The notes beneath the pieces are model-generated. The model made no database searches and had not been told where the DNA came from. It saw only the letters and a list, made by a program, of their open reading frames with translations. Below, in pieces: positions 1 through 64,000 of a stretch of DNA of 64,000 nt (the first letter of the stretch is position 1; every line of letters starts with the position of its first letter). Where the stretch lies: NCBI RefSeq assembly GCF_026241095.1, contig NZ_JAPFGB010000005.1:248001-312000 (forward strand), written 5' to 3'. The stretch is from Saccharopolyspora sp. NFXS83. GTDB taxonomy: Bacteria > Actinomycetota > Actinomycetes > Mycobacteriales > Pseudonocardiaceae. The position numbers were made by a program, and so were the translations under genes.

Positions 1-1
1 C

Positions 2-1333
2 GGTGACGTCGAGGAGCACCACTTCGCCGCAGTCGGCAACGACTGGGACATCGAGGAACGGGCCCGCGCCGAGCTGGATCGGCTCGGGCTGGGCGACGTG
101 GCGCTGGACCGGCCGTTGGGCACGCTCAGCGGCGGCCAGGTCGTGTCCCTCGGGCTCGCCGCGCAACTGCTCAAACGACCCGACGTGCTGCTGCTGGACG
201 AACCCACCAACAACCTCGACCGCGACGCGCGCCACCGCCTCCACTCCGTGCTGGAGGAGTGGAACGGCTGCCTGCTGCTGGTGGGCCACGACCGGGAGCT
301 GCTCGACCGGATGGACCGCATCGCCGAGCTCGACCGGGGCGAGATGCGCTGGTACGGCGGCAACTTCACCGACTACGAAGCAGCGCTGCGCGCCGAGCAG
401 GAGGCCGCCGAGCGCAACGTCCGCAACGCCGAGCAAGAGGTCAAGCGGGAGAAGCGGGAACGCCAGCAGGCTCGGGAACGCGCCGACCGCCGCGCGAGCA
501 ACGCCGCCCGCAACGTCAAGTCCGCCGGGCTGCCGAAGATCCTCGCCGGAGCCCGCAAGCGCCGCGCGCAGGAATCCGCCGGCCGGGCCGACGGGACGCA
601 CGCGCAGCGGGTCGAGGAGGCCAAGGCCAAGCTCGACGAGGCCGGGCGGGCGCTGCGCGACGAGGAGAAGATCTCCTTGGCACTGCCCGGAACCCGCATG
701 CCCGCCGGGCGCACCGCGTTCCTCGGCGAAGGGCTGCGGGTCGGCCACGCGGGGCGGCCCGTGTTCGCCGAGCCCGGGGTGGACCTGGCGATCCGGGGGC
801 CGGAGCGCGTCGCGCTCACCGGGGCCAACGGGTCCGGGAAGTCCACGCTGCTGCGCCTGATCACCGGTGAGCTCGTCCCGGAGCACGGGGAGATCACCCG
901 AGCCGAGGGGCGCATCGCCTACCTCTCGCAGCGGCTGGACCTGCTCGACACCGGCCGCACCGTCGCCGAGAACCTGCGCGCCTTCGCGCCGGAACTGCCC
1001 CAGTCGCAGTTCATGCACGTGCTGGCCCGGTTCCTGTTCAAGGGCGATCGCATCCACCTGCCCGTCGAGGTGCTCTCCGGTGGTGAACGGCTGCGCGCGA
1101 CGCTGGCCTGCGTGCTGTGCGCGGAACCCGCACCGCAGCTGCTGCTGCTCGACGAGCCGACCAACAACCTCGACCTGGTGAGCGTCGGCCAGCTGGAGGG
1201 CGCGCTGCACGCCTACGAAGGCGCCCTCGTCGTGGTCAGCCACGACGACCGGTTCCTCACCGAGATCGGCGTGACCCGGCGGCTGCACCTGTCCGGCGGG
1301 ACGCTGCGCGAAGCGGGCGGCGCGCCGCGTTGA
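2..1333 (+). CDS. ABC-F family ATPase, 5'-truncated by window edge
   Basis: Soluble tandem-ATPase protein of the ABC-F class, whose members act on the ribosome (translation factors or antibiotic-resistance proteins) rather than in transport. The reading frame is open from base 2, so the N-terminus and first Walker A lie outside the window. Visible: first signature LSGGQ and Walker B LLLDEPTNNLD; a basic, highly charged linker (about residues 120-190 of the visible part) rich in Arg/Lys/Glu; second Walker A GANGSGKST; signature LSGGERL; Walker B LLLLDEPTNNLDL. There are no membrane segments, as expected for ABC-F. It ends with TGA at 1331-1333. The linker might confer ribosome-protection resistance, but the subfamily cannot be told from this fragment. 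Confidence 0.9.
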   Translation, partial: GDVEEHHFAAVGNDWDIEERARAELDRLGLGDVALDRPLGTLSGGQVVSLGLAAQLLKRPDVLLLDEPTNNLDRDARHRLHSVLEEWNGCLLLVGHDRELLDRMDRIAELDRGEMRWYGGNFTDYEAALRAEQEAAERNVRNAEQEVKREKRERQQARERADRRASNAARNVKSAGLPKILAGARKRRAQESAGRADGTHAQRVEEAKAKLDEAGRALRDEEKISLALPGTRMPAGRTAFLGEGLRVGHAGRPVFAEPGVDLAIRGPERVALTGANGSGKSTLLRLITGELVPEHGEITRAEGRIAYLSQRLDLLDTGRTVAENLRAFAPELPQSQFMHVLARFLFKGDRIHLPVEVLSGGERLRATLACVLCAEPAPQLLLLDEPTNNLDLVSVGQLEGALHAYEGALVVVSHDDRFLTEIGVTRRLHLSGGTLREAGGAPR

Positions 1334-1823
1334 CCGGTTCGCGCTCCCCGGCACCGGCGAGGAATCGACTGAGACGATCGCGACCGGACTGAACAATCAG
1401 CGCGGCGTCCGTTCAACCGGAATTTCCGAGCGGCATGCGGAACAACAGCATCGGCAATGGGAAACCGGAGATATACCAGGCGAACACCCGAGCGCACGAG
1501 CGTGACACCCGAAGGGACGTATGCGATTACCGCCCACTTCCAGTAACTTGGAAGAACTGGGAAGGTGATCGACCCGATTGGCCGGCGGCATCGGTTCCGA
1601 TCAGACGTGGTGTGCTCCGACCCGATGCCGCGCGGCCCGCGGCTGCCAGGCGCCGGGCCGGACGACGTCGGGAAATACGCCTGCTGACGTGGGGCGACTA
1701 CTGCGACGCGCGCGAATCGACCTCTATTCGCTTCCGCACGCATCGGGCAGCCGGACATCTGCCATTGCACCGAACACTTGCACCGCGCGCGCTCGATGAG
1801 CAAAACGATTCGGAGGAGGAACA
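1334..1823. other. gene-free gap upstream of the LuxR-type regulator
   Basis: About 490 bp, less GC-rich than the flanking genes. Open frames cross it on both strands but have no ribosome-binding site and no recognisable protein motif. It presumably holds the promoter region of the regulator that follows; I cannot name a specific site. Confidence 0.4.
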
Positions 1824-2525
1824 GTGGGGGGAAGCATTTCCGGTGACGGGCCCACACGGAATGCGGTCATCCTCATCGCGCACGGCATTCCCGCTTACCG
1901 CTACGGACTCGCGCTGGGACTGGAGAAATCGGAATTCGCGGTGCAGGAGTCGGCTCCGGCGGATGCGTCGAACACCGGCGAGTGGGACGCGTGCCTCGTC
2001 GAGGTGTCGCGGTCCGACGCCTCGACGCTCGCCACGCTGCGCGCCACCCGGCGGGCACGAGTGCTGGTCGCCCTGCTCGACGAGCCGGACCCCGAGGACT
2101 ACCGCGCGGCGCTGCGCCTCGGAGCCGACGGACTGGTCGCCCAGGACGCGGCGCTCGACGAGATCATCACCGTGCTGCGGCTCGCGCTGCGCGGTTCGGT
2201 CCTGCTGCCGCTCGACGTCGCCCGGTCGCTGTCGGCCGGAACCACCCGCCCGCCGACCGCGCTGAACCTCACCGGTGTGGACCGGGAACTGCTCACCCGG
2301 CTGGCGATGGGCAGCCCCGTCGCCGACATCGCCAAGTCCGCCGGCTACTCGGAACGGCAGATGTACCGGCTGGTCCGGGAGATCTACCACCGGCTGGGCT
2401 CCCGCAATCGAAGCGAGGCCATCGCCACCGCCACGCGGTGGGGGCTCATCTCCGGGGACGAGGGCGCGACCGCGGCGGGCGCGGACGCAGCCGGACGACC
2501 ACCGCCGCGCGCCCGCTGCCGCTGA
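1824..2525 (+). CDS. LuxR/NarL-type regulator with degenerate receiver domain
   Basis: Two-domain transcription factor of 233 residues. The C-terminal part (about 145-210) is a LuxR-type helix-turn-helix: LTRLAMGSPVADIAKSAGYS followed by QMYRLVREIYHRLGSRNRSEA. The N-terminal 130 residues resemble a response-regulator receiver, but the acidic pocket is missing: the usual Asp-Asp near the N-terminus is AHG, and the phospho-acceptor Asp in the DvvLlD strand is Glu (DACLVEV). It is therefore unlikely to be switched by ordinary phosphorylation. Start GTG 1824 is fixed by GGAGGAGGA at 1812-1820. No histidine kinase is adjacent, which fits an orphan or atypical response regulator. Confidence 0.8.
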   Translation: MGGSISGDGPTRNAVILIAHGIPAYRYGLALGLEKSEFAVQESAPADASNTGEWDACLVEVSRSDASTLATLRATRRARVLVALLDEPDPEDYRAALRLGADGLVAQDAALDEIITVLRLALRGSVLLPLDVARSLSAGTTRPPTALNLTGVDRELLTRLAMGSPVADIAKSAGYSERQMYRLVREIYHRLGSRNRSEAIATATRWGLISGDEGATAAGADAAGRPPPRARCR

Positions 2526-2743
2526 CGCACCGGCGGATCCGTCGGCTTCCCCGGAAGTTCCTCGATCAACGCTCGAAGGAGTCACGTGCTACAAGTTTTC
2601 CGGCCGGCCAGGCATGGCGATGACGCGGAGGAGGATTCCCCTGTTGCTGTCGGTCGATCCGCGCGCCGTCGAGTGAGTTCGGGTGCGACGGATCCCGCGG
2701 GGCGAAGGGGAATCCGGGCACGGCGGGGCCGAAGCTCCGCCGC

Positions 2744-3388
2744 TCACCCGGTTTCCGGCCGCCGCCGAACGCCGAGCCGGTCGGCCAGGTAGCCGGTGAG
2801 CAGGCTGGTGATCTCGTCGATGACGGTGTCGCGGTCGATGTGCGGGCGGTCCAGGACGTAGCTGATCGTCAGGTACTCCACGGTGCGCACCAGCACCCAC
2901 GCGACCGCGTCCACCCGGCCGCCGCGCCCGCCGTCGTGGAGCAGCAGCGTGGTCGTCACCAGCTCGTCGATGCGGTGCTTGAAGTCGACCCGTCGGGTGT
3001 CGGCGGCGGGCGGCAGCTGCTCGTAGAGCACCCGCACCAGGCCCGCGTTCTCCTCGAACGCGTCGAGCAGGGTGATCACGTTGCCGCGCACCGCGCCGGT
3101 CAGCGATCCGCCCGCGAGGTTGCCGACGAACGCGCTCGAAATGCGAGCGTGCATCCGATCGGTGGAGCGGTCGATGACCTGGGCCAGCAGGACGTGCTTG
3201 TCCGGGAAGTACTGGTAGAGCGAGCCGGGACTGATGTCCGCGGCGACGGCGATGCGGCTGGTGCTCGCCCGGTCGTAGCCGTGTTCCAGCAGGACCGCGT
3301 GGCCCGCGTCGAGGATCCGTTCGACCATCGCGCGGGACCGCTCCTGCCTGGGTTCGCGGCGCACCGGCCGCCGAGCACGCGACGTCAC
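2744..3388 (-). CDS. TetR-family transcriptional regulator
   Basis: DNA-binding repressor of 214 residues. The N-terminal helix-turn-helix is clear (AVLLEHGYDRASTSRIAVAA then ISPGSLYQYFPDKHVLLAQV); the C-terminal ligand domain is generic. The frame stays open upstream as far as 3736, but that extension runs through a dispersed repeat. Start GTG 3388 is chosen because GAGGTGGGA lies 6 nt before it and translation begins a typical short basic leader (VTSRARRPVRREPRQERSR). It is divergent from the MpaB-like gene at 3717 and probably controls it; no operator could be assigned. Confidence 0.85.
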   Translation of the reverse strand: MTSRARRPVRREPRQERSRAMVERILDAGHAVLLEHGYDRASTSRIAVAADISPGSLYQYFPDKHVLLAQVIDRSTDRMHARISSAFVGNLAGGSLTGAVRGNVITLLDAFEENAGLVRVLYEQLPPAADTRRVDFKHRIDELVTTTLLLHDGGRGGRVDAVAWVLVRTVEYLTISYVLDRPHIDRDTVIDEITSLLTGYLADRLGVRRRPETG

Positions 3389-3511
3389 GACCACTCCCAC
3401 CTCGGGTACCGCGAGGCGTCCGCCTTCGATGTCGTTCTGCGCGGCGGGGCAGGTGGCGGAACCTCGAATCCTGCCTTCGAACTCACGAGCCGCGTCTCCC
3501 GTCCGTGTCTC

Positions 3512-3660
3512 GTCAGCGGCGAAGCCGCTGAACAGCGACCGCGCACGCAGATCGACCACCCGCGGGTTCTCAGCGGCGTCCTCGCGAGGACGGCTTCTTC
3601 CCGCGTGGCGGAGCCACCGGGGAAGGAGATCCCGCAGCGAGGAAGCCGCTGGGGTTCCGC
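3512..3660 (+). repeat. dispersed palindromic repeat, copy 1
   Basis: Copy 1 of an eight-copy intergenic family, in plus orientation, filling much of the 328-bp divergent gap between the TetR gene and the MpaB-like gene. Leading hairpin CAGCGGCGAAGCCGCTG at 3513-3529. Main stem: CTCAGCGGCGTCCTCGC (3569-3585) against GCGAGGAAGCCGCTGGG (3637-3653), with one T-G wobble and one mismatch. Apical hairpin GTGGCGGAGCCAC lies between the arms. It separates both genes from their promoters or lies within them. No open frame of its own is credible. Confidence 0.85.
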
Positions 3661-3716
3661 CACCCGACCACCCAAGCGAACCCTCCCGAGGCTCCTCAAA
3701 AGCGAATTGAACGCGA

Positions 3717-4979
3717 ATGAATCTTCGTGTCAGCATCGTTCACATGACCTCTGTGGCGCAACGCACTTCCGAAGCGGCGTATCCCACTCGATTTCTCGGG
3801 GCACCGGAACGCTCCGAGCGCATCGGGCGCGTCCTGCGCCTCGCGGCCGGGGTGAGGGAGCTCGACGACGAGCTGGTGGACCGGATCGGGCGGAAGATGT
3901 TCGCCCGCGACGAGGTCGGCGCGCGGCTCGTGCGCGCGATGGGCCGGGACCGGCCGGACGCGGAGCGGGTGACGATGGCCCGCTTCGGACGGGCGCTGGA
4001 GCACGGGATCGACTCGGTGCCGGACGCGCCGGAGCCGCTGCGCGAGTTCTTCGCGGTGGTGGACCGGGTTCCGGACTGGGTCGATTTCGACCAGGTGGAG
4101 CGGGGAGCGCGCGCGATCCGCCGGATGGGCCGCAACGTGGACGACGTGCTGCTGCAGCTGTCGCTGATCGGCGGCTACCGGTTCGGCGGCCCGGCGGACC
4201 TGCTGGTGGCGACCGGTGGCCTCACCGGCTCCACCGCGATGCGTAGGCTCGGCGAGACGAAGAAGTGGGCGCTGGCCATCAGCGAACCGGGCGGAATGCG
4301 CCGCGACGGCCAGGGTTTCAAGCTCACCGTGCACGTCCGCGCCATGCACGCGCTGGTCAACCACCGCTTCGAGACCAACGGCCGGTGGGACTCGCAGCGG
4401 TGGGGCCTGCCGATCAACCAGGCCGATCAGGCCTCGACGCTCGGCCTGTTCAACAGCACCTTGCTGCTCGGGGTGCGGGCGCTCGGCTGGATCGTGACGC
4501 CCGCGGAGTCGCGCGCGGTGATGCACGCGTGGAAGTACGTGGGCTGGTTGATGGGCGTCGACGAGGACTGCCTGTTCGACACCGAGCGCGAGCAGAACCG
4601 CTTCAACTACCACATCCTGCGCGTGCAGGACGACGTCACGCCGGCGGGCGCGGCGTTGTCGGGAGCGCTGGTCGAGGGCAAGCGCAACCTGGACCACGGC
4701 CGGTTCGACGCGGTCGCCGGGCCGTACGCGCGGCTGCGGCTGCTGAGCATGCTGAGGTACTTCCTCGGCAAGTGGGACCTGCGCGACCTGGAGCTGCCGG
4801 TCACGCCGATCTGGGCGATCCCGCCGATCGTCGCGAAGAACCTGGTGCGGTCCGGGCTGATTGCCCGCAGCCGCCGCGGGCGCCGCTACTTGGAACGCGC
4901 CGGTGACCGCTTCGCCGAGCGCGACCTGCGGCGCACCTTCGGCCGGGACGCCCCGGAAATCGGCGCCCTGCCGAGTTGA
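3717..4979 (+). CDS. oxygenase MpaB family / DUF2236 protein
   Basis: About 420 residues of the DUF2236 superfamily. Characterised relatives are the haem latex-clearing protein Lcp and fungal MpaB, both oxidative C=C or prenyl-chain cleaving enzymes. Visible family-type features: the helix GGYRFGGPADLLVATGGL, the following RRLGETKKW, and HVRAMHALVNHRF, which hold candidate Arg/Lys/His haem-pocket residues. No signal peptide is obvious. Two starts are possible, ATG 3717 and ATG 3744; neither has a good ribosome-binding site. The divergent TetR gene is a likely regulator. Family assignment is from memory of motif layout; substrate unknown. Confidence 0.7.
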   Translation: MNLRVSIVHMTSVAQRTSEAAYPTRFLGAPERSERIGRVLRLAAGVRELDDELVDRIGRKMFARDEVGARLVRAMGRDRPDAERVTMARFGRALEHGIDSVPDAPEPLREFFAVVDRVPDWVDFDQVERGARAIRRMGRNVDDVLLQLSLIGGYRFGGPADLLVATGGLTGSTAMRRLGETKKWALAISEPGGMRRDGQGFKLTVHVRAMHALVNHRFETNGRWDSQRWGLPINQADQASTLGLFNSTLLLGVRALGWIVTPAESRAVMHAWKYVGWLMGVDEDCLFDTEREQNRFNYHILRVQDDVTPAGAALSGALVEGKRNLDHGRFDAVAGPYARLRLLSMLRYFLGKWDLRDLELPVTPIWAIPPIVAKNLVRSGLIARSRRGRRYLERAGDRFAERDLRRTFGRDAPEIGALPS

Positions 4980-5012
4980 GCGCTCGTCCGTGAACTCGTT
5001 CTGAGCGGCGGC

Positions 5013-5118
5013 GCGGGTAGCGGAACCTCAGCGGCCCCCTCGCTGCGGGAGCTCATGCCCGCCGTGCACGGCGACATCGCCGTCCGCGCGAGAAGGCCGC
5101 TGAGAACCCGCCGCTGAC
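5013..5118 (-). repeat. dispersed palindromic repeat, copy 2
   Basis: Copy 2, in minus orientation, between the convergent MpaB-like and MFS genes. Main stem on the plus strand: CTCAGCGGCCCCCTCGC (5027-5043) against GCGAGAAGGCCGCTGAG (5088-5104). Read in the element's own (minus) orientation the two non-Watson-Crick positions are T-G wobbles. The apical hairpin is different in sequence here (CGCCGTGCACGGCG) but still pairs. The position after two gene ends would allow a terminator role. Confidence 0.8.
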
Positions 5119-5176
5119 AAGGCAACGAACCCCGAGCACCCGCCCGAACGGGAGATCAACGGCAGGCTTGGAGCGC

Positions 5177-6505
5177 TCACCTCGCCGCGGGCTCGTTCGC
5201 GTCCGCCGCGCGCCGGGCACCGCTCCTGCTCCGGAGGACCAGCACCGATCCCGCCGCCAGCAGGGAGGCGAAGGCCAGGGCGTAGAGGCCGTAGGTGACC
5301 GTTCCGGTCTGCTCCTTGAGGACGCCGAAGCCGAACGGGGCGACGAAACCGCCCAGGTTGCCCAGCGAGTTGATCACGGCGATGGCGGGGGCGACGATGC
5401 GCGGGCTCAGGGTCTGCTGCGGGATGGACCAGAACAGCGGGCTGGCGCTCTTGAACCCCATCGCGGCCAAGCACAGGAACACCAGCGCGGGCCACGGCGA
5501 CACGACCGCCGCCAGCCAGGTCCCGACCGCCGCGGTGAGCAGCGCGATCACCAGCAGCGGGCGCCGATCGCCCATCCGGTCCCCGGCCCGGCCCGCCAGG
5601 TACATCGCGACGATCGCGCAGATCCACGGCAGCGAGGACAGCAGCCCGACCGTGACGTCGTTGGTCCCGTCGATGCGCCGCACGATCGACGGCAGCCAGA
5701 ACGTGTTGGCGTAGATGGACAACTGGATGGCGAAGTAGATCCAGCAGAACAGCAGCAGCTTCGGCTGCACCAGCAGCCGCCAGCGCGAGCCGCCGCGATC
5801 ACCGGAGGACTTCACCACGTCCTCGGCTGCGATCCGGCTCGTCAGCGCGTCCTTCTCGCCGTCGGTGAGCCAGCGCGCGTCGCGGACCTGGGCGTCCAGG
5901 AAGAAGAACGCGATGATGCCGACGACGACCGACAGCGCGCCTTCCAGCCCGAACATCCACTGCCAGCCGTGCGCGCCCAGCAGCCCGTCCATCGACAGCA
6001 GCGGACCCGACAGCGGACCCGAGATGGCCGCGGCGATCGACGAACCCGCGACGAACAGCGCGGTCGCCCGGCCCCGGTGCGAGTCCGGCAACCAGCGGGT
6101 GAAGTAGAACAGCACGGCGGGGAAGAAGCCGGCTTCGGCCGCGCCGAGCAGGAAGCGCAGCACGTAGAACATCTCCGGGCTGGAGACCAGTGCCATCGCC
6201 GCCGAGACCAGTCCCCAGCTGACCATGATCCGGGTGAGCCAGATCTTCGCGCCGAAGCGCTCCATCAGCACGTTGCTGGGCAGTTCGAACAGCGCGTAGG
6301 CGATGAAGAACAGCCCGGCGCCGAACCCGTAGGCGGCGGCTCCGATGCCGACGTCGGCTTCCAGGTGGCTCTCCGCGTAACCGATGTTGGAGCGGTTGAG
6401 CTGGTTGCAGATCAGCATGATCACGAACAGCGGGACGATCCGCCGGAAGATCTTGCCGATGGCGCTGCTCAGCGCGGAGTCGTGCTGATCTGGCGTGAAC
6501 GACAT
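5177..6505 (-). CDS. MFS transporter, anion:cation symporter (ACS) type
   Basis: Twelve-helix membrane transporter of 442 residues. The start of helix 1 (IVPLFVIMLICNQLNRSNIGYAE) matches the ACS family N-terminal pattern (LDRxNxGYA), whose members import organic acids such as phthalate, tartrate or hexuronates with protons. Other supports: LPSNVLMERFGAK and RFLLGAAEAGFFPAVLFYFTRW, family-typical loops. ATG 6505 is preceded by GAAGGAGTGACCG. The substrate cannot be deduced. It stands alone between a repeat and the beta-lactamase locus. Confidence 0.85.
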   Translation of the reverse strand: MSFTPDQHDSALSSAIGKIFRRIVPLFVIMLICNQLNRSNIGYAESHLEADVGIGAAAYGFGAGLFFIAYALFELPSNVLMERFGAKIWLTRIMVSWGLVSAAMALVSSPEMFYVLRFLLGAAEAGFFPAVLFYFTRWLPDSHRGRATALFVAGSSIAAAISGPLSGPLLSMDGLLGAHGWQWMFGLEGALSVVVGIIAFFFLDAQVRDARWLTDGEKDALTSRIAAEDVVKSSGDRGGSRWRLLVQPKLLLFCWIYFAIQLSIYANTFWLPSIVRRIDGTNDVTVGLLSSLPWICAIVAMYLAGRAGDRMGDRRPLLVIALLTAAVGTWLAAVVSPWPALVFLCLAAMGFKSASPLFWSIPQQTLSPRIVAPAIAVINSLGNLGGFVAPFGFGVLKEQTGTVTYGLYALAFASLLAAGSVLVLRSRSGARRAADANEPAAR

Positions 6506-6665
6506 CGGTCACTCCTTCGGTCGCGGCCCGGCACCGCCGGCACCGGACGAGCCTCACCGTAGGAGCGACGATCACCGCGCGTCCAAACCCAAATCGGCAA
6601 CGTGCGATACCCGAATTGACTTGATCGGAGTTCGCCACGGCACGACCGCGCGGAACCGCCGTGCC

Positions 6666-7568
6666 TCAGCCGGTCCGCAACCGGTCGTGAAGCACGCGGG
6701 CGACGCGCGCCATGAGCGCCTCGGCTTCCGGCTGCGTCGCCGCGGGCACCCGCGATTCGGTCAGCGCCGCGACGGCGAACACCCCGCCGCCCGCGTGCTC
6801 GACGACGCCGACCTCGTGGCGCAGGTTCAGCACCGTCCCCGTCTTCGACGACCACGTCGAGGCGTCGGAGCTGAAGTCCGGCGCGAGCCGGTGCCGGATC
6901 AGGTTGGCGCCCATGAGCTCCCGCACCCGCTCGGCGACACCGCCGTCGATCGCCGACGGCGTCCAGAGCGCCTGCAGGAGGTTCACGAAGTCGCGCGCCG
7001 AACCGGAGTTCGCGCGGGTCACGTCGAGCTGCGCGATCGGGTGCCCGCGCCCGGCGGTGGCGGCGCCGATCGCCAGCGAGTGCGCCAGGTGCACGTCCGC
7101 GGTGTCGAACCGCTCCGCGGGCGTCTCGCTGAGGTCGCCGACGCGATGCCGCGCGGTGATGCCGCGCAGCCCCCACTCCCGCAGCATCCGGGTGACCTCC
7201 GCGGGCGGGGTGATCCCGAACAGCGAGTCGGCCGCGACGTTGTCCGACAGCGCCATCGCCAGGTACATCAGGTCGTCGACCGCCACCCGCGCCGGATGCC
7301 GGAACCGGCTCAGCCCGGTCGGCCCGGGGGTGGTGACCTGACCGGGCAGCACCAGCAGCTCGGTGGCGCCGTCGAGCTCGCCGCGGCGGATCCGCTCCGC
7401 GGTGGCAGCGGCCAGCGGGATCTTGATCAGCGAGGCGACGGGGTGGGTGATGTCCGGGTCGATGCCGATCTCCCGCCCGGAACGCAGGTCGCGCACCAGG
7501 AACGAGCCGCGCAGGCCGGCGTCGTCGAGTTCGGCGACGAGCTCGCTGATCAGTGCTTCGGCGTTCAC
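6666..7568 (-). CDS. cytoplasmic class A beta-lactamase-like protein (BlaB-type regulator candidate)
   Basis: Serine beta-lactamase/PBP-fold protein of 300 residues with all three active-site motifs: SLIK (46-49), SDN (108-110) and KTG (242-244). Unlike a secreted beta-lactamase it has no signal peptide. It lies 34 bp downstream of a LysR gene that is divergent from a true secreted beta-lactamase. This arrangement recalls the blaA-blaB regulatory pair described next to the Streptomyces cacaoi beta-lactamase, where BlaB is a non-secreted protein with beta-lactamase-like motifs. A regulatory or sensing role is inferred from context; a cytosolic hydrolase is the alternative. Confidence 0.75.
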   Translation of the reverse strand: MNAEALISELVAELDDAGLRGSFLVRDLRSGREIGIDPDITHPVASLIKIPLAAATAERIRRGELDGATELLVLPGQVTTPGPTGLSRFRHPARVAVDDLMYLAMALSDNVAADSLFGITPPAEVTRMLREWGLRGITARHRVGDLSETPAERFDTADVHLAHSLAIGAATAGRGHPIAQLDVTRANSGSARDFVNLLQALWTPSAIDGGVAERVRELMGANLIRHRLAPDFSSDASTWSSKTGTVLNLRHEVGVVEHAGGGVFAVAALTESRVPAATQPEAEALMARVARVLHDRLRTG

Positions 7569-7602
7569 CTGGTTCTCCAGCTGGAAGGGACGGTGCGGGC
7601 GT

Positions 7603-8475
7603 TCACGCGTCCGCGCCGAGGCAACGCGCGATGCCCCGCCACAACGCGGTGCGCAACCGGTCGGCGTCGGGACCGGCCTCCGCGGTGACGTCGTAGCCGC
7701 GGGCCAGCGGCAGCTCGGCGATCGGATGCCAGTGCAGCGCGAACTCGGCCGCCTGCGCCCGCGAGCACAGCAGCAGGTCCGCCGAGCCCAGGACGTCGGC
7801 GACGCCCGCGCTCAACGACTCTGCCACGACGACCTGCGTGGGTCGCAGCCCCACCGCGTCGCGCACCCGCAGCAGCCGGTCCCGCACATGCGGCACGTCG
7901 TCCTCCGGCTGGATCCACACCCGGCGGCGCGGCGCCCGGCCCGTGCGGCCGATGCGCAGCGAGTCCAGGTGCACCGCCGCGCGGTCGAGGTCCACGGCCG
8001 AGGCGACGCCCAGCGGCACGGTCCACACCGCCTCGTCGGCGGGCACGGCGGTGAGCGCGGCGCGGACGTCGTGGGTGTGCGCGAAGTCGAGCCGTTCCGC
8101 GGGAGCGGCCGGGCGGAATTCGAGGAACAGCTCGTGGGACCGCGCCTCCGCGTCGAGCTCCGCGAGCGCCCGGGTGGGGCAGGTGGCGGGCACCGCCAGC
8201 CGCAACGGCCGCAGCCGCGCCCGCTTCGCGTCCTGCTCCAGCGCGTCGGCGAGCCGCACCAAGCGGCGTGCCCGCGGCAGCAGGTCCCGGCCGAACGGGG
8301 TCAGCCGCGCCCGTCGGGCCGAGCGGTCGAACAGCCGCTCCCCGAGGTGGCGTTCCAGCGCGGCGATGCGCCTGCTGGCGACCGGCTGCGGGATGCCCGC
8401 CGCCGCCGAACCGCCGGTGAAGCTGCCTGCTTCGCTCACGCTGACGAACGCCCGACAGCCGCCCACGAGATCCAT
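7603..8475 (-). CDS. LysR-family regulator of the beta-lactamase locus
   Basis: LysR-type regulator of 290 residues: N-terminal winged helix ([18 protein letters not shown] then [21 protein letters not shown]) and a C-terminal effector domain. ATG 8475 ([10 protein letters not shown]) fits the family N-terminus; the upstream GAGGTG is very close, so initiation may be leaderless or weak. It is divergent from the class A beta-lactamase at 8582 with a 106-bp gap, the AmpR/BlaA arrangement, and co-directional with the beta-lactamase-like gene that follows. Control of the beta-lactamase is inferred from this position and from the palindrome in the gap. Confidence 0.85.
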
Positions 8476-8501
8476 CACCTCAGTGTATGCGCTTTCGGCA
8501 T

Positions 8502-8517
8502 GGAACCGATCGTTTCC
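8502..8517. promoter_or_regulatory. candidate LysR operator in bla divergent gap
   Basis: GGAACCGATCGTTTCC, a 16-bp near-perfect palindrome (one mismatched pair) midway between the divergent LysR and beta-lactamase genes. Position and symmetry suit a LysR regulator binding site; it also contains a T-N11-A match. No footprint is available. Confidence 0.45.
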
Positions 8518-8581
8518 GTCTTGGACAGCATCACCGGAGCTCGCAAGACTGATCGAAACCACCACTGACGAGAGGAACACC

Positions 8582-9481
8582 GTGCTCACGCAGCGCCTAC
8601 ACCAGGTCGCCGTCGCCGCCTTGACCGTGCTCGCCCTCGCGGGCTGCTCGGGCGTCGAGGCGGCACCGCCCGCGCCCGCTGCCCCGGCGGCCGAGGCCAC
8701 CGCCCACCACGCGGAGTTCGGCGACCTGGAGCGCCGGTTCGACGCGCGCCTCGGGGTCTACGCGCTGGACACCGGGACGGGCCGGGAGGTCGCGTTCCGG
8801 GCCGACGACCGCTTCGCGTTCGCCTCCACGCACAAGGCGCTGTCGGCCGGTGTCGTGCTGCAGCGGAACACGATCGACGCGCTCGAACGCCGCATCACCT
8901 ACACCGCCGACGACCTCGTCGACAACTCCCCCGTGACCGAGCAGCACGTGGCCGACGGGATGACCTTGCGCGAGGTGATCGACGCCGCCATCCGCTACAG
9001 CGACAACACCGCCGCGAACCTGCTGTTCCGCGAGCTCGGCGGCCCCGGCGAGCTCACCGCCGCGCTGCGCGCGGTCGGCGACACGACGACCCGCTCGGAC
9101 CGGACGGAGACCGACCTCAACCGCACCTCCCCCGGCGACCCGCGCGACACCAGCACTCCCCGCGCCCTCGCCGACACCCTGCGCACGTTCACCACGGGTG
9201 ACGCGCTGCCGGAGGCGCAACGCGCGCTGCTCAACGAGACGCTGAACGGGAGCCCGATCACCCAGGAGCTCATCCCGGCGGGTGTTCCCGAGGGCTGGGT
9301 GGTCGGCGACAAGTCGGGCGCGGCGGACTACGGGACGCGCAACGACATCGCGATCATCCGGCCGCCGCACCGCGCCCCGATCATGCTCTCGGTGCTGTCC
9401 GACCGGCCCGCGCCGGACGCCGAGTACGACAACGCGCTGATCGCCGAGGCCACCCGCGTGGCCGTGCGCGCCCTGGGATGA
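8582..9481 (+). CDS. class A beta-lactamase, lipoprotein
   Basis: Secreted serine beta-lactamase of 299 residues that hydrolyses beta-lactam antibiotics. A lipoprotein signal peptide ends in LALAGC with Cys22 as lipidation site, so the mature enzyme should be anchored outside the membrane. Complete active site: S82-T-H-K85 (Ambler S70xxK), S140-D-N142 (S130DN), E176-T-D-L-N180 (E166xxLN) and K244-S-G246 (K234SG). KSG rather than KTG is a common actinobacterial variant. Start GTG 8582 follows GAGAGGAACACC. The spectrum cannot be read from sequence. Confidence 0.95.
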
Positions 9482-9569
9482 GCCGATGTCGGCGAGGCAT
9501 GTTTTTCCCGTGCCGGGTGTGGAAAACCGGGGACCGCGAAGCAGTCGACGAGCACGAGGAGGAGTTCGG

Positions 9570-9704
9570 ATGCGCCGCTCCCCACTGGTCGAGCTGCGCA
9601 GGCTGAAGGACGTAGTGGCGTCCCGCCTGGGCATCGGGAACACCGCCCGGCGGGACCCCCTCCTGCACACGGGCCCGCGCACTCCACCGGACACGCCCCG
9701 CTGA
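9570..9704 (+). CDS. putative small basic protein (44 aa)
   Basis: Short frame starting ATG 9570 after a strong GAGGAGGAG site with a 5-6 nt spacer. It encodes a basic peptide beginning MRRSPLVELRRLKDVVASRL, with an amphipathic N-terminal half and a proline-rich tail. It follows the beta-lactamase by 88 bp and ends just before a strong hairpin terminator, so co-transcription is plausible. No family recognised; supported only by the ribosome-binding site and position. Confidence 0.4.
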   Translation: MRRSPLVELRRLKDVVASRLGIGNTARRDPLLHTGPRTPPDTPR

Positions 9705-9712
9705 TCCGATCA

Positions 9713-9749
9713 CCGGTGGCGCGGTGCCGCGACGGCGCCGCGCCACCGG
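9713..9749. terminator. hairpin terminator after the bla transcript
   Basis: Perfect 12-bp arms CCGGTGGCGCGG (9713-9724) and CCGCGCCACCGG (9738-9749) with a 13-nt loop, 8 nt after the small gene. There is no T-run, as is usual in high-GC actinobacteria. Confidence 0.65.
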
Positions 9750-9845
9750 CATGTGGCGCCCACCCGCGCAAGATCACGGTCCACCGCAGGATCCGGCCCG
9801 GACGGGTGGGACTGACGTGGGCAAACATGTGATGATGTAGGGACG

Positions 9846-10538
9846 ATGCCGCGTACCAGAGACACGTCCACACCGCCCCGTTCCGCCGCGACCGCGAGGC
9901 GCGACGAGCGTCCGCGCCGCCGGATGAGCCCCGCAGAGCGCCGCGAGCACCTGCTCGGCGCGGCGTTGCAGCTCTACGGTGAGCGCGCGATGGACGACGT
10001 GACGATCGACGACATCGTCGCCGAGGCCGGGGTGTCGCGGGCGTTGTTCTACCGCTACTTCTCCAACCTGCGCGAAGTGCACATCGCGGCGCTGACGACC
10101 GTCGTCGACGGGCTGATCGAGCGGATCGCGCTGCCGCAGGAGGGGAACCTCATCACGCAGTTGCGCGCCGGGCTCACCGAGTTCGTCTCCTCCGTGGAGG
10201 TCTTCGCCAGCAGCTACACCGCGCTGCTGCGCAGCGGATCCACCATCGCGACCAGCGAGACCGAGACGCTCATCGACAAGGTGCGCAACCACGTGGTGGA
10301 GATCGTGCGCCAGCGCGTCGGCATCACCGATCCCGCTCCGCTGCTGCTGCTGACGCTGCGGGGCTGGGTGGCGCTGGTGGAGACGACGTGCGTCACCTGG
10401 CTGCAGACGCACAACCCGCCCCGCGAGGTGTTCGAGGACTGGCTCACCGATCAGCTCATCTCCATGGTCGGCACCACTGCGAGCCACGATCCCGTGGTGG
10501 CGGAGCAGATCGCCCCGCTGCTGCGCGAACTCGGCTGA
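9846..10538 (+). CDS. TetR-family transcriptional regulator
   Basis: TetR repressor of 230 residues. The helix-turn-helix is at about 30-75 (ALQLYGERAMDDVTIDDIVA then VSRALFYRYFSNLREVHIAAL) and is preceded by an unusually long Arg/Pro-rich tail. It is convergent with the ferredoxin-reductase gene; its stop codon (10536-10538) directly abuts that gene's stop codon. The target is unknown; the di-iron oxygenase/reductase genes on the other strand are the nearest candidates. Confidence 0.85.
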   Translation: MPRTRDTSTPPRSAATARRDERPRRRMSPAERREHLLGAALQLYGERAMDDVTIDDIVAEAGVSRALFYRYFSNLREVHIAALTTVVDGLIERIALPQEGNLITQLRAGLTEFVSSVEVFASSYTALLRSGSTIATSETETLIDKVRNHVVEIVRQRVGITDPAPLLLLTLRGWVALVETTCVTWLQTHNPPREVFEDWLTDQLISMVGTTASHDPVVAEQIAPLLRELG

Positions 10539-12161
10539 TCACCTGCCGAACAGCCGGTTCGCCGCGCCGAGCAGTTCCGCTGTGGTGGCGAACTTGACGC
10601 GGGGCCTGCCTTCCCGGTCACCGCGGTCGCGTTCGGCCTTGTCGATGGCGAGCATGCCGCGGCTGCCGACGGATTTCGGCGCGCGCGTGCGCACCAGCCG
10701 GTCGAACCCGGTTTCCGCCGGGGCCGCCAGGCGTCCCGCCGCCGCGTCGTCGAGCAGGGCTCCGACGGTCTCCCCGGCGCATCCGCGGTTGGTCCCGATC
10801 CCGCCGGACGGGCCGCGCTTGGCCCAGCCGACGACGTAGGTCCCGGGCAGCGGTTCGCCCGCTTCGGCGAGCACCCGGCCGGACTCGTTCGGGACCGTCG
10901 ACGTCGTGCCGTCGAAGGGCAGTCCGGCGATGGGCGACGAGCGGTAGCCGATGGCCCTGATCAGCAGGCCGGTCGTGATCGCGCCCTCGCCGCGGGAGTC
11001 GCGCACCCGCACCGAGGCCACCCGGTCGTCTCCGCGCACCGCGACCGGTTCCGTCCCGAACGCGAACACGAGGCGCTTGCCGTCGGCGGGCGGCGCCTCC
11101 CGGTCGAGGTCCGCGAGGGGCAGGTCCGCGAGCAGCGCAACCTTCCCGCCGGGTTCCGCGGCGGCGAAGGCGGCCCGCGCCTCCGGCCCGTCCTGGACGA
11201 CGAGCTCGACGCCCGGGATCTCCCGCATGGCCAGGAACTCCGGCGTGGTGAACGCGGCGTGCTCCGGTCCGCGACGAGCGAGCAGCACGACCTCCCGCAC
11301 CTCGCTCCCGCGCAACCGCCGCAGCGCGTGGTCGGCGATGTCGGTGGTCGCGAGCCGCTCCGGATCGCTGAGCAGGATGCGGGCCACGTCCAGCGCCACG
11401 TTGCCGTTGCCGACGACGACGGCGCGCTCCGCCGAGAGGTCCACTTCCACGTCGGCGGCGTCCGGGTGCGCGTTGTACCAGGCCACGAACGAGGTCGCCG
11501 ACATGCTGCCGGGCAGGCCGGCGCCGTCGACGTCGAGCTCGCGGTCGGCGGCGGCACCCACGGCGTAGATCACCGCGTGGTGGTGCGCCGCGAGTTCCTC
11601 GTGCGTGATGTCCCGGCCGACTTCGACGTTCATGTGCAGGCTCAGCCGAGGATGCCGGTAGAGCCAGGAGAAACCGTCGCCGATCTTCTTCGTCGACTGG
11701 TGGTCCGGCGCCACCCCGGAGCGCAGCAGTCCGCCCGCGATCGGCAGCCGGTCGAGCATCGTGAGCTCGGCGCCGGTGTCCCGCAGCAGCGCCTGCGCCG
11801 TGTACGCGGCGGCCGGTCCGGTGCCGACGATGGCGACCCGCAGCGTGCCCACCGAGGCGGGCAGCGAGCGGGGGAAGTGCGGGGCGCCCCACTCGTTGGA
11901 GGTCGGCGTCGTCTCGTAGTACTCGCGGTTGAGCCTGGCGTAGATGGTGTCCGCACCGCGCAGCCGATCCACCGGGAAGATCGCGTCGACCGGGCACGCG
12001 TCGGCGCACGCCCCGCAGTCGATGCACGTCTTCGGATCGACGTAGAGCATGTCGGTGCTCCCGAACCCCGGCTCGTCCGGAGTCGGATGAATGCAGTTGA
12101 CCGGGCACACCGACACGCACGACGCGTCATTGCAACAGGTCTGAGTGATCGCATACGCCAT
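10539..12161 (-). CDS. ferredoxin-fused NADPH:ferredoxin oxidoreductase (FprB-like)
   Basis: Electron-transfer protein of 540 residues. Residues 1-60 are an iron-sulfur ferredoxin domain with two Cys clusters (CCNDASCVSVCPVNC and CIDCGACADACPV). The rest is an FAD/NADPH reductase of the adrenodoxin-reductase/FprA class: FAD motif GTGPAAAYTAQALL near residue 110, NADPH motif VGNGNVALDVARIL, C-terminal GWAKRGPSGGIGTNRG. Mycobacterial FprB has this architecture. The fused ferredoxin would pass NADPH electrons to an oxygenase; the AurF-like di-iron gene upstream on the same strand is the obvious partner. ATG 12161 (MAYAITQTCC) is chosen over an upstream in-frame GTG. Confidence 0.9.
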   Translation of the reverse strand: MAYAITQTCCNDASCVSVCPVNCIHPTPDEPGFGSTDMLYVDPKTCIDCGACADACPVDAIFPVDRLRGADTIYARLNREYYETTPTSNEWGAPHFPRSLPASVGTLRVAIVGTGPAAAYTAQALLRDTGAELTMLDRLPIAGGLLRSGVAPDHQSTKKIGDGFSWLYRHPRLSLHMNVEVGRDITHEELAAHHHAVIYAVGAAADRELDVDGAGLPGSMSATSFVAWYNAHPDAADVEVDLSAERAVVVGNGNVALDVARILLSDPERLATTDIADHALRRLRGSEVREVVLLARRGPEHAAFTTPEFLAMREIPGVELVVQDGPEARAAFAAAEPGGKVALLADLPLADLDREAPPADGKRLVFAFGTEPVAVRGDDRVASVRVRDSRGEGAITTGLLIRAIGYRSSPIAGLPFDGTTSTVPNESGRVLAEAGEPLPGTYVVGWAKRGPSGGIGTNRGCAGETVGALLDDAAAGRLAAPAETGFDRLVRTRAPKSVGSRGMLAIDKAERDRGDREGRPRVKFATTAELLGAANRLFGR

Positions 12162-12262
12162 GGCGGTAACCCTGTTCTGGGACTGTGTTCTACGAAAAAC
12201 GTGCACCAGCGAAACTTCGCGAAACCGCGACGCGCACCACAGCGCCGTGGTCGCCCTGTCCT

Positions 12263-12410
12263 GTCAGCGGCGAAGGCGCTGAGCGGCGCTCGCAACCGGC
12301 ACCGCCGCGGGTTCTCAGCGGGATTCTCGCGAGGACCGCATCTTCCTTCGTGGCGGAGCCACCTGGGAAATTGATCCCGCAGCGAGGATCCCGCTGAGGT
12401 TCCGCTACCC
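12263..12410 (+). repeat. dispersed palindromic repeat, copy 3 (compensatory stem)
   Basis: Copy 3, plus orientation, between the di-iron oxygenase stop and the reductase start. Stem CTCAGCGGGATTCTCGC (12314-12330) against GCGAGGATCCCGCTGAG (12382-12398): relative to copy 7, two adjacent base pairs are replaced by two others on both arms and one pair becomes a T-G wobble, so pairing is kept while sequence changes. Apical hairpin GTGGCGGAGCCAC is conserved. Confidence 0.85.
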
Positions 12411-12437
12411 GCCCCCTGCGCCGAACGACCCGCGATC

Positions 12438-13349
12438 TCAGATCATGTGCGTGCGGCGGTAGATCGCCATTGCCGGCCGGGTGAGCAGTCCGGCTTCGGA
12501 CAGGAAGTCCATCAGGTGCACGCAGCTGTTGCGCAGCATGGACTTGCGGTGCTCGTTGCGCTGCACGGCGGCCACGGCCCGCTCCGGGTCGAGCCCCACC
12601 GACTTGTAGACGTCCTTCTGCACCATGTTCGTCACGACGACGTTCGCGACCAGCGAGATCAGCAGGGCGCTGGTGTGGCGGCGCACCGGGCCGGCGCCGC
12701 GCAGGCTCTCCTTGATCTCCTGGCGGGCGAACTTCATGTGCCGCGATTCCTCCACCACGTGGATCTTGCTGGTGGTGCGCACGATCGGCAGCACGTCTTC
12801 GCCGCGCATCCAATCGCGCTGCATGACGTCGAGGACCTCTTCGGCGACGAGGATCCCGCCGTAGGCCGATTCCGCACTGGCGATCGTCTTGAACAACCGG
12901 CCGAGCTGGGCGACGAACGGCGGCGGCAGGTAGGGGGGCACCTCCATCTTCGCGCAGGCCCGCGCGAACATGATCGAATGCCGGCATTCGTCGGCGATCT
13001 CGGTGAGCGCGAACCGGAACTCCGCGTTGGCGGGGTCCTTGACGTACTGGTCGCGCAGGATCATCTGCTGCAGGATCATCTCGAACCAGATGCCGATGCT
13101 CATGATCGAGCAGACTTCGTGCCTGGTGAGCGTGATCTGCTGCTCGGGGCTGAGCTCGTCCCACAGCGGAGTCCCGTACAGGGTGCTCCACTCCGGGTTG
13201 AGGCCGTGGCGGTCGGCGGGCAGCGGCGATTCCCAGTCCACTTCCGTCGCCGGGTCGTAGGACAGGGTCGCGGCCGAGTCCAGCAACCGCTGCGACACGT
13301 CCTCGTCCGCGGCGGTTCGCTGCGCGGGTTCGGTTGGTGTGCTGGTCAT
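12438..13349 (-). CDS. AurF-family di-iron oxygenase
   Basis: Non-haem di-iron protein of 303 residues related to AurF, the p-aminobenzoate N-oxygenase. Helical ligand motifs are visible: EIADECRHSIMF (ExxxH type), VAEEVLDVMQRDWM and HVVEESRHMKFARQE (ExxRH), giving the Glu/His set of a carboxylate-bridged di-iron site. It lacks a signal peptide and is cytosolic. ATG 13349 is fixed by GGAGGT 7 nt upstream. The ferredoxin-reductase 276 bp downstream on the same strand could supply electrons. I recall a comparable pairing beside mycobacterial fprB, which supports a conserved functional unit. Substrate unknown. Confidence 0.85.
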   Translation of the reverse strand: MTSTPTEPAQRTAADEDVSQRLLDSAATLSYDPATEVDWESPLPADRHGLNPEWSTLYGTPLWDELSPEQQITLTRHEVCSIMSIGIWFEMILQQMILRDQYVKDPANAEFRFALTEIADECRHSIMFARACAKMEVPPYLPPPFVAQLGRLFKTIASAESAYGGILVAEEVLDVMQRDWMRGEDVLPIVRTTSKIHVVEESRHMKFARQEIKESLRGAGPVRRHTSALLISLVANVVVTNMVQKDVYKSVGLDPERAVAAVQRNEHRKSMLRNSCVHLMDFLSEAGLLTRPAMAIYRRTHMI

Positions 13350-13457
13350 GGATGACACCTCCACTGGGCCTCGCGGGCCGCGGGACGGGCGGGTTCGCCG
13401 TTCGCGCGACCGCTCGCACGCTCCAGCGAAGAACGCCTTATGAGACTCCGTGTCATC

Positions 13458-13476
13458 TTAGACAGAATGTCAATAA
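13458..13476. promoter_or_regulatory. promoter/operator candidate for the AurF-like gene
   Basis: TTAGACA-gaa-TGTCAATAA, an inverted repeat around GACA/TGTC, 109 bp upstream of the AurF-like start. On the minus strand it overlaps a plausible promoter with -35 TCGACA, 18-nt spacer and -10 TAAGAT, so a bound repressor would block transcription. The rest of the 423-bp divergent gap (13350-13772) holds no gene. Confidence 0.4.
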
Positions 13477-13663
13477 GCTGTCGAGAGCCCCCCGCGACCT
13501 CGCGCGGACCAGGGGTGGAGTCGCACGTCCCGCCGCCCATCCGGCCGCCGCGACGAGTCGCTACACCCCGGCGAAGGTTCGCACGCCGCGCACGTTCCGG
13601 AGCCATCGGCACCCGAAGGGTCGCCACACCGCGAACTCCGCGCGCGAGGCCACCCGGCGCACG

Positions 13664-13685
13664 GTAAGTCAAGCAGTTGCCTTAC
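13664..13685. promoter_or_regulatory. 22-bp palindromic operator, site A
   Basis: GTAAGTCA-N6-TGCCTTAC, strongly symmetric, 87 bp upstream of the alpha/beta hydrolase start. It shares half-sites and 6-nt spacing with sites at 15830 and 42399. The size and symmetry are typical of TetR-family operators. Confidence 0.65.
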
Positions 13686-13772
13686 AGTCGGACGTGCTCC
13701 TCGCGGATCCGTCCCGAGCACGCACGATGCGCGGTCGACCACGGCGAGCGCGTTCGAGACGAGGAGCGATCG

Positions 13773-14690
13773 ATGTCCATCCTGTCCCGTCCCCCGGTGG
13801 CGGCCCTGGCCGCCAGAGCCATGCAACGGGCGGTCCGCTCGCGGCACCGGCCACCACTCGACCGCTTCCCCGAATTCCCGGGCGACACCACCGAACTCAC
13901 CGTGCCGACCTCGGTCGCCCCGGCCCGGGCCGTGCTCTACCGCCCGGCGGACGCGGAACCGAACCCGCCGCTGCACGTCAACTTCCACGGCGGCGGATTC
14001 GTCCTCGGCCTGACCGAGCTCGACGACCCGCTGTGCCGGTTGATCGCGGGCACGGCCGGGGTCGCCGTGCTCAACGTGGAGTACGTCCTCGCCCCGCAGC
14101 ACCCGTTCCCGGCCGCGCCGCGGCAGACCTTCGAGGTGACGCGCTGGGCGGCCGAGCACGGTGCTCAGCACGGCTGGGACGGGAGCAGGCTCTCCGTCGG
14201 CGGGCAGAGCGCGGGCGGTTCGCTCGCGGCGGCCGTGGCGCGCCAGGCGCTCGAACGGGGCGGCCCGCCGCTCGCGCTGCAAGCGCTGCACTACCCGGCG
14301 CTCGACCTGACCACCTCGGTGCGGGACAAGCCGTCGCCGCTGACCCGGCCCGCGCTGCGGCCCTGGATGGGCGAGATGTTCAACGCCTCCTACGCACCGG
14401 ACCGCGGCGTGCGCGCGGACCGCCTGCTCTCCCCCGCCGCGCCGACCGACACCGCGGACCTCACCGGCATCGCCCCGGCGCTGATCGTCACCGCCGAGTT
14501 CGACAACCTGGCCCGCGAGGGCGAGCGCTACGCCGAGCGCCTGCGCGACGCCGGCGCCCTCGTCCAGCACCACGTGGTCGCCGACGCCGACCACGGCTAC
14601 GACGTCGACGACCCGGACAAGGCCCTGGAGACCTACCGCGTGATCGCCTGCCACATCCGGCAAGCCCTGAACCCGCCGCACGGGGAGTGA
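13773..14690 (+). CDS. alpha/beta hydrolase, hormone-sensitive-lipase type
   Basis: Serine esterase of 305 residues in the HSL (family IV) group. It has the oxyanion-hole motif HGGGF, nucleophile elbow GQSAGG, and the acid and histidine of the triad in AEFDNL and ADHGYD. Start ATG 13773 has GAGGAG upstream; the longer open frame to 13677 overlaps the operator and is rejected. The SDR follows 91 bp downstream and the P450 after that, suggesting a catabolic or tailoring set in which the hydrolase cleaves an ester or lactone. Operator site A lies just upstream. Confidence 0.88.
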   Translation: MSILSRPPVAALAARAMQRAVRSRHRPPLDRFPEFPGDTTELTVPTSVAPARAVLYRPADAEPNPPLHVNFHGGGFVLGLTELDDPLCRLIAGTAGVAVLNVEYVLAPQHPFPAAPRQTFEVTRWAAEHGAQHGWDGSRLSVGGQSAGGSLAAAVARQALERGGPPLALQALHYPALDLTTSVRDKPSPLTRPALRPWMGEMFNASYAPDRGVRADRLLSPAAPTDTADLTGIAPALIVTAEFDNLAREGERYAERLRDAGALVQHHVVADADHGYDVDDPDKALETYRVIACHIRQALNPPHGE

Positions 14691-14781
14691 TCCGCGCCGC
14701 GAGGCCGATCGCACGCTCGGTGCCGCCGGTCCCGCCGGACCGAGAATCGCGCACTTCCCCGCCCCGAGAGGAGAACCACCG

Positions 14782-15801
14782 ATGCCCGTTCCGCTGACGT
14801 TGGAGTCCACTGTGGCCGAATGGCTCGATCACCCAGCAGGCGGGCCGATCCTGCGCGGGATGCTGGAGGAGAACGGCCAGAGCCCGGCACTGCTCACCGC
14901 CGTCCGGCACTTCAGCATGAGCCGGCTGGTGGAGATGAGCGGCGGGCGCATCGGCGCCGACGAGCTGGAACGCCTCGCCGCCGAGGCCAACGCCGCGGCC
15001 GGGGCCTCGCCGGACGCACCCCGCCCCACGCCCGCACCGCGGTGGCAGGAGCGGATCACGCAGGGGCGCTTCACCGGCGGCACCGTCATCATCACCGGCG
15101 CCGGATCCGGGATCGGCCGGGCCACCGCCTCCCGCGTCGCCCGCGAAGGCGGCCGGGTGGTGGCCGCCGACATCGCCCAGGACCGGCTCGACGCCTTGGC
15201 GAACGAATTGGAGGGCCACGAGGTGGTGCCGGTGCGCGCCGACATCACCCGCGAGGACGGGGTGGCGGCGATCCTGGCCGCCGCGGACGGCCGCGCCGAC
15301 GCGCTCGCGAACGTCGCCGGGATCACCGATTCCGCGGTGCCGCTGCACGAGGTCGACGACGAGCTGTGGCAGCGGGTGCTGGACGTGAACCTCACCGGCA
15401 TGTTCCGGCTCACCAGGGCGGTGCTGCCGCTGATGATCGAGGCGGGGCGCGGGTCCATCGTCAACATCACCTCGGAGGCCGCGCTGCGCGGCTCCACCGC
15501 GGGCACCGCCTACACCGCGTCCAAGCACGCCGTCGTCGGGCTCACCCGCAGCACGGCGTTCATGTACGGCCCCAGCGGAATCCGGGTCAACGCCGTCGCC
15601 CCCGGCGGTGTCGCGACCGGCATCGAGGGCGGCATGTCGTCGGCGATGGGCCGGGAACGCCTGGAGCCGCTGCTGGCCACGCTGCCCACCATCGCCGAGC
15701 CCGAGCACATCGCGGCGTCGGTCGCGTTCCTGCTCAGCGACGACTCGGTCAACGTCAACGGCGCGCTGCTGCCCTCCGACGGTGGCTGGTCCATCCAGTG
15801 A
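14782..15801 (+). CDS. short-chain dehydrogenase with extra N-terminal helical domain
   Basis: NAD(P)-dependent oxidoreductase of 339 residues. The catalytic SDR part starts near residue 97: TGAGSGIG cofactor motif, NVAG, serine in NITSEAAL, and YTASK (YxxxK). The terminal VNVNGALLPSDGGW is typical of SDRs. The first 95 residues are an added helical segment (HPAGGPILRGMLEE, MSRLVEMSGGRIGADELERL) reminiscent of small domains appended to actinobacterial beta-glucosidases; its role is unknown. ATG 14782 follows GAGAGGAGAACCACCG. Probably co-transcribed with the hydrolase, possibly acting on the alcohol it releases. Confidence 0.88.
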   Translation: MPVPLTLESTVAEWLDHPAGGPILRGMLEENGQSPALLTAVRHFSMSRLVEMSGGRIGADELERLAAEANAAAGASPDAPRPTPAPRWQERITQGRFTGGTVIITGAGSGIGRATASRVAREGGRVVAADIAQDRLDALANELEGHEVVPVRADITREDGVAAILAAADGRADALANVAGITDSAVPLHEVDDELWQRVLDVNLTGMFRLTRAVLPLMIEAGRGSIVNITSEAALRGSTAGTAYTASKHAVVGLTRSTAFMYGPSGIRVNAVAPGGVATGIEGGMSSAMGRERLEPLLATLPTIAEPEHIAASVAFLLSDDSVNVNGALLPSDGGWSIQ

Positions 15802-15829
15802 CGGCGTCCTGAGCGGCCACCGGAATGCC

Positions 15830-15851
15830 GCAAGTCAGTCAAGTGATTTAC
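15830..15851. promoter_or_regulatory. 22-bp palindromic operator, site B
   Basis: GCAAGTCA-N6-TGATTTAC, 42 bp upstream of the P450 start codon. Same half-sites and spacing as sites A and C, so the P450 has its own controlled promoter despite lying only 91 bp after the SDR. Confidence 0.65.
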
Positions 15852-15892
15852 GATCACCGCCAGCAACGGAACACACCGGACCAGGAGCACGA

Positions 15893-17110
15893 GTGACCCA
15901 GCCACCGACCGACCACGCGGAACCCACCGGCACTCCGATCTCCACCCGCAGATTCGGATTCGGCCCCGCGCCGGACGTCGCGGCGGTGCGCGGCCGGGAC
16001 GGGATCATCCAGGTGCCGACCCCGTTCGGCCCCTCCGCATGGCTGCTCACCCGGCACGCCGACGTGCGCCGGATGCTCGGCGACGCAGACACCTTCCGCA
16101 GCGGCTGGGGCCCGGAGGACCTGCCCGACGGACGCCGTGATCCGCGCCAGCTCTCCGGTGACCGCAGCGGCAACCTGCTCGCGCTGGACCCGCCCGACCA
16201 CACCCGGTTGCGCCGGATGCTCACCCCCGAGTTCACCGTGCGGCGCATGCGGCGCCTCGAACCGCGGATCGTGGAGATCGTCGACGGGCACCTCGACGCC
16301 CTCGAAGCGCACGGCCCGCCGGCCGACCTGGTCGCCCACTACGCGCTGCCGATCCCCTCGCTGGTCATCTGCGAACTGCTCGGAGTCCCCGCCGAGGACC
16401 AAGCCGAATTCCAGGAGCGCACCAACCGGCAGCTCGACACCACCGCGCCGGAGGACGAGAAGGTCGAGCTGTCCCGGCAGTCCCTCTCCTACATGAACGG
16501 ACTCGTCGAGCGGGCGCGCCAGGCCCCGGGCGAGGACCTCATCGGCATGTTGGTCCGCGACCACGACGCGGCGCTGACCAACGCCGAGCTCGTCGGCATC
16601 GCCAACCTGCTGCTGGTCGCCGGGCACGAGACGACCTCCAACATGCTCGGCCTGGGCACCCTCGCGCTGCTGCGCCACCCCGAGCAGCTCCGGCTCGTCC
16701 GCGACGACCCGGACGCCGTGCCGGGCGCGGTCGAAGAACTGCTGCGCTGGCTCAGCGTCGTCAACAGCGGCTCGCCCCGGATGGCGACCCGCGACGTCGA
16801 GTTCGAGGGCAGCACGATCCGCCGCGGCGACCTCGTGTCGTTCAACCTCCCGGCGGCGAACCGGGATCCGCGGTTGCTCGACGACCCGGACCGGCTCGAC
16901 GTCACCCGGACCGCGAGCCCGCACGTCGGCTTCGGCCACGGCATCCACCACTGCATCGGCGCCCCGCTGGCCCGGATGGAGATGCGCATCGCCTTTCCCG
17001 CACTGCTGCGGCGCTTCCCGGACCTGCACCTCGCGATCCCGGATGACGACGTCGGCTTCGCCACCTACCAGGCGATCTACGGCGTGAAGGAACTCCCGGT
17101 CGCCTGGTGA
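15893..17110 (+). CDS. cytochrome P450
   Basis: Bacterial class I P450 monooxygenase of 405 residues, soluble. I-helix AGHETTS (oxygen activation), K-helix EELLRW (ExxR), and haem loop FGHGIHHCIGAPLAR with the thiolate Cys. GTG 15893 has AGGAG upstream; a longer open frame back to 15608 only overlaps the SDR gene. No ferredoxin is adjacent, so redox partners must come from elsewhere; the ferredoxin/reductase pair at 44.4-45.8 kb, whose promoter carries the same operator, is a good candidate. Confidence 0.93.
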   Translation: MTQPPTDHAEPTGTPISTRRFGFGPAPDVAAVRGRDGIIQVPTPFGPSAWLLTRHADVRRMLGDADTFRSGWGPEDLPDGRRDPRQLSGDRSGNLLALDPPDHTRLRRMLTPEFTVRRMRRLEPRIVEIVDGHLDALEAHGPPADLVAHYALPIPSLVICELLGVPAEDQAEFQERTNRQLDTTAPEDEKVELSRQSLSYMNGLVERARQAPGEDLIGMLVRDHDAALTNAELVGIANLLLVAGHETTSNMLGLGTLALLRHPEQLRLVRDDPDAVPGAVEELLRWLSVVNSGSPRMATRDVEFEGSTIRRGDLVSFNLPAANRDPRLLDDPDRLDVTRTASPHVGFGHGIHHCIGAPLARMEMRIAFPALLRRFPDLHLAIPDDDVGFATYQAIYGVKELPVAW

Positions 17111-17123
17111 CGAGCGGCCGGTC

Positions 17124-17942
17124 TCACCTGGTCCTGCGGGCTTGGGCGATGAGGTCGGTGAACGTGGTGATCAGGTCGGCTTCGCGGAGCGGGTTGATGC
17201 TGACCCAGTCGCCGTTGCGGCCGACGCGAACCCGGCCCCTCGGCCCGTCCACCCAGGACAGTTCGGCGCCCGCGCGCACGGCGGTGCCGTCCCGGCGGCG
17301 CCGCGTCGCGCCGAGCTGGCCCTGGCCGCGCACCTTCGGCAGCAGCTTGATCAGGTGGTCCAGCTGGGCCGGGTCGCCGCCGTGGTCGCGCACCAGGTCC
17401 CGCAACCGGCGCTGCCGCTCGGCGTCGTGCTCCACCTCGTCGATCTCCCGGCTCGCCGCCGCCACCGCTCGCGCGGGCAGCGTGATCGGCATCGACCGGG
17501 CGGCGTCCAGCTCGGGCACCACGGCGAGCAGTTCCCGCAGCAACGAGTCCTCCGCGACCCGGTGCACCGCCACCACGTCGGCCGGTTCCGCGCCGAGCAC
17601 CCGCTGGAGGATCAACGCCTGCGACCGGTAGAGCAGCGCCGCCACGCCCGTCGTGCCACCAGCGCCGGTCAGCACCAGGTCCACCGCCCCCCGGTGCTCG
17701 CGCAGCGCCGCCACCAGCTCCGCGGCGAGACCGACCGGTCCGGAGTCGTCGGCCAGTCCGCGCAGGCCCAAGGTCTGACCGGCAGTGTTCAGCAGCACCT
17801 CGCGTTCGCCGCCGATGCGGCCGAACGACGGCACCCGCAGCGGGAACGGGCACGGCACTCCGGCGTGCGTGGCGAGCAGATCCAGCTCGACGAGCCCGAA
17901 CCGCACGCCCACCGCCTCGTCGGCGACGCTCCCCGCGATCAC
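17124..17942 (-). CDS. EspG-family type VII secretion chaperone
   Basis: Protein of 272 residues resembling ESX secretion-associated EspG, the cytosolic chaperone that binds PE/PPE-type substrates before export. Family-like parts: VELDLLATHAGVPCPFPLRV near the N-terminus, a central domain with VDLVLTGAGG, and the C-terminal RVRVGRNGDWVSINPLREADL. GTG 17942 overlaps the TGA of the preceding gene (GTGA), so the two are translationally coupled. Gene order PPE-like, EspC-like, EspG is the expected substrate-plus-chaperone layout. No EccB/C/D core genes lie in this window. Confidence 0.8.
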   Translation of the reverse strand: MIAGSVADEAVGVRFGLVELDLLATHAGVPCPFPLRVPSFGRIGGEREVLLNTAGQTLGLRGLADDSGPVGLAAELVAALREHRGAVDLVLTGAGGTTGVAALLYRSQALILQRVLGAEPADVVAVHRVAEDSLLRELLAVVPELDAARSMPITLPARAVAAASREIDEVEHDAERQRRLRDLVRDHGGDPAQLDHLIKLLPKVRGQGQLGATRRRRDGTAVRAGAELSWVDGPRGRVRVGRNGDWVSINPLREADLITTFTDLIAQARRTR

Positions 17943-18283
17943 GACTGCTCCCCGCCCGCGGCCCGCAGGATCCGCTGAATCTCGGCGTCGTTGTTCAGGT
18001 ATCCGGTCACGGTCTCCTGCAACGACGCGTGGAAGGTGTTCACACGGGTGTCCGCGCCGCCGAGCTCGCCGGTGAGGCCTGTTTCTCCCGCCGCCGCCCG
18101 GAGTTTCATGGCCAGGTGCAGCGCGGGCGGTGCCGTGCCGAGCATCGGCAGGCGTTGCGCCAGCGCGCCCGCCGAGTTGACCAGACCCGTTGTGCCTTCG
18201 CCGATCGCGGTGAGCGCGGTTACCTGCGTGGTGAGCTCGTCCGGCTGGAGTTGAAAACCCTTCGAAACGTTCTCGGAAGTCAT
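17939..18283 (-). CDS. EspC/WXG100-like ESX-associated small protein
   Basis: Small helical protein of 114 residues beginning FQLQPDELTTQVTALTAIGE, which resembles the EspC/DUF2580 group of ESX-associated secreted proteins. It is 12 bp after the PPE-like gene and coupled to EspG. It could pair with the PPE-like protein as the export heterodimer, as PE proteins pair with PPE proteins. No signal peptide, in keeping with type VII export. Family assignment rests on size, helical pattern and position. Confidence 0.65.
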   Translation of the reverse strand: MTSENVSKGFQLQPDELTTQVTALTAIGEGTTGLVNSAGALAQRLPMLGTAPPALHLAMKLRAAAGETGLTGELGGADTRVNTFHASLQETVTGYLNNDAEIQRILRAAGGEQS

Positions 18284-18295
18284 CGTGCGTTCCCC

Positions 18296-19486
18296 TCACT
18301 CCCCGATGACCGGGGGCATCACCGGCTCGTCGACCTCGAAGAGCCGCTGGTCGATCAAGGGCAGCCGGTTGCGGTGCTCGGCGCCGTCGTCATCGCGGTC
18401 CCGGCCCGCGGCACCGCCCGGCATCATCCCGCCGCGGCCTCCTCCTCGGCCCGCGCCCGCCGCCGCTGCCTGCGTGGTGGCCGCGCGCGGTGCCGAGGCG
18501 CCGATCCCCGCGCGCCCGCCCGGCGGCAGCGCCGTGTCCAGCGGCCCGGGGCCGACGAGCTTCCCCCACGGCACTCCGCCGCCTCCGGAGGCGCCGCCGC
18601 CCGTCGGGGATCCGCCGGCGAACCCCGCCGAGCTCGTCGACGCGGGTCCGGTGATCGCCTCCCCCGGCCCGGCGGATCCCGACGCTCCCCCCGCCCCCGC
18701 GGAACCCGCCGATGCGATCGACCGGCTGCTGCCGAGCAGGCTCTGCTCGTAGTCCTGCATCACGTGCACGGCCTGGGCCTTCTGCTCGGCGGACGCGACG
18801 TTCGCGAGGAAACCGCTCGCGACGCCACCGGCCACCGCCCCCACGGCGGCCCCCATCATCGCTCCCGGAGCGGCGCCGATCCCACCAGCGCCGGCGCCGA
18901 GAACGCCGCCGATCACCGTTCCCGCCGCCGTTCCCAGCGAGGTACCGGCGCCGGTGAGCGCCGCGGAATCGGTCGGCTGCGGCATCGTGTCCCGCGCGAC
19001 CGACAACGCGTCGCCCGCCTCCCGCACCGCCTGTCCATTGGTACCGGCGCGAGTACCGATGTCCGAGGTCCGGTCCCCCAGTTCGCCCAGCTCACCGGCG
19101 GCTCGCTGCGCGGCCTGCCCGTTCCAGTTGCGTTCCAGCGCCCCACGCTGTTCGCGCAATCCTTCGGCGTGGCCGGTCAGTTCGGTGCCGTGCCGCTCCC
19201 ATTCACCCGCGACCTCGCCGACATCACCGACGTCGGCTCCCTGCCACAGCATGTCGTAGAGCTGTTGATGCGTGTAGGAGTTCCAGTTCGTCCCGTCCTC
19301 CGGGATCGGCGAGCCGAAGTACCCCTCCCACACGTTGCGCAGCGCGTCCACCACCGGCTGCGCCAGCGCTCCGACCGGCCCTCCCTGTCCCAGCACGGCG
19401 GTCGCGGTGTCCGCGAGGGACTGCACCCCGTCGGACGCCACGGCGATCAGATCGTCTTCTCCCGTGTCGGTCATGTCCCGTTTCAT
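18296..19486 (-). CDS. PPE/WXG100-like type VII secretion substrate
   Basis: Protein of 396 residues. The N-terminal helical half carries W121-N-G123 in a turn between helices (EQRGALERNWNGQAAQRAAGEL), as in WXG100/PPE proteins. Residues about 175-230 form a glycine/alanine-zipper hydrophobic stretch that could insert in a membrane. The C-terminal third is a Gly/Ser/Ala/Pro-rich low-complexity linker ending in an acidic tail. First gene of the three-gene cassette and the likely secreted client of EspG. Start could be ATG 19486 or ATG 19474. Confidence 0.7.
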   Translation of the reverse strand: MKRDMTDTGEDDLIAVASDGVQSLADTATAVLGQGGPVGALAQPVVDALRNVWEGYFGSPIPEDGTNWNSYTHQQLYDMLWQGADVGDVGEVAGEWERHGTELTGHAEGLREQRGALERNWNGQAAQRAAGELGELGDRTSDIGTRAGTNGQAVREAGDALSVARDTMPQPTDSAALTGAGTSLGTAAGTVIGGVLGAGAGGIGAAPGAMMGAAVGAVAGGVASGFLANVASAEQKAQAVHVMQDYEQSLLGSSRSIASAGSAGAGGASGSAGPGEAITGPASTSSAGFAGGSPTGGGASGGGGVPWGKLVGPGPLDTALPPGGRAGIGASAPRAATTQAAAAGAGRGGGRGGMMPGGAAGRDRDDDGAEHRNRLPLIDQRLFEVDEPVMPPVIGE

Positions 19487-19654
19487 CCCCCTGCATACCG
19501 GAATACGACGCGGTGAAACGGTATCCGCGACCGATGAAATCCTGATGAAACGATGATCGTCGCGGTCACCACCGCCGCCTCGGCACTAGTTCGCGTCCGC
19601 GATGACGCACGCAAGAGGATTCAAGGTCCGTGCAGAATGATCTTTTCGTCGGTG

Positions 19655-19825
19655 TCCTGCCAGCCGCGAAGCCGACGACCAGTGACCACCTGCGCAGGAC
19701 GACGACCGGCGGGTTCCCAGCGGCTTCCTGACGAGGACGACGATCTCGCCGTGCAGGGCTGCTACTGGGGAGTCGCGGCGGTACTCGGCAACGGGGCAGC
19801 GGGAAACCGCTGCGGTTCCGTGCGA
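19655..19825 (+). repeat. dispersed palindromic repeat, copy 4 (diverged)
   Basis: Most diverged member, in the 361-bp gap between the PPE-like start and the SARP stop. Recognisable modules in order: CCAGCCGCGAAGCC, GCGGGTTCCCAGCGGCTTCC, GACGAGGACGA, and the closing AACCGCTGCGGTTCCG. Stem pairing is poor, so it may be decayed. The rest of the gap (from 19487) holds no gene. Confidence 0.6.
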
Positions 19826-19847
19826 TGACCCGCCGCGCAGGCCCTGC

Positions 19848-22733
19848 TCAGAGGAACACTTCTCGGAGACCGGCGATCTCCGCGGTCGGGCCGGTCAGCT
19901 CCGCGAGGGCTAGCGCCGAGTGGAAGTGCTCCTGAGCCTCGCGGTGCCGCCCTGCTCGCAGGCAGGTCTCGGCCAAGCGCTGGTGCATCTCCAGTTCCAC
20001 CGAAGCCGGGCCGTCCGCGGGGAACGCTTTCAGCGCCCGGCGCTGCGAGTCGAGCGCACCTACCGGGTCGCCCAGTTCGTACTCGGCCGAGCCCAGCCTG
20101 GACAGGCTCGCCGCGTACAGCACGAGGTCGCCGAGCTCCTCGGCGGAATCGACTGCTTGACGCAGCGCGGTCGCCGCCTCGGAGAAGCGGCCGACGACGA
20201 GGTGAACGCTGCCGGAGTAGCACAGCGCTCGCGCCATCATCGCGGCGCTGCCGAGCTTCTCGCCCAGCGCATGGATGCGCTCGAAGCGTTCGAGGGCCTC
20301 GTCGTGGCGGTGGTCGACGTGCTGGAGGTAGCCGAGGTACGAGTCCGCGCGCTCGACCAGCCAATCGTCGCCCAGCTCGACGGCCGCCTCGAGCGCTTCG
20401 CTCAACGCGTCGACCGCTTCGACCTTCGCCCCGGTCAACCCGGCCACCACGCCCAAGGCGCCCAAGGCGCGGGATTCCTCCCAGCGGTCGCCGATGTTCC
20501 TGGCGGCGTGCAGAGCATCGCGGAAGCAGGAGCGCGCCGGTTCGTGGCGGCCCTGGATGAGTTCGACGCAGCCGAGCCAGAAGCGTAGCGCCGCGACCAT
20601 CCGCCGCTCGGTGGCCTCCGCGAGGTGTTCCAGCGCGATCTCCAGGGCGGCCCGGCACTCGTGGATCCGTCCCCGCCGCAGGAGGTAGTCGACGCCGGCC
20701 TCGGCGAGCAGGCATGCGTGGTCCACGTTTCCGGTGGCCACGGCGTGCGAGACCACGTCGGACAAGTCGCCCGCCGAGTTCAGCCATTCCACGGCGTCCC
20801 GCACCCCGCTGAACGGCGTCGAGCGGGTCCACGGTTCGTCCGGTCGTCCCGTGCGCTTCCAGTCGACGGCGCGGCGGGCCGCGGTCAGGTGGAGTTCGAG
20901 CAGCCGGAGGTCGGCGGCGGCGGTCTCGGCCGGGTGCTCCGCGGCGAGCCGCCGCGCGAACACGGCGACCAGATCGTGCAGCCGGTACCGATCGACGGCG
21001 GGTTGCTGCACCAGGTTCGCGTCCACCAGGTTCTCCAACACCTGACCGGCTCGCGCGGGCGAGCAGTTCAGCATCGCCGCCATCGCGACGCGGTCCAGCT
21101 CGGCTGACGGCGTCCGGCTCAGCGCCCGGAACGCGCGTTGTTCGATGCCGGGAATCCGGTGGTAGGACAGGCGAAACGCCGCTTCCACGCTCCGATCGCC
21201 TGCTGTCAGCTCGCCGAGCCGGGCGTCATCGTCGGAGAGCCGGGAGACCAGGTCCTCCAGTGTCCACATCGGTCGGTGTTGCAGTCTTGCCCCCGCGATG
21301 CGCAGCGCCAGCGGCAACCACCCGCACAGCCGGGCCAGTTCCCGGGCCGCGGCCCGCTCCCGATCCGTCGACGGGGTGCCGACGATGCCGCCGAGCAGTC
21401 CCTGCGCCGCGTCCACGTCCAGCGGCCCCAACGAGATCCGGCGCCGCACGTCCAGCCCGGTCAGCCGTCCGCGGCTGGTCACCAGCACTCTGCTTCCGGC
21501 CCCGGCGGGCAGCAGCGGACGCACTTGTTCGGGACTCGACGCGTCGTCGAGGATCAGCAGCAGCCGCAGCGGAATCGTCGCCGATCGCCACCCCGCCGCG
21601 AGCTCGTCGAGATCATCCGGGATGGCGCTGTCATCGACGCCCACGGCCCGCAGCAGCCTCCTCAGCACTCGCTGCGGCGCCAACGCATCGCGAACCTCGC
21701 TGTGGCCGTGCAGGTCCACGAACAAGCAGCCGCCGGAGCATTCGGCACGCAACACCCGCGCGGCCGTCACGGCGAGCGCGGTCTTCCCGGAGCCCGCCAC
21801 GCCGTCCACGGCGTCGACCGTCACCGCCCCTCCGCCCGCCGACGCGGTCAGCAGTGCCAGCTCCCGATCACGGCCGGCCAGGTCGCCGACGTCGGCCGGG
21901 AGCTCGTCGCGCGCGGCCCCGCGCTGGACGGTCGCGCGTGGCGTGCGGGGCGCGACGTCCTCGCCGAGCAGCACCGCCTGCTGCACGCGCCGGGTCTCGG
22001 CGCCCGGTTCGACGCCCAGTTCCTCCACCAGCCGGTGGCGCAGTTCGGCGTACACCGCCAGCGCGTCGGCCCGTCGGCCGCCGTCGTGCAGCGCGCGCAT
22101 CAGCAGCGCGGCCAGAGTCTCGTTGTCCGGGTGCGCCGCGAGCAGCGCGGACAACTCCTCCACGACCTCGGCGTGGCGACCGAGCCGCAGCTCCCACTCG
22201 GCCTTCTGCTGCGCGAGCGCGATCCGCCGCTCGGTCCAGCGGCGCCGCTGGCCCGCCACGAACGGACCGGGCAGCCCGGTGAGCGGCTCGCCCCCGAACA
22301 ACGCGAGCGCTTCGGCGCACAGCCCCACCGCCGCCGCTAGATCACCTGCCCGATGCGCCGCGCGGGCTTGCGCCGCGAGCTCCTCCAGCAGCACCGAATC
22401 CACCCGCACCCGGTCGCCGTGGAACCGGTACCCGCCGCGGTCGCCGCTGATGACGGAGTCACCGCCGAGGCTCTTGCGCACTCGGTAGACGTAGCCCGGC
22501 ACGACCTTGAGCCCGGTGCCTGGCGGCTCCTCGCCCCACACCGCGTCGAGCAGTTGCTGCCTGCTGACCGTCACGTCCGGCCGCAGCAACAACCCGGCGA
22601 GGAACGCCTGCTGGCGGACCGGCCCGAGGTCCAGTGGCGTCGTACCGCGCCAGGCTCGCAACGGACCGAGGACGGTGAAGCTCAGTCCGCACTCGGCGGA
22701 CACCGGTGGGCCGTTCACCTGAACCGGCGGCAT
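19848..22733 (-). CDS. SARP-family regulator with NTPase and TPR domains (AfsR-like)
   Basis: Large regulator of 961 residues. In order: OmpR-like winged helix (about 16-110, QQAFLAGLLLRPDVTVSRQQLLDAVWG), bacterial transcriptional activator helices (about 115-255, ending HRLVEELGVEPG), an NB-ARC/STAND NTPase with Walker A GVAGSGKTALA (about 315) and Walker B LLLILDDAS, a winged-helix region, and C-terminal TPR-type helices. This is the architecture of AfsR and other SARP activators of secondary metabolism. No biosynthetic cluster lies beside it in the window, so it may act pleiotropically. Confidence 0.9.
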   Translation of the reverse strand: MPPVQVNGPPVSAECGLSFTVLGPLRAWRGTTPLDLGPVRQQAFLAGLLLRPDVTVSRQQLLDAVWGEEPPGTGLKVVPGYVYRVRKSLGGDSVISGDRGGYRFHGDRVRVDSVLLEELAAQARAAHRAGDLAAAVGLCAEALALFGGEPLTGLPGPFVAGQRRRWTERRIALAQQKAEWELRLGRHAEVVEELSALLAAHPDNETLAALLMRALHDGGRRADALAVYAELRHRLVEELGVEPGAETRRVQQAVLLGEDVAPRTPRATVQRGAARDELPADVGDLAGRDRELALLTASAGGGAVTVDAVDGVAGSGKTALAVTAARVLRAECSGGCLFVDLHGHSEVRDALAPQRVLRRLLRAVGVDDSAIPDDLDELAAGWRSATIPLRLLLILDDASSPEQVRPLLPAGAGSRVLVTSRGRLTGLDVRRRISLGPLDVDAAQGLLGGIVGTPSTDRERAAARELARLCGWLPLALRIAGARLQHRPMWTLEDLVSRLSDDDARLGELTAGDRSVEAAFRLSYHRIPGIEQRAFRALSRTPSAELDRVAMAAMLNCSPARAGQVLENLVDANLVQQPAVDRYRLHDLVAVFARRLAAEHPAETAAADLRLLELHLTAARRAVDWKRTGRPDEPWTRSTPFSGVRDAVEWLNSAGDLSDVVSHAVATGNVDHACLLAEAGVDYLLRRGRIHECRAALEIALEHLAEATERRMVAALRFWLGCVELIQGRHEPARSCFRDALHAARNIGDRWEESRALGALGVVAGLTGAKVEAVDALSEALEAAVELGDDWLVERADSYLGYLQHVDHRHDEALERFERIHALGEKLGSAAMMARALCYSGSVHLVVGRFSEAATALRQAVDSAEELGDLVLYAASLSRLGSAEYELGDPVGALDSQRRALKAFPADGPASVELEMHQRLAETCLRAGRHREAQEHFHSALALAELTGPTAEIAGLREVFL

Positions 22734-22898
22734 GGGAAGAGACTACGCAGTGGATCAGCACCAGGAGGTGCTTTTCACGCGGATTTCCCGAATTCCCTCG
22801 GAAGGCGGCGCGCGGATCGCCGCCCGGCTCCCCTGCGGATCAGCACGCCCGAGGCTCTGACCGGGAATATCGCGACGGTGCGGCGGTGTTGGCGTGTC

Positions 22899-23270
22899 AT
22901 GGACGAGCCGACCGCCGACAGCGCCGAGCCCGCTTCGGCGCGGGAACTGCTGGCTGCCGAACGCGCCGGTGCGCTGGAGCGGATCGAGTCCCTGCGGCGG
23001 CAACTGACGTCCATCCGCGAGGTCTCCACCTGGACGGGCGCCGACGACGAGCACGATCCGGAAGGCGCGACCATCGCCTACGAACGAGCTCAGCTGCAGG
23101 GCCTGCTCACCGACGCCGCCCGCGAGCTGGAAGCGCTGGACCGAGCCACGACCCGCCTGGACGAGGGCTCCTACGGCCACTGCGAACGCTGTGCCGACCC
23201 CATCGCCCCAGAACGCCTCCAGGCCCTGCCCGCCGCCACCACCTGCATCGCCTGCGCCACCCGGCCCTGA
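22899..23270 (+). CDS. DksA/TraR-type C4 zinc-finger protein
   Basis: Small protein of 123 residues. A long predicted coiled-coil (about 15-90, with acidic tip GADDEHDPEG) is followed by a four-Cys zinc finger CERC-x17-CIAC. DksA and TraR proteins of this shape enter the RNA polymerase secondary channel. Typical motifs: LDEGSYGHCERC and ERLQALPAATTC. ATG 22899 lacks a strong ribosome-binding site. It is divergent from the SARP gene. Confidence 0.85.
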   Translation: MDEPTADSAEPASARELLAAERAGALERIESLRRQLTSIREVSTWTGADDEHDPEGATIAYERAQLQGLLTDAARELEALDRATTRLDEGSYGHCERCADPIAPERLQALPAATTCIACATRP

Positions 23271-23436
23271 CCGGTCGGCGCAGGTCGATGGCCCGTGTGA
23301 CCGGTGAGACCGGGCGAAGGTCCACCTGCGACGCGGTGGCGGAGGAGCGCGAACGATCCGACCTGGTGCCCCGCGCATCGTCGGTCTTCCGGTCTGCGCG
23401 TTCGGGCGGGAGCGGTCGCCCGCTCTCGGCGCTGGG

Positions 23437-24629
23437 TCATGGGGCGGTCGCGCGGCGGGACCAGGAGGTCTTCGACGTGCGGGTGGCGATCTACCAGAGC
23501 CGGTACCGCTGGACGTCGGCGGTACCGGCGGGGCCCAGAGGTGCTGGAGGTCCCGCGCGAGCCGTTCGACGGGTTCGGCCGCGCGCAGCGCGCGGGCACC
23601 GAACACTTCCTGGGCCAGTCGCACCGAGTCCGCGCCGCGTTCGACGGCGACGTGTTTCGCGTTGACCAACTCGGCGTCGCAGTCGCCGCCCTGGTCGAGC
23701 AACCAGGCCGCGTGGTGGACGATCTGACGGGCCGTCATGTAGTTGGACTGGATCTGTCCCACGCGCTGTTGAACGGTTTCGTGCCGTGACAGCCGGGAAT
23801 GCCCGCCGGCGTAGTCGACGGTGACCTCCAGCAAGGCGTGGTGAAGGCCGAGGGCGACGGCGGCGATGTCCAGGCGACCGTGAACGATGCTGGCTAGGTG
23901 GGCGGCGGCGAACCCGTCCCCTCGTGCGCCGAGCCGGTCGGAGGCCGGTACGCGCACGTCGTCGAAGTCGAGGTCTCCGAACGAGAATCCGCGCAGGCCG
24001 AAGGCGGGTTCGTGGGGGTGCAGGGTGAGTCCGTCGGCGTCGGAGTCGACGGCGAACGCGCTCAGCTCTCCCTCTCCGGTGCGGGCGACGACCGCGTGGA
24101 CGTCGGCGATGTGGGAGTTGCCGACGAAGCACTTTCGCCCGTTGAGGACGTAGTCCCGGCCGTCTCGGGTGGCGGTGGTGTCCATCCCGAGGACGTGGCC
24201 GCCGGAACGGGGTTCCGTCACGGCGATCGTGGCGAGCGTTCGTCCGCCTGCCAGGGCCGGAAGCCACACCCGTTGTTGTTCGGGGGTGGCGATCCACCGG
24301 AACATCGCGACGGGGATGTCGCCGGCCTGCGTGGCGGCGCCGATCGCTCCGGAGACGCGGGAGAGCCGGTCGACGATGAGCACCTTGGCGCGGTGGTCCC
24401 ACCCCGGCCCGCCGTGGCCGGTGGGGATGGTCGCGCCGATCCAGCCGAGCCGGGCGATCTTTCGCACCAGGTCGCCGTTGACCTCTCCCGCGGCTTCGAG
24501 CTCCGGAACTCGGGGACGGACGTGCAGGTCGGCGAATTCGGCGACCGACTCAGCGAGGGCGCGGTGCCGGGGCAGCAGGAAGTCGCGGTCGATCTGATCG
24601 TCGTGGTGGTGGCTTCGTCCGTCGGGCAT
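23437..24629 (-). pseudogene. acyl-CoA dehydrogenase, disrupted near its C-terminus
   Basis: FAD-dependent acyl-CoA dehydrogenase by its N-terminal and middle parts (AVTEPRSGGHVLGMDTTATR, GRKCFVGNSHIADVHAVVAR). The start at 24629 has GGAG 5 nt upstream. The frame is intact to RDLQHLWAP; then a one-base loss near 23545 shifts it. In the shifted frame the expected family end GPAGTADVQRYRLW appears, followed by TAG at 23491-23493 and then IATRTSKTSWSRR ending in TGA at 23437-23439. So there are two lesions, a frameshift and an amber codon where Gln would fit. The unshifted frame runs on into antisense of the DksA-like gene. Sequencing error could explain one lesion, less easily both. Confidence 0.65.
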
Positions 24630-25064
24630 CAGCACTCCGTTCGCGAGGTCACGGCGCACGGCCGGTCGAGGTGGGCGGCCCGAGGCGCACGGGCATCGCG
24701 CGCTCCCACCCGTGGGCTTCGGGTGCCGGGGCGCGTTCAGAGATCAGCCGGGCCAGCCGGGTCGCGCGGTCCTCGATGAACTCCCGACCCGAGGCCGAGC
24801 TTCACCGCGAGGACCTGCCCACGCTTGCTCAACAGCGTGGAACTTGCTTTGCGCGACAACCTAATCCGCGCGCGCCGCTCGGAAAACGCGCCCGCGCACG
24901 ATGCGCGGGTCGCCCCGGCTTCCCGCGCGTCTCCTCGACGACGCCAACGCCCGGTGGCGGGCGGCGGACCACGGGTGCCGCCTGCAGCGATCAACTCGCC
25001 AGGCGGCGCTGACAGCGCTCCCGTCCTGGCGCCGCACCTCGGGCCGAGGGCCTACCTTGGCCCT
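24630..25064. other. gap with a possible minus-strand gene fragment
   Basis: About 435 bp without an intact gene. On the minus strand 24649-24800 reads GREFIEDRATRLARLISERA and continues to a TGA at 24649-24651, a protein-like C-terminus. It has no start, because a TGA precedes it, while the neighbouring frame just upstream reads TLLSKRGQVLAVKLGLG. Joined by a one-base shift these would form one small protein. Family unknown; this could be chance. Confidence 0.25.
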
Positions 25065-25844
25065 ATGAGCGAAGACGTCTGGGCCGAGTTGGCCGGTCAG
25101 TTCGCCGATGAGGCCTACGCCTCGGTGAAGGGGCGGGTGCGGACGTACGTGCTGCACCGGCACTTGCTGGAGCACCTGCCGCCGCCTCCGGCGCGGGTGC
25201 TCGACGTCGGTGGCGGTGCGGGGCACCAGTCGTTCCCGTTGGCGCGGACCGGGTACGAGGTGACGGTGCTCGATCCGTCGCGGGCGATGCTGGACAAGGC
25301 CGAGCAGCGGCTTCCCGCCGAAGCGCGGGATCGGGTGACGCTCCTGCACGCCGACGGCGAGAAGGCCAGCGAGGCCGTCGGCGGCGAGCGGTTCGACGCC
25401 GTGCTGTGCCACGGAGTCCTCGGGTACCTCGACCGGCCGGAGCCGCTGGTCGAGCAGCTGTGCCGGTGCGCGGCGCCCGGCGGGCTCGTGTCCATCATGA
25501 CCGCGAACGCCGAGGCGATGGCGGTGCGCCCGGCGATGGAGCAGCGCTGGGAGGACGCGCTGGCGGCGTTCGACTCCCGCACCGAGATCGGGGTGCTGGG
25601 AGTGCCGGGCCGGGCCGATACGGTCGACGAGCTCAGCGAACTCCTGCGCGCCGGCGACGTGGAACCGCTGCGCTGGTACGGGGTGTGGCTGTTCGTCGAC
25701 TGGCTGGGGTTCGGCGGGACCGAGCTCGACCCGAGCGATGAGCGGCGGGTCGCGGCGACGGCCGCCGCCGAACTCGAAGCGAGCCGGCGCGACCCCTACC
25801 GCGGTCTCAGCCGCGTCTTCCACCTCGTGGGCCGCAAGAACTGA
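25065..25844 (+). CDS. class I SAM-dependent methyltransferase
   Basis: Soluble methyltransferase of 259 residues with a Rossmann fold: motif I VLDVGGGAGHQS (about 42-53), the acidic end of strand 2 in VTVLDPSRAML, motif III-like LLHADGEKA and motif IV FDAVLCHGVLGYLDRPE. The C-terminal part (RWYGVWLFVDWLGF) may form the substrate pocket. It resembles the CmoA/UbiE-like group often annotated only as methyltransferase. ATG 25065 lies 4 nt after a possible -10 (TACCTT at 25053), suggesting a short or absent leader. Substrate unknown. Confidence 0.85.
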   Translation: MSEDVWAELAGQFADEAYASVKGRVRTYVLHRHLLEHLPPPPARVLDVGGGAGHQSFPLARTGYEVTVLDPSRAMLDKAEQRLPAEARDRVTLLHADGEKASEAVGGERFDAVLCHGVLGYLDRPEPLVEQLCRCAAPGGLVSIMTANAEAMAVRPAMEQRWEDALAAFDSRTEIGVLGVPGRADTVDELSELLRAGDVEPLRWYGVWLFVDWLGFGGTELDPSDERRVAATAAAELEASRRDPYRGLSRVFHLVGRKN

Positions 25845-25880
25845 CGGACACCTCACGCACCGGATCGCTGCCGACCGGCT

Positions 25881-26768
25881 TCACCGGAGGCGCGCTTCGG
25901 CGAAGTGGAACGTCGGTCCGGCGGGGTCGAGGACGGGCGGCACGACGCGACCGTGGGCCTTGGCCAACGCCGTCGGGTCGACCAGCCGCGCGTTCCACCC
26001 GCGGGCCGCGAACCACGTCGCCGGATCGTCCAGCGCACTGCGCACCGGGGACCGGTTGTCGTCGAGGACCTCCCGTCCCGACGCGAACGTGCGCGCCTCG
26101 AACACGCTGCGGTCGGCGACGTCGGCGAACAGCGCGGATCCGGGTGCGGACAGCTGCCGCGCTGCCGACAGCAGCACCTCGACCTCACCCGGCCCGAGGT
26201 ACATCAACAGCCCCTCCGCGATCCACGCCGTCGCGACGTCGGGGGCGAATCCGGATTCCCGCAACGCGACCGGCCAGGTTTCCGTGAGGTCGGCGGCGAC
26301 CGATGCCCAGCGCACGCCGGGGGCGGGCGCGACGCCGTCGAGCACGTGCCGGACGAAGGTCACCACCTCCGGCTGGTCCACCGCGAACACGTCGACCGGC
26401 CTCGGCCACGGGAGGCGCAGCGCTCGGGTGTCGAACCCGGCGCCGAGCACGACGACCTGCCGCGCTCCGGCAGCCGCCGCCGCGAGGACCGCGTCGTCGA
26501 TCCAACGGGTGCGCAAGGCCAGGAAGCCGCTCATCGCCGGGACCATCTCCCCGGGAGTCGCTCCCTCGGCCAGCCGGCGCCACTGCTGGTTCGAGTCCGG
26601 CGCCGCCGCCACCGCCGCGTCCACCAGCTTCCGCGCCCACGGATCGCGCACCAGGGCACCGGGGGCGGCGGATTCGACCGCGCGTTCCTGAGCCACCGCC
26701 GCGGCCGTCAGGGCCACGCCCTCCGGGATGGACGGTGTCCGGCGCGCCGAAGGATCTTGGCTGGTCAC
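25881..26768 (-). CDS. SAM-dependent methyltransferase, LCM/PF04072 type
   Basis: Methyltransferase of 295 residues in the leucine-carboxyl-methyltransferase-like group that is greatly expanded in mycobacteria and relatives. Diagnostic parts: RTRWIDDAVLAAAAAGARQVVVLGAGFDTRALRL (motif I VVLGAGFDTRA), DVFAVDQPEV (acidic strand 2), and WIAEGLLMYL. GTG 26768 is supported by GGAGAGGAG 8 nt upstream. It is convergent with the other methyltransferase. These proteins often act on small metabolites; substrate not predictable. Confidence 0.88.
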   Translation of the reverse strand: MTSQDPSARRTPSIPEGVALTAAAVAQERAVESAAPGALVRDPWARKLVDAAVAAAPDSNQQWRRLAEGATPGEMVPAMSGFLALRTRWIDDAVLAAAAAGARQVVVLGAGFDTRALRLPWPRPVDVFAVDQPEVVTFVRHVLDGVAPAPGVRWASVAADLTETWPVALRESGFAPDVATAWIAEGLLMYLGPGEVEVLLSAARQLSAPGSALFADVADRSVFEARTFASGREVLDDNRSPVRSALDDPATWFAARGWNARLVDPTALAKAHGRVVPPVLDPAGPTFHFAEARLR

Positions 26769-26862
26769 GAGCGATCTCCTCTCCAGGCCCCGCCGGGAGC
26801 ACCACGGCTCGCGGCGGAACCACGACGATCCGGCCACGATATCCCCGGAAATCCAGGAAAAC

Positions 26863-26901
26863 GGCCAGCGGCCCGGAAGGAGGATTTCCGGTCCGCTGGC
26901 C
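26863..26901. terminator. hairpin terminator after the Tat-exported protein gene
   Basis: Stem GGCCAGCGG (26863-26871) / CCGCTGGCC (26893-26901) with an inner CGGAA/TTCCG pairing, about 100 bp after the stop at 27000 on the minus strand. No T-run. Confidence 0.55.
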
Positions 26902-26999
26902 GGAGAACCGGCGGCCGATCGCGTCCGCGGGCTCCGTCGAACCGGCTCGTCAGCGGGAAATCCCGCACGAGCGGACCGGTGAGTTCAGCGCCGCAGGGC

Positions 27000-28022
27000 T
27001 CATTCGTAGTCGGGCGAGAAGATCCGCGCCTTGTAGAACCGGGCGTCCGCCCAGCCGCGTTCGTCGGACGGTTCGCCCAGCTTCGTGCCGATGCTGACCT
27101 TCGTGCCCATCTCCCCCGTGTCCGGTGAGCCGACGACCCACACGTACTCGCCGGTGCCGGGGTGGCGCGCGATGGACTTGACCCGGCCCTTCGCCCAGAT
27201 CGGCTTGCTGATCACCTCGTCCTCGTTGACGTCGTAGCTGTAGACGCCTTTGCTGTCGGTCAGCAGCAGCCGCCCGCGGTGGGTGTAGTCGGGCTGCAGG
27301 TCGTGGCCCATCTTCGCGCCGTCGTGCTCGATCGGCACCGTCCGCCACACGTCCAGGTCGGTGTTCTGCCCGGAGCCCTTGACCTTGTAGCCGACGAGCT
27401 TGCCGTCCCCCAGCACCCACAAGACGCCCTCCGCCACCGAGTCCTTCGTCCGCGGGTCCCAGAGGATTCCGTGCGCACCGGGGAAGGTCCAGGAGTTGAC
27501 CTTCTCGTAGCCGTCGAAGTCGTCGATGGAGTCGGCGTTCTTCGGCGAGTACAGCTGGAGGTTCTTCTCACCCTTGGAGCTGGCGGTGAGGATCGAGCCG
27601 TTGTACGGGATCCGCTCGATCGAATGCGGGTTGTCATCCGGGTAGGCGTCCCAGATCAGGTCGTTGTCGGAGTCGGTGTGCTCGCCGCGCTTCTTGATGT
27701 CGACGACCCCGGCCCCGCCGCCGGAGGCGACGACGAGCGCGATGAGCCCGCGCTTCGCGGTCTTGCGGATCTTGACGTCGGACAGGTCGGCCCACCACTT
27801 CTTGCCGAGCGGCGGTTCCTTGCCTTCGAAGGTCCAGATCACCGAGTCGTCGTTCCACCGCGTCGCGTCGCGGTCGTAGATCCGCACGGTCTTGGAGTTC
27901 TGGTCGACCACGGCGACGTGGTAGCCCGCCGCCGCGCTCGCGGTGGCGCCGGTCGCCAGCGAGGTCGATCCGAGGACCGCTCCCGCAGCGACGCCCTTGA
28001 GCACTGTTCGCCTGCTGTGCAT
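27000..28022 (-). CDS. Tat-exported beta-propeller-like protein (DUF6528-like)
   Basis: Secreted protein of 340 residues. The N-terminus MHSRRTVLKGVAAGAVLGS is a twin-arginine signal (RRTVLK), followed by a cleavage-type ATASAAA, so it should be folded before export. The mature part has repeated Trp/Asp-rich strands (VIWTFEGK, VNSWTFPGAHGILWDPR, HPGTGEYVWVVGSPDTGE) suggesting a beta-propeller. It resembles actinobacterial DUF6528 proteins of unknown function as I remember them. ATG 28022 has GGGGGA upstream. Confidence 0.75.
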   Translation of the reverse strand: MHSRRTVLKGVAAGAVLGSTSLATGATASAAAGYHVAVVDQNSKTVRIYDRDATRWNDDSVIWTFEGKEPPLGKKWWADLSDVKIRKTAKRGLIALVVASGGGAGVVDIKKRGEHTDSDNDLIWDAYPDDNPHSIERIPYNGSILTASSKGEKNLQLYSPKNADSIDDFDGYEKVNSWTFPGAHGILWDPRTKDSVAEGVLWVLGDGKLVGYKVKGSGQNTDLDVWRTVPIEHDGAKMGHDLQPDYTHRGRLLLTDSKGVYSYDVNEDEVISKPIWAKGRVKSIARHPGTGEYVWVVGSPDTGEMGTKVSIGTKLGEPSDERGWADARFYKARIFSPDYE

Positions 28023-28092
28023 GTGATTCCCCCTAGAAGCACGCTTGATCGAACAGTAGGCGATCAGCGGGCCGACGGTGGACGAACGCGGA

Positions 28093-28139
28093 AACGCGAG
28101 CGGCACCCCGGAAGTCCGGCCCGAGGCGCCGCTCGCGTT
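28093..28139. terminator. hairpin terminator after the XRE-DUF397 operon
   Basis: Perfect 12-bp stem AACGCGAGCGGC (28093-28104) / GCCGCTCGCGTT (28128-28139), with an inner CCGG pairing, 11 bp after the DUF397 stop on the minus strand. Confidence 0.7.
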
Positions 28140-28150
28140 CGATCACCCGC

Positions 28151-28327
28151 CTACTCGGCGTCGAACCGGCCGCGCTTGACCGAGTCGACGAACTTCAGGA
28201 CGTCCACCCGCAGCACCGGGCCGTTCGGGTCCTTGGAATCCCGGATCCTGCCTCGCGGATTCGACAGCTCGACGCAGTTCCCGTTCGGATTGGAACGGCT
28301 GGGCTTCTGCCAACGAACCTCGTTCAC
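28151..28327 (-). CDS. DUF397 small protein
   Basis: Small protein of 58 residues with the DUF397 pattern: WQKPSRSNPNGNCVELS, then RIRDSKDPNGPVLRV and a closing FVDSVKRGRFD. GTG 28327 overlaps the TGA of the upstream XRE gene (GTGA), so both are translated together. In streptomycetes, DUF397 proteins accompany WhiJ/AbaA-type XRE regulators and modulate them, affecting development and antibiotic production. Too short to be obvious as a reading frame, but the motif match is good. Confidence 0.88.
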   Translation of the reverse strand: MNEVRWQKPSRSNPNGNCVELSNPRGRIRDSKDPNGPVLRVDVLKFVDSVKRGRFDAE

Positions 28328-29175
28328 CGGTCAACCTCCCACACCTTGAGAGCCTTGGCGAGGCAGTCTAACGAGCCGGTCGGGTCCATGGCGATATCGT
28401 GAATCTTGCGCACCGCCTTCCGATATTCCCGCACATCGTGCTCAACGGGGACGAAAACCCCGGAACTGTAGTGCTCGAAATGGACGACGGCAGGAGCGTC
28501 CGGGAATTCGTAGACGACGAAAGGGCCCGACCAACCGGGGTGCCAACCCACCCTCAACGGCACGACTCGGATCGTCACGTTCGGCTTGGCGCTGATGTCG
28601 ATGAGGTGCTCGACCTGCGTCCGCATCGTCCGGGCCGAACCGATCGGCTCGTGGACGACGGCCTCACTGATCAGCGCCTCGAAACGCAGCGGATCTCGCT
28701 CGTTCAACACCTCGCCGCGACCCGCGCGCGCGATGACTCGGGCATCCAGGTCCTCTTTCGAGAGGTCGATCCCTTCCAGGAGGGCCCGACTGTAATCCGC
28801 GGTCTGCAACAGTCCCGGCACGACCATCGGGGACCATTCCGAGATCGCTGATGCGGCGCGTTCACACTCGATCGCTCCCGCGAGCTGTTGCGGGATTCCG
28901 GCGGTGCCGACGGTGAGCCAGCTCGGTTCGCCGAGGTTGCGGGCCAAGTCGAGGATCCGCTCCCGCTCACCCGCCGAGACCCGCAGCGCCGTGAGGATCA
29001 TCGCGACCGTCTCGACGCCGGGCACCCGGTAGCCGGTCTCCCAGTGCGAGATCTGGGTGTGCGAAAACTCCAGTTGTCTCGCTAACACCCGGAGACCGAC
29101 TCCGCGCGTTTCGCGCGCGTCGCGCAGCGCGGCCGAAAGAGCTCGCGCGCGAGGCGTACCTGCGGTGGCAGCCAT
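28324..29175 (-). CDS. XRE-family regulator with DUF5753 (WhiJ/AbaA-like)
   Basis: Regulator of 283 residues. The N-terminal helix-turn-helix is at about 10-65 (LRDARETRGVGLRVLARQLE then SHTQISHWETGYRVPG); DUF5753 follows (PMVVPGLLQTADYSRALLEG, HLIDISAKPNVTIRVVPL, YEFPDAPAVVHFEHYSSG). These regulators are multiplied in filamentous actinobacteria, each with a DUF397 partner, here overlapping by 4 bp. ATG 29175 has AGGTAGGTG upstream. A small gene diverges from it at 29348, as is usual for such cassettes, and may be its target. Confidence 0.92.
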   Translation of the reverse strand: MAATAGTPRARALSAALRDARETRGVGLRVLARQLEFSHTQISHWETGYRVPGVETVAMILTALRVSAGERERILDLARNLGEPSWLTVGTAGIPQQLAGAIECERAASAISEWSPMVVPGLLQTADYSRALLEGIDLSKEDLDARVIARAGRGEVLNERDPLRFEALISEAVVHEPIGSARTMRTQVEHLIDISAKPNVTIRVVPLRVGWHPGWSGPFVVYEFPDAPAVVHFEHYSSGVFVPVEHDVREYRKAVRKIHDIAMDPTGSLDCLAKALKVWEVDR

Positions 29176-29347
29176 GCAACACCTACCTGTTGTCGCTGTT
29201 TTCACCTGATCACACGATCGGCGCTCTGGTGGTCCTCATTCGCAACCGGTCAACGTGTGCGTCGACCGATCCGGAGCGCGGGAACAAGGGCGCGGAACGC
29301 ACTCGATCCTGGCGCAACCGGCGAACGGACCATTCGAGGAATCGCCA

Positions 29348-29563
29348 ATGACATCCGACAAAACGCCCGATCGAGTGTTCGACGGAAAAGCCGACGCGCT
29401 CGCCGGCCCGCGCGCGAATTCTCCGCACCGGAGCGTGCGCGAAGCCGTGTGCGACGGCGACTTGGAAATCTGGCGCGCGGCTCCGCTCTTGAACATCGAG
29501 GGAGTGGAGCTGACGAGGCCGCCAGCGGAATTCGACGGCACCGGCGGCGATCGGCGCGACTGA
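29348..29563 (+). CDS. hypothetical small protein divergent from XRE gene
   Basis: Frame of 71 residues starting ATG 29348 after GAGGAATCGCCA. The product is charged and hydrophilic (MTSDKTPDRVFDGKADALAG, later LEIWRAAPLLNIEGVELTRP) with no signal peptide or membrane helix. Position opposite an XRE-DUF397 pair is the main argument that it is real. Function unknown. Confidence 0.55.
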   Translation: MTSDKTPDRVFDGKADALAGPRANSPHRSVREAVCDGDLEIWRAAPLLNIEGVELTRPPAEFDGTGGDRRD

Positions 29564-29666
29564 CCACCCGGATCGCGTGCGCCCTCCCTCCCCCCACCGC
29601 ACGCGTTCCGGGCGCCTCCCGGCCGCCGCACCGCCGCTCCTGACCCGGCGGTCGCGCCCGGGAGAC

Positions 29667-29710
29667 GAGCAGGGCGCGTCGAAGCCCCCGACCACCGACG
29701 CGCCCTGCTC
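29667..29710. terminator. strong hairpin terminator
   Basis: Perfect 15-bp arms GAGCAGGGCGCGTCG (29667-29681) and CGACGCGCCCTGCTC (29696-29710), followed by CTTCCT. It lies between the convergent small gene and MFS gene and could serve both. The remaining bases of 29564-29853 hold nothing else I can identify. Confidence 0.75.
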
Positions 29711-29853
29711 CTTCCTACGTCGTGACGTCCGCCGCCGAGCGCCGGAACCGCTTGCCTAAACCGGAAAGCACGTCGGCGCGACCACTGGAGTGATCGCGCC
29801 GAGGTGGTGCCGCCGGAGCGGCGTCGTCTTCGGTTCTCGTTGAGGCGAACCGG

Positions 29854-31350
29854 CTACTTGGTCGCCGTCTCGGTGGACCGCCGCTCGTCGTCCGAGCTCG
29901 TCACCGACACCGGCTCGCCGGATCCTCCGGACGAGCGGACGAACAGCGACGTCGCGAACGCGAGCGCGCCGATCACCGCTGCGACGATGAACGCGGTGCG
30001 CACGCCCGCGGCGTCGGGTGCGCCGGACGGCGCGGTGCTGCCGAGCGAGGCGACGGTGACGAACACCGCCGTGCCGAACGCGCCCGCGACCTGCTGGAGC
30101 GTCGCGAGGATCGCGCTGCCGTGGGAGTGCAGGTGGTCCGGCAGGGCGCTGAGCGACTCCGTCATCAACGGCGTCATCATCATCCCGAGCCCCGCCATCA
30201 TCAGCACGTGGATCGCGATCACCGCGCCCAGCGACGAGTCCGCGCCCAGCGTGGCGAACAGCCCCAGCGAGACCGCCATCGCCAACGCACCGGGGATCAC
30301 CAGGCGACGTGCGCCGTAGCGGTCGAACAGCCGTCCCACGGGCCTGCCGAGCAGCCCGAGGACCAGACCGCCGGGGAGCACCGCGAGGCCGCTGCCGAAC
30401 GTGCCGGTGTGCAGCACCGTCTGCAGGTACAGCGGCAGCATGATCGCCCCGGCGCCCAGCAGGCACATGAACAGCAGCGCCGTGAGCACCAGCGCCACGA
30501 CGAACGAGCGGATCTTGAACGGGCGCAGGTCCAGCAGCGCGCGGTCCTGGCGCTGCAGGCGGACCTGGCGCACGACGAACGCCGCCAGCGCGAGCGCGCC
30601 GACCACGATCGATGCCCACGGCGGCACCGGGTGGTCACCGCCGCCGGACTCGCCGATCGACGACAGGCCGTAGAGCAGGCCGCCGAAGCCGGCCGCGGAC
30701 AGCACCACCGACAGCACGTCCAGCGGCACCCGCCGCGTCTCGCCGTCCAGGCGCATCCAGACCACACCGATGGCCAGTGCCAGCAGCGACAGCGGCAGCA
30801 CCAGCCAGAACATCCAGCGCCAGCCCAGCGACGCCAGCACCGCGCCACCGATCGTCGGCCCCACGGCGGGGGCGACGGCGATGACGATGGTGATCGTGCC
30901 CATCGTCGCGCCGCGCCTCGACACGGGCACCAGGCGCATCACCGAGGTCATCAGCAGCGGCATCATCACCGCGGTCCCGCACGCCTGCACGACCCGGCCG
31001 ACCAGCAGCACCGCGAACCCGGGCGCCAGGCCGCTGAGCAAGGTGCCGATGCTGAACATGGTCAGCGAGGCGATGAAGATCTGGCGCGGCGTGAACCGCT
31101 CCAGCAGGAACCCGGTGATCGGGATGACCACGGCCATCGTCAGCAGGAAACCACTGGTCAGCCACTGCACGGTCGTGGTCGACACCCCGAGGTCGACGGT
31201 GAGGTCGCGCAGCGCGACGCTCAGGATCGTCTCGTTGAGGATCATGACGAAGGCCGAGACGACCAGCACACCGAGCAGCACGGCGGCCCGCGGTGGAGCG
31301 GCGGCCCCGCGATCGGACTCCGTGTCCACGGCTCTCGTGGAGTCGGTCAT
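29854..31350 (-). CDS. MFS drug exporter, DHA2 (EmrB/QacA) family
   Basis: Fourteen-helix proton-driven efflux protein of 498 residues. Motifs: LNETILSVALRDL in helix 1 (DHA2 motif D1 position, LDxTIVNVALP-like), GRVVQACGTAVMMPLL, and the DHA2 motif C-like GPTIGGAVLASLGWRWMF. ATG 31350 has AGGGG 10 nt upstream; the longer frame to 31452 is rejected. A degenerate version of the 22-bp operator lies about 350 bp upstream. Substrate unknown; often toxic metabolites or antibiotics. Confidence 0.9.
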   Translation of the reverse strand: MTDSTRAVDTESDRGAAAPPRAAVLLGVLVVSAFVMILNETILSVALRDLTVDLGVSTTTVQWLTSGFLLTMAVVIPITGFLLERFTPRQIFIASLTMFSIGTLLSGLAPGFAVLLVGRVVQACGTAVMMPLLMTSVMRLVPVSRRGATMGTITIVIAVAPAVGPTIGGAVLASLGWRWMFWLVLPLSLLALAIGVVWMRLDGETRRVPLDVLSVVLSAAGFGGLLYGLSSIGESGGGDHPVPPWASIVVGALALAAFVVRQVRLQRQDRALLDLRPFKIRSFVVALVLTALLFMCLLGAGAIMLPLYLQTVLHTGTFGSGLAVLPGGLVLGLLGRPVGRLFDRYGARRLVIPGALAMAVSLGLFATLGADSSLGAVIAIHVLMMAGLGMMMTPLMTESLSALPDHLHSHGSAILATLQQVAGAFGTAVFVTVASLGSTAPSGAPDAAGVRTAFIVAAVIGALAFATSLFVRSSGGSGEPVSVTSSDDERRSTETATK

Positions 31351-31741
31351 GGTTCGAGTACCCCTCACAGAACTAGGTCGAGCGCGTTCTCCGGCGCGGC
31401 CACGTCGCGGCACCTGGAGCCCGTGCTCCGAGAAACGTTCACCCGCCGACACCGGCGGGCTCGGTCCGGACGAGCCGAGTGGTCCGGCACCACCGGTCTC
31501 GGCACGTCATGAACGTGCGACGGCCAAGCGCCGAGACCTCGCTGCTTCCCCCCCAGGCATGCCATCGCCTGCACTGCCGCCCGCGTGACGCGGACGGCTC
31601 ACCCAGTTTAGATGCCACTTTCGAGTGATGAAGGCGAACCCGGTCACGCACCTGTCGGGAGACGGGTGAGCACAGGTCGTTCGTCGAGGTCACGACGTTA
31701 AGGCAGGTGTCTTGAGCTGTCCGCGAACACGCGGCACCCGC
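31351..31741. other. gap upstream of the DHA2 exporter
   Basis: 391 bp. It contains the degenerate operator at 31698-31719. A minus-strand frame of 84 codons (31439-31693) crosses it but has no ribosome-binding site and no recognisable sequence, so I do not call it. Confidence 0.4.
31698..31719. promoter_or_regulatory. degenerate 22-bp operator-like site (D)
   Basis: The left half TTAAGGCA is identical to the left half of site C, and CTTGA follows as in site C, but one extra base in the spacer and one in the right half break the symmetry. A weak or decayed operator upstream of the DHA2 exporter. Confidence 0.3.
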
Positions 31742-32947
31742 TCACGCTCCGCGATCCGGGACCGACGGCCCGTTCACTCCGGCGCGGTCCCTGATCGCGG
31801 CCGGATCGGCGAGCAGCCGGTGCAGCGCGAGCTGCCCCGCGCCGATCATGAGCAGGTCCGCGCCGAGCGCCGCGGGCACGATCCGCACCCCCTCCGACGC
31901 GGGCCCGACCGACTGCTCGCGCACCAGGCCGGTGAACCGCTCCGGGTCCGCGCGCAGCACGTCCGCGAGGAAACCGCCGAGCACCACGAGCTCCGGGTTG
32001 AGCACGTTGACCGCGTTGCTGACCGCGACGCTGAGCACCCGCGCCTGGCGGCCGAGCTCGGCTCGGACCGCGGGGTCGGCCGACGCGGCGAGCGCCGCGG
32101 AGAGTTCGACCTGGTCCGCCGAATCGAGCCCGAGCAGCGCGAGCAGCCGCGCGCGGCTCACCTCGTCCTCCAAGGTCCCGTCGGCGACCGCGCTGTCCGC
32201 CGGATCGCGCACGCCCGGCCGGGTCCGCCCGAACTCGCCCGCGTAGCCGCCGACCCCGCCGAGCGGTGCGCCGCCGGTGATGACGCCGCCGCCGATCCCG
32301 CTCGCGCCGCCGTTGAGGTAGACGAGATCGCGCACGCCGACGCCCGCGCCGAAGATGTGCTCGGCCAGCGCGCCCAGGCTCGCGTCGTTCGCGGCGAACG
32401 CGTCATGACCGGTCGCCCGGTGCAGCGCCGCCGCGATCGACTCCTCCCGCCAGCCGAGGTGCGGCGCCCACCGGACCACGCCGTCGCCCTCGCGGACCAG
32501 GCCGGGGACGGCGACGCCGATGCCCGCCACGCGGCTGCTCGCGAGCTCCGGCGCCAGGTCCGCGAGATCACCGACGACGATCTCGACGGTCTCCGCCGCC
32601 GTGACCGGGTGCCCGACCTCGTTGCGGATCCGGGCCCGGACCTTGCCGCCGAGGCTCACCACGCCGACGGTGACCGCGTCCAGCTCGGGGTTGACGGTGA
32701 TCGCGACGCAGCCTGGATCGGGATGCACCACGGGCGAGGGGCGGCCGACCCTGGCCGTGGCCTCCGGGCCGGATTCGAGGACGAACCCCAGGTCGGCGAG
32801 CTCGGCGACGAGGGCGGCGACGGTGGAGCGGCTGAGCCCGGTGGTCCGCGTGATCTCGGCGCGCGACAGCGATCCCCCGCGGTGCACGAGCCCCAGCACG
32901 GTCGCGAGGTTGCCGCGCCGCACGCGATCCAGATTGCTCCCGCGCAT
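31742..32947 (-). CDS. ROK-family repressor, XylR-like
   Basis: Sugar-responsive repressor of 401 residues: N-terminal winged helix ([22 protein letters not shown]) and a ROK sugar-kinase-like domain ([47 protein letters not shown]). The zinc-binding CxCGxxGC motif of classical ROK proteins is absent; the equivalent segment reads [16 protein letters not shown]. It is divergent from xylA with a palindrome in the gap, the standard xylR-xylA arrangement, so xylose is the likely inducer. Confidence 0.88.
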
Positions 32948-33009
32948 CCACTTCCCATCGTTCGGAGCAGGGTTCGGCTGTTGTCACCGCTCGCAGCCGA
33001 ACCCTATTA

Positions 33010-33026
33010 TGTTCTTCAAACGAACA
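33010..33026. promoter_or_regulatory. operator candidate between ROK repressor and xylA
   Basis: TGTTC-ttcaaac-GAACA, perfect 5-bp arms in an AT-rich block, 24 bp before the xylA start and 63 bp before the repressor start. Well placed to control both directions. Confidence 0.6.
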
Positions 33027-33049
33027 AATCGCAAGGGAGTCGAGTGATC

Positions 33050-34243
33050 ATGAGCCGCAACCCCACTCCGGCCGACCGGTTCTCCTTCGGGCTCTGGACC
33101 ATCGGCTACACCGGCGCCGACCCGTTCGGCGGCCCCACCCGGTCCCCGATGGACACCGTGCACGCCGTGGAGAAGCTCGCCGAACTCGGCGCCCACGGCC
33201 TCACCTTCCACGACGACGACCTGTTCCCCTTCGACTCCACCGAGGCGCGGCGCCGCACCGAGATCGACCGGTTGAAGCAGGCGCTCGACGACACCGGGGT
33301 CGTCGTTCCGATGGTCACGACGAACCTGTTCTCCCACCCCGTGTTCAAGGACGGCGGCCTCACCTCCAACGACCGGGCGGTGCGCCGCTTCGCGCTGCGC
33401 AAGGTGCTGCGCAACCTCGACCTCGCGGCCGAGCTCGGCGCCCGCACCTTCGTCATGTGGGGTGGGCGCGAAGGCGCCGAGTACGACTCCGCGAAGGACG
33501 TCGGGCAGGCGTTGGAGCGCTACCGCGAGGCCGTGAACCTGCTCGGCGAGTACGTGATCGACCGGGGCTACGACCTCCGGTTCGCGCTAGAACCGAAGCC
33601 GAACGAGCCGCGCGGCGACATCCTGCTGCCCACGCTGGGGCACGCGATCGCGTTCATCGACTCGCTGGAGCGCCCCGAACTCGTCGGCGTCAACCCGGAG
33701 GTCGGGCACGAGCAGATGGCCGGGCTCAACTACGCGGCGGGCATCGCGCAGGCGCTCTACCACGGCAAGCTCTTCCACCTCGACCTCAACGGCCAGCGCG
33801 GCATCAAGTACGACCAGGACCTCGTGTTCGGCCACGGCGACCTGCACAACGCGTTCGCGCTCGTGGACCTGCTGGAACACGGCGGCCCCGGTGGCGTGCC
33901 CGCCTACGACGGGCCGCGGCACTTCGACTTCAAGCCGAGCCGCACCGAGGACGAGGCCGGCGTGTGGGATTCGGTGCGCGCCAACATGGCCAACTACCTG
34001 CTGCTCAAGGAACGGGCGGCGGCGTTCCGCGCCGACCCCGACGTGCAGGAGGCGCTGGAGGCCGCGCGGGTGCCGGAGCTGGCGGTGCCGACGCTCGCCG
34101 ACGGCGAGGGGTACGCGGCGCTGGTGTCCGACCGCTCCGCGTTCGAGGAGTTCGACGCCGCCGAGTACCTCGACGGCCACGGCTTCGGGCTGGTGCGCCT
34201 GCAGCAGCTCGCGACCGAACACCTGATGGGCGCCCGCGGCTGA
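33050..34243 (+). CDS. xylA: xylose isomerase
   Basis: Converts D-xylose to D-xylulose with two divalent metal ions. The 397-residue sequence is collinear with Streptomyces enzymes: [34 protein letters not shown] (catalytic His), ATTNLF-type [31 protein letters not shown] (metal Glu), [28 protein letters not shown] (metal Asp), and [15 protein letters not shown] 33050 is chosen; an in-frame GTG at 33044 is closer to the GGGAG site and cannot be excluded. No xylulokinase gene follows; instead an alditol oxidase does. Confidence 0.97.
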
Positions 34244-34282
34244 TCCGCGGCAGGGCACGATGACCGGATGCCGAGGAGAGCA

Positions 34283-35536
34283 GTGATCCGCACGAACTGG
34301 TCGGGCAACTACGCCTACCGCGCACCGAGGTTCGCCGAACCCCGCGGGGTCGACGAGCTCGCCGAGGCGGTCACCACCGGCGAGCGGGTGCGGGTCGCGG
34401 GCACCGGGCACACCTTCAACGGCATCGCCGACAGCGCGGACCTGCGGATCTCGCTGGCGGCGATGCCGACCGGGATCGAGATCGACTCCGCGCGCCGCGT
34501 CGTGTCGGTCACCGGCCCGGTGCGCTACCGCGAGCTGGCCGAGCATCTGCACGCGCGCGGCTGGGCGCTGGCGAACCTGGCTTCCCTGCCGGACCTGTCG
34601 GTCGTCGGCGCGATCTCCACCGGCACGCACGGCTCCGGCTCCAGGTTGCGCGGCCTCGCCTCCGACGTGCGGGCGATGGAGGTGCTGACCGCGCGCGGCG
34701 AGCTCCGCGAGCTGCGCGAGGGCGACGCCGAGTTCCCCGGCGCCGTGGTCGGGCTCGGCGCGCTCGGCGTGATCACGCGGGTGGAGCTCGCCGTCGAACC
34801 CGCCTACCAGGTCACCCAGCACGTGTACGGGTCGTTGCCGTGGGCGGCGCTGGCCGACGAGCTCGGCGCGCTGCTGAACTGCGGGTACAGCGTCAGCCTG
34901 TTCACCGACTTCGACGGCGCGGGCATCCGGCAGTGCGTGGTGAAGGAACGCGACGGCACCCCGCACGAGACCGGACCGTTCGACCGCGTCGGCGTCCGCC
35001 TCGTGGACGGGCCGCGGCACCCGGTGGCGGGCGGCCCGGCGGAGAACGTCACCGTCCAGGCCGCGCCCGGACCGTGGCACGAGCGGCTGCCGCACTTCCG
35101 AGCCGGGCGGACTCCCAGCAGCGGCGCCGAAATCCAGAGCGAGTACCTGGTGGGCGCCGAGCACGCGGCAGCCGCCGTCGAGGCGCTGCGCGAAGCCGGC
35201 CCCGAGTTCGCGCACGTGCTGCTGGTGAGCGAACTGCGCTCCGTCGCCGCGGACGACCGCTGGCTCAGCCCCGCTTGGGAGCGCGACTCGCTGGCGATCC
35301 ACTTCACCTGGCGCCTCGACCAACCCGGCGTGGAGGCCGCGCTGCCCGCGGTCGAAGCGGCGCTGGCACCGTTCGGCGCCCGCCCGCACTGGGGCAAGGT
35401 CTGGGCGATGGGTCCCGACGTGCTCGCCGAGCGCTACCCGCGCCTGCCCGACTTCCGCGCTCTGGCGGACCGCTGGGACCCGGACCACCGCTTCCGCAAC
35501 GACTTCTTGGACCACCGGGTCTTCGGAGCGCACTAG
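34283..35536 (+). CDS. aldO: FAD-linked alditol (xylitol) oxidase
   Basis: VAO-family flavoprotein of 417 residues, collinear with the Streptomyces coelicolor alditol oxidase AldO, which oxidises xylitol, sorbitol and similar polyols at C1 with O2 to give H2O2. Seen: VRVAGTGHTFN (His that carries covalent FAD), NLASLPDLSVVGAISTGTHGSG, LGALGVITRVELAVEPAY, GPWHERLPHFRAGRTPSSGAEIQSEYL, and RPHWGKVW near the end. GTG 34283 (VIRTNWSGNYAYR) fits the family start better than ATG 34268 and has GAGG 7 nt upstream. It follows xylA by 39 bp, probably one operon. Confidence 0.9.
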   Translation: MIRTNWSGNYAYRAPRFAEPRGVDELAEAVTTGERVRVAGTGHTFNGIADSADLRISLAAMPTGIEIDSARRVVSVTGPVRYRELAEHLHARGWALANLASLPDLSVVGAISTGTHGSGSRLRGLASDVRAMEVLTARGELRELREGDAEFPGAVVGLGALGVITRVELAVEPAYQVTQHVYGSLPWAALADELGALLNCGYSVSLFTDFDGAGIRQCVVKERDGTPHETGPFDRVGVRLVDGPRHPVAGGPAENVTVQAAPGPWHERLPHFRAGRTPSSGAEIQSEYLVGAEHAAAAVEALREAGPEFAHVLLVSELRSVAADDRWLSPAWERDSLAIHFTWRLDQPGVEAALPAVEAALAPFGARPHWGKVWAMGPDVLAERYPRLPDFRALADRWDPDHRFRNDFLDHRVFGAH

Positions 35537-35631
35537 TCTTCGTCGAACGAGCCGCCCCGGAGCACCGTCGTCCACCGGAGAACGCGGTCCGGTGCACGAG
35601 GCATCGCGAAATGAGCTTGATCTGCTTCCCG

Positions 35632-35780
35632 CCGGCGTCGAAACTGCTCAGCGGTGACCGCGCACGCTGCAGGACCACCGGCGGGTGCTCAGCGGCTTCC
35701 TCGCGAGGACGGCCAGTTCGCTGCGCACGGCATGCAGGAGCAAGGGATCCCGCAGCGAGCAAGCCGCTGAGGTTCCGCTG
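35632..35780 (+). repeat. dispersed palindromic repeat, copy 5
   Basis: Copy 5, plus orientation, in the 366-bp gap between aldO and the next MFS gene. Left arm CTCAGCGGCTTCCTCGC and right arm GCGAGCAAGCCGCTGAG with one C-C mismatch. A second partial unit, GGGCTCTCAGCGGCTCCGGCCGC, lies at about 35812-35834. No gene in the gap. Confidence 0.75.
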
Positions 35781-35902
35781 AGCGACCGACAACGCAGACC
35801 GAGTGCACAGGCGGGCTCTCAGCGGCTCCGGCCGCTGACAAGACGCGGACGAAGTACCGGTCCGAAGGCTCTCCCCATGACGTCCGCAGGAGCTGCTCGA
35901 TC

Positions 35903-37108
35903 ATGACCGGTGAGTTCACGGCCAAGGCGACTTACGGCCAGGTCTTCGCGGTCGCGCAGTTCCGGGTGCTGTTCGCCGGTCGGTTGCTCGGCGTCATGTC
36001 GGACACGGTGCGGTCCGTGGCGCTGGCGGTGCTGGTGTTCGAGCGGACCGACTCGCCGCTGCTGACGGCGATGGCGTTCACGATCGGCTTCCTGCCGCAG
36101 GCCGCGGGTGGCCTGTTCCTCGCCGCGATGGCGGACCGGTTCCCGCCGCGCGCCCTCGTCAGCACGGGCTACGCCTTGCAGTGCGCGGTCGGGCTGCTGC
36201 TCGCGTCCGGGCGCCTCCCGGTCGCGGGCAGCCTGCTGCTCGTCGCGGCAGTGGCCTGCCTGACACCGGTCACCACCGGTGCCACGGCCAGAGTCCTCGC
36301 GGAAGTCCTCACCGGCGACGCCTACGTGCTCGGACGGTCGCTCTCGTACCTCGTCGCGGTCGCCGCGCAGTTGGCCGGGATGTCCGTCGGCGGGGCGCTC
36401 ACCGCCTGGCTCGGCGTGGAGCGCACGATGCTGCTCACCGCGGTGGCGCACCTGCTCGCGTCGGTGATCAGCCGCCTGTTCCTGCCGCGCACCGAGCCGG
36501 TCCGGGCGAGCGGCTCGATCGTGCGCAAGACCTGGCAGGGCAACGCCGCGCTCACCCGCGCCCCCGGAGTCACCGAGCTGATCACGGCCCAGTGCCTGCC
36601 CGCCGCGTACCTGGCCGCGGGTGGCAGCCTGCTCATCCCCTACTCCGCGCAGCGCGGGTTCGGCCCGGCGGAGACCGGCGTGCTCCTGGCCGCCACCTCG
36701 GTCGGCATGCTGCTCGGCGACGTCGTGGTCGGGCGAGCGTTCGCGCCCGCCACCCGCGAACGGCTCGTCCTGCCACTGCTGCTGATCATGGACACGCCGC
36801 TGATCACGCTCGTCCTGAACCCGCCGCAGCCGGTGATCGCCGCCGCGTACGTGATCACCGGGGTGGGGTCCGCCTACCTGCTCGGTTTGCAGCGGCGCTT
36901 CCTGGAGGCGGTCCCGCCCGAACTCCATGGGCAGGGCTTCGCGCTGCTCAACACGACGACCATGACGATCCAGGGCGTCGGTCCCCTGGTCTTCGGCCTG
37001 ATCGCGGAATTCCTCCCGCTCGACCGCACGATCGCGCTGATCGGCGTGAGCAGCGTGATCACCGCGCTCCTGCTGCGCGGCACGATCCGCCCGCGCCCTT
37101 CCCGCTGA
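35903..37108 (+). CDS. MFS transporter
   Basis: Twelve-helix transporter of 401 residues. N-terminal FRVLFAGRLLGVMSDTVRSVALAVLVFERTDSPLL matches the pattern of exporters related to EntS and macrolide-efflux DHA3 proteins; the loop ADRFPPRALV is motif A-like. ATG 35903 has AGGAG upstream with a long spacer. It stands alone between a repeat copy and a terminator. Export of a small metabolite is likely; substrate unknown. Confidence 0.82.
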   Translation: MTGEFTAKATYGQVFAVAQFRVLFAGRLLGVMSDTVRSVALAVLVFERTDSPLLTAMAFTIGFLPQAAGGLFLAAMADRFPPRALVSTGYALQCAVGLLLASGRLPVAGSLLLVAAVACLTPVTTGATARVLAEVLTGDAYVLGRSLSYLVAVAAQLAGMSVGGALTAWLGVERTMLLTAVAHLLASVISRLFLPRTEPVRASGSIVRKTWQGNAALTRAPGVTELITAQCLPAAYLAAGGSLLIPYSAQRGFGPAETGVLLAATSVGMLLGDVVVGRAFAPATRERLVLPLLLIMDTPLITLVLNPPQPVIAAAYVITGVGSAYLLGLQRRFLEAVPPELHGQGFALLNTTTMTIQGVGPLVFGLIAEFLPLDRTIALIGVSSVITALLLRGTIRPRPSR

Positions 37109-37114
37109 GGCCGT

Positions 37115-37148
37115 CGCGCGCCCGGCGGAGAACACGACCGGGCGCGCG
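37115..37148. terminator. bidirectional hairpin terminator
   Basis: CGCGCGCCCGG (37115-37125) / CCGGGCGCGCG (37138-37148), a perfect 11-bp stem in the 50-bp gap between two convergent stop codons. Confidence 0.7.
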
Positions 37149-37158
37149 GCGGTGCACC

Positions 37159-38745
37159 TCAACCGCGGGACAGGCGCAGGACCGTGCCCTCACCTCCTGC
37201 CGCGACGAGCAAGGAACCGCCCGGGGCGGTGGTGATCCCGGCGAAGGCCCGTGGCTGACCGGGGATTCCGGGCGCCGTCACGGGAACGCGCGGGGTCGGC
37301 GTGCTTCCCGGCGGTGGCCCGACGGGGAGTCCTTCTGCCTCGACCCGGTGTTCGCCGGTGTCCGGGTCGATCGCCAGGAGCCTGCGCCGCCCCGCCTCGA
37401 CCACGAACAGCTCACCACCGTGCCAGGTGATCCCCTGGGGTTCGGCGAGGCCGTCGGCGACGATTTCCCCGCCGTCGCCGGAGATCCGCAGCACCCGCCC
37501 GGCGCGCTGATCGGTCACGTAGCGCTCGCCCGCCGCGTCGACCGCCACGTCCACCGGCCCGTCGAGCCCGTCGGCGAGCACGGTCACCACGTCGTCCCGG
37601 TCGATCGACGACACCCGCCCCGCACCGGTCTCGGCGACCACGAGCGCACCGTCCGCGCCGACCGCGATCCCGCCCGGCTCGGCGAGTCCGGCGGCGCGCA
37701 CCCGCGCGGCGCCCTCGGCCGGGTCGTAGGTGCGGACGTCGCCGAACTGCGAGGTGAGGTGCAGCAGCTCGCCGTCGGCGACCACGCCGTGCGCGAACCC
37801 GCCCAGCTCCGACATGAGCATCCCGCCGGCCTCGCCGCCCAGTTCGCCGGTGGCGGTGCCGAGGCGGAAGTGGTCGGTGGCGTACCAGCGGCCCCGCTCG
37901 TCCGCGGTGACGTCGAACGGGCCGCTGAACCCGCGCGGGACGACCGGGCGGGGCCGGTCGTCGAGGTCGATCCGGGTCAGGCCGCCGCTGGCGAAGCTGG
38001 AGACCAGCATCCGGTTCTCGTCGTCGAACGCGGCGTTGTCCATGCCCGCGATCCCGGTCGTCGTGATCGAGCGCGACCCGCTCCGGTCGAACCTGGTCAC
38101 GATGCCCTCGACGCCGCGGGAGACGACGACCAGCTCGCCACCCCGGTCGAAGCGCACCGCGACCGGCTGGTGCACCTGCTCGGCCACCAGCTCCGGAGTC
38201 CCGCCCTCCGGGGAGATCCGCCAGACCTCGCCCGTCATCATGTGCGGGTAGTACAGCAGCCCGTCCGGGCCGAGCTGCATCGCGTTGCCCATCGCGAGCC
38301 CGTCGGTGAGCACCACGGGCGCTGCCCCGCCGGGGAAGAGCTCGAAGACGCGGCCGTCCTGGTACATCTCGTTGACGAACAGCCGATCACCGACGCAGGT
38401 GATCCCGTTCGGGCAGCGCAGGCCTTCGGCCACGACGCTGAACTCGCCCGCAGGGGTGCGCCGCCACACCAGGCCGGGGTTGAGGTCGGTGATGTACATC
38501 GACCCGTCCGCGCCGAAGGCCAGGTCGTCCGGCGAGCGCACCGGGCCGTCCAGCGGCACGACGACCTCGACGTCCCCGGATTCGACGTCGACGGCGCTGA
38601 TCTGCCCGGCGAGGTACTGCGCCACGTGCAACCTGCCGTCCGGGCCGAAGGCGACTCCGTTGGACCCCCACAGCGCGTTCGGCGGGTTCTCCCGCCGGAC
38701 GTCCCACCGGAGGCTGGTGATCTGCTCCGCTCCGAACCGGCTCAC
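37159..38745 (-). CDS. SMP-30/gluconolactonase-like beta-propeller protein
   Basis: Protein of 528 residues built of repeated propeller strands: WGSNGVAFGPDGRLHVAQ, SPDDLAFGADGSMYITD, CPNGITCVGDRLFVNEMY, MGNAMQLGPDGLLYYPHM, GGIAVGADGALVVAETGAG. These resemble SMP-30/strictosidine-synthase/NHL proteins, several of which are lactonases. No signal peptide. GTG 38745 overlaps the TGA of the Baeyer-Villiger monooxygenase (GTGA). The tight coupling suggests that it processes that enzyme's ester or lactone product; this is inference. About 500 residues suggests two propellers or one plus extra strands. Confidence 0.8.
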   Translation of the reverse strand: MSRFGAEQITSLRWDVRRENPPNALWGSNGVAFGPDGRLHVAQYLAGQISAVDVESGDVEVVVPLDGPVRSPDDLAFGADGSMYITDLNPGLVWRRTPAGEFSVVAEGLRCPNGITCVGDRLFVNEMYQDGRVFELFPGGAAPVVLTDGLAMGNAMQLGPDGLLYYPHMMTGEVWRISPEGGTPELVAEQVHQPVAVRFDRGGELVVVSRGVEGIVTRFDRSGSRSITTTGIAGMDNAAFDDENRMLVSSFASGGLTRIDLDDRPRPVVPRGFSGPFDVTADERGRWYATDHFRLGTATGELGGEAGGMLMSELGGFAHGVVADGELLHLTSQFGDVRTYDPAEGAARVRAAGLAEPGGIAVGADGALVVAETGAGRVSSIDRDDVVTVLADGLDGPVDVAVDAAGERYVTDQRAGRVLRISGDGGEIVADGLAEPQGITWHGGELFVVEAGRRRLLAIDPDTGEHRVEAEGLPVGPPPGSTPTPRVPVTAPGIPGQPRAFAGITTAPGGSLLVAAGGEGTVLRLSRG

Positions 38746-40574
38746 CACTCGTCCCCTTCCACCAGCACGTCGGTCATGTCCGTCTCCGCTCGCCACGTCC
38801 GCAGCAGCCGGTAGAACTCGACCGGCCCGCCGCCGTAGGACTCGCTGCGCTGCCGCGGTCTGCCCTCGTTGTTGTAGTAGCTCGGAGTGCACTCCGCGAA
38901 GAACTCCTTGCTGGCCTGCTCCTTCTCCCGGATCGTGGCCACCCACGCGGCCTCGGCCCGCTCGCTGGGTTCGACGTAGCGGGCGCCGCGGTCGCGGGCC
39001 GCGGCGATCACCTCGGCCACGTGCACGGACTGCTCGTCGAGCACGTGCGCGAAGTTCACCGACGTCGCGTTCTGCGAGGCACCGAGCCGGAAGTAGTTGG
39101 GGAAGCCGTGGCTGTAGAACCCGTGCAGCGTCTTGAGCCCGGTGCTCCAGTGCTCGGCGAGGGTGCGGCCGTCCCGCCCGCGCACGGTGCGCGCCGCCGC
39201 CGCGGCCGGGCCGGCGCCCAGGTCGAACCCGGTGGCGAACACGATGCAGTCCACTTCGTACTCGACGCCGCCGGAGACCAGGCCGCGCTCGGTGATCCGC
39301 TCCACGCCCGCTCCCCCGGTGTCGACCAGGGTGACGTTGGGCCGGTTGAACGTGGGCAGGTAGGTGTCGCTGAAGGTGGGCCGCTTGCACATGCGGCGGT
39401 ACCAGGGCTTGAGCGCCTCGGCGGTCGCCGGGTCCTCGACGATGTCCTCCACCCGCGAGCGGATCGAGTTCATCTTGGCGAAGTCGGCCAGTTCCGCCAG
39501 CAGTTCGCCGTCGGACTCCGCCTCGGGGATCGCGTTGTCCTCGCTGGGCATGATGACGCGCAGGGTCTGGACGCTGTCGGTCCAGCGGTCGCCCACCAGG
39601 TCCTGCTCGGCGTGGCCGCCGGTGACCAGGGTCAGGAAGTTCTCCCGCCGCTCGCGCTGCCAGCCCGGCGCCAGCGTCGTCGCCCACTCCCGGTCCGTCG
39701 GACGGTTGCCGCGTTCGTCCACTGAGGACGGAGTCCGCTGGAACACGTAGAGGTGCTCGGCGTCCTGGCCGAGGTGCGGGACGCACTGGATGGCGGTCGC
39801 ACCGGTGCCGATCACCGCGACGCGCTTGTCGGCGAGCTTGTGCATGCCGCCGCTCGCGTCCCCGCCGGTGTAGTCGTAGTCCCACCGGCTGGTGTGGAAG
39901 GTGTGCCCGCGGAAGGTCTCGATACCGGGCAGTCCGGGCAGCTTCGGCCTGCTGAACGGGCCGCTGGAGACCACGACGTAGCGGGCGGTCATCACGTCGC
40001 CGCGATCGGTGCGCACGGTCCACCGGGTGGCGGACTCGTCCCACTCGACGTCGGTGACCTCGGTCTGGAAGCAGGCGTTGGCGTAGAGCCCGAAGTGGTG
40101 CCCGATGGCCTGCGCGTGCCCCCGGATCTCCGCGCCCGGCGAGTACTTCCAGTCCGGCAGCGACCCGAGTTCTTCCAGCAGCGGCAGGTAGATGTAGGAC
40201 TCGATGTCGCAGTGCACGCCGGGATACCGGTTCCAGTACCAGGTCCCGCCGAAGTCACCGGCCTTCTCCACGACGCGGATGTCGGTGAACCCGCGCTCGA
40301 CGAGCCTGGCCGCGGCCGTGAGGCCGCCGAACCCGCCGCCGACCACGAGCACTTCGACGTGGTCGTGCAGCGGTTCGCGGGCGAACCCCGGCTCCACGTA
40401 GGGATCGTCGGCGTAGTACCCGAACTCGCCGGTGGTCTCCTGGTACTGCCCCGACCCGTCCGGCCGCAGCCGGCGGTCCCGCTCGTGGCGGTAGCGCGCC
40501 CGCAGCGCGTCCGGGTCGAACCCCAGCACGGCCGGATCGAGCGCCGCGCGCCGGGAGTCCTCAGTCGTGGACAT
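38742..40574 (-). CDS. Baeyer-Villiger monooxygenase
   Basis: FAD- and NADPH-dependent enzyme of 610 residues that inserts oxygen beside a ketone, making esters or lactones. FAD motif VVGGGFGGLTAAARL (about 76-90), NADPH motif VIGTGATAIQCVP, and between them the BVMO fingerprint FRGHTFHTSRWDY (FxGxxxHTxxWD). The long N-terminal extension and overall length fit the class that acts on cyclic or aromatic ketones (PAMO/CPDMO-like). ATG 40574 has GAAGGAG upstream. Operon with the coupled propeller protein. Confidence 0.93.
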   Translation of the reverse strand: MSTTEDSRRAALDPAVLGFDPDALRARYRHERDRRLRPDGSGQYQETTGEFGYYADDPYVEPGFAREPLHDHVEVLVVGGGFGGLTAAARLVERGFTDIRVVEKAGDFGGTWYWNRYPGVHCDIESYIYLPLLEELGSLPDWKYSPGAEIRGHAQAIGHHFGLYANACFQTEVTDVEWDESATRWTVRTDRGDVMTARYVVVSSGPFSRPKLPGLPGIETFRGHTFHTSRWDYDYTGGDASGGMHKLADKRVAVIGTGATAIQCVPHLGQDAEHLYVFQRTPSSVDERGNRPTDREWATTLAPGWQRERRENFLTLVTGGHAEQDLVGDRWTDSVQTLRVIMPSEDNAIPEAESDGELLAELADFAKMNSIRSRVEDIVEDPATAEALKPWYRRMCKRPTFSDTYLPTFNRPNVTLVDTGGAGVERITERGLVSGGVEYEVDCIVFATGFDLGAGPAAAAARTVRGRDGRTLAEHWSTGLKTLHGFYSHGFPNYFRLGASQNATSVNFAHVLDEQSVHVAEVIAAARDRGARYVEPSERAEAAWVATIREKEQASKEFFAECTPSYYNNEGRPRQRSESYGGGPVEFYRLLRTWRAETDMTDVLVEGDEW

Positions 40575-40634
40575 GTGCGCTCCTTCATCCTCGTGGGTAG
40601 TGCGGTACTTCGTCTTCGTTCTTCGAACCAGATC

Positions 40635-40788
40635 CGCGTTGCCGGAACCTCAGCGGCTTTGCGGGATCGACCTCCCCAGTGGCTCCGCCGCACGCGAAGT
40701 CGCCGTCCTCGCGAGGAGGCAGCTGAGAACCTGCCGGTGGTCGGCTCGCCCTGGTGGTCACCGCTCAGCGGCTCCGCCGCTGAGCAGC
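40635..40788 (-). repeat. dispersed palindromic repeat, copy 6
   Basis: Copy 6, minus orientation, just upstream of the BVMO and downstream of the MFS gene. The leading hairpin is GCTCAGCGGCTCCGCCGCTGAGC on the plus strand near the right end; the apical hairpin is reduced to GTGGCTCCGCCGCAC-like bases and the main stem is partly degraded. No gene in this gap. Confidence 0.75.
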
Positions 40789-40872
40789 CACAAGCCAAGA
40801 ACGCCGCTCACCTGGAGCGACGGGCTCAGGGACGGCTCTGAGCACCCGACCCGCCGAGCAAGCGAGGACTCA

Positions 40873-42297
40873 TCAGGCCGCCTTGCCGCGGCCGGGCAGG
40901 AAGGCGGCGACGGCGAAGGCCAGCAGGGAGGACGCGGCGCCGATGCCCAGCACGATCTGGAACCCGCTCAGCGCGGGCACCGCCGCACCGCCGACCTGGA
41001 TGGTGAGGTTCGCCAGCACCACGCCCGCCGTCGCGCTGGAGACCGACGTGCCGATGGAGCGCATCAACGTGTTGAGGCTGTTCGCGGCGGCCGTCTCCGA
41101 CACGGGCACGGCGCCCATCACCAGCGCGGGCATCGCGCCGTAGGCGAGCCCGATGCCGGCGGCGATGACGCAGGAGATGACCATGAGCTGCCAGATCGCC
41201 GACATCATCACGAGCCCCATCCCGTAACCGGACGCGACCACGAGCGCCCCGGCCATCAAGGTCACCTTGGGCCCGCGGGTGCGGGAGATCCACGCGGAGA
41301 CCGGGGACATCGCCATCATGACCAGCCCGTTGGGCGCCATCACCAGGCCCGCCGCGAGGATGGTCTGCCCGAGTCCGTAACCGGTTTCGGCGGGCAGTTG
41401 CAGCAGTTGCGGGATGACCAGCGACATCGCGAACATCGCGAACCCGAACACCACGGACGCGAGGTTGGTCAGCAGCACCTGGCGGCGCGCGGTGGTGCGC
41501 AGGTCGACCAGCGGCTGCCGGGCGCGCAGTTCCCACCAGCCCCACACCAGCAGCGTCACGAGGCCCGCGACCACCAGTCCCGAGGTCATCCCGCTGGTCC
41601 AGCCCCACTCGGCTCCCTTGGACAGGGCCAGCAGCAGGCACAGCAGCGCGATGGACAGGCCGATGGCTCCCGGCAGGTCGAACCGCCCGCCGGTGCGCAC
41701 CGACGACTCGGGCACGAGGACCTTCACGAGGACGGCGGCGACGAGGCCGAGCGCGCCCGCCGCCCAGAACAGCACGTGCCAGTCCGACTTCTCCGCGATG
41801 AACGCGGCGGCGGGCAGCCCGAGCGCGCCCCCGACGCCGAGGGAGGCGCTCATCAGCGCGGTCGCGCCGCCGAGCCGTTCGGCGGGCAGTTCGTCGCGCA
41901 TGATGCTGATGCCGAGCGGGATCACGCCCGTCGCCAGCCCTTGCAGGAGCCGTCCTAGCACCATCGGCGCCAGGCTGTGGGCGAGCGCGCACAGCACGGA
42001 TCCTGCCACCATCGTCACGAGGCTGATCAGCAGCATCCGACGCTTGCCGTACATGTCGCCGAGCCTGCCGACGGTGGGCGTGGCGACGGCTGCGGCCAGC
42101 AGGGTGGCGGTGATCGCCCACGCGGCGTTCGCGGCGGTGGCGCCCAGCAGCTTGGGCAGCGCCGGCACGAGCGGCACGACCAGCGTCTGCATCAGCGAGA
42201 CCGTGATGCCGCTGAAGGCCAGCACCGGAACGATCACGTTGGGACGCGGGTTCCCCGGCCGGTCCGCGCGCCGAGGCGCGCTGAGGGCATGGGTCAT
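40873..42297 (-). CDS. MFS exporter, DHA2-like
   Basis: Fourteen-helix-type MFS protein of 474 residues: VVPLVPALPKLLGATAANAAW in helix 1, GRLGDMYGKRRMLL (motif A), LGRLLQGLATGVIPLGISIM, and a motif C-like SASLGVGGALGLPAAAFIAEKSDW. It is divergent from the P450 operon, sharing a 176-bp gap that holds operator site C, so exporter and P450 are probably induced together by the same ligand. Confidence 0.9.
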   Translation of the reverse strand: MTHALSAPRRADRPGNPRPNVIVPVLAFSGITVSLMQTLVVPLVPALPKLLGATAANAAWAITATLLAAAVATPTVGRLGDMYGKRRMLLISLVTMVAGSVLCALAHSLAPMVLGRLLQGLATGVIPLGISIMRDELPAERLGGATALMSASLGVGGALGLPAAAFIAEKSDWHVLFWAAGALGLVAAVLVKVLVPESSVRTGGRFDLPGAIGLSIALLCLLLALSKGAEWGWTSGMTSGLVVAGLVTLLVWGWWELRARQPLVDLRTTARRQVLLTNLASVVFGFAMFAMSLVIPQLLQLPAETGYGLGQTILAAGLVMAPNGLVMMAMSPVSAWISRTRGPKVTLMAGALVVASGYGMGLVMMSAIWQLMVISCVIAAGIGLAYGAMPALVMGAVPVSETAAANSLNTLMRSIGTSVSSATAGVVLANLTIQVGGAAVPALSGFQIVLGIGAASSLLAFAVAAFLPGRGKAA

Positions 42298-42398
42298 CGG
42301 GTGGAGCTCCTGTCATCGGATGGGTGCCGTCGCGGAAGTGGCGCTCCGCAGCGGGAAGCGCCTTCGTGCCGACTGCTCCGATGCCTCCGGCACGACCA

Positions 42399-42420
42399 TT
42401 AAGGCAGTCGCTTGACTGAC
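42399..42420. promoter_or_regulatory. 22-bp palindromic operator, site C
   Basis: TTAAGGCA-N6-TGACTGAC in the MFS/P450 divergent gap, 53 bp before the P450 start and 101 bp before the MFS start. About 17 of 22 positions match the reverse complement of site A. One repressor bound here could control both directions. Confidence 0.65.
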
Positions 42421-42473
42421 GATAGCAGCTGCGGTTAACTGGCTCCAGGTTCGATCTCACGAGGAGGCGCACG

Positions 42474-43691
42474 GTGACTCAACCCGACGAACGGGTGCTG
42501 GCCTACCCGATTCCGGCCCCGGACGCGCTGAGCCCACCCGCCGAGTGGGCGGAACTGCGCAACCGGTGCCCGGTCTCCAAGGCGAAGTTGCCCAGCGGCG
42601 ACGAGGTCTCGCTGCTGACCCGCTACGCCGACGTCAAGAGCGTCCTCTCGGATCCGAGGTTCGGCCGCAAGCTCGACGAACCCGACGCGGCCCGCATCTC
42701 CGACACCGATTCCGGCGGGCTGTTCAACAGCGAGATGGCCTCCGCCCTGCCGCAGGGCGGCGAAGCGCACCAGCGCTGGCGGCGGATGCTCAACCGGTGG
42801 TTCACCGCCAAGCGGATGGCGGCGCTGCGCCCCGAGATCGAGGCGATGGCCGAACGGCTCGTCGACGAGATGGTCGCGAGCGGCGCCCCCGCCGATCTGA
42901 AGGCCGCCTTCGGCTTCCCCCTCCCGGTCTGGGTCATCTGCGACATGCTCGGCGTGCCCACCGCCGACCGCGACCGGTTCTCCCGCTGGTCGGACATGTT
43001 CCTGAACCTCACGCGGTACTCCGAGCAGGAGTTCAAGACCGCCGAGACCGAGTTCTTCGCCTACATGGCCGAGCACATCGCCGCGAAGAAGGCGCAGCCC
43101 GGCGACGACCTGCTCAGCGAGCTGATCACCGCCACCGACGTCGAGGGCGAGCGGATGTCCGACCGCGCCTTGGCCGCCACCGGACTCGGACTGCTGATCG
43201 CGGGGCACGAGACCACGGCCAACATGATCGGGAAGATGGTGGCGATGCTGCTGTCGGACCGGGCGCGCTGGGAGCGGCTGCTCGCGGACCGGTCGCTGAT
43301 CCGCTCCGCGGTCGAGGAGGCGCTGCGGTTCGACGCCAACTCCGGCCTCGGCATGGTCCGATACCTCTACGAGGACGTCGAGGTCGCCGGAACCGCGCTG
43401 CCGCGCGGCACCACCGTCATGTGCAGCATGGCGTCGGCGAACCGCGACGACACCGCGTTCGACGGCGCCGACGACATGGACCTGACCCGCACCCCGAACC
43501 CGCACCTGGCGTTCGGCACCGGCGCGCACTCGTGCCTGGGCCAGTCGCTGGCCCGCACCGAACTCCAGGTCGCGCTGGAGGTCCTGCTGCGCAGGCTCCC
43601 GACCTTGGAACTCGCCGTCCCCGCCGACGAGTTGCGCCGCCTGGAGGGACTCGTCGTCGGCGGACTCAGCGAAGTCCCGGTGCGGTGGTGA
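42474..43691 (+). CDS. cytochrome P450
   Basis: P450 monooxygenase of 405 residues: I-helix AGHETTANM, K-helix EEALRF (ExxR), haem loop FGTGAHSCLGQSLAR with the thiolate Cys. GTG 42474 has GAGGAGG 7 nt upstream. First gene of an operon that also supplies a TetR regulator, a [3Fe-4S] ferredoxin and an FAD ferredoxin reductase, so this is a complete class I P450 system. Substrate unknown; the divergent exporter suggests a hydrophobic or toxic compound. Confidence 0.95.
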   Translation: MTQPDERVLAYPIPAPDALSPPAEWAELRNRCPVSKAKLPSGDEVSLLTRYADVKSVLSDPRFGRKLDEPDAARISDTDSGGLFNSEMASALPQGGEAHQRWRRMLNRWFTAKRMAALRPEIEAMAERLVDEMVASGAPADLKAAFGFPLPVWVICDMLGVPTADRDRFSRWSDMFLNLTRYSEQEFKTAETEFFAYMAEHIAAKKAQPGDDLLSELITATDVEGERMSDRALAATGLGLLIAGHETTANMIGKMVAMLLSDRARWERLLADRSLIRSAVEEALRFDANSGLGMVRYLYEDVEVAGTALPRGTTVMCSMASANRDDTAFDGADDMDLTRTPNPHLAFGTGAHSCLGQSLARTELQVALEVLLRRLPTLELAVPADELRRLEGLVVGGLSEVPVRW

Positions 43692-43693
43692 CG

Positions 43694-44338
43694 ATGGGCG
43701 CGGCGAGGGCCAAGCAGGTGAGCGCGACTCGGGAGCTGATCCTGTCGGCCGCCGAGCGGCTGTTCGCCGAGCACGGGGTCGCCGCGGTGTCCAACCGCCA
43801 GGTCAGCGAGGCCGCCGGGCAGGGCAACAACACCGCGGTCGGCTACCACTTCGGCACGAAGGCCGAGCTGGTCGCCGCCATCGTCCGCAAGCACCACGAG
43901 CAGATCGAGCACCGGCGCGCCCGGATGGTCGCCGACGCCCGCGGATCGCGGAACGTGCGGGACTGGGTGGCGTGCGCGGTGCTCCCGAACGCGCGGCACC
44001 TGGCCGATCTCGGCGTCCCGACCTGGTTCGGCCGGTTCGGCGCGCAGGCTATGACCGACCCGGCCTACCGGGAGATCATGGCGCGGGAGTCGCTGAACTC
44101 GCCCTCGCTGGTGGAAGCGGTCGGCGAGCTCAACCGCTGCCTGCCGGAGCTGCCACCGGAGGTGCGGGAGGAGCGTCGCGACATGACGCGCCAGCTGATG
44201 GTGCACGTCGTGGCCGAACGCGAACGCGCCCTCGCCGAGGGCGGCGCCACGCCCCGCGACTCCTGGGAGCAGGCCGCGACCGGTCTGATCGACGCGGTCA
44301 CCGGGCTCTGGCTGGCCCCCATCACCACTCGTCCGTGA
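43694..44338 (+). CDS. TetR-family regulator of the P450 operon
   Basis: TetR protein of 214 residues: helix-turn-helix AERLFAEHGVAAVSNRQVSE then NNTAVGYHFGTKAELVAAIV. It starts 2 nt after the P450 stop (an in-frame GTG at 43688 overlaps that stop), so it is translationally coupled. Because it lies in the operon controlled from site C, it is the best candidate for the protein that binds sites A, B and C and represses its own operon. Confidence 0.88.
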   Translation: MGAARAKQVSATRELILSAAERLFAEHGVAAVSNRQVSEAAGQGNNTAVGYHFGTKAELVAAIVRKHHEQIEHRRARMVADARGSRNVRDWVACAVLPNARHLADLGVPTWFGRFGAQAMTDPAYREIMARESLNSPSLVEAVGELNRCLPELPPEVREERRDMTRQLMVHVVAERERALAEGGATPRDSWEQAATGLIDAVTGLWLAPITTRP

Positions 44339-44395
44339 CGTACCGCCGTCGCGAATTCGCAGAACACCGATCCCCGGCAAGAACAGGAGTGCGCC

Positions 44396-44596
44396 ATGAA
44401 GGTGACCGTCGATGAGGACAAGTGCTGCGGCGCCGGGACCTGCGTGATGGTCGCGCCCGACGTGTTCGACCAGCGCGACGACGACGGCGTCGTGGTGCTG
44501 CTCGACGTCCGGCCCACGGCCGACCTGCACGAGAGCGTTCGCGAGGCCGCGAACATGTGCCCGGCGGCGGCCATCGCCCTCGACGAGCGGTCGTGA
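44396..44596 (+). CDS. [3Fe-4S] ferredoxin
   Basis: Ferredoxin of 66 residues of the type that reduces actinobacterial P450s. The cluster ligands are in CCGAGTCVMVAPDVFDQ and the distal CPAAAI; the position of the fourth ligand of a 4Fe cluster is Gly or Ala, giving a 3Fe cluster. AGGAG precedes ATG 44396. The reductase start overlaps its stop codon. Confidence 0.93.
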   Translation: MKVTVDEDKCCGAGTCVMVAPDVFDQRDDDGVVVLLDVRPTADLHESVREAANMCPAAAIALDERS

Positions 44597-45777
44597 GTGC
44601 TGACGGCTCGGTCCTGGTGGTCGGCGCCTCGGCCGCCGGGCTGTCCACCGTCGAGGCGCTGCGCCGCGGCGGTCATGCGGGACCGGTGACGGTGCTCGGC
44701 GCCGAGCGGCACCTGCCCTACGACCGGCCGCCACTGTCGAAGAAGGTCCTGGCCGGCGAGTGGGAGCCGGATCGCGCGCGGCTGCGGCCGGATTCGGCGC
44801 TGTCCGCTCTGGACGCCGAGTTCGTGCTCGCGGACGCGGCGGTCGGCTTCGACGCCGCCACCCGCACCGCGCGCACCGCCTCCGGACGCGAGCTGAGCGC
44901 CGACGCGGTCGTGCTGGCCACCGGCGTGCGCCCGCGGACGCTGCCCGGGGCGGACGGCCTCGACGGCGTCCACGTGCTGCGCACCGCGGAGGACTCGATG
45001 GCACTGCGGGCGGACCTCGTCGCGGCCTCCCGGCTCGTCGTGGTCGGCGAGGGCGTGCTCGGCGCCGAGATCGCGGCGACCGCTCGGGCGATGGGCTTGG
45101 ACGTCACGATGGCCGGGCCGCAACCCGCGCCGATGGCCGGCCTGCTCGGACCGCTGGTCAGCGGCAGGCTCGCCGCGCTGCACGCCGAGCGCGGCGTGGA
45201 ACTGCGGCTCGGCACCGGCGTCGAGGGCGTCACCGGCGAGCACCGCGTGACCGGCGTGCGCCTGGACACCGGCGAGGTGCTGCCCGCCGACGTGGTCGTC
45301 GTCGCGATCGGCGCCGTCCCGGAGACCGAGTGGCTCGCGGGCAGCGGCCTCGAACTCGACGACGGCGTGGTCTGCGACTCGCGGTGCCGCGCCGCGCCCG
45401 GCGTGTACGCCGTCGGCGACGTGGCCCGGTGGTGGGACGAGCGCCTGGATTCCCTGGTGCGCTTGGAGAACCGCACCCACGCCACCGAGCAGGCGGGCGT
45501 GGTGGCCGCGAACATCCTCGGCGCGGACCGCGCCTACTCGCCGGTCCCCTACTTCTGGACCGACCAGCACGACGTCAAGATCCAGGTGCACGGCACCTTG
45601 CCACCGAATGCTGAAGTGTCCGTTGTGGATGGTGATCTCGACGGCGGCAGGTTCGTGGCGCGCTACCGGCAGGACGGCCGCACCACCGGCGTGCTCGGCT
45701 GGAACATGGCCAAGCAGACCAGGATCCGCCGCCAGGAGATCGTCGACGCCTTGACCGAACCCGCCGCGCTGCGCTGA
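44593..45777 (+). CDS. FAD-dependent ferredoxin reductase
   Basis: NAD(P)H:ferredoxin reductase of 394 residues in the putidaredoxin-reductase class: FAD motif VVGASAAGLSTVEALRR, LPYDRPPLSKKVLAG, LATGVRPRTLPG, NADH-binding VVGEGVLGAEIAATAR, and the C-terminal FAD motif GVYAVGDVARW followed by ENRTHATEQAG. GTG 44593 overlaps the ferredoxin stop (GTGA). It passes electrons from NAD(P)H to the preceding ferredoxin and on to the P450. Confidence 0.93.
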   Translation: MSADGSVLVVGASAAGLSTVEALRRGGHAGPVTVLGAERHLPYDRPPLSKKVLAGEWEPDRARLRPDSALSALDAEFVLADAAVGFDAATRTARTASGRELSADAVVLATGVRPRTLPGADGLDGVHVLRTAEDSMALRADLVAASRLVVVGEGVLGAEIAATARAMGLDVTMAGPQPAPMAGLLGPLVSGRLAALHAERGVELRLGTGVEGVTGEHRVTGVRLDTGEVLPADVVVVAIGAVPETEWLAGSGLELDDGVVCDSRCRAAPGVYAVGDVARWWDERLDSLVRLENRTHATEQAGVVAANILGADRAYSPVPYFWTDQHDVKIQVHGTLPPNAEVSVVDGDLDGGRFVARYRQDGRTTGVLGWNMAKQTRIRRQEIVDALTEPAALR

Positions 45778-45780
45778 CGG

Positions 45781-45808
45781 GCCGCCGCGCACCGGCACGC
45801 CCGGCGGC
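45781..45808. terminator. possible hairpin terminator after the P450 operon
   Basis: GCCGCCG (45781-45787) / CGGCGGC (45802-45808), a 7-bp GC stem 4 nt after the reductase stop. Confidence 0.4.
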
Positions 45809-45914
45809 GGACGTTCCTCGATCGGCGTCCGCTGAGCTGCTCCGCAGGTGCTGAGGTGATCGAAAACCGCCTCGGGCGCGGCGTGCCGGTGGTCCGTTCG
45901 GGCAGGCCGACCTC

Positions 45915-45927
45915 TACCATTCCGCGG
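45915..45927 (+). promoter_or_regulatory. -10 element implying a leaderless lexA-like mRNA
   Basis: TACCAT at 45915-45920 with 7 nt to GTG 45928. A -10 hexamer normally lies about 7 nt before the transcription start, so the mRNA would begin at the start codon. No ribosome-binding site is seen here. Confidence 0.4.
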
Positions 45928-46590
45928 GTGACCACCTACGACGATCTTGACCCGTTCGAGCAACTGGACGCCTCCTCGCTGCCGCTGCGCCAGCAGCGGA
46001 TCCTGGCGACGATCCGGGACCGGGTGGTCCGCGACGGGTATTCGCCCAGCACCAGGCAGATCGGCGAGGCCGTCGGCCTGCGGTCCTCCTCCTCGGTGTC
46101 CAAGCACCTCGCGAGCCTGGAGGAGAAGGGCTTCCTGCGGCGCAGCGAGACGGTGTCGCGACCCATCGACGTGCGCGCGTTCCTGCGGGGTTCCTCGGCC
46201 GAGCGCTCCGACGAGGACTCGGTGACGGTGCCCGTGGTCGGCGACATCGCCGCCGGGACGCCCATCGCGGCCGACGAGCACGTGGACGACACGCTCCGGT
46301 TGCCCCGCGAGTTCGCCGGGCGAGGCACCGTGTTCGCGCTGCGCGTGCGCGGCGACTCCATGATCGACGCCGCGATCTGCGACGGCGACACCGTGATCGT
46401 GCGCCAGCAGCCGGAGGCGCACTCCGGCCAGATCGTCGCCGCGCTGCTCGACGACGAGGCGACGGTGAAGGTCTACCGCCGCCGCAACGGCCACGTGTAC
46501 CTCGAACCGCGCAACTCCGCCTACGAGGTCATCGACGGCGACCACGCCACGATCCTCGGCACGGTGGTCTCGGTCCTCCGCAGCGTCTGA
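45928..46590 (+). CDS. lexA: LexA-family SOS repressor
   Basis: Repressor with autoproteolytic domain, 220 residues from GTG 45928. N-terminal winged helix (RQQRILATIRDRVVRDGYSPSTRQIGEAVGL then SSSVSKHLASLEEKGFLRR), Ala-Gly cleavage site in VGDIAAGTPIAA, catalytic Ser in RGDSMIDAAICDGD and Lys in ATVKVYRR. It should cleave itself on RecA filaments. I see no SOS box upstream, which is odd for a housekeeping LexA, so this may be a paralogue. A longer frame from 45856 also exists; GTG 45928 is preferred because of the -10 spacing. Confidence 0.88.
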   Translation: MTTYDDLDPFEQLDASSLPLRQQRILATIRDRVVRDGYSPSTRQIGEAVGLRSSSSVSKHLASLEEKGFLRRSETVSRPIDVRAFLRGSSAERSDEDSVTVPVVGDIAAGTPIAADEHVDDTLRLPREFAGRGTVFALRVRGDSMIDAAICDGDTVIVRQQPEAHSGQIVAALLDDEATVKVYRRRNGHVYLEPRNSAYEVIDGDHATILGTVVSVLRSV

Positions 46591-46696
46591 AGCCCCTCCT
46601 GCCCGCGACCTGCGCAGCGGATCCGGTCGCGGAACCCCAGCGCTCGTCTTCGATCTCCCGTCCCGGCGTGCGCCTGGGGTTCGTGATCGTCGTCCT

Positions 46697-46843
46697 GTCA
46701 GCGGCGAAGCCGCTGAGCAGTGACCACCCACCAACCGGCACCGCCGCGGGTTCTCAACGGCTTCCTCGCGAGGACGGCGTTTTTCCTCGTGGCGGAGCCA
46801 CTGGGAAAGCGATCCCGCAGCGAGGAAGCCGCTGAGGTTCCGC
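46697..46843 (+). repeat. dispersed palindromic repeat, copy 7 (reference copy)
   Basis: Best preserved copy, plus orientation, between the convergent lexA-like and permease genes. Leading hairpin CAGCGGCGAAGCCGCTG; main stem CTCAACGGCTTCCTCGC (46753-46769) against GCGAGGAAGCCGCTGAG (46820-46836) with one mismatch; apical hairpin GTGGC-gga-GCCAC (46789-46801) extended by TTTCC/GGAAA. Closing GGTTCC follows the right arm. Confidence 0.88.
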
Positions 46844-46879
46844 GATCCGACCCTTGCGCAGAACGGGGACGAGGGGCTC

Positions 46880-48964
46880 TCAGCGGTTTCGGGAGAGCAG
46901 CCAGATGAAGTACGGGGCTCCGATCAGGGCCGTCATCAGGCCCGCGGGGAGCTGGTCCGGCGCGATGGCGGTGCGACCCAAGGTGTCCGCCGCGCACACC
47001 AGGATGCCGCCCAGCAGTGCCGCCACGGGGAGCACTCGGGAATGCCGCCTGCCCACGATCGCGCGCGCCGCGTGCGGAGCGACCAGCCCGACGAACGCGA
47101 GCACCCCCACTCCCGCCACGGCGGTGCCGGTCAGCAGGACCGCGCACGCGAGCAGCAGCAACCGCGCCTTCGGCACCGGCACGCCCAGCACCCGCGGCGT
47201 CTCGTCGTCCACCGACAGCAGGTCCAGCTCGCCGCGGGCCCGGATCAGGACCGGGATCAGCAGCAGCAACGCCAGCGCCATCGGCACCAGGTGCTCGTAG
47301 GTCCGCCCGTACGTCGAACCACCCAGCCAGGTCAGCGCCTTCGTCTCGTTCCACGGGTCGGACAGCGTGATCAGCAGCGTCACCAGCGCCTGGGTGCCCG
47401 CTTGCGCGCCGAAGCCGATCAGCACCAGGCGCTCGCCCGCGAACCCGCCCTTCGCCGCCATCGCGAACACCACGGCCGTCGCCACGGCGGCACCGACGCC
47501 CGCGCCGCTCGCCTGGATCCAGAAGCCCGCGCCGGACCACAGCGTGATCACGGTGACCGCGCCGACGCCCGCGCCTCCGGCGACGCCGATGATGCCCGGA
47601 TCCGCCAGCGGATTGCGCGCCACCGCCTGGATCACCGCACCGGCCAGCGCCAGCGCGGCACCGGCCAGCAACGCGGCGACCACTCGCGGCACCCGGTTCG
47701 CCAGCACGCTGGTGACGACCGGCCCGGCCTGCCCGGTCAACCAGTTCGCCAGGTCGCCCAGCAGCAGCAAGGTGTCGCCGAGCAGCACCGACCCCGTCAC
47801 CACCCCGGCCGCCGCGAGCACCAGCCCGCCGACGACCAGCCGGTGGCGCAGGGCCGTGACCCCGCCCCGGACACCGGCGGCGGGCGGTTCCGCCGACGTG
47901 GCGGTGACCCGGATGTTGCGGCACAGCACCATCAGGAAGACCGCGCCGAGCAAGGTCGTCGCCACGCCGGTCGGGACCTCCAGCGCTCCTTGCGCACCGA
48001 TCACGGCGCGCAGCAGCACGTCCGCGGCCAGCAGCAGCACCACTCCGGTGGCGCCGGAGATCGGGATCAGCGCCGCGTGCCGGTGCAGGCCGGGCACCTG
48101 GTTCGCCAGCAGGCGCACCAGCGCGGGCGCGGCCAGCCCGACGAAGCCGACCGGTCCCGCCAAGGTCACCGCCGACGCCGCGAGCAGCACCGCCAGCGCG
48201 ATCGACGCGAACCGGATCCGCCCCACGTGGACGCCGAGGCTCCGCGCGTGGTCGTCACCCAGGTAGACCAGGTCGAGCCGGCGGGCGATCGCGAGCAGCG
48301 CCACCACCGCGACGCCGATCACCGGCGCCAGCGTCCGCACCCCGTCGAGCCCGGTCTGGCCCAGCGAGCCGGAACCCCAGGCGAACAGCCCGCGGGTCTC
48401 CTGGTCGAACAGCAGCAGCAGGATCCGAGTCAGGGACGTCATCGCGAAGGCGGTCGCGGTGCCCGCCAGCACCAGCCGCACGATGCCGGTGCCGCCGAGC
48501 CCGGACAGCGAGATCACCAGCAGCGCCGCCCCCAGCCCTCCGGCGAACGCGATGCCCGTCGTCCCCAGCAGCGGCAGCGCGGTGCCGAACGCCGCGACCG
48601 CGACGATCGCCAGGTGCGCGCCGGCGTCCACGGCCAGCGTGTCCGGGGACGCCATCACGTTGCGCGCCACCGATTGCAGCACCGAACCCGCCACGCCGAG
48701 CGCGCTCCCCACCAGCAGCGCCGTCAGCAATCTCGGCAGCCGGGACTCGACGACGACCGCGGCGGCCGAGTCGGTCCCGCCGCCGAACACCCACCGCAGC
48801 ACGTCGGCGACGTCCACCGAGGAGGTCCCCTGGGTGAGGTGCACCGCGGAACCCAGCACGACGAACGCGCCCAGCACGAGCACCAGCAGCACCAGCCGCG
48901 CGCTCCGGCGCACCGGTGCGGCCGGAGCGGCGGGCGGGCGGATCAGGGTCTTGCCACCGTTCAC
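46880..48964 (-). CDS. iron-siderophore ABC permease, tandem-fused FecCD
   Basis: Membrane permease of 694 residues, two FecCD domains in one chain (about 20-345 and 365-690), as in FhuB, forming the whole transmembrane channel. Each half has the family hallmarks: RLPRLLTALLVGSALGVAGSVLQSVARN / RVPRVVAALLAGAALALAGAVIQAVARN, and the coupling-helix region GPVGFVGLAAPALVR / GVLAFVGLVAPHAAR. Last gene of the importer operon, 7 bp after the binding protein. Confidence 0.93.
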   Translation of the reverse strand: MNGGKTLIRPPAAPAAPVRRSARLVLLVLVLGAFVVLGSAVHLTQGTSSVDVADVLRWVFGGGTDSAAAVVVESRLPRLLTALLVGSALGVAGSVLQSVARNVMASPDTLAVDAGAHLAIVAVAAFGTALPLLGTTGIAFAGGLGAALLVISLSGLGGTGIVRLVLAGTATAFAMTSLTRILLLLFDQETRGLFAWGSGSLGQTGLDGVRTLAPVIGVAVVALLAIARRLDLVYLGDDHARSLGVHVGRIRFASIALAVLLAASAVTLAGPVGFVGLAAPALVRLLANQVPGLHRHAALIPISGATGVVLLLAADVLLRAVIGAQGALEVPTGVATTLLGAVFLMVLCRNIRVTATSAEPPAAGVRGGVTALRHRLVVGGLVLAAAGVVTGSVLLGDTLLLLGDLANWLTGQAGPVVTSVLANRVPRVVAALLAGAALALAGAVIQAVARNPLADPGIIGVAGGAGVGAVTVITLWSGAGFWIQASGAGVGAAVATAVVFAMAAKGGFAGERLVLIGFGAQAGTQALVTLLITLSDPWNETKALTWLGGSTYGRTYEHLVPMALALLLLIPVLIRARGELDLLSVDDETPRVLGVPVPKARLLLLACAVLLTGTAVAGVGVLAFVGLVAPHAARAIVGRRHSRVLPVAALLGGILVCAADTLGRTAIAPDQLPAGLMTALIGAPYFIWLLSRNR

Positions 48965-48971
48965 CGCGCGG

Positions 48972-49949
48972 TTACGCCTTCAGGGCGGCGACGGCGGCGT
49001 CGACGTACTGCGCCATGGAGCGGGGACCGCCGAACATCCACAGCGAATCGGGGAAGCGGTGCACCTTGCCGCCGCGCACGAACGGCAGGCCCTCCCAGAT
49101 CGCGTTGCCCGCGAGCTCGTCCGCGTACGGGTCGCTCTGGGCGCTCGCCCCGTACCAGAACCGCACGTCCGGCAGCGCGGTCAAGCCCTCCACGTCGGCC
49201 CGCGCGAGTCCGTACGCCGGGTCGCCCGCCATCGGCCACGCGTTGCGCAGGCCGATGCGCTCGAACACGTCGGACACGAGCGAGCCCGCGGCGAACGGCC
49301 GGATGCTCACCGCCCCCGAGGTCACGTAGGCGTCGGAGAACGCGACCGGCTCGCCGAGCGCACCCGCCCGTTCCACCGCGGCCCGCCCCTCGGCGATCTT
49401 CGCGTCGAACTCGGACCGCAGCTGCGCCGCCCGGCCCTCGGTGCCGGTGGCCTGGGCGATCATGTCCACGTTCCGGAACATGGCGCCGATCGAGCCCTTC
49501 GCGTCGCCGCCCTTGATGACGATCACCGGCGCCACCGATTCGACCTGCTCCAGCGCGCCTTCGGTCAAGCTGTCGGTGACGACCACCAGATCCAGGTCCA
49601 GCGAGCTGAGCGTGTCGATGCTCGGCTCTCCCCGAGTGCCGATGTCGGTGGAGGTCCCGTCCAGCGGAGCCGCGCTCACCCACTCGCCATAACCGTCCAC
49701 ATCGGACACGCCGACCGGCGTCACGCCGAGCGACACGAGGCTTTCGGTGCCGTTCCACTCGGTGGCCGCGACCCGCTTTGCCGGCCCGTCGAGCGTGACC
49801 TCCTTGCCGCGGGCGTCGACGATCGTCGCCATCGGCTCGCCGCCGCTCGCGGGCGCGTCGGCGCCACCTGCTTGCTCGGTGGTGCCGCAGCCTGCCGCGA
49901 ACAGCGCGACGACCGCGGCCAGCCCGATGATCGCACGGGTGCTGCGCAT
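48972..49949 (-). CDS. iron-siderophore substrate-binding lipoprotein
   Basis: Extracytoplasmic receptor of 325 residues. The lipoprotein signal ends ALFAAGC. Mature part is a FhuD/FepB-type fold: VTLDGPAKRVAATEWNGTESLVSLGVTPVGVSD, SIDTLSSLDLDLVVVTDS, and APVIVIKGGD. It delivers a ferric siderophore to the fused permease. ATG 49949 has AGGAGAG upstream. The gap to the ATPase gene is 37 bp, so ATPase, receptor and permease form one operon. Confidence 0.93.
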   Translation of the reverse strand: MRSTRAIIGLAAVVALFAAGCGTTEQAGGADAPASGGEPMATIVDARGKEVTLDGPAKRVAATEWNGTESLVSLGVTPVGVSDVDGYGEWVSAAPLDGTSTDIGTRGEPSIDTLSSLDLDLVVVTDSLTEGALEQVESVAPVIVIKGGDAKGSIGAMFRNVDMIAQATGTEGRAAQLRSEFDAKIAEGRAAVERAGALGEPVAFSDAYVTSGAVSIRPFAAGSLVSDVFERIGLRNAWPMAGDPAYGLARADVEGLTALPDVRFWYGASAQSDPYADELAGNAIWEGLPFVRGGKVHRFPDSLWMFGGPRSMAQYVDAAVAALKA

Positions 49950-49986
49950 GTCTCTCCTGCCTTGCAGTGGTGACCGGCGACGCCGG

Positions 49987-50826
49987 TCAAGCCGATGGGA
50001 TGCGGACGCCGGAGGAGTTGAACCGGCCGACGGCGCGAGTGCGGATGCGCCCGCCCTCCGGATCGGCCTCCACGTCCACCTGGATGCCGTAGGCGCGGGT
50101 GAGGTTCACCGAGGTGAGCACGTCGCGAGGGGCTCCTTCCGCGGTGACCTGGCCGTCTTCCAGCAGCAGCAACCGGTCCGCGACGGCGGCGGCCTGGTCG
50201 AGGTCGTGCAGCACCACACCGACGCCGACGCCGTGCTGATCGGCGAGGTCGCGGATCACGTCGAGGATCTCCACCTGGTAGCGCAGGTCGAGGAAGGTGG
50301 TCGGCTCGTCGAGCAGCAGGAGTTCGGTGTCCTGCGCCAGGCAGCTCGCCAGCCACACCCGCTGCGCCTGCCCACCGGAGAGGGCCTGCACCGGCCGGTC
50401 GGCGATCGCGGCGAGCCCGGTCAGCGCCATCGCGCGCTCCACCGCCTCCGGCCCCTCCGGATCTCGCCCGCCCCAGCGGGACCGGTGCGGGTGGCGCCCG
50501 AACTCGACGAGCTCCCGCACGCTCAGCCCGCCCGGCGCCGTCCGCTGCTGCGACAGCAGCGTGATCCGGCGGGCGAGTTCTTTGCCGGACAGCGCCCGCA
50601 GTTGGGCACCGTCGGCGAAGGCGACCTCACCGGCGGTCGGCGGGTGCAGCCTGGCGAGGGCGCGCAGCAACGTCGACTTCCCGCTGCCGTTCGGACCGAT
50701 CAACGCGGTGACCGCACCCGCGTCGAGCGAGATCGACGCCGCGCGCACCACGACGTCACGCCCGTAGGCGACGTCGACCTCACGGGCGCGCACCCCGGCC
50801 GCGAACTGCGAAGGAGTCAAGGACAC
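49987..50826 (-). CDS. iron-siderophore ABC transporter ATPase
   Basis: FepC/FhuC-type ATPase of 279 residues: Walker A GPNGSGKST, Q-loop LLSQQRTAPGGLSVRELVEFGRHPHRS, signature LSGGQAQRV, Walker B LLLLDEPTTFLD, H-loop VLHD. First gene of the importer operon. The iron box directly upstream indicates repression by an iron-loaded DtxR/IdeR-type regulator. Confidence 0.95.
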   Translation of the reverse strand: MSLTPSQFAAGVRAREVDVAYGRDVVVRAASISLDAGAVTALIGPNGSGKSTLLRALARLHPPTAGEVAFADGAQLRALSGKELARRITLLSQQRTAPGGLSVRELVEFGRHPHRSRWGGRDPEGPEAVERAMALTGLAAIADRPVQALSGGQAQRVWLASCLAQDTELLLLDEPTTFLDLRYQVEILDVIRDLADQHGVGVGVVLHDLDQAAAVADRLLLLEDGQVTAEGAPRDVLTSVNLTRAYGIQVDVEADPEGGRIRTRAVGRFNSSGVRIPSA

Positions 50827-50836
50827 AGCCGTACAC

Positions 50837-50855
50837 TAAAGACAGGCTTACCTAA
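50837..50855 (-). promoter_or_regulatory. iron box (DtxR/IdeR/DmdR type)
   Basis: TTAGGTAAGCCTGTCTTTA on the minus strand, 10 bp before the ATPase start. It matches most of the TTAGGTTAGGCTnACCTAA consensus, strongest in the first half. Operon expression should rise when iron is scarce. Confidence 0.8.
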
Positions 50856-50951
50856 CTCACAAGAGTGTCAACCGGCACAATCCCGACAACCACGCCCAGC
50901 AGCGACCCGCTCACGGAACGAACCCGCCCGGAACCCCCTGCCGCCAAGCAC

Positions 50952-51036
50952 CACGCGGCGAAGCCGTGCAGTAGGCGAGCGAAGCGAAGCCTGCCTTGCG
51001 GCCGAAGGCCGTGCCTGTATGCGCGAAGCGCATAGC
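50952..51036. repeat. array of GAA-loop mini-hairpins
   Basis: Four short hairpin-like units in 85 bp: CGGC-GAA-GCCG, GCGAGC-GAA-GCGAAGC, CGGCC-GAA-GGCCG and ATGCGC-GAA-GCGCAT. Three are perfect stems and all have the same GAA loop closed by C-G. The leading hairpin of the dispersed repeat (AGCGGC-GAA-GCCGCT) has the same design, and this array sits where that hairpin would be in copy 8. Confidence 0.6.
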
Positions 51037-51056
51037 CCACGTCGAAAAGCCGCCCA

Positions 51057-51158
51057 CCCGCGGGTTCTCAGCGGCTTCCTCGCGAGGACAGCTCTTTCCC
51101 TCGTGGCGGAGCCACTCGGGAAAAAGATCCCGCAGCGAGAAGACAGCTGAGGTTCCGC
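51057..51158 (+). repeat. dispersed palindromic repeat, copy 8
   Basis: Copy 8, plus orientation, in the 354-bp gap between the importer promoter and the multicopper oxidase stop. Left arm CTCAGCGGCTTCCTCGC and apical hairpin GTGGCGGAGCCAC are intact, but the right arm has changed to GCGAGAAGACAGCTGAG and pairs poorly. The rest of the gap holds the iron box and the mini-hairpin array. Confidence 0.8.
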
Positions 51159-51180
51159 CGACCACCCGAGCAAAACGAGC

Positions 51181-53004
51181 TCAACCCCCCCGATAAGACT
51201 CGTGACCGTGGCCGCCTCTGTGGGGGTGGAATTCCGCTACTTCGGCCGGGTGGACGACGAAGGGGCGCATCATGCCTTCGTCCTCGTGGTCGAGGATGTG
51301 GCAGTGGTACATGAACTGGCCGGTGGATTCGCCGAAGCGGCCGAGCACGCTGACCCATTCGCCGCCGGCGACGACAGTGGTGTCCTTCCTGCCGTGTTCG
51401 TGCTGCTCCAGCGGGATGTCGGTGAATCCGGTGGCCGGTGAGGTGGTGCCGCCGAGCGCCACGTCGAAGTCCGGGGTGAAGCCGCGGCGGGCGACGACCT
51501 GGAACTGCACCAGGTGGATGTGCACGGGGTGCGCCGGGCCGCCGAAGTGGATGAAGTTCCACTCCACGGTGCTGCCGTGCTTGACGAAGATGCTCACGGT
51601 GTCGTCGAACAGCGACGCGACCTGCTGGAACGTCCTGGTTCGCCCGGTGCGGGGGTCGGTGACCTGGACGATGTTCTGCGCGGGCAGCGGTGGGATCTCG
51701 CCGTCGAGCTCCCGCAGTTCCCACATCTGCGGGTGCGCCATGCCCGCCGTGCCCGGTGGCACCAGGGCGATCCACACCTGGTCGTGCTCGTCCGGCACAT
51801 GCGCGAGCCGGAGCGGCTCGGCGGGCAGCGACTCCGGCAGGCCGACCGCACCGCGACCGGGGCGCCCCTGCACGCGGAACTGCATGATGTCGGGTTCGAG
51901 GGCGGCGTTCGCCTCGGTGTTCGTCAGCCGCAGCGAACGGCCGCGGAGACCGTCCCGGCCGAAGTCGATGGCGAGGTCGGCGCGTTCCGCCGGTGCCAGC
52001 ACCAGTCCCGCCTCGGGCAGCGGGACCGGGCGGGGCAGCAGTCCGCCGTCGGTGCCGATCACCCGCACCGCGTCGTTCTCCGAACCGCCGTCCTCGTTGA
52101 TGAGGTTCAGCCGGTAGAACCGCGCGTTGGAGGTGTTGGCCAGCCGGAAGCGGTAGGTGTCCCGTTCGACGTCCAGGTGTGGCCAGATCACACCGTTGAC
52201 CAGGGTGAACGGGCCGGTGAACGGCACCAGTGCGGTGCCGATCGCGTCGACCTTGAACAGCAGCTGCCCGGTCGGGTTCCCGTCCGCGTCCGCGTCGAGG
52301 TTGCGGTCGCAGATCAGCAGCGGGATGTCGTGGTCGTCGGGCAGGCCCAGCGCCTTCTCCCGTTCGTCACGGATCCGGTACGCGCCGAACAGTCCCACGT
52401 GGACGTTCCAGCGGGTGATGGCCATCGCGTGGTCGTGGTACCAGAGGCTCGCGGCGGGCTGCCGGTTCGGGTACTCGACGAGCTGGGAATGCCCGCGCAG
52501 CACCGCGTTGTGCGCCCAGCCGTCGCTGCCGCCGTTCGCGTCGGCGCCGTGCAGGTGCGTCACCAGCCAAGCGGGCACGTCCGGGACGCCGTCGATGTGA
52601 GCCGCGCCGCCGGCGGGGCTCCCGTCCGGATTCCGCGGGTAGCCGGGATTGTTCGACGACAGTTCCGCCGGAGGTGTTCCGGCGGGCGCCAGCGGTACCC
52701 GGACCGCGACGAGCGGCATGGTGCCGGTGACGTCGTTGGTCCAGGACACGCGCAGCCGCTGATCCCGCTCGACTTCGATGGTCGGCCCGGGGAAGTGCCC
52801 GTCGTAGGCCCACAGCACGGTTTCCGGCAGTTGACCGTGCAGCCGCACGCGGGTCGTGACGGCGCGCACCGTCAGCTCCGCATCGCGTCCGCGCGGGCGG
52901 CGCACGGGTGGCACCGGGAGCGGATCCAGGAACTTCGTCAGGCCGAACGTCGGCCCGCCGTCCACCGGCTCCGCCACCTCGGGTCGCGTCGACGACTTCG
53001 CCAT
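51181..53004 (-). CDS. multicopper oxidase (phenoxazinone synthase/CotA-like)
   Basis: Copper enzyme of 607 residues that oxidises phenols or aminophenols with reduction of O2 to water. All four copper-ligand motifs are present: HLHGA, WYHDHAM, HPVHIHLVQF and YHCHILDHEDEGMM; the last also supplies the type 1 Cys and a Met axial ligand. The three-cupredoxin size matches phenoxazinone synthase and bilirubin-oxidase-like enzymes. No clear Sec or Tat signal peptide, so it may act in the cytosol. ATG 53004 is chosen because GGGGGA precedes it; GTG 53019 is the alternative. Confidence 0.92.
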   Translation of the reverse strand: MAKSSTRPEVAEPVDGGPTFGLTKFLDPLPVPPVRRPRGRDAELTVRAVTTRVRLHGQLPETVLWAYDGHFPGPTIEVERDQRLRVSWTNDVTGTMPLVAVRVPLAPAGTPPAELSSNNPGYPRNPDGSPAGGAAHIDGVPDVPAWLVTHLHGADANGGSDGWAHNAVLRGHSQLVEYPNRQPAASLWYHDHAMAITRWNVHVGLFGAYRIRDEREKALGLPDDHDIPLLICDRNLDADADGNPTGQLLFKVDAIGTALVPFTGPFTLVNGVIWPHLDVERDTYRFRLANTSNARFYRLNLINEDGGSENDAVRVIGTDGGLLPRPVPLPEAGLVLAPAERADLAIDFGRDGLRGRSLRLTNTEANAALEPDIMQFRVQGRPGRGAVGLPESLPAEPLRLAHVPDEHDQVWIALVPPGTAGMAHPQMWELRELDGEIPPLPAQNIVQVTDPRTGRTRTFQQVASLFDDTVSIFVKHGSTVEWNFIHFGGPAHPVHIHLVQFQVVARRGFTPDFDVALGGTTSPATGFTDIPLEQHEHGRKDTTVVAGGEWVSVLGRFGESTGQFMYHCHILDHEDEGMMRPFVVHPAEVAEFHPHRGGHGHESYRGG

Positions 53005-53826
53005 GCGCTGGTCCCCCACTTCGCGCTACGAGAATCCCCGGTGCACGCCCCGAAAACGAGTTCTCGACCGGACGTGCTCTGACGCGACCGCCGCGCAGAC
53101 CCCTTGCGACGACGGTTCCCGTCCTGTTGGCCGGGCCGCCAGGAGCGCGCCCACCGAGGACAGTGGACAGGCAAATTCCCTGAGAGCACAAGGGATTCGG
53201 CACATCGATCACCCGCCCGCGCCACCACGATCACTCGAACGGGAGTCGATCGCACGGCCGGGCCAGGCCGGGGCGACCATCCTCCCCCTCGCGAACGGGA
53301 CGGGAAACCGCCGCACGACAACGCATCCCCCGCTCCGAGATCATCTCCGGGGGGCTCGCGACGGCGGATCCGAGCTCGCGCCCCACCGGGCGAGCGCTAC
53401 GGGAGGACCTCGACGGCCGAGGTGCTCCGAGGTGGAATCGGCGACCTCGTCCGTCTTCGCGATCCCGCCCACGCCCGGGGTGAGCACGCCCGCGGCGGCC
53501 GTGGCCTCGATCGCGGCGCCGAACCGGGACGGCCTCCGCCTGCAGCCCGCAGTGGTCGAGCACGAGGGCGGCGCTGCCGGCGGCGCCCGCCGGAGTCGCC
53601 AGGCCCCGACCGGCGATGTCCGGGGGCGGCACCGTGCCGCATTGGTCCGCCGAGTCCGATCCGGCGGTCCCGCTCCGCTCCCGGCCAGGCAGGAGGCGGG
53701 CGACCGGGCCGCTGCGACGCCCCCGTCCTGAACCACGCTGGGAGTTCTCGAATCCTGCCCTGCGGCGGCCGGTCTTCGGCTAGGTTCGATCACGTCGTCA
53801 GCGTCGTGAGTTCGGGGAGCAGCGGG
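53005..53826. other. long gap before the trypsin-STAND locus
   Basis: 822 bp without an intact gene, the longest such stretch in the window. It contains a decayed minus-strand gene fragment (listed separately) and otherwise nothing I can assign. Long plus-strand frames that run into the next gene have no start signals. Confidence 0.5.
53341..53632 (-). pseudogene. gene remnant with one frameshift, family not identified
   Basis: Two minus-strand frames join into one protein-like sequence if a base is removed near 53521-53530: DIAGRGLATPAGAAGSAALV then LDHCGLQAEAV in one frame, and RFGAAIEATAAAGVLTPG, VGGIAKTDEVADSTSEHLG and VALARWGA in the next, ending at a stop at 53341-53343. Continuity of sense across the junction suggests a decayed gene. 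I do not recognise the family with confidence. Confidence 0.4.
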
Positions 53827-54150
53827 ATGTCGGATCTGGTCAGGATGCCGTTGGAGAACGGCGGCGAACTGCTCATCGAATCGACCGACGGGCAGGGGTC
53901 GATCCCGGTCGGCGGGGGCGGCAAGGTCGTGCAGGCCTCCGAGACCGTGCAGAAGGCCATGGGCAACATCCGGTCCGCCGCCGAAGCGGTGCTCGGCGAG
54001 CTCCGCGCGATGGAGCAGCCGCCGTCGAAGGTGAACGTGCAGTTCGGCATCAAGGTGACCGGGGAGGCGAGCCTCGCGGTGGCGAAGTCCTCCGGTGAGG
54101 CCAACTTCAACGTGACCATCGAGTGGAACGACGTCAAACCGGACAAGTGA
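53827..54150 (+). CDS. TRYPCO1 (CU044_2847-family) small protein
   Basis: Protein of 107 residues. Start MSDLVRMPLENGGELLIEST and end KVNVQFGIKVTGEASLAVAK then FNVTIEW match the CU044_2847/TRYPCO1 domain (trypsin-co-occurring domain 1) as I know it. It has a beta-strand N-terminus, a helix in the middle (ASETVQKAMGNIRSAAEAVLGELRAM) and paired C-terminal strands. GGGGAG precedes ATG 53827. It stands 75 bp before a trypsin-STAND protein, the partner after which the domain was named. Likely a regulatory subunit or substrate of that protease; mechanism unknown. Confidence 0.82.
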   Translation: MSDLVRMPLENGGELLIESTDGQGSIPVGGGGKVVQASETVQKAMGNIRSAAEAVLGELRAMEQPPSKVNVQFGIKVTGEASLAVAKSSGEANFNVTIEWNDVKPDK

Positions 54151-54225
54151 AACCTGCCGGAGCTCCTGGACGAGGAGGAGTGCGCCGCCAGGTTCGATCG
54201 TCGGAAACCGCGCGGGTGAACTGCC

Positions 54226-57200
54226 ATGACGGAACGTCCTGACCCGACCGCGGCCGAACCGCTGGCCGCGTCGCTGGTCCGCCTCGTCGGCGGCGGGCGG
54301 CTGCTCGGCACCGGCTTCACGCTGCCCGGCGGCCTGATCGCCACGTGCGCGCACGTCATCGCGGGCTTCGACGACGTGCGCGCGCAGTTCCCGCTGCTCG
54401 GGCCCGACGACTGCGCGGTGGCCGTGGTCGAGCGCGACGACGCCGAGGACATCGCGATCCTGGAGCTGCTCGCCCCGCCGGAGCGAGCGCTGCCGACCCC
54501 CATCCGGCTGGACGGCGACCTGCGGAACCACCGCTTCCGCGTCCTCGGGTTCACCGACGCCGAACCGGACGGCGTCTGGGTGTCCGGTTCCCTCGCGGGA
54601 ACGCAGGGCAGGGGCCGCGTCCAGATGCGGGTCGATCCCGATCACGAGCGCATCGTGCGCGGGTTCAGCGGATCTCCGGTGTGGGACGAGGAACTGGGCG
54701 GCGTCGTCGGCATGGTCGTCACCAGGTCCGGGACGACCGCGACGACGGCCCACCTCGTGCCGGTGTCGTCCTTCGGCAGGTGGGCGGCCGACGCGCGCAA
54801 CCCGTACCTCGGGCTGGCGCCGTTCGGGCCGGACGACGCCGCGCACTTCCACGGCCGGGACGAGGCGGTCGAAGAACTGTTGAGCCGCCTGGCTTCGCGG
54901 GACCTGGTCGCCGTCGTGGGCCCGTCCGGCAGTGGGAAGTCGTCGCTGGTCCGAGCCGGTCTGCTGCCCCGGCTGGCGCGGCAGGGCACCGCGGTCGCCG
55001 AGCTCCGCCCCGGCGACCCCCCTGGCCCGGTCCCGGTCGCCGACGGCGCGACCGTGCTGTTCCTGGACCAGTTCGAGGAGTCGGTCATCGCCGACCCCGA
55101 TGCGGCCTGCGAGCGGTTGACGCAGGTCATCGCGCGGATCGACGCCGAACCGGCCGGTCGGCTGCGCGTGGTGCTGACGTTGCGCTCGCAGTCCCTGGAC
55201 GCCCTGATCGGGCCGGGCACCCGCGGGAAGCTCAACGACGCGGTGTGGCTGCTGGATCCGATGGACCACGACGACCTCCGCGAGGCGATCGTGCGTCCAG
55301 CGGAGGGCGGCGGGCTCGCGTTCGAAGTCGGTTTGGTGGACGCCGTCCTGCACGACTGCCCACCGGGGCACGGCACGCTCCCGCTGCTGTCCGAAGCGTT
55401 GAAGCAGCTGTGGGACCGCCGGTACGGCAGCTGGCTGACCCACGCCGCGTACCGGGATCTCGGGCGGCTGCCAGGAGCGTTGCGCGAGCACGCCGACGCC
55501 ACGCTCGCGGCCTTCGGCCCGGAGGAAACCGCGCTCGCCGAGCGGTTGCTGATCAGCCTGACCCGCCCCGACGGCGACGGCGGCCACACGCGCCGCCGCG
55601 CGGAGCTCGACGAACTCGGCCACGACCTCCGGCCCGTCGCCGACGAGCTCGCCGCCGCGCGCCTCGTCGTCATCCGGGAAGGGCAGGTGGAACTGCCGCA
55701 CCAAGCGCTCATCGACCACTGGCCGACGTTGCGCGGCAGGCTCGACGAGGACGCGGTCTTCCTCGCCTGGCTGGCGAAACTGCACGACCTCCGCGACTCC
55801 GGCGGGCAGCTCAGGGGTGCTCCGCTGGCCGAGGCGGCGGAGTGGCGGCGGCGGCGTCCCGACGACATTCCCCCGCCGCAGCGGGAGTTCATCGCCCGCA
55901 GCGAGGACGTGCAACGCCGGTCCCAACGCCGCTGGCGCACCATCACCGCGATCTCGGTGGCCTTGGCCCTCGTCGCCGTCCTGCTCACCGGCGCCGTCGG
56001 GAAGTTCGCCAGCGACGTCAACGACCAGCTGCACACCAGCAACGCCCGCCTGCTCGCGCAAGCCGCCGAGCGGGCGGCGGACGTCGACCCGCGCCAGGCG
56101 CTGCAACTGGCTTTGGCGGCGTACCGGGAAAAGCCCGACAGCGACGAGGCTTATGCCACCCTGTTCGCGCAACGCCTGCACTGGGACGGCGTGAACCGCG
56201 TCGTCGGCCCCGGGCTGATCCCGGACGCCGACGTCTCGTCGTTGCAGGCGAGCGCGGACGGGCAGGTGGTGCTGACGCACCACTCCGATCCCTCCACAGC
56301 CCCGGCGTTGTGGTCGGGCCTCGCCGGACCGCACCCCCGGCATCGCGACCTCCCGGTGGATCCCGTCGTCTCCCCCGCCAACCAGGTGGGGCTCAGCCCG
56401 GACGGCCGGATGCTGATCGTGTTCGAGAGTGGGCCGAACAACGGCGTCCGGCTGCTCGACCTCGCGGATTCGGACCGGCCGATCGCGCTCGTGGCTCAGG
56501 ACGGATCCAGCCCGAACAACGCGAGCGCCGCCGGATTCAGCTGGAACAGCAGGTTCCTCGCGATCCACTCGCGCGAAGCGCAGCAGCCGGTGCACGTGTG
56601 GGATCTGGCGACCGGGCAGGAGGTTCCCAACCGGATCACGCTCGATCCCGCCATCGCGCTGAAGACGGTGTTCCCGTCGTCCGACGGGCGATCGCTGATC
56701 ACCGAGCGGACCGGCGACGGAGGTCGGGACGTCGTGGAGCGCCGAGATCTCGCTTCCGGCGCGAGCCTCCGCAGCTACCCGCTCGAATCGTCGGACGTGC
56801 TCGCGGGGCACGGGACGGTGCTGGCCCGGTGCGAAGGCACCGCGGTGCACGCCATCGACCTGCGCACCGATCGCGTCACCGAACTGCCCGGTACTCCGTG
56901 CAGCAGCCTCGACACCGACCTCACCGGGCAGTACGTCCTGTCCGACATCCCCTACCGGAGCACCCAGGCGGTCATCCACTGGCCGACCTGGCGCAGGGCG
57001 TTCGCGGGCGCGTTCGACATCGACACGGACGTCGAAGAACTACCTGCCCTCGTTCCCAGGGCCGACGGCGAGCTGACGTCCGTGCACCAGCGCGACGGCG
57101 CGGTGGAAGCGAGCGCGGTTCCCACCGTCGCCGAGCGGGTGCGCGGCGAATCGTTCGCGGCGTCCGTGGACGGGCGGCGGTGGCTCACGGCCCGCGACGC

Positions 57201-58161
57201 CGGGGACCCCGACACCGCGGAACTGACCTTGCACGACGTGCACGGCGCCGTGCTGGCGACGGCTGCGGTCCCCGATCCGGACGGCACCTTCCTCTCCGCT
57301 TTCACCGCGACGTTCGATGCGACCGGTGAGCACATCGCCGTCGCGCACGAGTCGACGCTGCGCTTCTACCGCACCTCCGATCTGGCCCTGGAAGCCGAAC
57401 GGACGCTGCCGACCTCGCCGGGGCACGAACCCGCGGAGCGCGGCGAGGACGCCAGGAACATCTCGGTGGCGCGGGGAGCGGGCGGCGAGTTCGCGGTCGG
57501 CAGCGCGGGGATGCTGTCCACCTGGGACTTCCGGACGAAGGACCGGACGGCGCCGCCCGTGGTGCTGGGGCAGGCGGACGCACGAGGGCGATTGCCGAAG
57601 GATCCCCAGCTCACGGCACGCCCCGGGCATCCCGGTGAGCTGCTGGTGGCGCTCGACGGACGGTTGCTGCTGTGGGACGTCGGGGCCCGGAGATCGCTGC
57701 ACGAATTCCCGCTGGACGTCTCCGGTCTCCCCGCGCGGACCGTCGTGTCCTCGGACGGTTCGACCGCGGCCGTCACCGGCGGGTACCCGAACCGGATCAC
57801 CCTGGTCGACCTCGACGAGCAGGTGGTGCTACCGAAAATCAACGCGGACACCGGGAACGCGCTCGGTTTCACCGGTGAGTACCTGTTCACCGGCGACGAT
57901 TCCGACGGTTTCCAGATCTGGAACTGGAAGGATCGCCGACTCGCCGGGACCGTCCCGTCGAACCCGACCGGGACGGATGCGCCCGCGATCGAAGGCGACG
58001 TGTTCCTCGCCGACTCGACGCCGTCCCGGCGGAGCCCGGTTCCGCTGGATCCGGAGCGGTGGTTCCGGGACCTGTGCAGGCTCAGCGATCGCGACTTCAC
58101 CGAACCGGAGACTTCGATCCTGCGGCAACTCGGCGTGAGCACGGAACGCCCCTGCGGTTGA
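54226..58161 (+). CDS. trypsin-like protease / STAND NTPase / WD-type repeat protein
   Basis: Single chain of 1311 residues. Residues about 10-195: trypsin-like domain with His43 (CAHVIAG), Asp75 (EDIAILEL) and Ser148 (GFSGSP). About 200-560: STAND NTPase, Walker A GPSGSGKSS (near 231) and Walker B VLFLDQFEE (near 277), with winged-helix-like ALIDHWPTLRGRL. About 572-594: one hydrophobic helix (TITAISVALALVAVLLTGAV). After it a helical bridge (NARLLAQAAERAADVDPRQA) and a C-terminal repeat region (about 640-1290) of WD-like strands such as VHVWDLATG and LLLWDVG. In predicted bacterial conflict systems such repeats sense an invader, the NTPase oligomerises and the protease is unleashed. Here the repeats would be outside or at the membrane. 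Confidence 0.88.
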   Translation: MTERPDPTAAEPLAASLVRLVGGGRLLGTGFTLPGGLIATCAHVIAGFDDVRAQFPLLGPDDCAVAVVERDDAEDIAILELLAPPERALPTPIRLDGDLRNHRFRVLGFTDAEPDGVWVSGSLAGTQGRGRVQMRVDPDHERIVRGFSGSPVWDEELGGVVGMVVTRSGTTATTAHLVPVSSFGRWAADARNPYLGLAPFGPDDAAHFHGRDEAVEELLSRLASRDLVAVVGPSGSGKSSLVRAGLLPRLARQGTAVAELRPGDPPGPVPVADGATVLFLDQFEESVIADPDAACERLTQVIARIDAEPAGRLRVVLTLRSQSLDALIGPGTRGKLNDAVWLLDPMDHDDLREAIVRPAEGGGLAFEVGLVDAVLHDCPPGHGTLPLLSEALKQLWDRRYGSWLTHAAYRDLGRLPGALREHADATLAAFGPEETALAERLLISLTRPDGDGGHTRRRAELDELGHDLRPVADELAAARLVVIREGQVELPHQALIDHWPTLRGRLDEDAVFLAWLAKLHDLRDSGGQLRGAPLAEAAEWRRRRPDDIPPPQREFIARSEDVQRRSQRRWRTITAISVALALVAVLLTGAVGKFASDVNDQLHTSNARLLAQAAERAADVDPRQALQLALAAYREKPDSDEAYATLFAQRLHWDGVNRVVGPGLIPDADVSSLQASADGQVVLTHHSDPSTAPALWSGLAGPHPRHRDLPVDPVVSPANQVGLSPDGRMLIVFESGPNNGVRLLDLADSDRPIALVAQDGSSPNNASAAGFSWNSRFLAIHSREAQQPVHVWDLATGQEVPNRITLDPAIALKTVFPSSDGRSLITERTGDGGRDVVERRDLASGASLRSYPLESSDVLAGHGTVLARCEGTAVHAIDLRTDRVTELPGTPCSSLDTDLTGQYVLSDIPYRSTQAVIHWPTWRRAFAGAFDIDTDVEELPALVPRADGELTSVHQRDGAVEASAVPTVAERVRGESFAASVDGRRWLTARDAGDPDTAELTLHDVHGAVLATAAVPDPDGTFLSAFTATFDATGEHIAVAHESTLRFYRTSDLALEAERTLPTSPGHEPAERGEDARNISVARGAGGEFAVGSAGMLSTWDFRTKDRTAPPVVLGQADARGRLPKDPQLTARPGHPGELLVALDGRLLLWDVGARRSLHEFPLDVSGLPARTVVSSDGSTAAVTGGYPNRITLVDLDEQVVLPKINADTGNALGFTGEYLFTGDDSDGFQIWNWKDRRLAGTVPSNPTGTDAPAIEGDVFLADSTPSRRSPVPLDPERWFRDLCRLSDRDFTEPETSILRQLGVSTERPCG

Positions 58162-58226
58162 ACCGCGCCGGCGACGAGAATTCGCCACCCCAGCGGGAAG
58201 AGCGGGCTCCGCCACGAGCGGATTCC

Positions 58227-59189
58227 TCAGTCGACGCTCACCACGTACTTGCCCCGCACGCCGCCCGCCTCCAGCGCCCGGTGCGCCGCCGCCGTCTCCT
58301 CCAGCGGGAAGCGCGCGTCCACGGCGGGACGCAGGTTCCCCTCCACCACCTCACGTGCGAGGTCGTCGAAGAGCGCCCGCGCGGGGTTCCCGCTGAAGAA
58401 GCGCACCCGCCCGCGCCCGTGCACGGCGCTGGCCGCGACGTAGCCGAGCGACGCGGCGGGACGCGCCAGGTCGAAGGCGATGGTCACCATGCGTCCACCG
58501 GGCTTCAGCAGGCGCCGGAAGGCGCGCAGGTCGGTGCCAGCGGTGTCGAGGACCACGTCGAACAGGCCCAAGTCCTGCGGCGGGACGCTCCGGTGGTCGA
58601 TCGCGTGCTGAGCGCCGAGTTCGCGGACGAAGTCGAGGTTGGCCGCGCGCGCCAAGCCCGTGACCTCGGCGCCCCGAGCCCGGCCGAGCTGGACCGCGGC
58701 GTTGCCGACACCGCCCGCCGCACCTCGGACGAGCAGTCGTTCGCCGGGGCGCAGCCCGGCCTTGTCGCGCAGTGCCGTGATGGCCGTGGTCGCCACCGGC
58801 AGCGCGGCGGCCTCCACCAGGTCCACGCCCTCCGGGACGCGGCCGAGCCGATCGGCCCGCACGGCCACGTACTCGGCCGCGCTGCCGAAGCCGGTGCGCG
58901 CCAGGACGCCCCACACCCGGTCGCCGACCGCGACGCCCGTCGCACCAGCGCCGAGCGCGGCGACCTCGCCGGTGAAGTCCAACCCGATGCGCTGCGGGAA
59001 CCTCCGTCCGGTGAGGAGGCGGACGCGACCGGTGCGGGCCGCCAGCTCGCCGCCGTTGACGCTGAACGCGCGCACCCGCACGAGCACTTCACCGCGCTTC
59101 GGTTCGGGGCGCGCCACCCGGCCCGCGTACAGCACTTCGGGGCCGCCGTAGCGGTCGAAGAGCACGGCTTTCATCGTGCGGTCGTCCAT
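58227..59189 (-). CDS. quinone oxidoreductase-like MDR dehydrogenase
   Basis: NADPH-dependent oxidoreductase of 320 residues without catalytic zinc, in the zeta-crystallin/quinone-reductase branch of the medium-chain dehydrogenases. KAVLFDRYGGPEVL at the start, GLDFTGEVAALGAGA, cofactor loop GAAGGVGNAAVQLGRARGA, and the end GGVRGKYVVSVD. ATG 59189 has GGAGAAGG upstream. It is divergent from a TetR gene with a palindrome in the 92-bp gap, the usual layout of an inducible detoxifying reductase. Confidence 0.9.
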   Translation of the reverse strand: MDDRTMKAVLFDRYGGPEVLYAGRVARPEPKRGEVLVRVRAFSVNGGELAARTGRVRLLTGRRFPQRIGLDFTGEVAALGAGATGVAVGDRVWGVLARTGFGSAAEYVAVRADRLGRVPEGVDLVEAAALPVATTAITALRDKAGLRPGERLLVRGAAGGVGNAAVQLGRARGAEVTGLARAANLDFVRELGAQHAIDHRSVPPQDLGLFDVVLDTAGTDLRAFRRLLKPGGRMVTIAFDLARPAASLGYVAASAVHGRGRVRFFSGNPARALFDDLAREVVEGNLRPAVDARFPLEETAAAHRALEAGGVRGKYVVSVD

Positions 59190-59240
59190 CGTTGCCACCT
59201 TCTCCGGCAGGGCCGTTGTCGGGGCCGAGCGTAAGCTTCG

Positions 59241-59262
59241 AAGTGGACGGTGCCGTCCGTTT
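59241..59262. promoter_or_regulatory. TetR operator candidate in the MDR/TetR gap
   Basis: GGACGG-tg-CCGTCC perfect arms within an extended 22-bp symmetry (AAGTGGACGG / CCGTCCGTTT), 20 bp before the TetR start and 52 bp before the MDR start. Confidence 0.6.
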
Positions 59263-59281
59263 CGGCCGGAGGTGAGAGACA

Positions 59282-59968
59282 GTGGTGGCGGAATCCTCTC
59301 GGATACCGGACGGGGAGAGGCTGCGAGCAGACGCCCGGCGCAACCGGGAGCGCATCCTCGTCGCGGCCCGCGCGGTCTTCGCCGAGCACGGGATCGACGC
59401 CCCGATGGCGACCGTGGCCCGGCGGGCCGGCGTCGGCGTGGCGACGCTGTACCGGCGCTTCCCCGCTCGGGACGACCTGGTGCGCGCCGCGTTCGCGCGG
59501 CAACTGGAGACCTGCGCGCAGGCGCTCACCGAGGCGGTGGCCGATCCCGACCCGTGGCGGGGCTTCCGGCGGCTGGTCGAGACGGCGTGCGAGCTGCAGC
59601 GGGAGGAGCGCGGGTTCTCGGCCGCGTTCGCCACGGCCTTCCCGGGCAGCACCGCGGACCACGCGCGGCGCGCCGAGCGGGAGCTCACGGCCCTGATCCG
59701 CAGGGCCCAGGCCGCGGGCGCGCTGCGGGCCGACTTCCACCCCTCCGATCTCGGCGTGGCCCTGCTGTCGCACTGCGGCCTGGTCACCGCCCTGCCCCAC
59801 GACGGGGCGGCGTCCAGACGCCTGGTGGCGTACTTGCTCCAGTCCTTCCGCGCCGAGGCGGCGCACGAAGTCCTGCCGCCGCCCAGCGATCTGCCGCTGC
59901 GCAGCCTCCCGCTCTCCGCCGACGGAACTCGGGCGCAGCCCTGGCCCGCGAACGGGGCCCGTCAGTAG
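59282..59968 (+). CDS. TetR-family regulator of the MDR gene
   Basis: TetR protein of 228 residues: RERILVAARAVFAEHGIDAP, ATVARRAGVGVATLYRRFPARDDLVRAAF helix-turn-helix, then a C-terminal domain with VALLSHCGLV. GGAGGTGAG precedes GTG 59282. The divergent MDR gene is the likely target. Its end overlaps the convergent MBL-fold gene by 7 bp. Confidence 0.9.
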   Translation: MVAESSRIPDGERLRADARRNRERILVAARAVFAEHGIDAPMATVARRAGVGVATLYRRFPARDDLVRAAFARQLETCAQALTEAVADPDPWRGFRRLVETACELQREERGFSAAFATAFPGSTADHARRAERELTALIRRAQAAGALRADFHPSDLGVALLSHCGLVTALPHDGAASRRLVAYLLQSFRAEAAHEVLPPPSDLPLRSLPLSADGTRAQPWPANGARQ

Positions 59969-60591
59969 CCCCGCGCGACCCACGCGTCGAAGTGGGGTTT
60001 GACGGCGCCGATCGTGGTGCCCTCGCCGTGACCGGGGCGCACGCGGGTCCGGTCCGGGAGCACCAGCAGGCGCTCCCGGATCGACTTCGTGATCGTCCTG
60101 AAGTCGGAGAAGGACCGCCCGGTGGCACCGGGGCCGCCCGCGAACAGCGTGTCCCCGGTGAACACCGTGCCGAGATCGGGGCAGTACAAGCACACCGAAC
60201 CCGGCGAATGCCCCGGCGTGTGCACGACCTGCAGCGCCGCCCTTCCCACGGCGATCTGCTGGCGGTCCGCCAGCCCGTGGTCCGGCATCCGTTCCGGGTG
60301 GGTCAACCGCCACAGCGGCAGGTCGTGGGGGTGCAGGTACAGCGGGGCGCCGACGGCGTCGGCGAATTCGGGCGCGAGCCGGACGTGGTCGTCGTGCGCG
60401 TGCGTGGCCAGCACGGCGCAGACCTTCCGGCCCGCCACCAGTTCCCGGACCGCGTCCGGGTCGTGCGGAACGTCGATCACGACGCACTCGTGCTCGTCCC
60501 CGACGACCCACGCGTTGTTGGTCACCTCGTGGACTTCTCCGTCGAGGGAGAACTTCCCCGTCGTCGTCCCGTGATCGATGCGAACGGCCAT
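59962..60591 (-). CDS. MBL-fold hydrolase linked to mycothiol-dependent formaldehyde oxidation
   Basis: Metallo-beta-lactamase-fold thioester hydrolase of 209 residues of the glyoxalase II type. Metal motifs: THAHDDH (near 63), HTPGHSPGSV, FTGDTLF and PGHGEGT. It follows the mycothiol-dependent formaldehyde dehydrogenase by 48 bp on the same strand. In actinobacteria such a gene pair is common, and the hydrolase is thought to cleave S-formylmycothiol to formate and mycothiol. The role is inferred from this conserved pairing. Confidence 0.85.
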   Translation of the reverse strand: MAVRIDHGTTTGKFSLDGEVHEVTNNAWVVGDEHECVVIDVPHDPDAVRELVAGRKVCAVLATHAHDDHVRLAPEFADAVGAPLYLHPHDLPLWRLTHPERMPDHGLADRQQIAVGRAALQVVHTPGHSPGSVCLYCPDLGTVFTGDTLFAGGPGATGRSFSDFRTITKSIRERLLVLPDRTRVRPGHGEGTTIGAVKPHFDAWVARGY

Positions 60592-60639
60592 CTCGATCCC
60601 TTCCAGGTCGCTCTCTTCACCATCATCCGGCTCTCGGGG

Positions 60640-61722
60640 TCAGAACGTGACCACCGAGCGCAGGACCTCACCGCGGTGCATCTTCTCGAACGCCGCCTCG
60701 ACGTCGTCGAGCGCGATCTCCTCGGTGACGAACCGGTCCAACGGCAACCGGCCCTGCTGGTAGAGCTCCGCGAGCATCGGGAAGTCGCGTTCCGGCAGGC
60801 AATCCCCGTACCAGCTCGACTTGAGCGCCCCGCCGCGCGCGAACACGTCCAGCAGCGGCAGTTCGAGCCGCATGTCCGGGGACGGCACGCCGACCAGCAC
60901 CACCGTGCCCGCGAGGTCGCGCGCGTAGAAGGCCTGGGTGTAGGTCTGGGGCACGCCGACGGCGTCGACGACCAGGTCCGCGCCGTTGCCGCCGGTCAGC
61001 TCGCGGATGGCCTCGACGGTGTCGGCTTCGGCGGCGTTGACGGTGTGGGTGGCGCCGAACTCGCGCGCCCACTCCAGCTTCGCCGGATCCTTGTCCACCG
61101 CGATGATCCGGCGAGCACCCGCCATGTCGGCCCCGACGATGGCCCCGTTGCCGACGCCGCCGCACCCGATGACGGCGACCGAGTCGCCGGGCCCCGCGCC
61201 GCCGGTGTTGACGGCCGCGCCGATGCCCGCCATCACACCGCAGCCCAGCAGCCCGACCACGGCGGGCCGCGCTGCCGGATCCACCTTCGTGCACTGTCCT
61301 GAGTGGACGAGGGTGCGCTCGGCGAAGCCGCCGATCCCGAGCGCGGGCGAGAGCGGCGTGCCGTCGTCGAGGGTCATCGACTGCGCCGCGTTGTGCGTGT
61401 CGAAGCAGTACTGCGGACGCCCGCGCCGGCACGCCCGGCACACCCCGCAGACCGCCCGCCAGTTCAGCACGACGAAATCTCCCGGCGCCACGTTGCGCAC
61501 GCCGTCGCCCACCGAGTCGACGACGCCCGCTACCTCGTGCCCGAGCAGGAACGGGAAGTCGTCGTTGATGCCGCCTTCGCGGTAGTGCAGGTCGGTGTGG
61601 CAGACCCCGCACGCCTGCACGCGCACGACGACCTCGCCCGGCCCCGGGTCGGGGACATGAATCGTGGTGACCTCGACGGGCTTGCCTCGTCCGGTCGCCA
61701 CCACGCCACGCACTGCGGTCAC
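60640..61722 (-). CDS. S-(hydroxymethyl)mycothiol dehydrogenase
   Basis: Zinc- and NAD-dependent class III-like alcohol dehydrogenase of 360 residues that oxidises the formaldehyde-mycothiol adduct. Catalytic zinc: [10 protein letters not shown] and GHEVAG; structural zinc: [18 protein letters not shown] motif [13 protein letters not shown]. Segments such as [25 protein letters not shown] are characteristic of the mycothiol (MscR/AdhE2) branch as I recall it. It follows the sarcosine oxidase genes, which release formaldehyde, and precedes the MBL-fold hydrolase: a detoxification cassette. Confidence 0.92.
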
Positions 61723-61776
61723 TGGCGAACTCCCATTCCGTGTGGGGATGTGTTGACTGTCTTCGCGAACCGGGGG

Positions 61777-62364
61777 TCAGCTCGCGTACTCGGCTGATGC
61801 GTCGATCAGCCAGTCGGCGACGTAGCGGGCGAACGACGAGCGCACGAGCAGCCAGAAGCTCGGCTGCTCGGCGTCCCGGCACACCAGGATCACGCCCGCC
61901 CGCGCCAGCAAGGTCTGCGCGCAGCGGTCCGCGCCGAACACGCGGGGGTGCAGGTCGAGCGCGCACCCCTTGTTGAGGACCTCGCGCGCCTTCGGCCCCG
62001 AGACCTCCAGGATCGTGCGGTTCGCCGACAGGTCCACCACCGACCCGTGGTCCTCCGCCAGCGCGGTGGCGAGGGTGTCCTGGACGGACTCCGCGGCCCC
62101 TTCCCCGCCCACCAGCAGCCACTCGTCGGGGCCCAGCCACAGCGCCAGCAGCTCCCCGGCTCGGACCGCGGTGCCCGGCAGGTTCGGCGGCATCGCGCCG
62201 ATCGCGGTGCCGATGCGTTCGGCCGCGGCCCCCTTGGGGTCCATCCGGAGCCCGATCTGGGCGCGGAAGGGGATTTCGGAGATCCGCACGGCGCCGGGCA
62301 CCGAGTGCCGGTCCAGCAGGTCCGCACGGGAGGTCAACGGGGAATCGCCGTAGGGCTCAGCCAT
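61777..62364 (-). CDS. soxG: sarcosine oxidase gamma subunit
   Basis: Small subunit (195 residues) of heterotetrameric sarcosine oxidase. Family features: [13 protein letters not shown] near the N-terminus, [46 protein letters not shown], and [23 protein letters not shown] 62364 overlaps the soxA stop by 8 bp, so the subunits are translationally coupled. Confidence 0.93.
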
Positions 62365-64000
62365 CGCGGCGCGCTCCTTCCTTGTCGTAGAAGACGGGTT
62401 CGGTCACCTCGAGCGCCACGAGCCGCCCGCCGACCGGGCTGTAGACGGTGTCCCCGATGCGGTCCCGCCCGCCCTTGAGCAGGGCCAGCGAGAACCCCTT
62501 GCCGAGCACGGCGCTGCGGTAGCTGGACGTGACGTGCCCGAGCATCGGCACGGGCGGCGCGGGCAGCGCCTCGGTCCCCACCAGCTGCGCGCCTTCGGGA
62601 ACGACCAGGATGTCGTCGTGCGGCAGCAGCCCGACGAGCTGCTTGCGGTCGGCCCGGGTGGTGTCGGCGCGGCTGAACGACCGCTTGCCGAGAAAGTCCG
62701 CCTTCTTCTTCGACACCACCCAGCTCATCCCGAGGTCGTGCGGCGTCACGGTCCCGTCGGTGTCCTGGCCTACGATGGGAAAGCCCTTCTCCGCGCGCAG
62801 CACGTGCATCGTCTCGGTGCCGTACGGGGTGATGTCGAACGGCTCCCCCACGTCGTAGAGCGCTTCCCACACCTCGCGGCCGTACCACCGAGGCACGTTG
62901 ATCTCGAAGGCGAGCTCACCGGAGAAGCTGATCCGGCACACCCGCGCGCGCCGCCCGGCGACGATGCCGTCCTGCCAGGACATGAACGGGAAGCTCTCGT
63001 TGTCCAGATCGAGGTCCGACGCCCGGCTCAGCACCTCGCGCGAGCGCGGGCCGGCCAGCGCGATCGTCGCCCAGTGCTCGGTGACCGAGGTCAGGTGCAC
63101 CCGCAGGTGCGTCCACTCCGTCTGGAGCCAGTCCTCCAGCCAGTCCAGCACTCCGGCGGCGTTGCCGGAGGTGGTGCTGATCAGGTACCGCTGCTCGCCG
63201 GTGCGCATCACGGTGCCGTCGTCGAAGACCATGCCGTCGGCGGTGCACATCAGCCCGTAGCGGATGCGGCCGAGCTTGAGCGTGCTCATCTTGTTCGTGT
63301 AGACGAGGTCGAGGAAATCCGCCGCGTCCGGTCCTTGCACGTCGATCTTGCCGAGCGTGGAGACGTCCTGCATCCCCACTCCGGACCGGACCGCGTGGCA
63401 CTCGCGCAGGACGGCGGTGTCCATGTTCTCGCCGGGAAGCGGGTAGTACCAGGGCCGCTTCCACTGGCCCACGTTCTCGAACGGGGCGCTGTGCTCGACG
63501 TGCCAGTCGTGCATGGCGGTGACCCGGACCGGGTCGTAGAGGTCGCCGCGATCCCGCCCTGCCAGCGCGGCGAAGGCCACCGGCGCGTAGGGGGCGCGGA
63601 ACGTCGTGGTCCCGATCGCGGCGAAGTCCCGCCCGAGCAGTTCGGCGATGATCCCGGTGGAGTTCGTCCCGGAGGTCTTGCCCTGGTCGTGGGCGGTGCC
63701 GATCGTCGTGTAGCGCTTGATGTGCTCGACCGACTCCATCCCGGCGCCGATGGCCTTGCGGATGTCGGCGACCGTGACGTCCCGCGCCAGGTCCACGAAC
63801 TGGGTGGCACCGGCCGAATCCGCGGGGCTCGGCAGCAGCCACGCGGTGCGCCCCGCCGGTGCGGGGAGGTTCTGCGCGGTGGGCAGCGGGCCGATCTCGG
63901 CGTCGTACCCGGCGGCGCGGGTCGCGTCCCGCCCGGCCTCCGCGCCGGAGCGCAGGCATTCGGCGGTGGTGAACGCGCCGGTCGCGGCACCCGCCGAGCG
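62357..64000 (-). CDS. soxA: sarcosine oxidase alpha subunit, 5' part outside window
   Basis: C-terminal about 547 residues of the large subunit; the frame is open to the window edge. The visible part holds [21 protein letters not shown] (end of the FAD/NAD domain), [21 protein letters not shown], and the aminomethyltransferase (GcvT-like) domain with [57 protein letters not shown] and [16 protein letters not shown]. This domain binds tetrahydrofolate and accepts the one-carbon unit; without folate, formaldehyde is released. soxB and soxD should lie beyond the edge. Confidence 0.95.

Follow-up and report, generated by a model that had tools for sequence, protein, structure and literature searches.

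An intergenic hairpin family found mostly just past stop codons in Saccharopolyspora and related genera, and its possible service at gene ends

The question raised by this locus is why a long palindrome should recur between genes in eight copies within 64 kb of the genome of Saccharopolyspora sp. NFXS83 (this whole 64-kb stretch is referred to here as the window), and what keeps its stem paired. An earlier note had described eight copies, all of them intergenic, and had preferred to explain them by a structured RNA. All eight were found at or near the positions given for them and on the strands given, and by the gene calls made here 8/8 are intergenic, the overlap of the outermost HMM edges with a called gene not exceeding 6%. 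The change of two adjacent stem pairs on both arms of copy 3, which the note had also reported, is real. The copies, and one possible remnant, are as follows.

Copy 1, 3495..3684 (+): 5' hairpin CAGCGGC-GAA-GCCGCTG at 3514-3530; core 3554-3669 (R1 126.5 bits); right tail to about 3684; in a divergent gap, an exception to the stop-facing rule.
Copy 2, 4985..5119 (-): core 5011-5119 (R1 75.6 bits), without the usual 5' hairpin; in a convergent gap, with about 40 nt between the stem foot and the end of the + gene 3717-4979 (stop at 4979).
Copy 3, 12251..12430 (+): full element; core 12299-12414 (R1 120 bits); about 32 nt between the stem foot and the stop codon of the - gene 12438-13349.
Copy 4, 19640..19845 (+): full-length, degenerate; core 19701-19830 (R1 35.3 bits); 3' end adjoins the stop of the - gene 19848-22703.
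Copy 5, 35615..35806 (+): subfamily with a different inner stem and apex; core 35673-35787 (R1 95.2 bits); in a tandem gap, sense orientation.
Copy 6, 40632..40805 (-): core 40632-40742 (R1 67.7 bits), right arm partly deleted; 5' hairpin 40765-40783; in a tandem gap, sense orientation.
Copy 7, 46681..46866 (+): well preserved; core 46738-46852 (R1 120.8 bits); in a convergent gap, with 36 nt between the stem foot and the stop codon of the - gene 46880-48964.
Copy 8, 50990..51180 (+): core 51052-51167 (R1 118.4 bits), preceded by a variant 5' module in which small GCGAAGC-type palindromes are chained; 22 nt between the stem foot and the stop codon of the - gene 51181-53019.
Possible ninth-copy remnant, 3420..3465 (-): next to copy 1, and limited to the 3' foot; weak match, 15 bits.

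The stop-facing rule, viz. that the 3' end of the element looks towards the stop codon of a gene on the opposite strand, is obeyed by copies 2, 3, 4, 7 and 8 and not by copies 1, 5 and 6. The element is about 185 nt long, and its 116-nt core forms a two-level stem-loop whose foot, on inspection of the consensus, reads GGCGGGTT.../...GGTTCCGCC, with the motif GTT running in the same direction on both arms. The loop of the 5' hairpin is GAA or GGA, i.e. a C-GNA-G triloop, in 43 of the 46 copies that were scored (45 of 91 being unscorable), and the unpaired motifs GAGGACRGC and GATCCCGCA are mostly kept at loci from nine relatives. In most copies the conserved ends, judged from the consensus, are not inverted repeats. 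Under a relaxed match, TIR-like inverted pairs about 247 bp apart were seen at two copies, and 17/121 of the relaxed TIR-motif matches lie at elements, so that such pairs are not a family-wide feature. The consensus has no T run after the stem, and a terminator pattern scan at copy 7, the single copy scanned, found none.

The eight copies belong to a much larger family. In 1.254 Mb of NFXS83 there are 60 HMM matches, of which 59 have less than 10% coding overlap, and copies are thus not equally frequent inside and between genes. A sister species (G001) has 73 matches in 0.766 Mb (36 and 37 in two scans). By extrapolation the totals would be about 330 copies in NFXS83 and about 650 in the sister species, and the family probably amounts to several hundred copies per genome in Saccharopolyspora-type soil bacteria. 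Homologues occur within Saccharopolyspora and in 7 of the 30 other genera tested in its family; among the matches listed for a loose pattern in named genomes, the carriers are Saccharopolyspora, Actinopolyspora and Halopolyspora, and a stricter 34-position pattern gave no match in the named genomes. There was likewise no match in plasmid and phage records, with one or two copies as the query, or, for the element motif, in viral contigs. No title or abstract about such a family was found among the literature listed, and the element is not described in the examined parts of two papers on the S. erythraea transcriptome (PMC3610266, PMC3827479).

The placement of the copies is far from random. For copies of at least 60 bits (44/60 in NFXS83 and 62/73 in G001, leaving out 16 and 11, respectively), compared with 2000 draws of random positions in element-excised gaps, an antisense stop codon is no farther than 25 nt from the 3' edge of the element in 31/44 cases in NFXS83 (null mean 2.1, maximum 7) and in 44/62 in G001 (mean 3.0, maximum 11). 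The same is seen in two smaller samples, G002 (6/9; null 0.5, maximum 3) and G018 (2/4; null 0.2, maximum 3). Divergent gaps are underused, with 2/44 copies in NFXS83 (null 13.3, minimum 3) and 1/62 in G001 (null 15.5, minimum 6). The distance from stop to stem is 21-47 nt in 53/65 cases. In a third set of copies an antisense stop is faced by 45/54, at 27-58 nt in 41 of these 45, and when only other genera are considered the corresponding numbers are 36/44 and, for the distance of the stem foot, 33/36. Within tandem gaps the antisense orientation is weakly preferred in NFXS83 (14 copies against 9 in sense) and moderately so in G001 (23 against 9). The statement of the earlier note that the contexts vary does not stand in the larger set, where copies keep away from divergent gaps and tend to turn their 3' end to a stop codon. 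Its view that a simple terminator does not explain the copies is reasonable for U-tract terminators, judging by the scan of copy 7, but most of the contexts are gene 3' ends. The placement behind stop codons is an observation absent from that note.

The presence and orientation of the element differ between species even where the flanks align. Of 20 scorable NFXS83 sites, 13 carry the element in the same orientation in G001, 5 carry it there in the opposite orientation and 2 are empty, whereas for 30 scorable G001 sites the numbers in NFXS83 are 13, 7 and 10. Examples of gap lengths without and with the element are 3 vs 242 nt, 5 vs 361 nt and 18 vs 215 nt, and one copy is nested inside the remnant of another. 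At one site identity is 97% in the flanks and 84% in the element, whose stem changes are paired. However, it would be incorrect to interpret this as a general replacement of copies, since among the 13 sites with the same orientation the element is better conserved than its aligned flanks at 8 and less well at 5. Empty-site comparisons revealed no target-site duplication, the compared spacers being too diverged to show one. No transposase or other autonomous partner and no long version of the element was found in the stretches scanned (18% of the NFXS83 genome). A RAYT/IS200-type transposase was considered as partner and rejected, as it is absent from 8/13 carriers: Y1 (PF01797) has 0 matches in NFXS83 and is present in 5/13 carriers and 1/9 non-carriers (controls positive in 5/14), and the carriers lacking it include all five with at least 61 element matches (G000-G003 and G018).

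The pairing of the stem is maintained by compensatory changes, as had been suspected from the copies in the window. In 33 copies, 104 cells are changed on both sides, far above the 34.7 ± 6.8 obtained by shuffling (0/500), in which kinship among copies is ignored, and 91.4% of the cells are paired as against 42-54% under slid structures. The claim that all wobbles are G-T in the orientation of the element, on which the argument for an RNA read in that orientation was built, disappeared in the larger NFXS83 set, where 61 G.T and 50 A.C mismatches were counted with one mostly kept T.G pair set aside. The argument finds no support either in the set dominated by the sister species (24 G.T, 24 A.C), and these two sets pooled give 85 G.T and 74 A.C across 101 copies. 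Covariation in a repeated hairpin is thus not by itself evidence of RNA function, as the mismatches of the resident NFXS83 copies show no strand preference.

The reading that we prefer, with a probability of a little under 0.6 on the sequence evidence, is that these copies form a dispersed, non-autonomous, mobile, REP-like family serving as hairpins at gene 3' ends. The REP/MITE-like option of the earlier note gains in this respect from the high dispersed copy number, the differences in presence and orientation, and the location at gene 3' ends; the element is, however, neither a RAYT-linked REP nor a U-tract terminator. Copies would be inserted, or retained, at the 3' ends of genes, where a strong hairpin within the 3' UTR could mark the end of the gene in either direction, by stopping or slowing RNA polymerase or by blocking 3' exonucleases or re-initiating ribosomes. 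As the copies are mostly just past a stop and mostly face the same way, they may act as ready-made gene ends. The pairing of the stem would be kept chiefly among spreading copies and through the replacement of one copy by another, and not via selection on the RNA of each resident copy. At 200 element-free gene ends with gaps of at least 150 nt, the strongest predicted folding falls within ~36 nt past the stop. The stop spacing of the element agrees with the finding of PMC4824070 that an E. coli terminator requires a distance of about 27-30 nt to the stop codon. One S. hirsuta copy lies between two same-strand genes in what is apparently one operon, a setting that sits uneasily with full termination. 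Other points against this reading are the missing T run after the stem, the weak orientation preference in the tandem gaps of NFXS83 and the low share of unusually stable folds among orthologous spacers lacking the element (5 of 17 scorable).

A structured RNA acting in cis and read in the orientation of the element, as the note preferred, appears quite improbable. The strong covariation is in its favour, as are a T.G pair in the foot, retained in 29/45, 51/55 and 55/60 copies of the three sets, and the unpaired motifs conserved among relatives. In the third set, which includes related copies, G.T also exceeds A.C (70 to 40), made up of 56:35 in other genera and 14:2 in two further Saccharopolyspora species, where two pairs account for 10 of the 14 G.T, and due to this selection on an element-strand RNA may act there. 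However, apart from the lack of a G.T excess in NFXS83 and the G001-rich set, the predicted folding energies of the two strands are nearly equal (-64.7 vs -63.7, the element strand being the stabler in 95/160), most copies come after an antisense gene, whose transcript would read the opposite strand of the element, and Rfam 15 gave no family for the window at the gathering threshold and two chance-level matches only for seven loci at a relaxed one. For REP/BIME sequences of E. coli a role as gyrase or nucleoid-protein sites absorbing supercoils has been proposed, and by analogy the element could be a DNA-level site at gene ends, which we consider very improbable. The location at convergent and tandem 3' ends, the sequence specificity of the unpaired motifs and the C-GNA-G triloops of the 5' hairpin, a kind of loop that is extra-stable in DNA, would fit such a site, but a supercoiling role does not call for so tight a spacing from the stop, and we know of no protein that binds the element.

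It is also possible, though doubtful, that gene 3' ends are targeted at the step of insertion, by a machinery measuring from a ribosome at termination, from RNA polymerase at a pause or from a terminator hairpin (the target of group IIC introns), and that the resident copies have no function. The narrow spacing of the 3' end from the stop across several genera points in this direction, as do the 18 antisense and 3 sense copies in tandem gaps of a 400-kb stretch of G001, the symmetric mismatches of two sets, which resemble neutral decay, and the element-free spacers of a few nt. However, no such machinery was found in the 18% of the NFXS83 genome scanned, and a comparison of 81 target ends with 1596 others revealed no fixed motif, either at the stop itself or upstream. 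That element-free spacers carry a pre-existing hairpin as target is not a general rule: 28 orthologous spacers were compared, of which 5 of the 17 scorable have an unusually stable fold (z < -2) and 6 of the 28 are only 1-19 nt long, and at such short sites a pre-existing hairpin is unnecessary. A spread coupled to gene ends, with the site set by distance from the stop codon and not by sequence, and mostly in one orientation, is in our judgement unlikely, and to our knowledge insertion set in this manner has no precedent in bacterial mobile DNA.

Compared with known systems, the family reading of mobile gene-end hairpins has several partial parallels. MITEs, to which the element may or may not belong, are short, non-coding, dispersed and present or absent between species, all of which applies to the element; however, its ends are mostly not inverted repeats, no parent transposon was found in the stretches scanned, and no target duplication was seen in spacers too diverged to show one. 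Integron attC sites are similarly imperfect palindromes past a stop, mostly in one orientation, with a variable stem and conserved unpaired bases, but the element is dispersed among syntenic chromosomal genes, and its GTT has the same direction on both arms, in contrast to the inverted GTT/AAC core boxes of the attC consensus. The GTAG-/CGTC-tagged REPs and BIMEs, as described in PMC3733652, are high-copy intergenic palindromes, presumed mobile, with a possible role at gene ends, and like the element they favour tandem and convergent gaps downstream of ORFs. However, the REP palindrome is 20-40 bp in length as compared to ~185 nt with a 116-nt two-level stem-loop, it has a GTAG/CGTC foot tag which the element, by inspection of its consensus, does not, and the element differs further by the 8/13 carriers without Y1 transposase and the narrow spacing of its 3' end to an antisense stop. 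With intrinsic terminators, and with the ribosome termination structure of PMC7518266, the element shares a hairpin past the stop at a distance at which terminators work. Unlike intrinsic terminators, it has no U tract and is one repeated family with conserved loops and turnover between species, and its stem begins farther from the stop than the folding peak centred ~5 nt downstream that PMC7518266 describes.

If the preferred reading is true, one mobile hairpin family supplies several hundred gene ends per genome across a group of antibiotic-producing bacteria, and its species-to-species turnover affects the evolution of 3' UTRs, operon boundaries and convergent genes. A placement mechanism, if there is one, would read the termination of translation or transcription, and as the stop spacing is repeated across genera without a sequence target, selection at gene ends and placement by the reading of termination can be tested against each other. 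At the 81 target ends, as compared to the 1596 others, A/T is more frequent at the upstream third codon positions and TAG stops are commoner (14/81 vs 128/1596), while T is enriched downstream of the stop, where the element's own tail starts.

All eight copies claimed for the window by the earlier note are present and are members of one family. On the element strand, i.e. in the element's own orientation, a typical copy begins with a left tail of about TTGATCnTTGTCTTG, followed by a 5' hairpin whose loop is mostly a C-GNA-G triloop (44 of the 46 that could be scored, 45 of 91 copies being unscorable), a spacer, and a main stem with 22 pairs in the model and the foot GGCGGGTTCTCAG/CTGAGGTTCCGCC. 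Beyond it, the conserved internal loop GAGGACRGC/GATCCCGCA leads to an inner stem and an apical hairpin, and in the right tail conservation stops about 27 nt past the stem foot. Some copies, e.g. copy 8, carry an alternative 5' module of small GCGAAGC-type palindromes; two copies have long near-identical right flanks in common, suggesting larger recent duplications. Variant forms are found at these places:

Window 50960-51040; loci L091 and L105: chains of GCGAAGC-type palindromes, the 5' module of one subfamily
NFXS83 contig C1, 25145-25308; G001b 213116-213223 and 388829-388924: internal-deletion derivatives, both tails kept, main stem or inner part lost

An iterated HMM search of 1.254 Mb (18% of the NFXS83 genome) gave 60 non-overlapping matches, some of them fragments, of which 59 are less than 10% coding by our own gene calls; linear extrapolation gives about 330 copies per genome. 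The sister species G001 has 73 matches in 0.766 Mb (36 in one stretch, 25 and 12 in others), extrapolating to about 650. Covariance model R1 (E 1e-5, strict filters) matches 13 of 60 genomes, NFXS83 included: 6/6 of its own genus, 7/30 others of the family, each in another genus, and 0/24 from other families of the order. Among the matches listed, the named carriers are Saccharopolyspora hirsuta, oryzae, shandongensis, elongata and sp. HNM0986, and in other genera Actinopolyspora biskrensis, righensis, alba and mzabensis and Halopolyspora algeriensis.

The main new result is the placement of the element behind stop codons. Copies of at least 60 bits with flanking gene calls (16/60 excluded in NFXS83, 11/73 in G001) were compared with random positions in element-excised gaps, using our simple gene caller, whose starts are rough and stops less so. 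In NFXS83, 33 of 44 copies (null 19.4, maximum 29) have an antisense downstream neighbour whose stop points toward the element, as do 52 of 62 in G001 (null 27.3, maximum 41); that stop is no more than 25 nt from the element's 3' edge for 31/44 (null 2.1) and 44/62 (null 3.0). Divergent gaps hold only 2 copies in NFXS83 (null 13.3) and 1 in G001 (null 15.5), the antisense:sense ratio in tandem gaps alone is 14:9 and 23:9, and of all 60 NFXS83 matches, 59 have two neighbours, 43 of them facing an antisense gene. Small samples from two other genomes agree on the stop within 25 nt (G002 6/9, null 0.5; G018 2/4, null 0.2), the antisense strand there being not clearly above the null (6/9 vs 4.2; 3/4 vs 1.9). 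The stop lies 21-47 nt from the stem foot in 53 of 65 distances, several of the other 12 being apparently anchored on the wrong motif. In a third set of copies, mostly collected by sequence motif and not by position, from HNM0986, G004 and G005 (two other species of the genus) and other genera, 54 of 61 copies have gene calls on both sides (7 lack one), and 45 of the 54 face an antisense stop, 41 of these 45 at 27-58 nt, most commonly 38; for the other genera alone, the figures are 36/44 and 33/36.

According to PMC4824070, an E. coli terminator reaches full activity once it lies more than about 27-30 nt past the stop, and the spacing of the element is in line with this distance. Further, in 200 element-free NFXS83 gene ends predicted folding peaks in windows starting 0-30 nt past the stop, with a 44-nt window below -22 kcal/mol in 106, and REP elements, according to PMC3733652, likewise prefer gene 3' ends. 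Therefore, the favoured reading is that the element is a mobile, REP-like hairpin and that its copies serve as gene ends. Its turnover and placement are established by comparison, and the gene-end activity is inferred; resident copies would act at the level of transcription, decay or translation re-initiation. Full termination is disfavoured, as no T tract follows the stem in the one copy checked, which also sets the element apart from U-tract terminators, and as a copy of S. hirsuta lies inside what we read as an operon:

Locus L131, 1-600: S. hirsuta copy between two same-strand genes resembling oxalyl-CoA decarboxylase and CoA-transferase (named by eye)

The main rival is targeted insertion, with resident copies that have no function. 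No fixed motif was found before or across the target stop when 81 target ends were compared with 1596 others; the target ends are richer in A/T at third codon positions, and TAG stops are commoner at them (14/81 vs 128/1596).

Turnover of the element shows in a comparison of NFXS83 and G001 along 300 kb and 66 kb, where aligned blocks are 93% and 91% identical. At 20 scorable NFXS83 sites, G001 carries a same-orientation element 13 times, one in the opposite orientation 5 times and none twice; for 30 scorable G001 sites the figures in NFXS83 are 13, 7 and 10. At the 13 same-orientation sites element identity is 55-90%, below the aligned flanks at 5 and above at 8; in the clearest case the flanks are 97% and the element 84% identical, the differences including paired stem changes, and at one G001 site a new copy is nested inside the remnant of an old one. 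Part of the between-species covariation thus reflects copy replacement. Element-free spacers can be as short as a few nt between two stops, e.g. 7 nt. Other strong, unrelated hairpins, e.g. around GGTGAACGCCTCC, occupy spacers where the sister species carries the element (syntenic G002 stretches L116-L117; NFXS83 C56:189421-189505).

The compensatory stem changes reported earlier hold across 33 copies, with both-sided changes at 19 of 35 pairs (104 cells vs 34.7 in shuffles, 0/500) and 91.4% of stem cells paired. Variability is greatest in the middle of the main stem, where changes from one Watson-Crick pair to another outnumber single-sided ones, above all in the G001-rich set. Were every copy under selection for an RNA of the element strand, G.T mismatches should outnumber A.C. 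Counted without strand shadows and without pairs that have a commonest state other than Watson-Crick, the mismatches in 46 NFXS83 copies are G.T 61, A.C 50 and other 78, so that the four-of-four G-T pattern from which the earlier note had argued for such an RNA is absent across this genome; a second set of 55 copies, mostly from G001 with 6 from two other genera, gives 24, 24 and 60 (G.T vs A.C in both sets pooled, p 0.43). However, the 61 copies of the third set have G.T 70 vs A.C 40, and an RNA may be selected on the element strand outside the NFXS83 species group, although related copies share many of these mismatches. With the pair filter run on each part separately, the 14 HNM0986/G004/G005 copies give 14 vs 2 (10 of the 14 G.T at two pairs) and the 47 from other genera 56 vs 35 (13 at one pair). 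The three sets sum to 155 vs 114, many mismatches being common to related copies. A T.G pair in the stem foot is mostly retained (29/45, 51/55 and 55/60 in the three sets).

Among known systems, RAYT-linked REPs were rejected (the foot tag is absent, and Y1 transposase is absent in 8 of 13 carriers), the element is not a known RNA of Rfam (window searched at gathering threshold, seven loci at a relaxed one), and it does not fit the integron attC consensus; membership among the MITEs is possible. Ten neighbour genes in the window are of mixed kinds, with no functional theme visible:

TetR regulator; MpaB/Lcp-type oxygenase; two MFS transporters; AurF oxygenase; BTAD regulator
two flavin/pyridine-nucleotide oxidoreductases; FecCD; multicopper oxidase

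A second high-copy palindromic family was also seen:

Locus L078, 5091-5415 (NFXS83 contig C56, 145091-145415): perfect hairpin around GGACCGTTCGTCC / GGACGAACGGTCC

Searched with a 3-kb query containing it, two sister genomes showed 122 and 106 matches, the repeat accounting for most among the matches listed. By a strict motif, it lies in convergent gaps for 11 of 12 classified NFXS83 copies and 6 of 10 in the G001 stretches.
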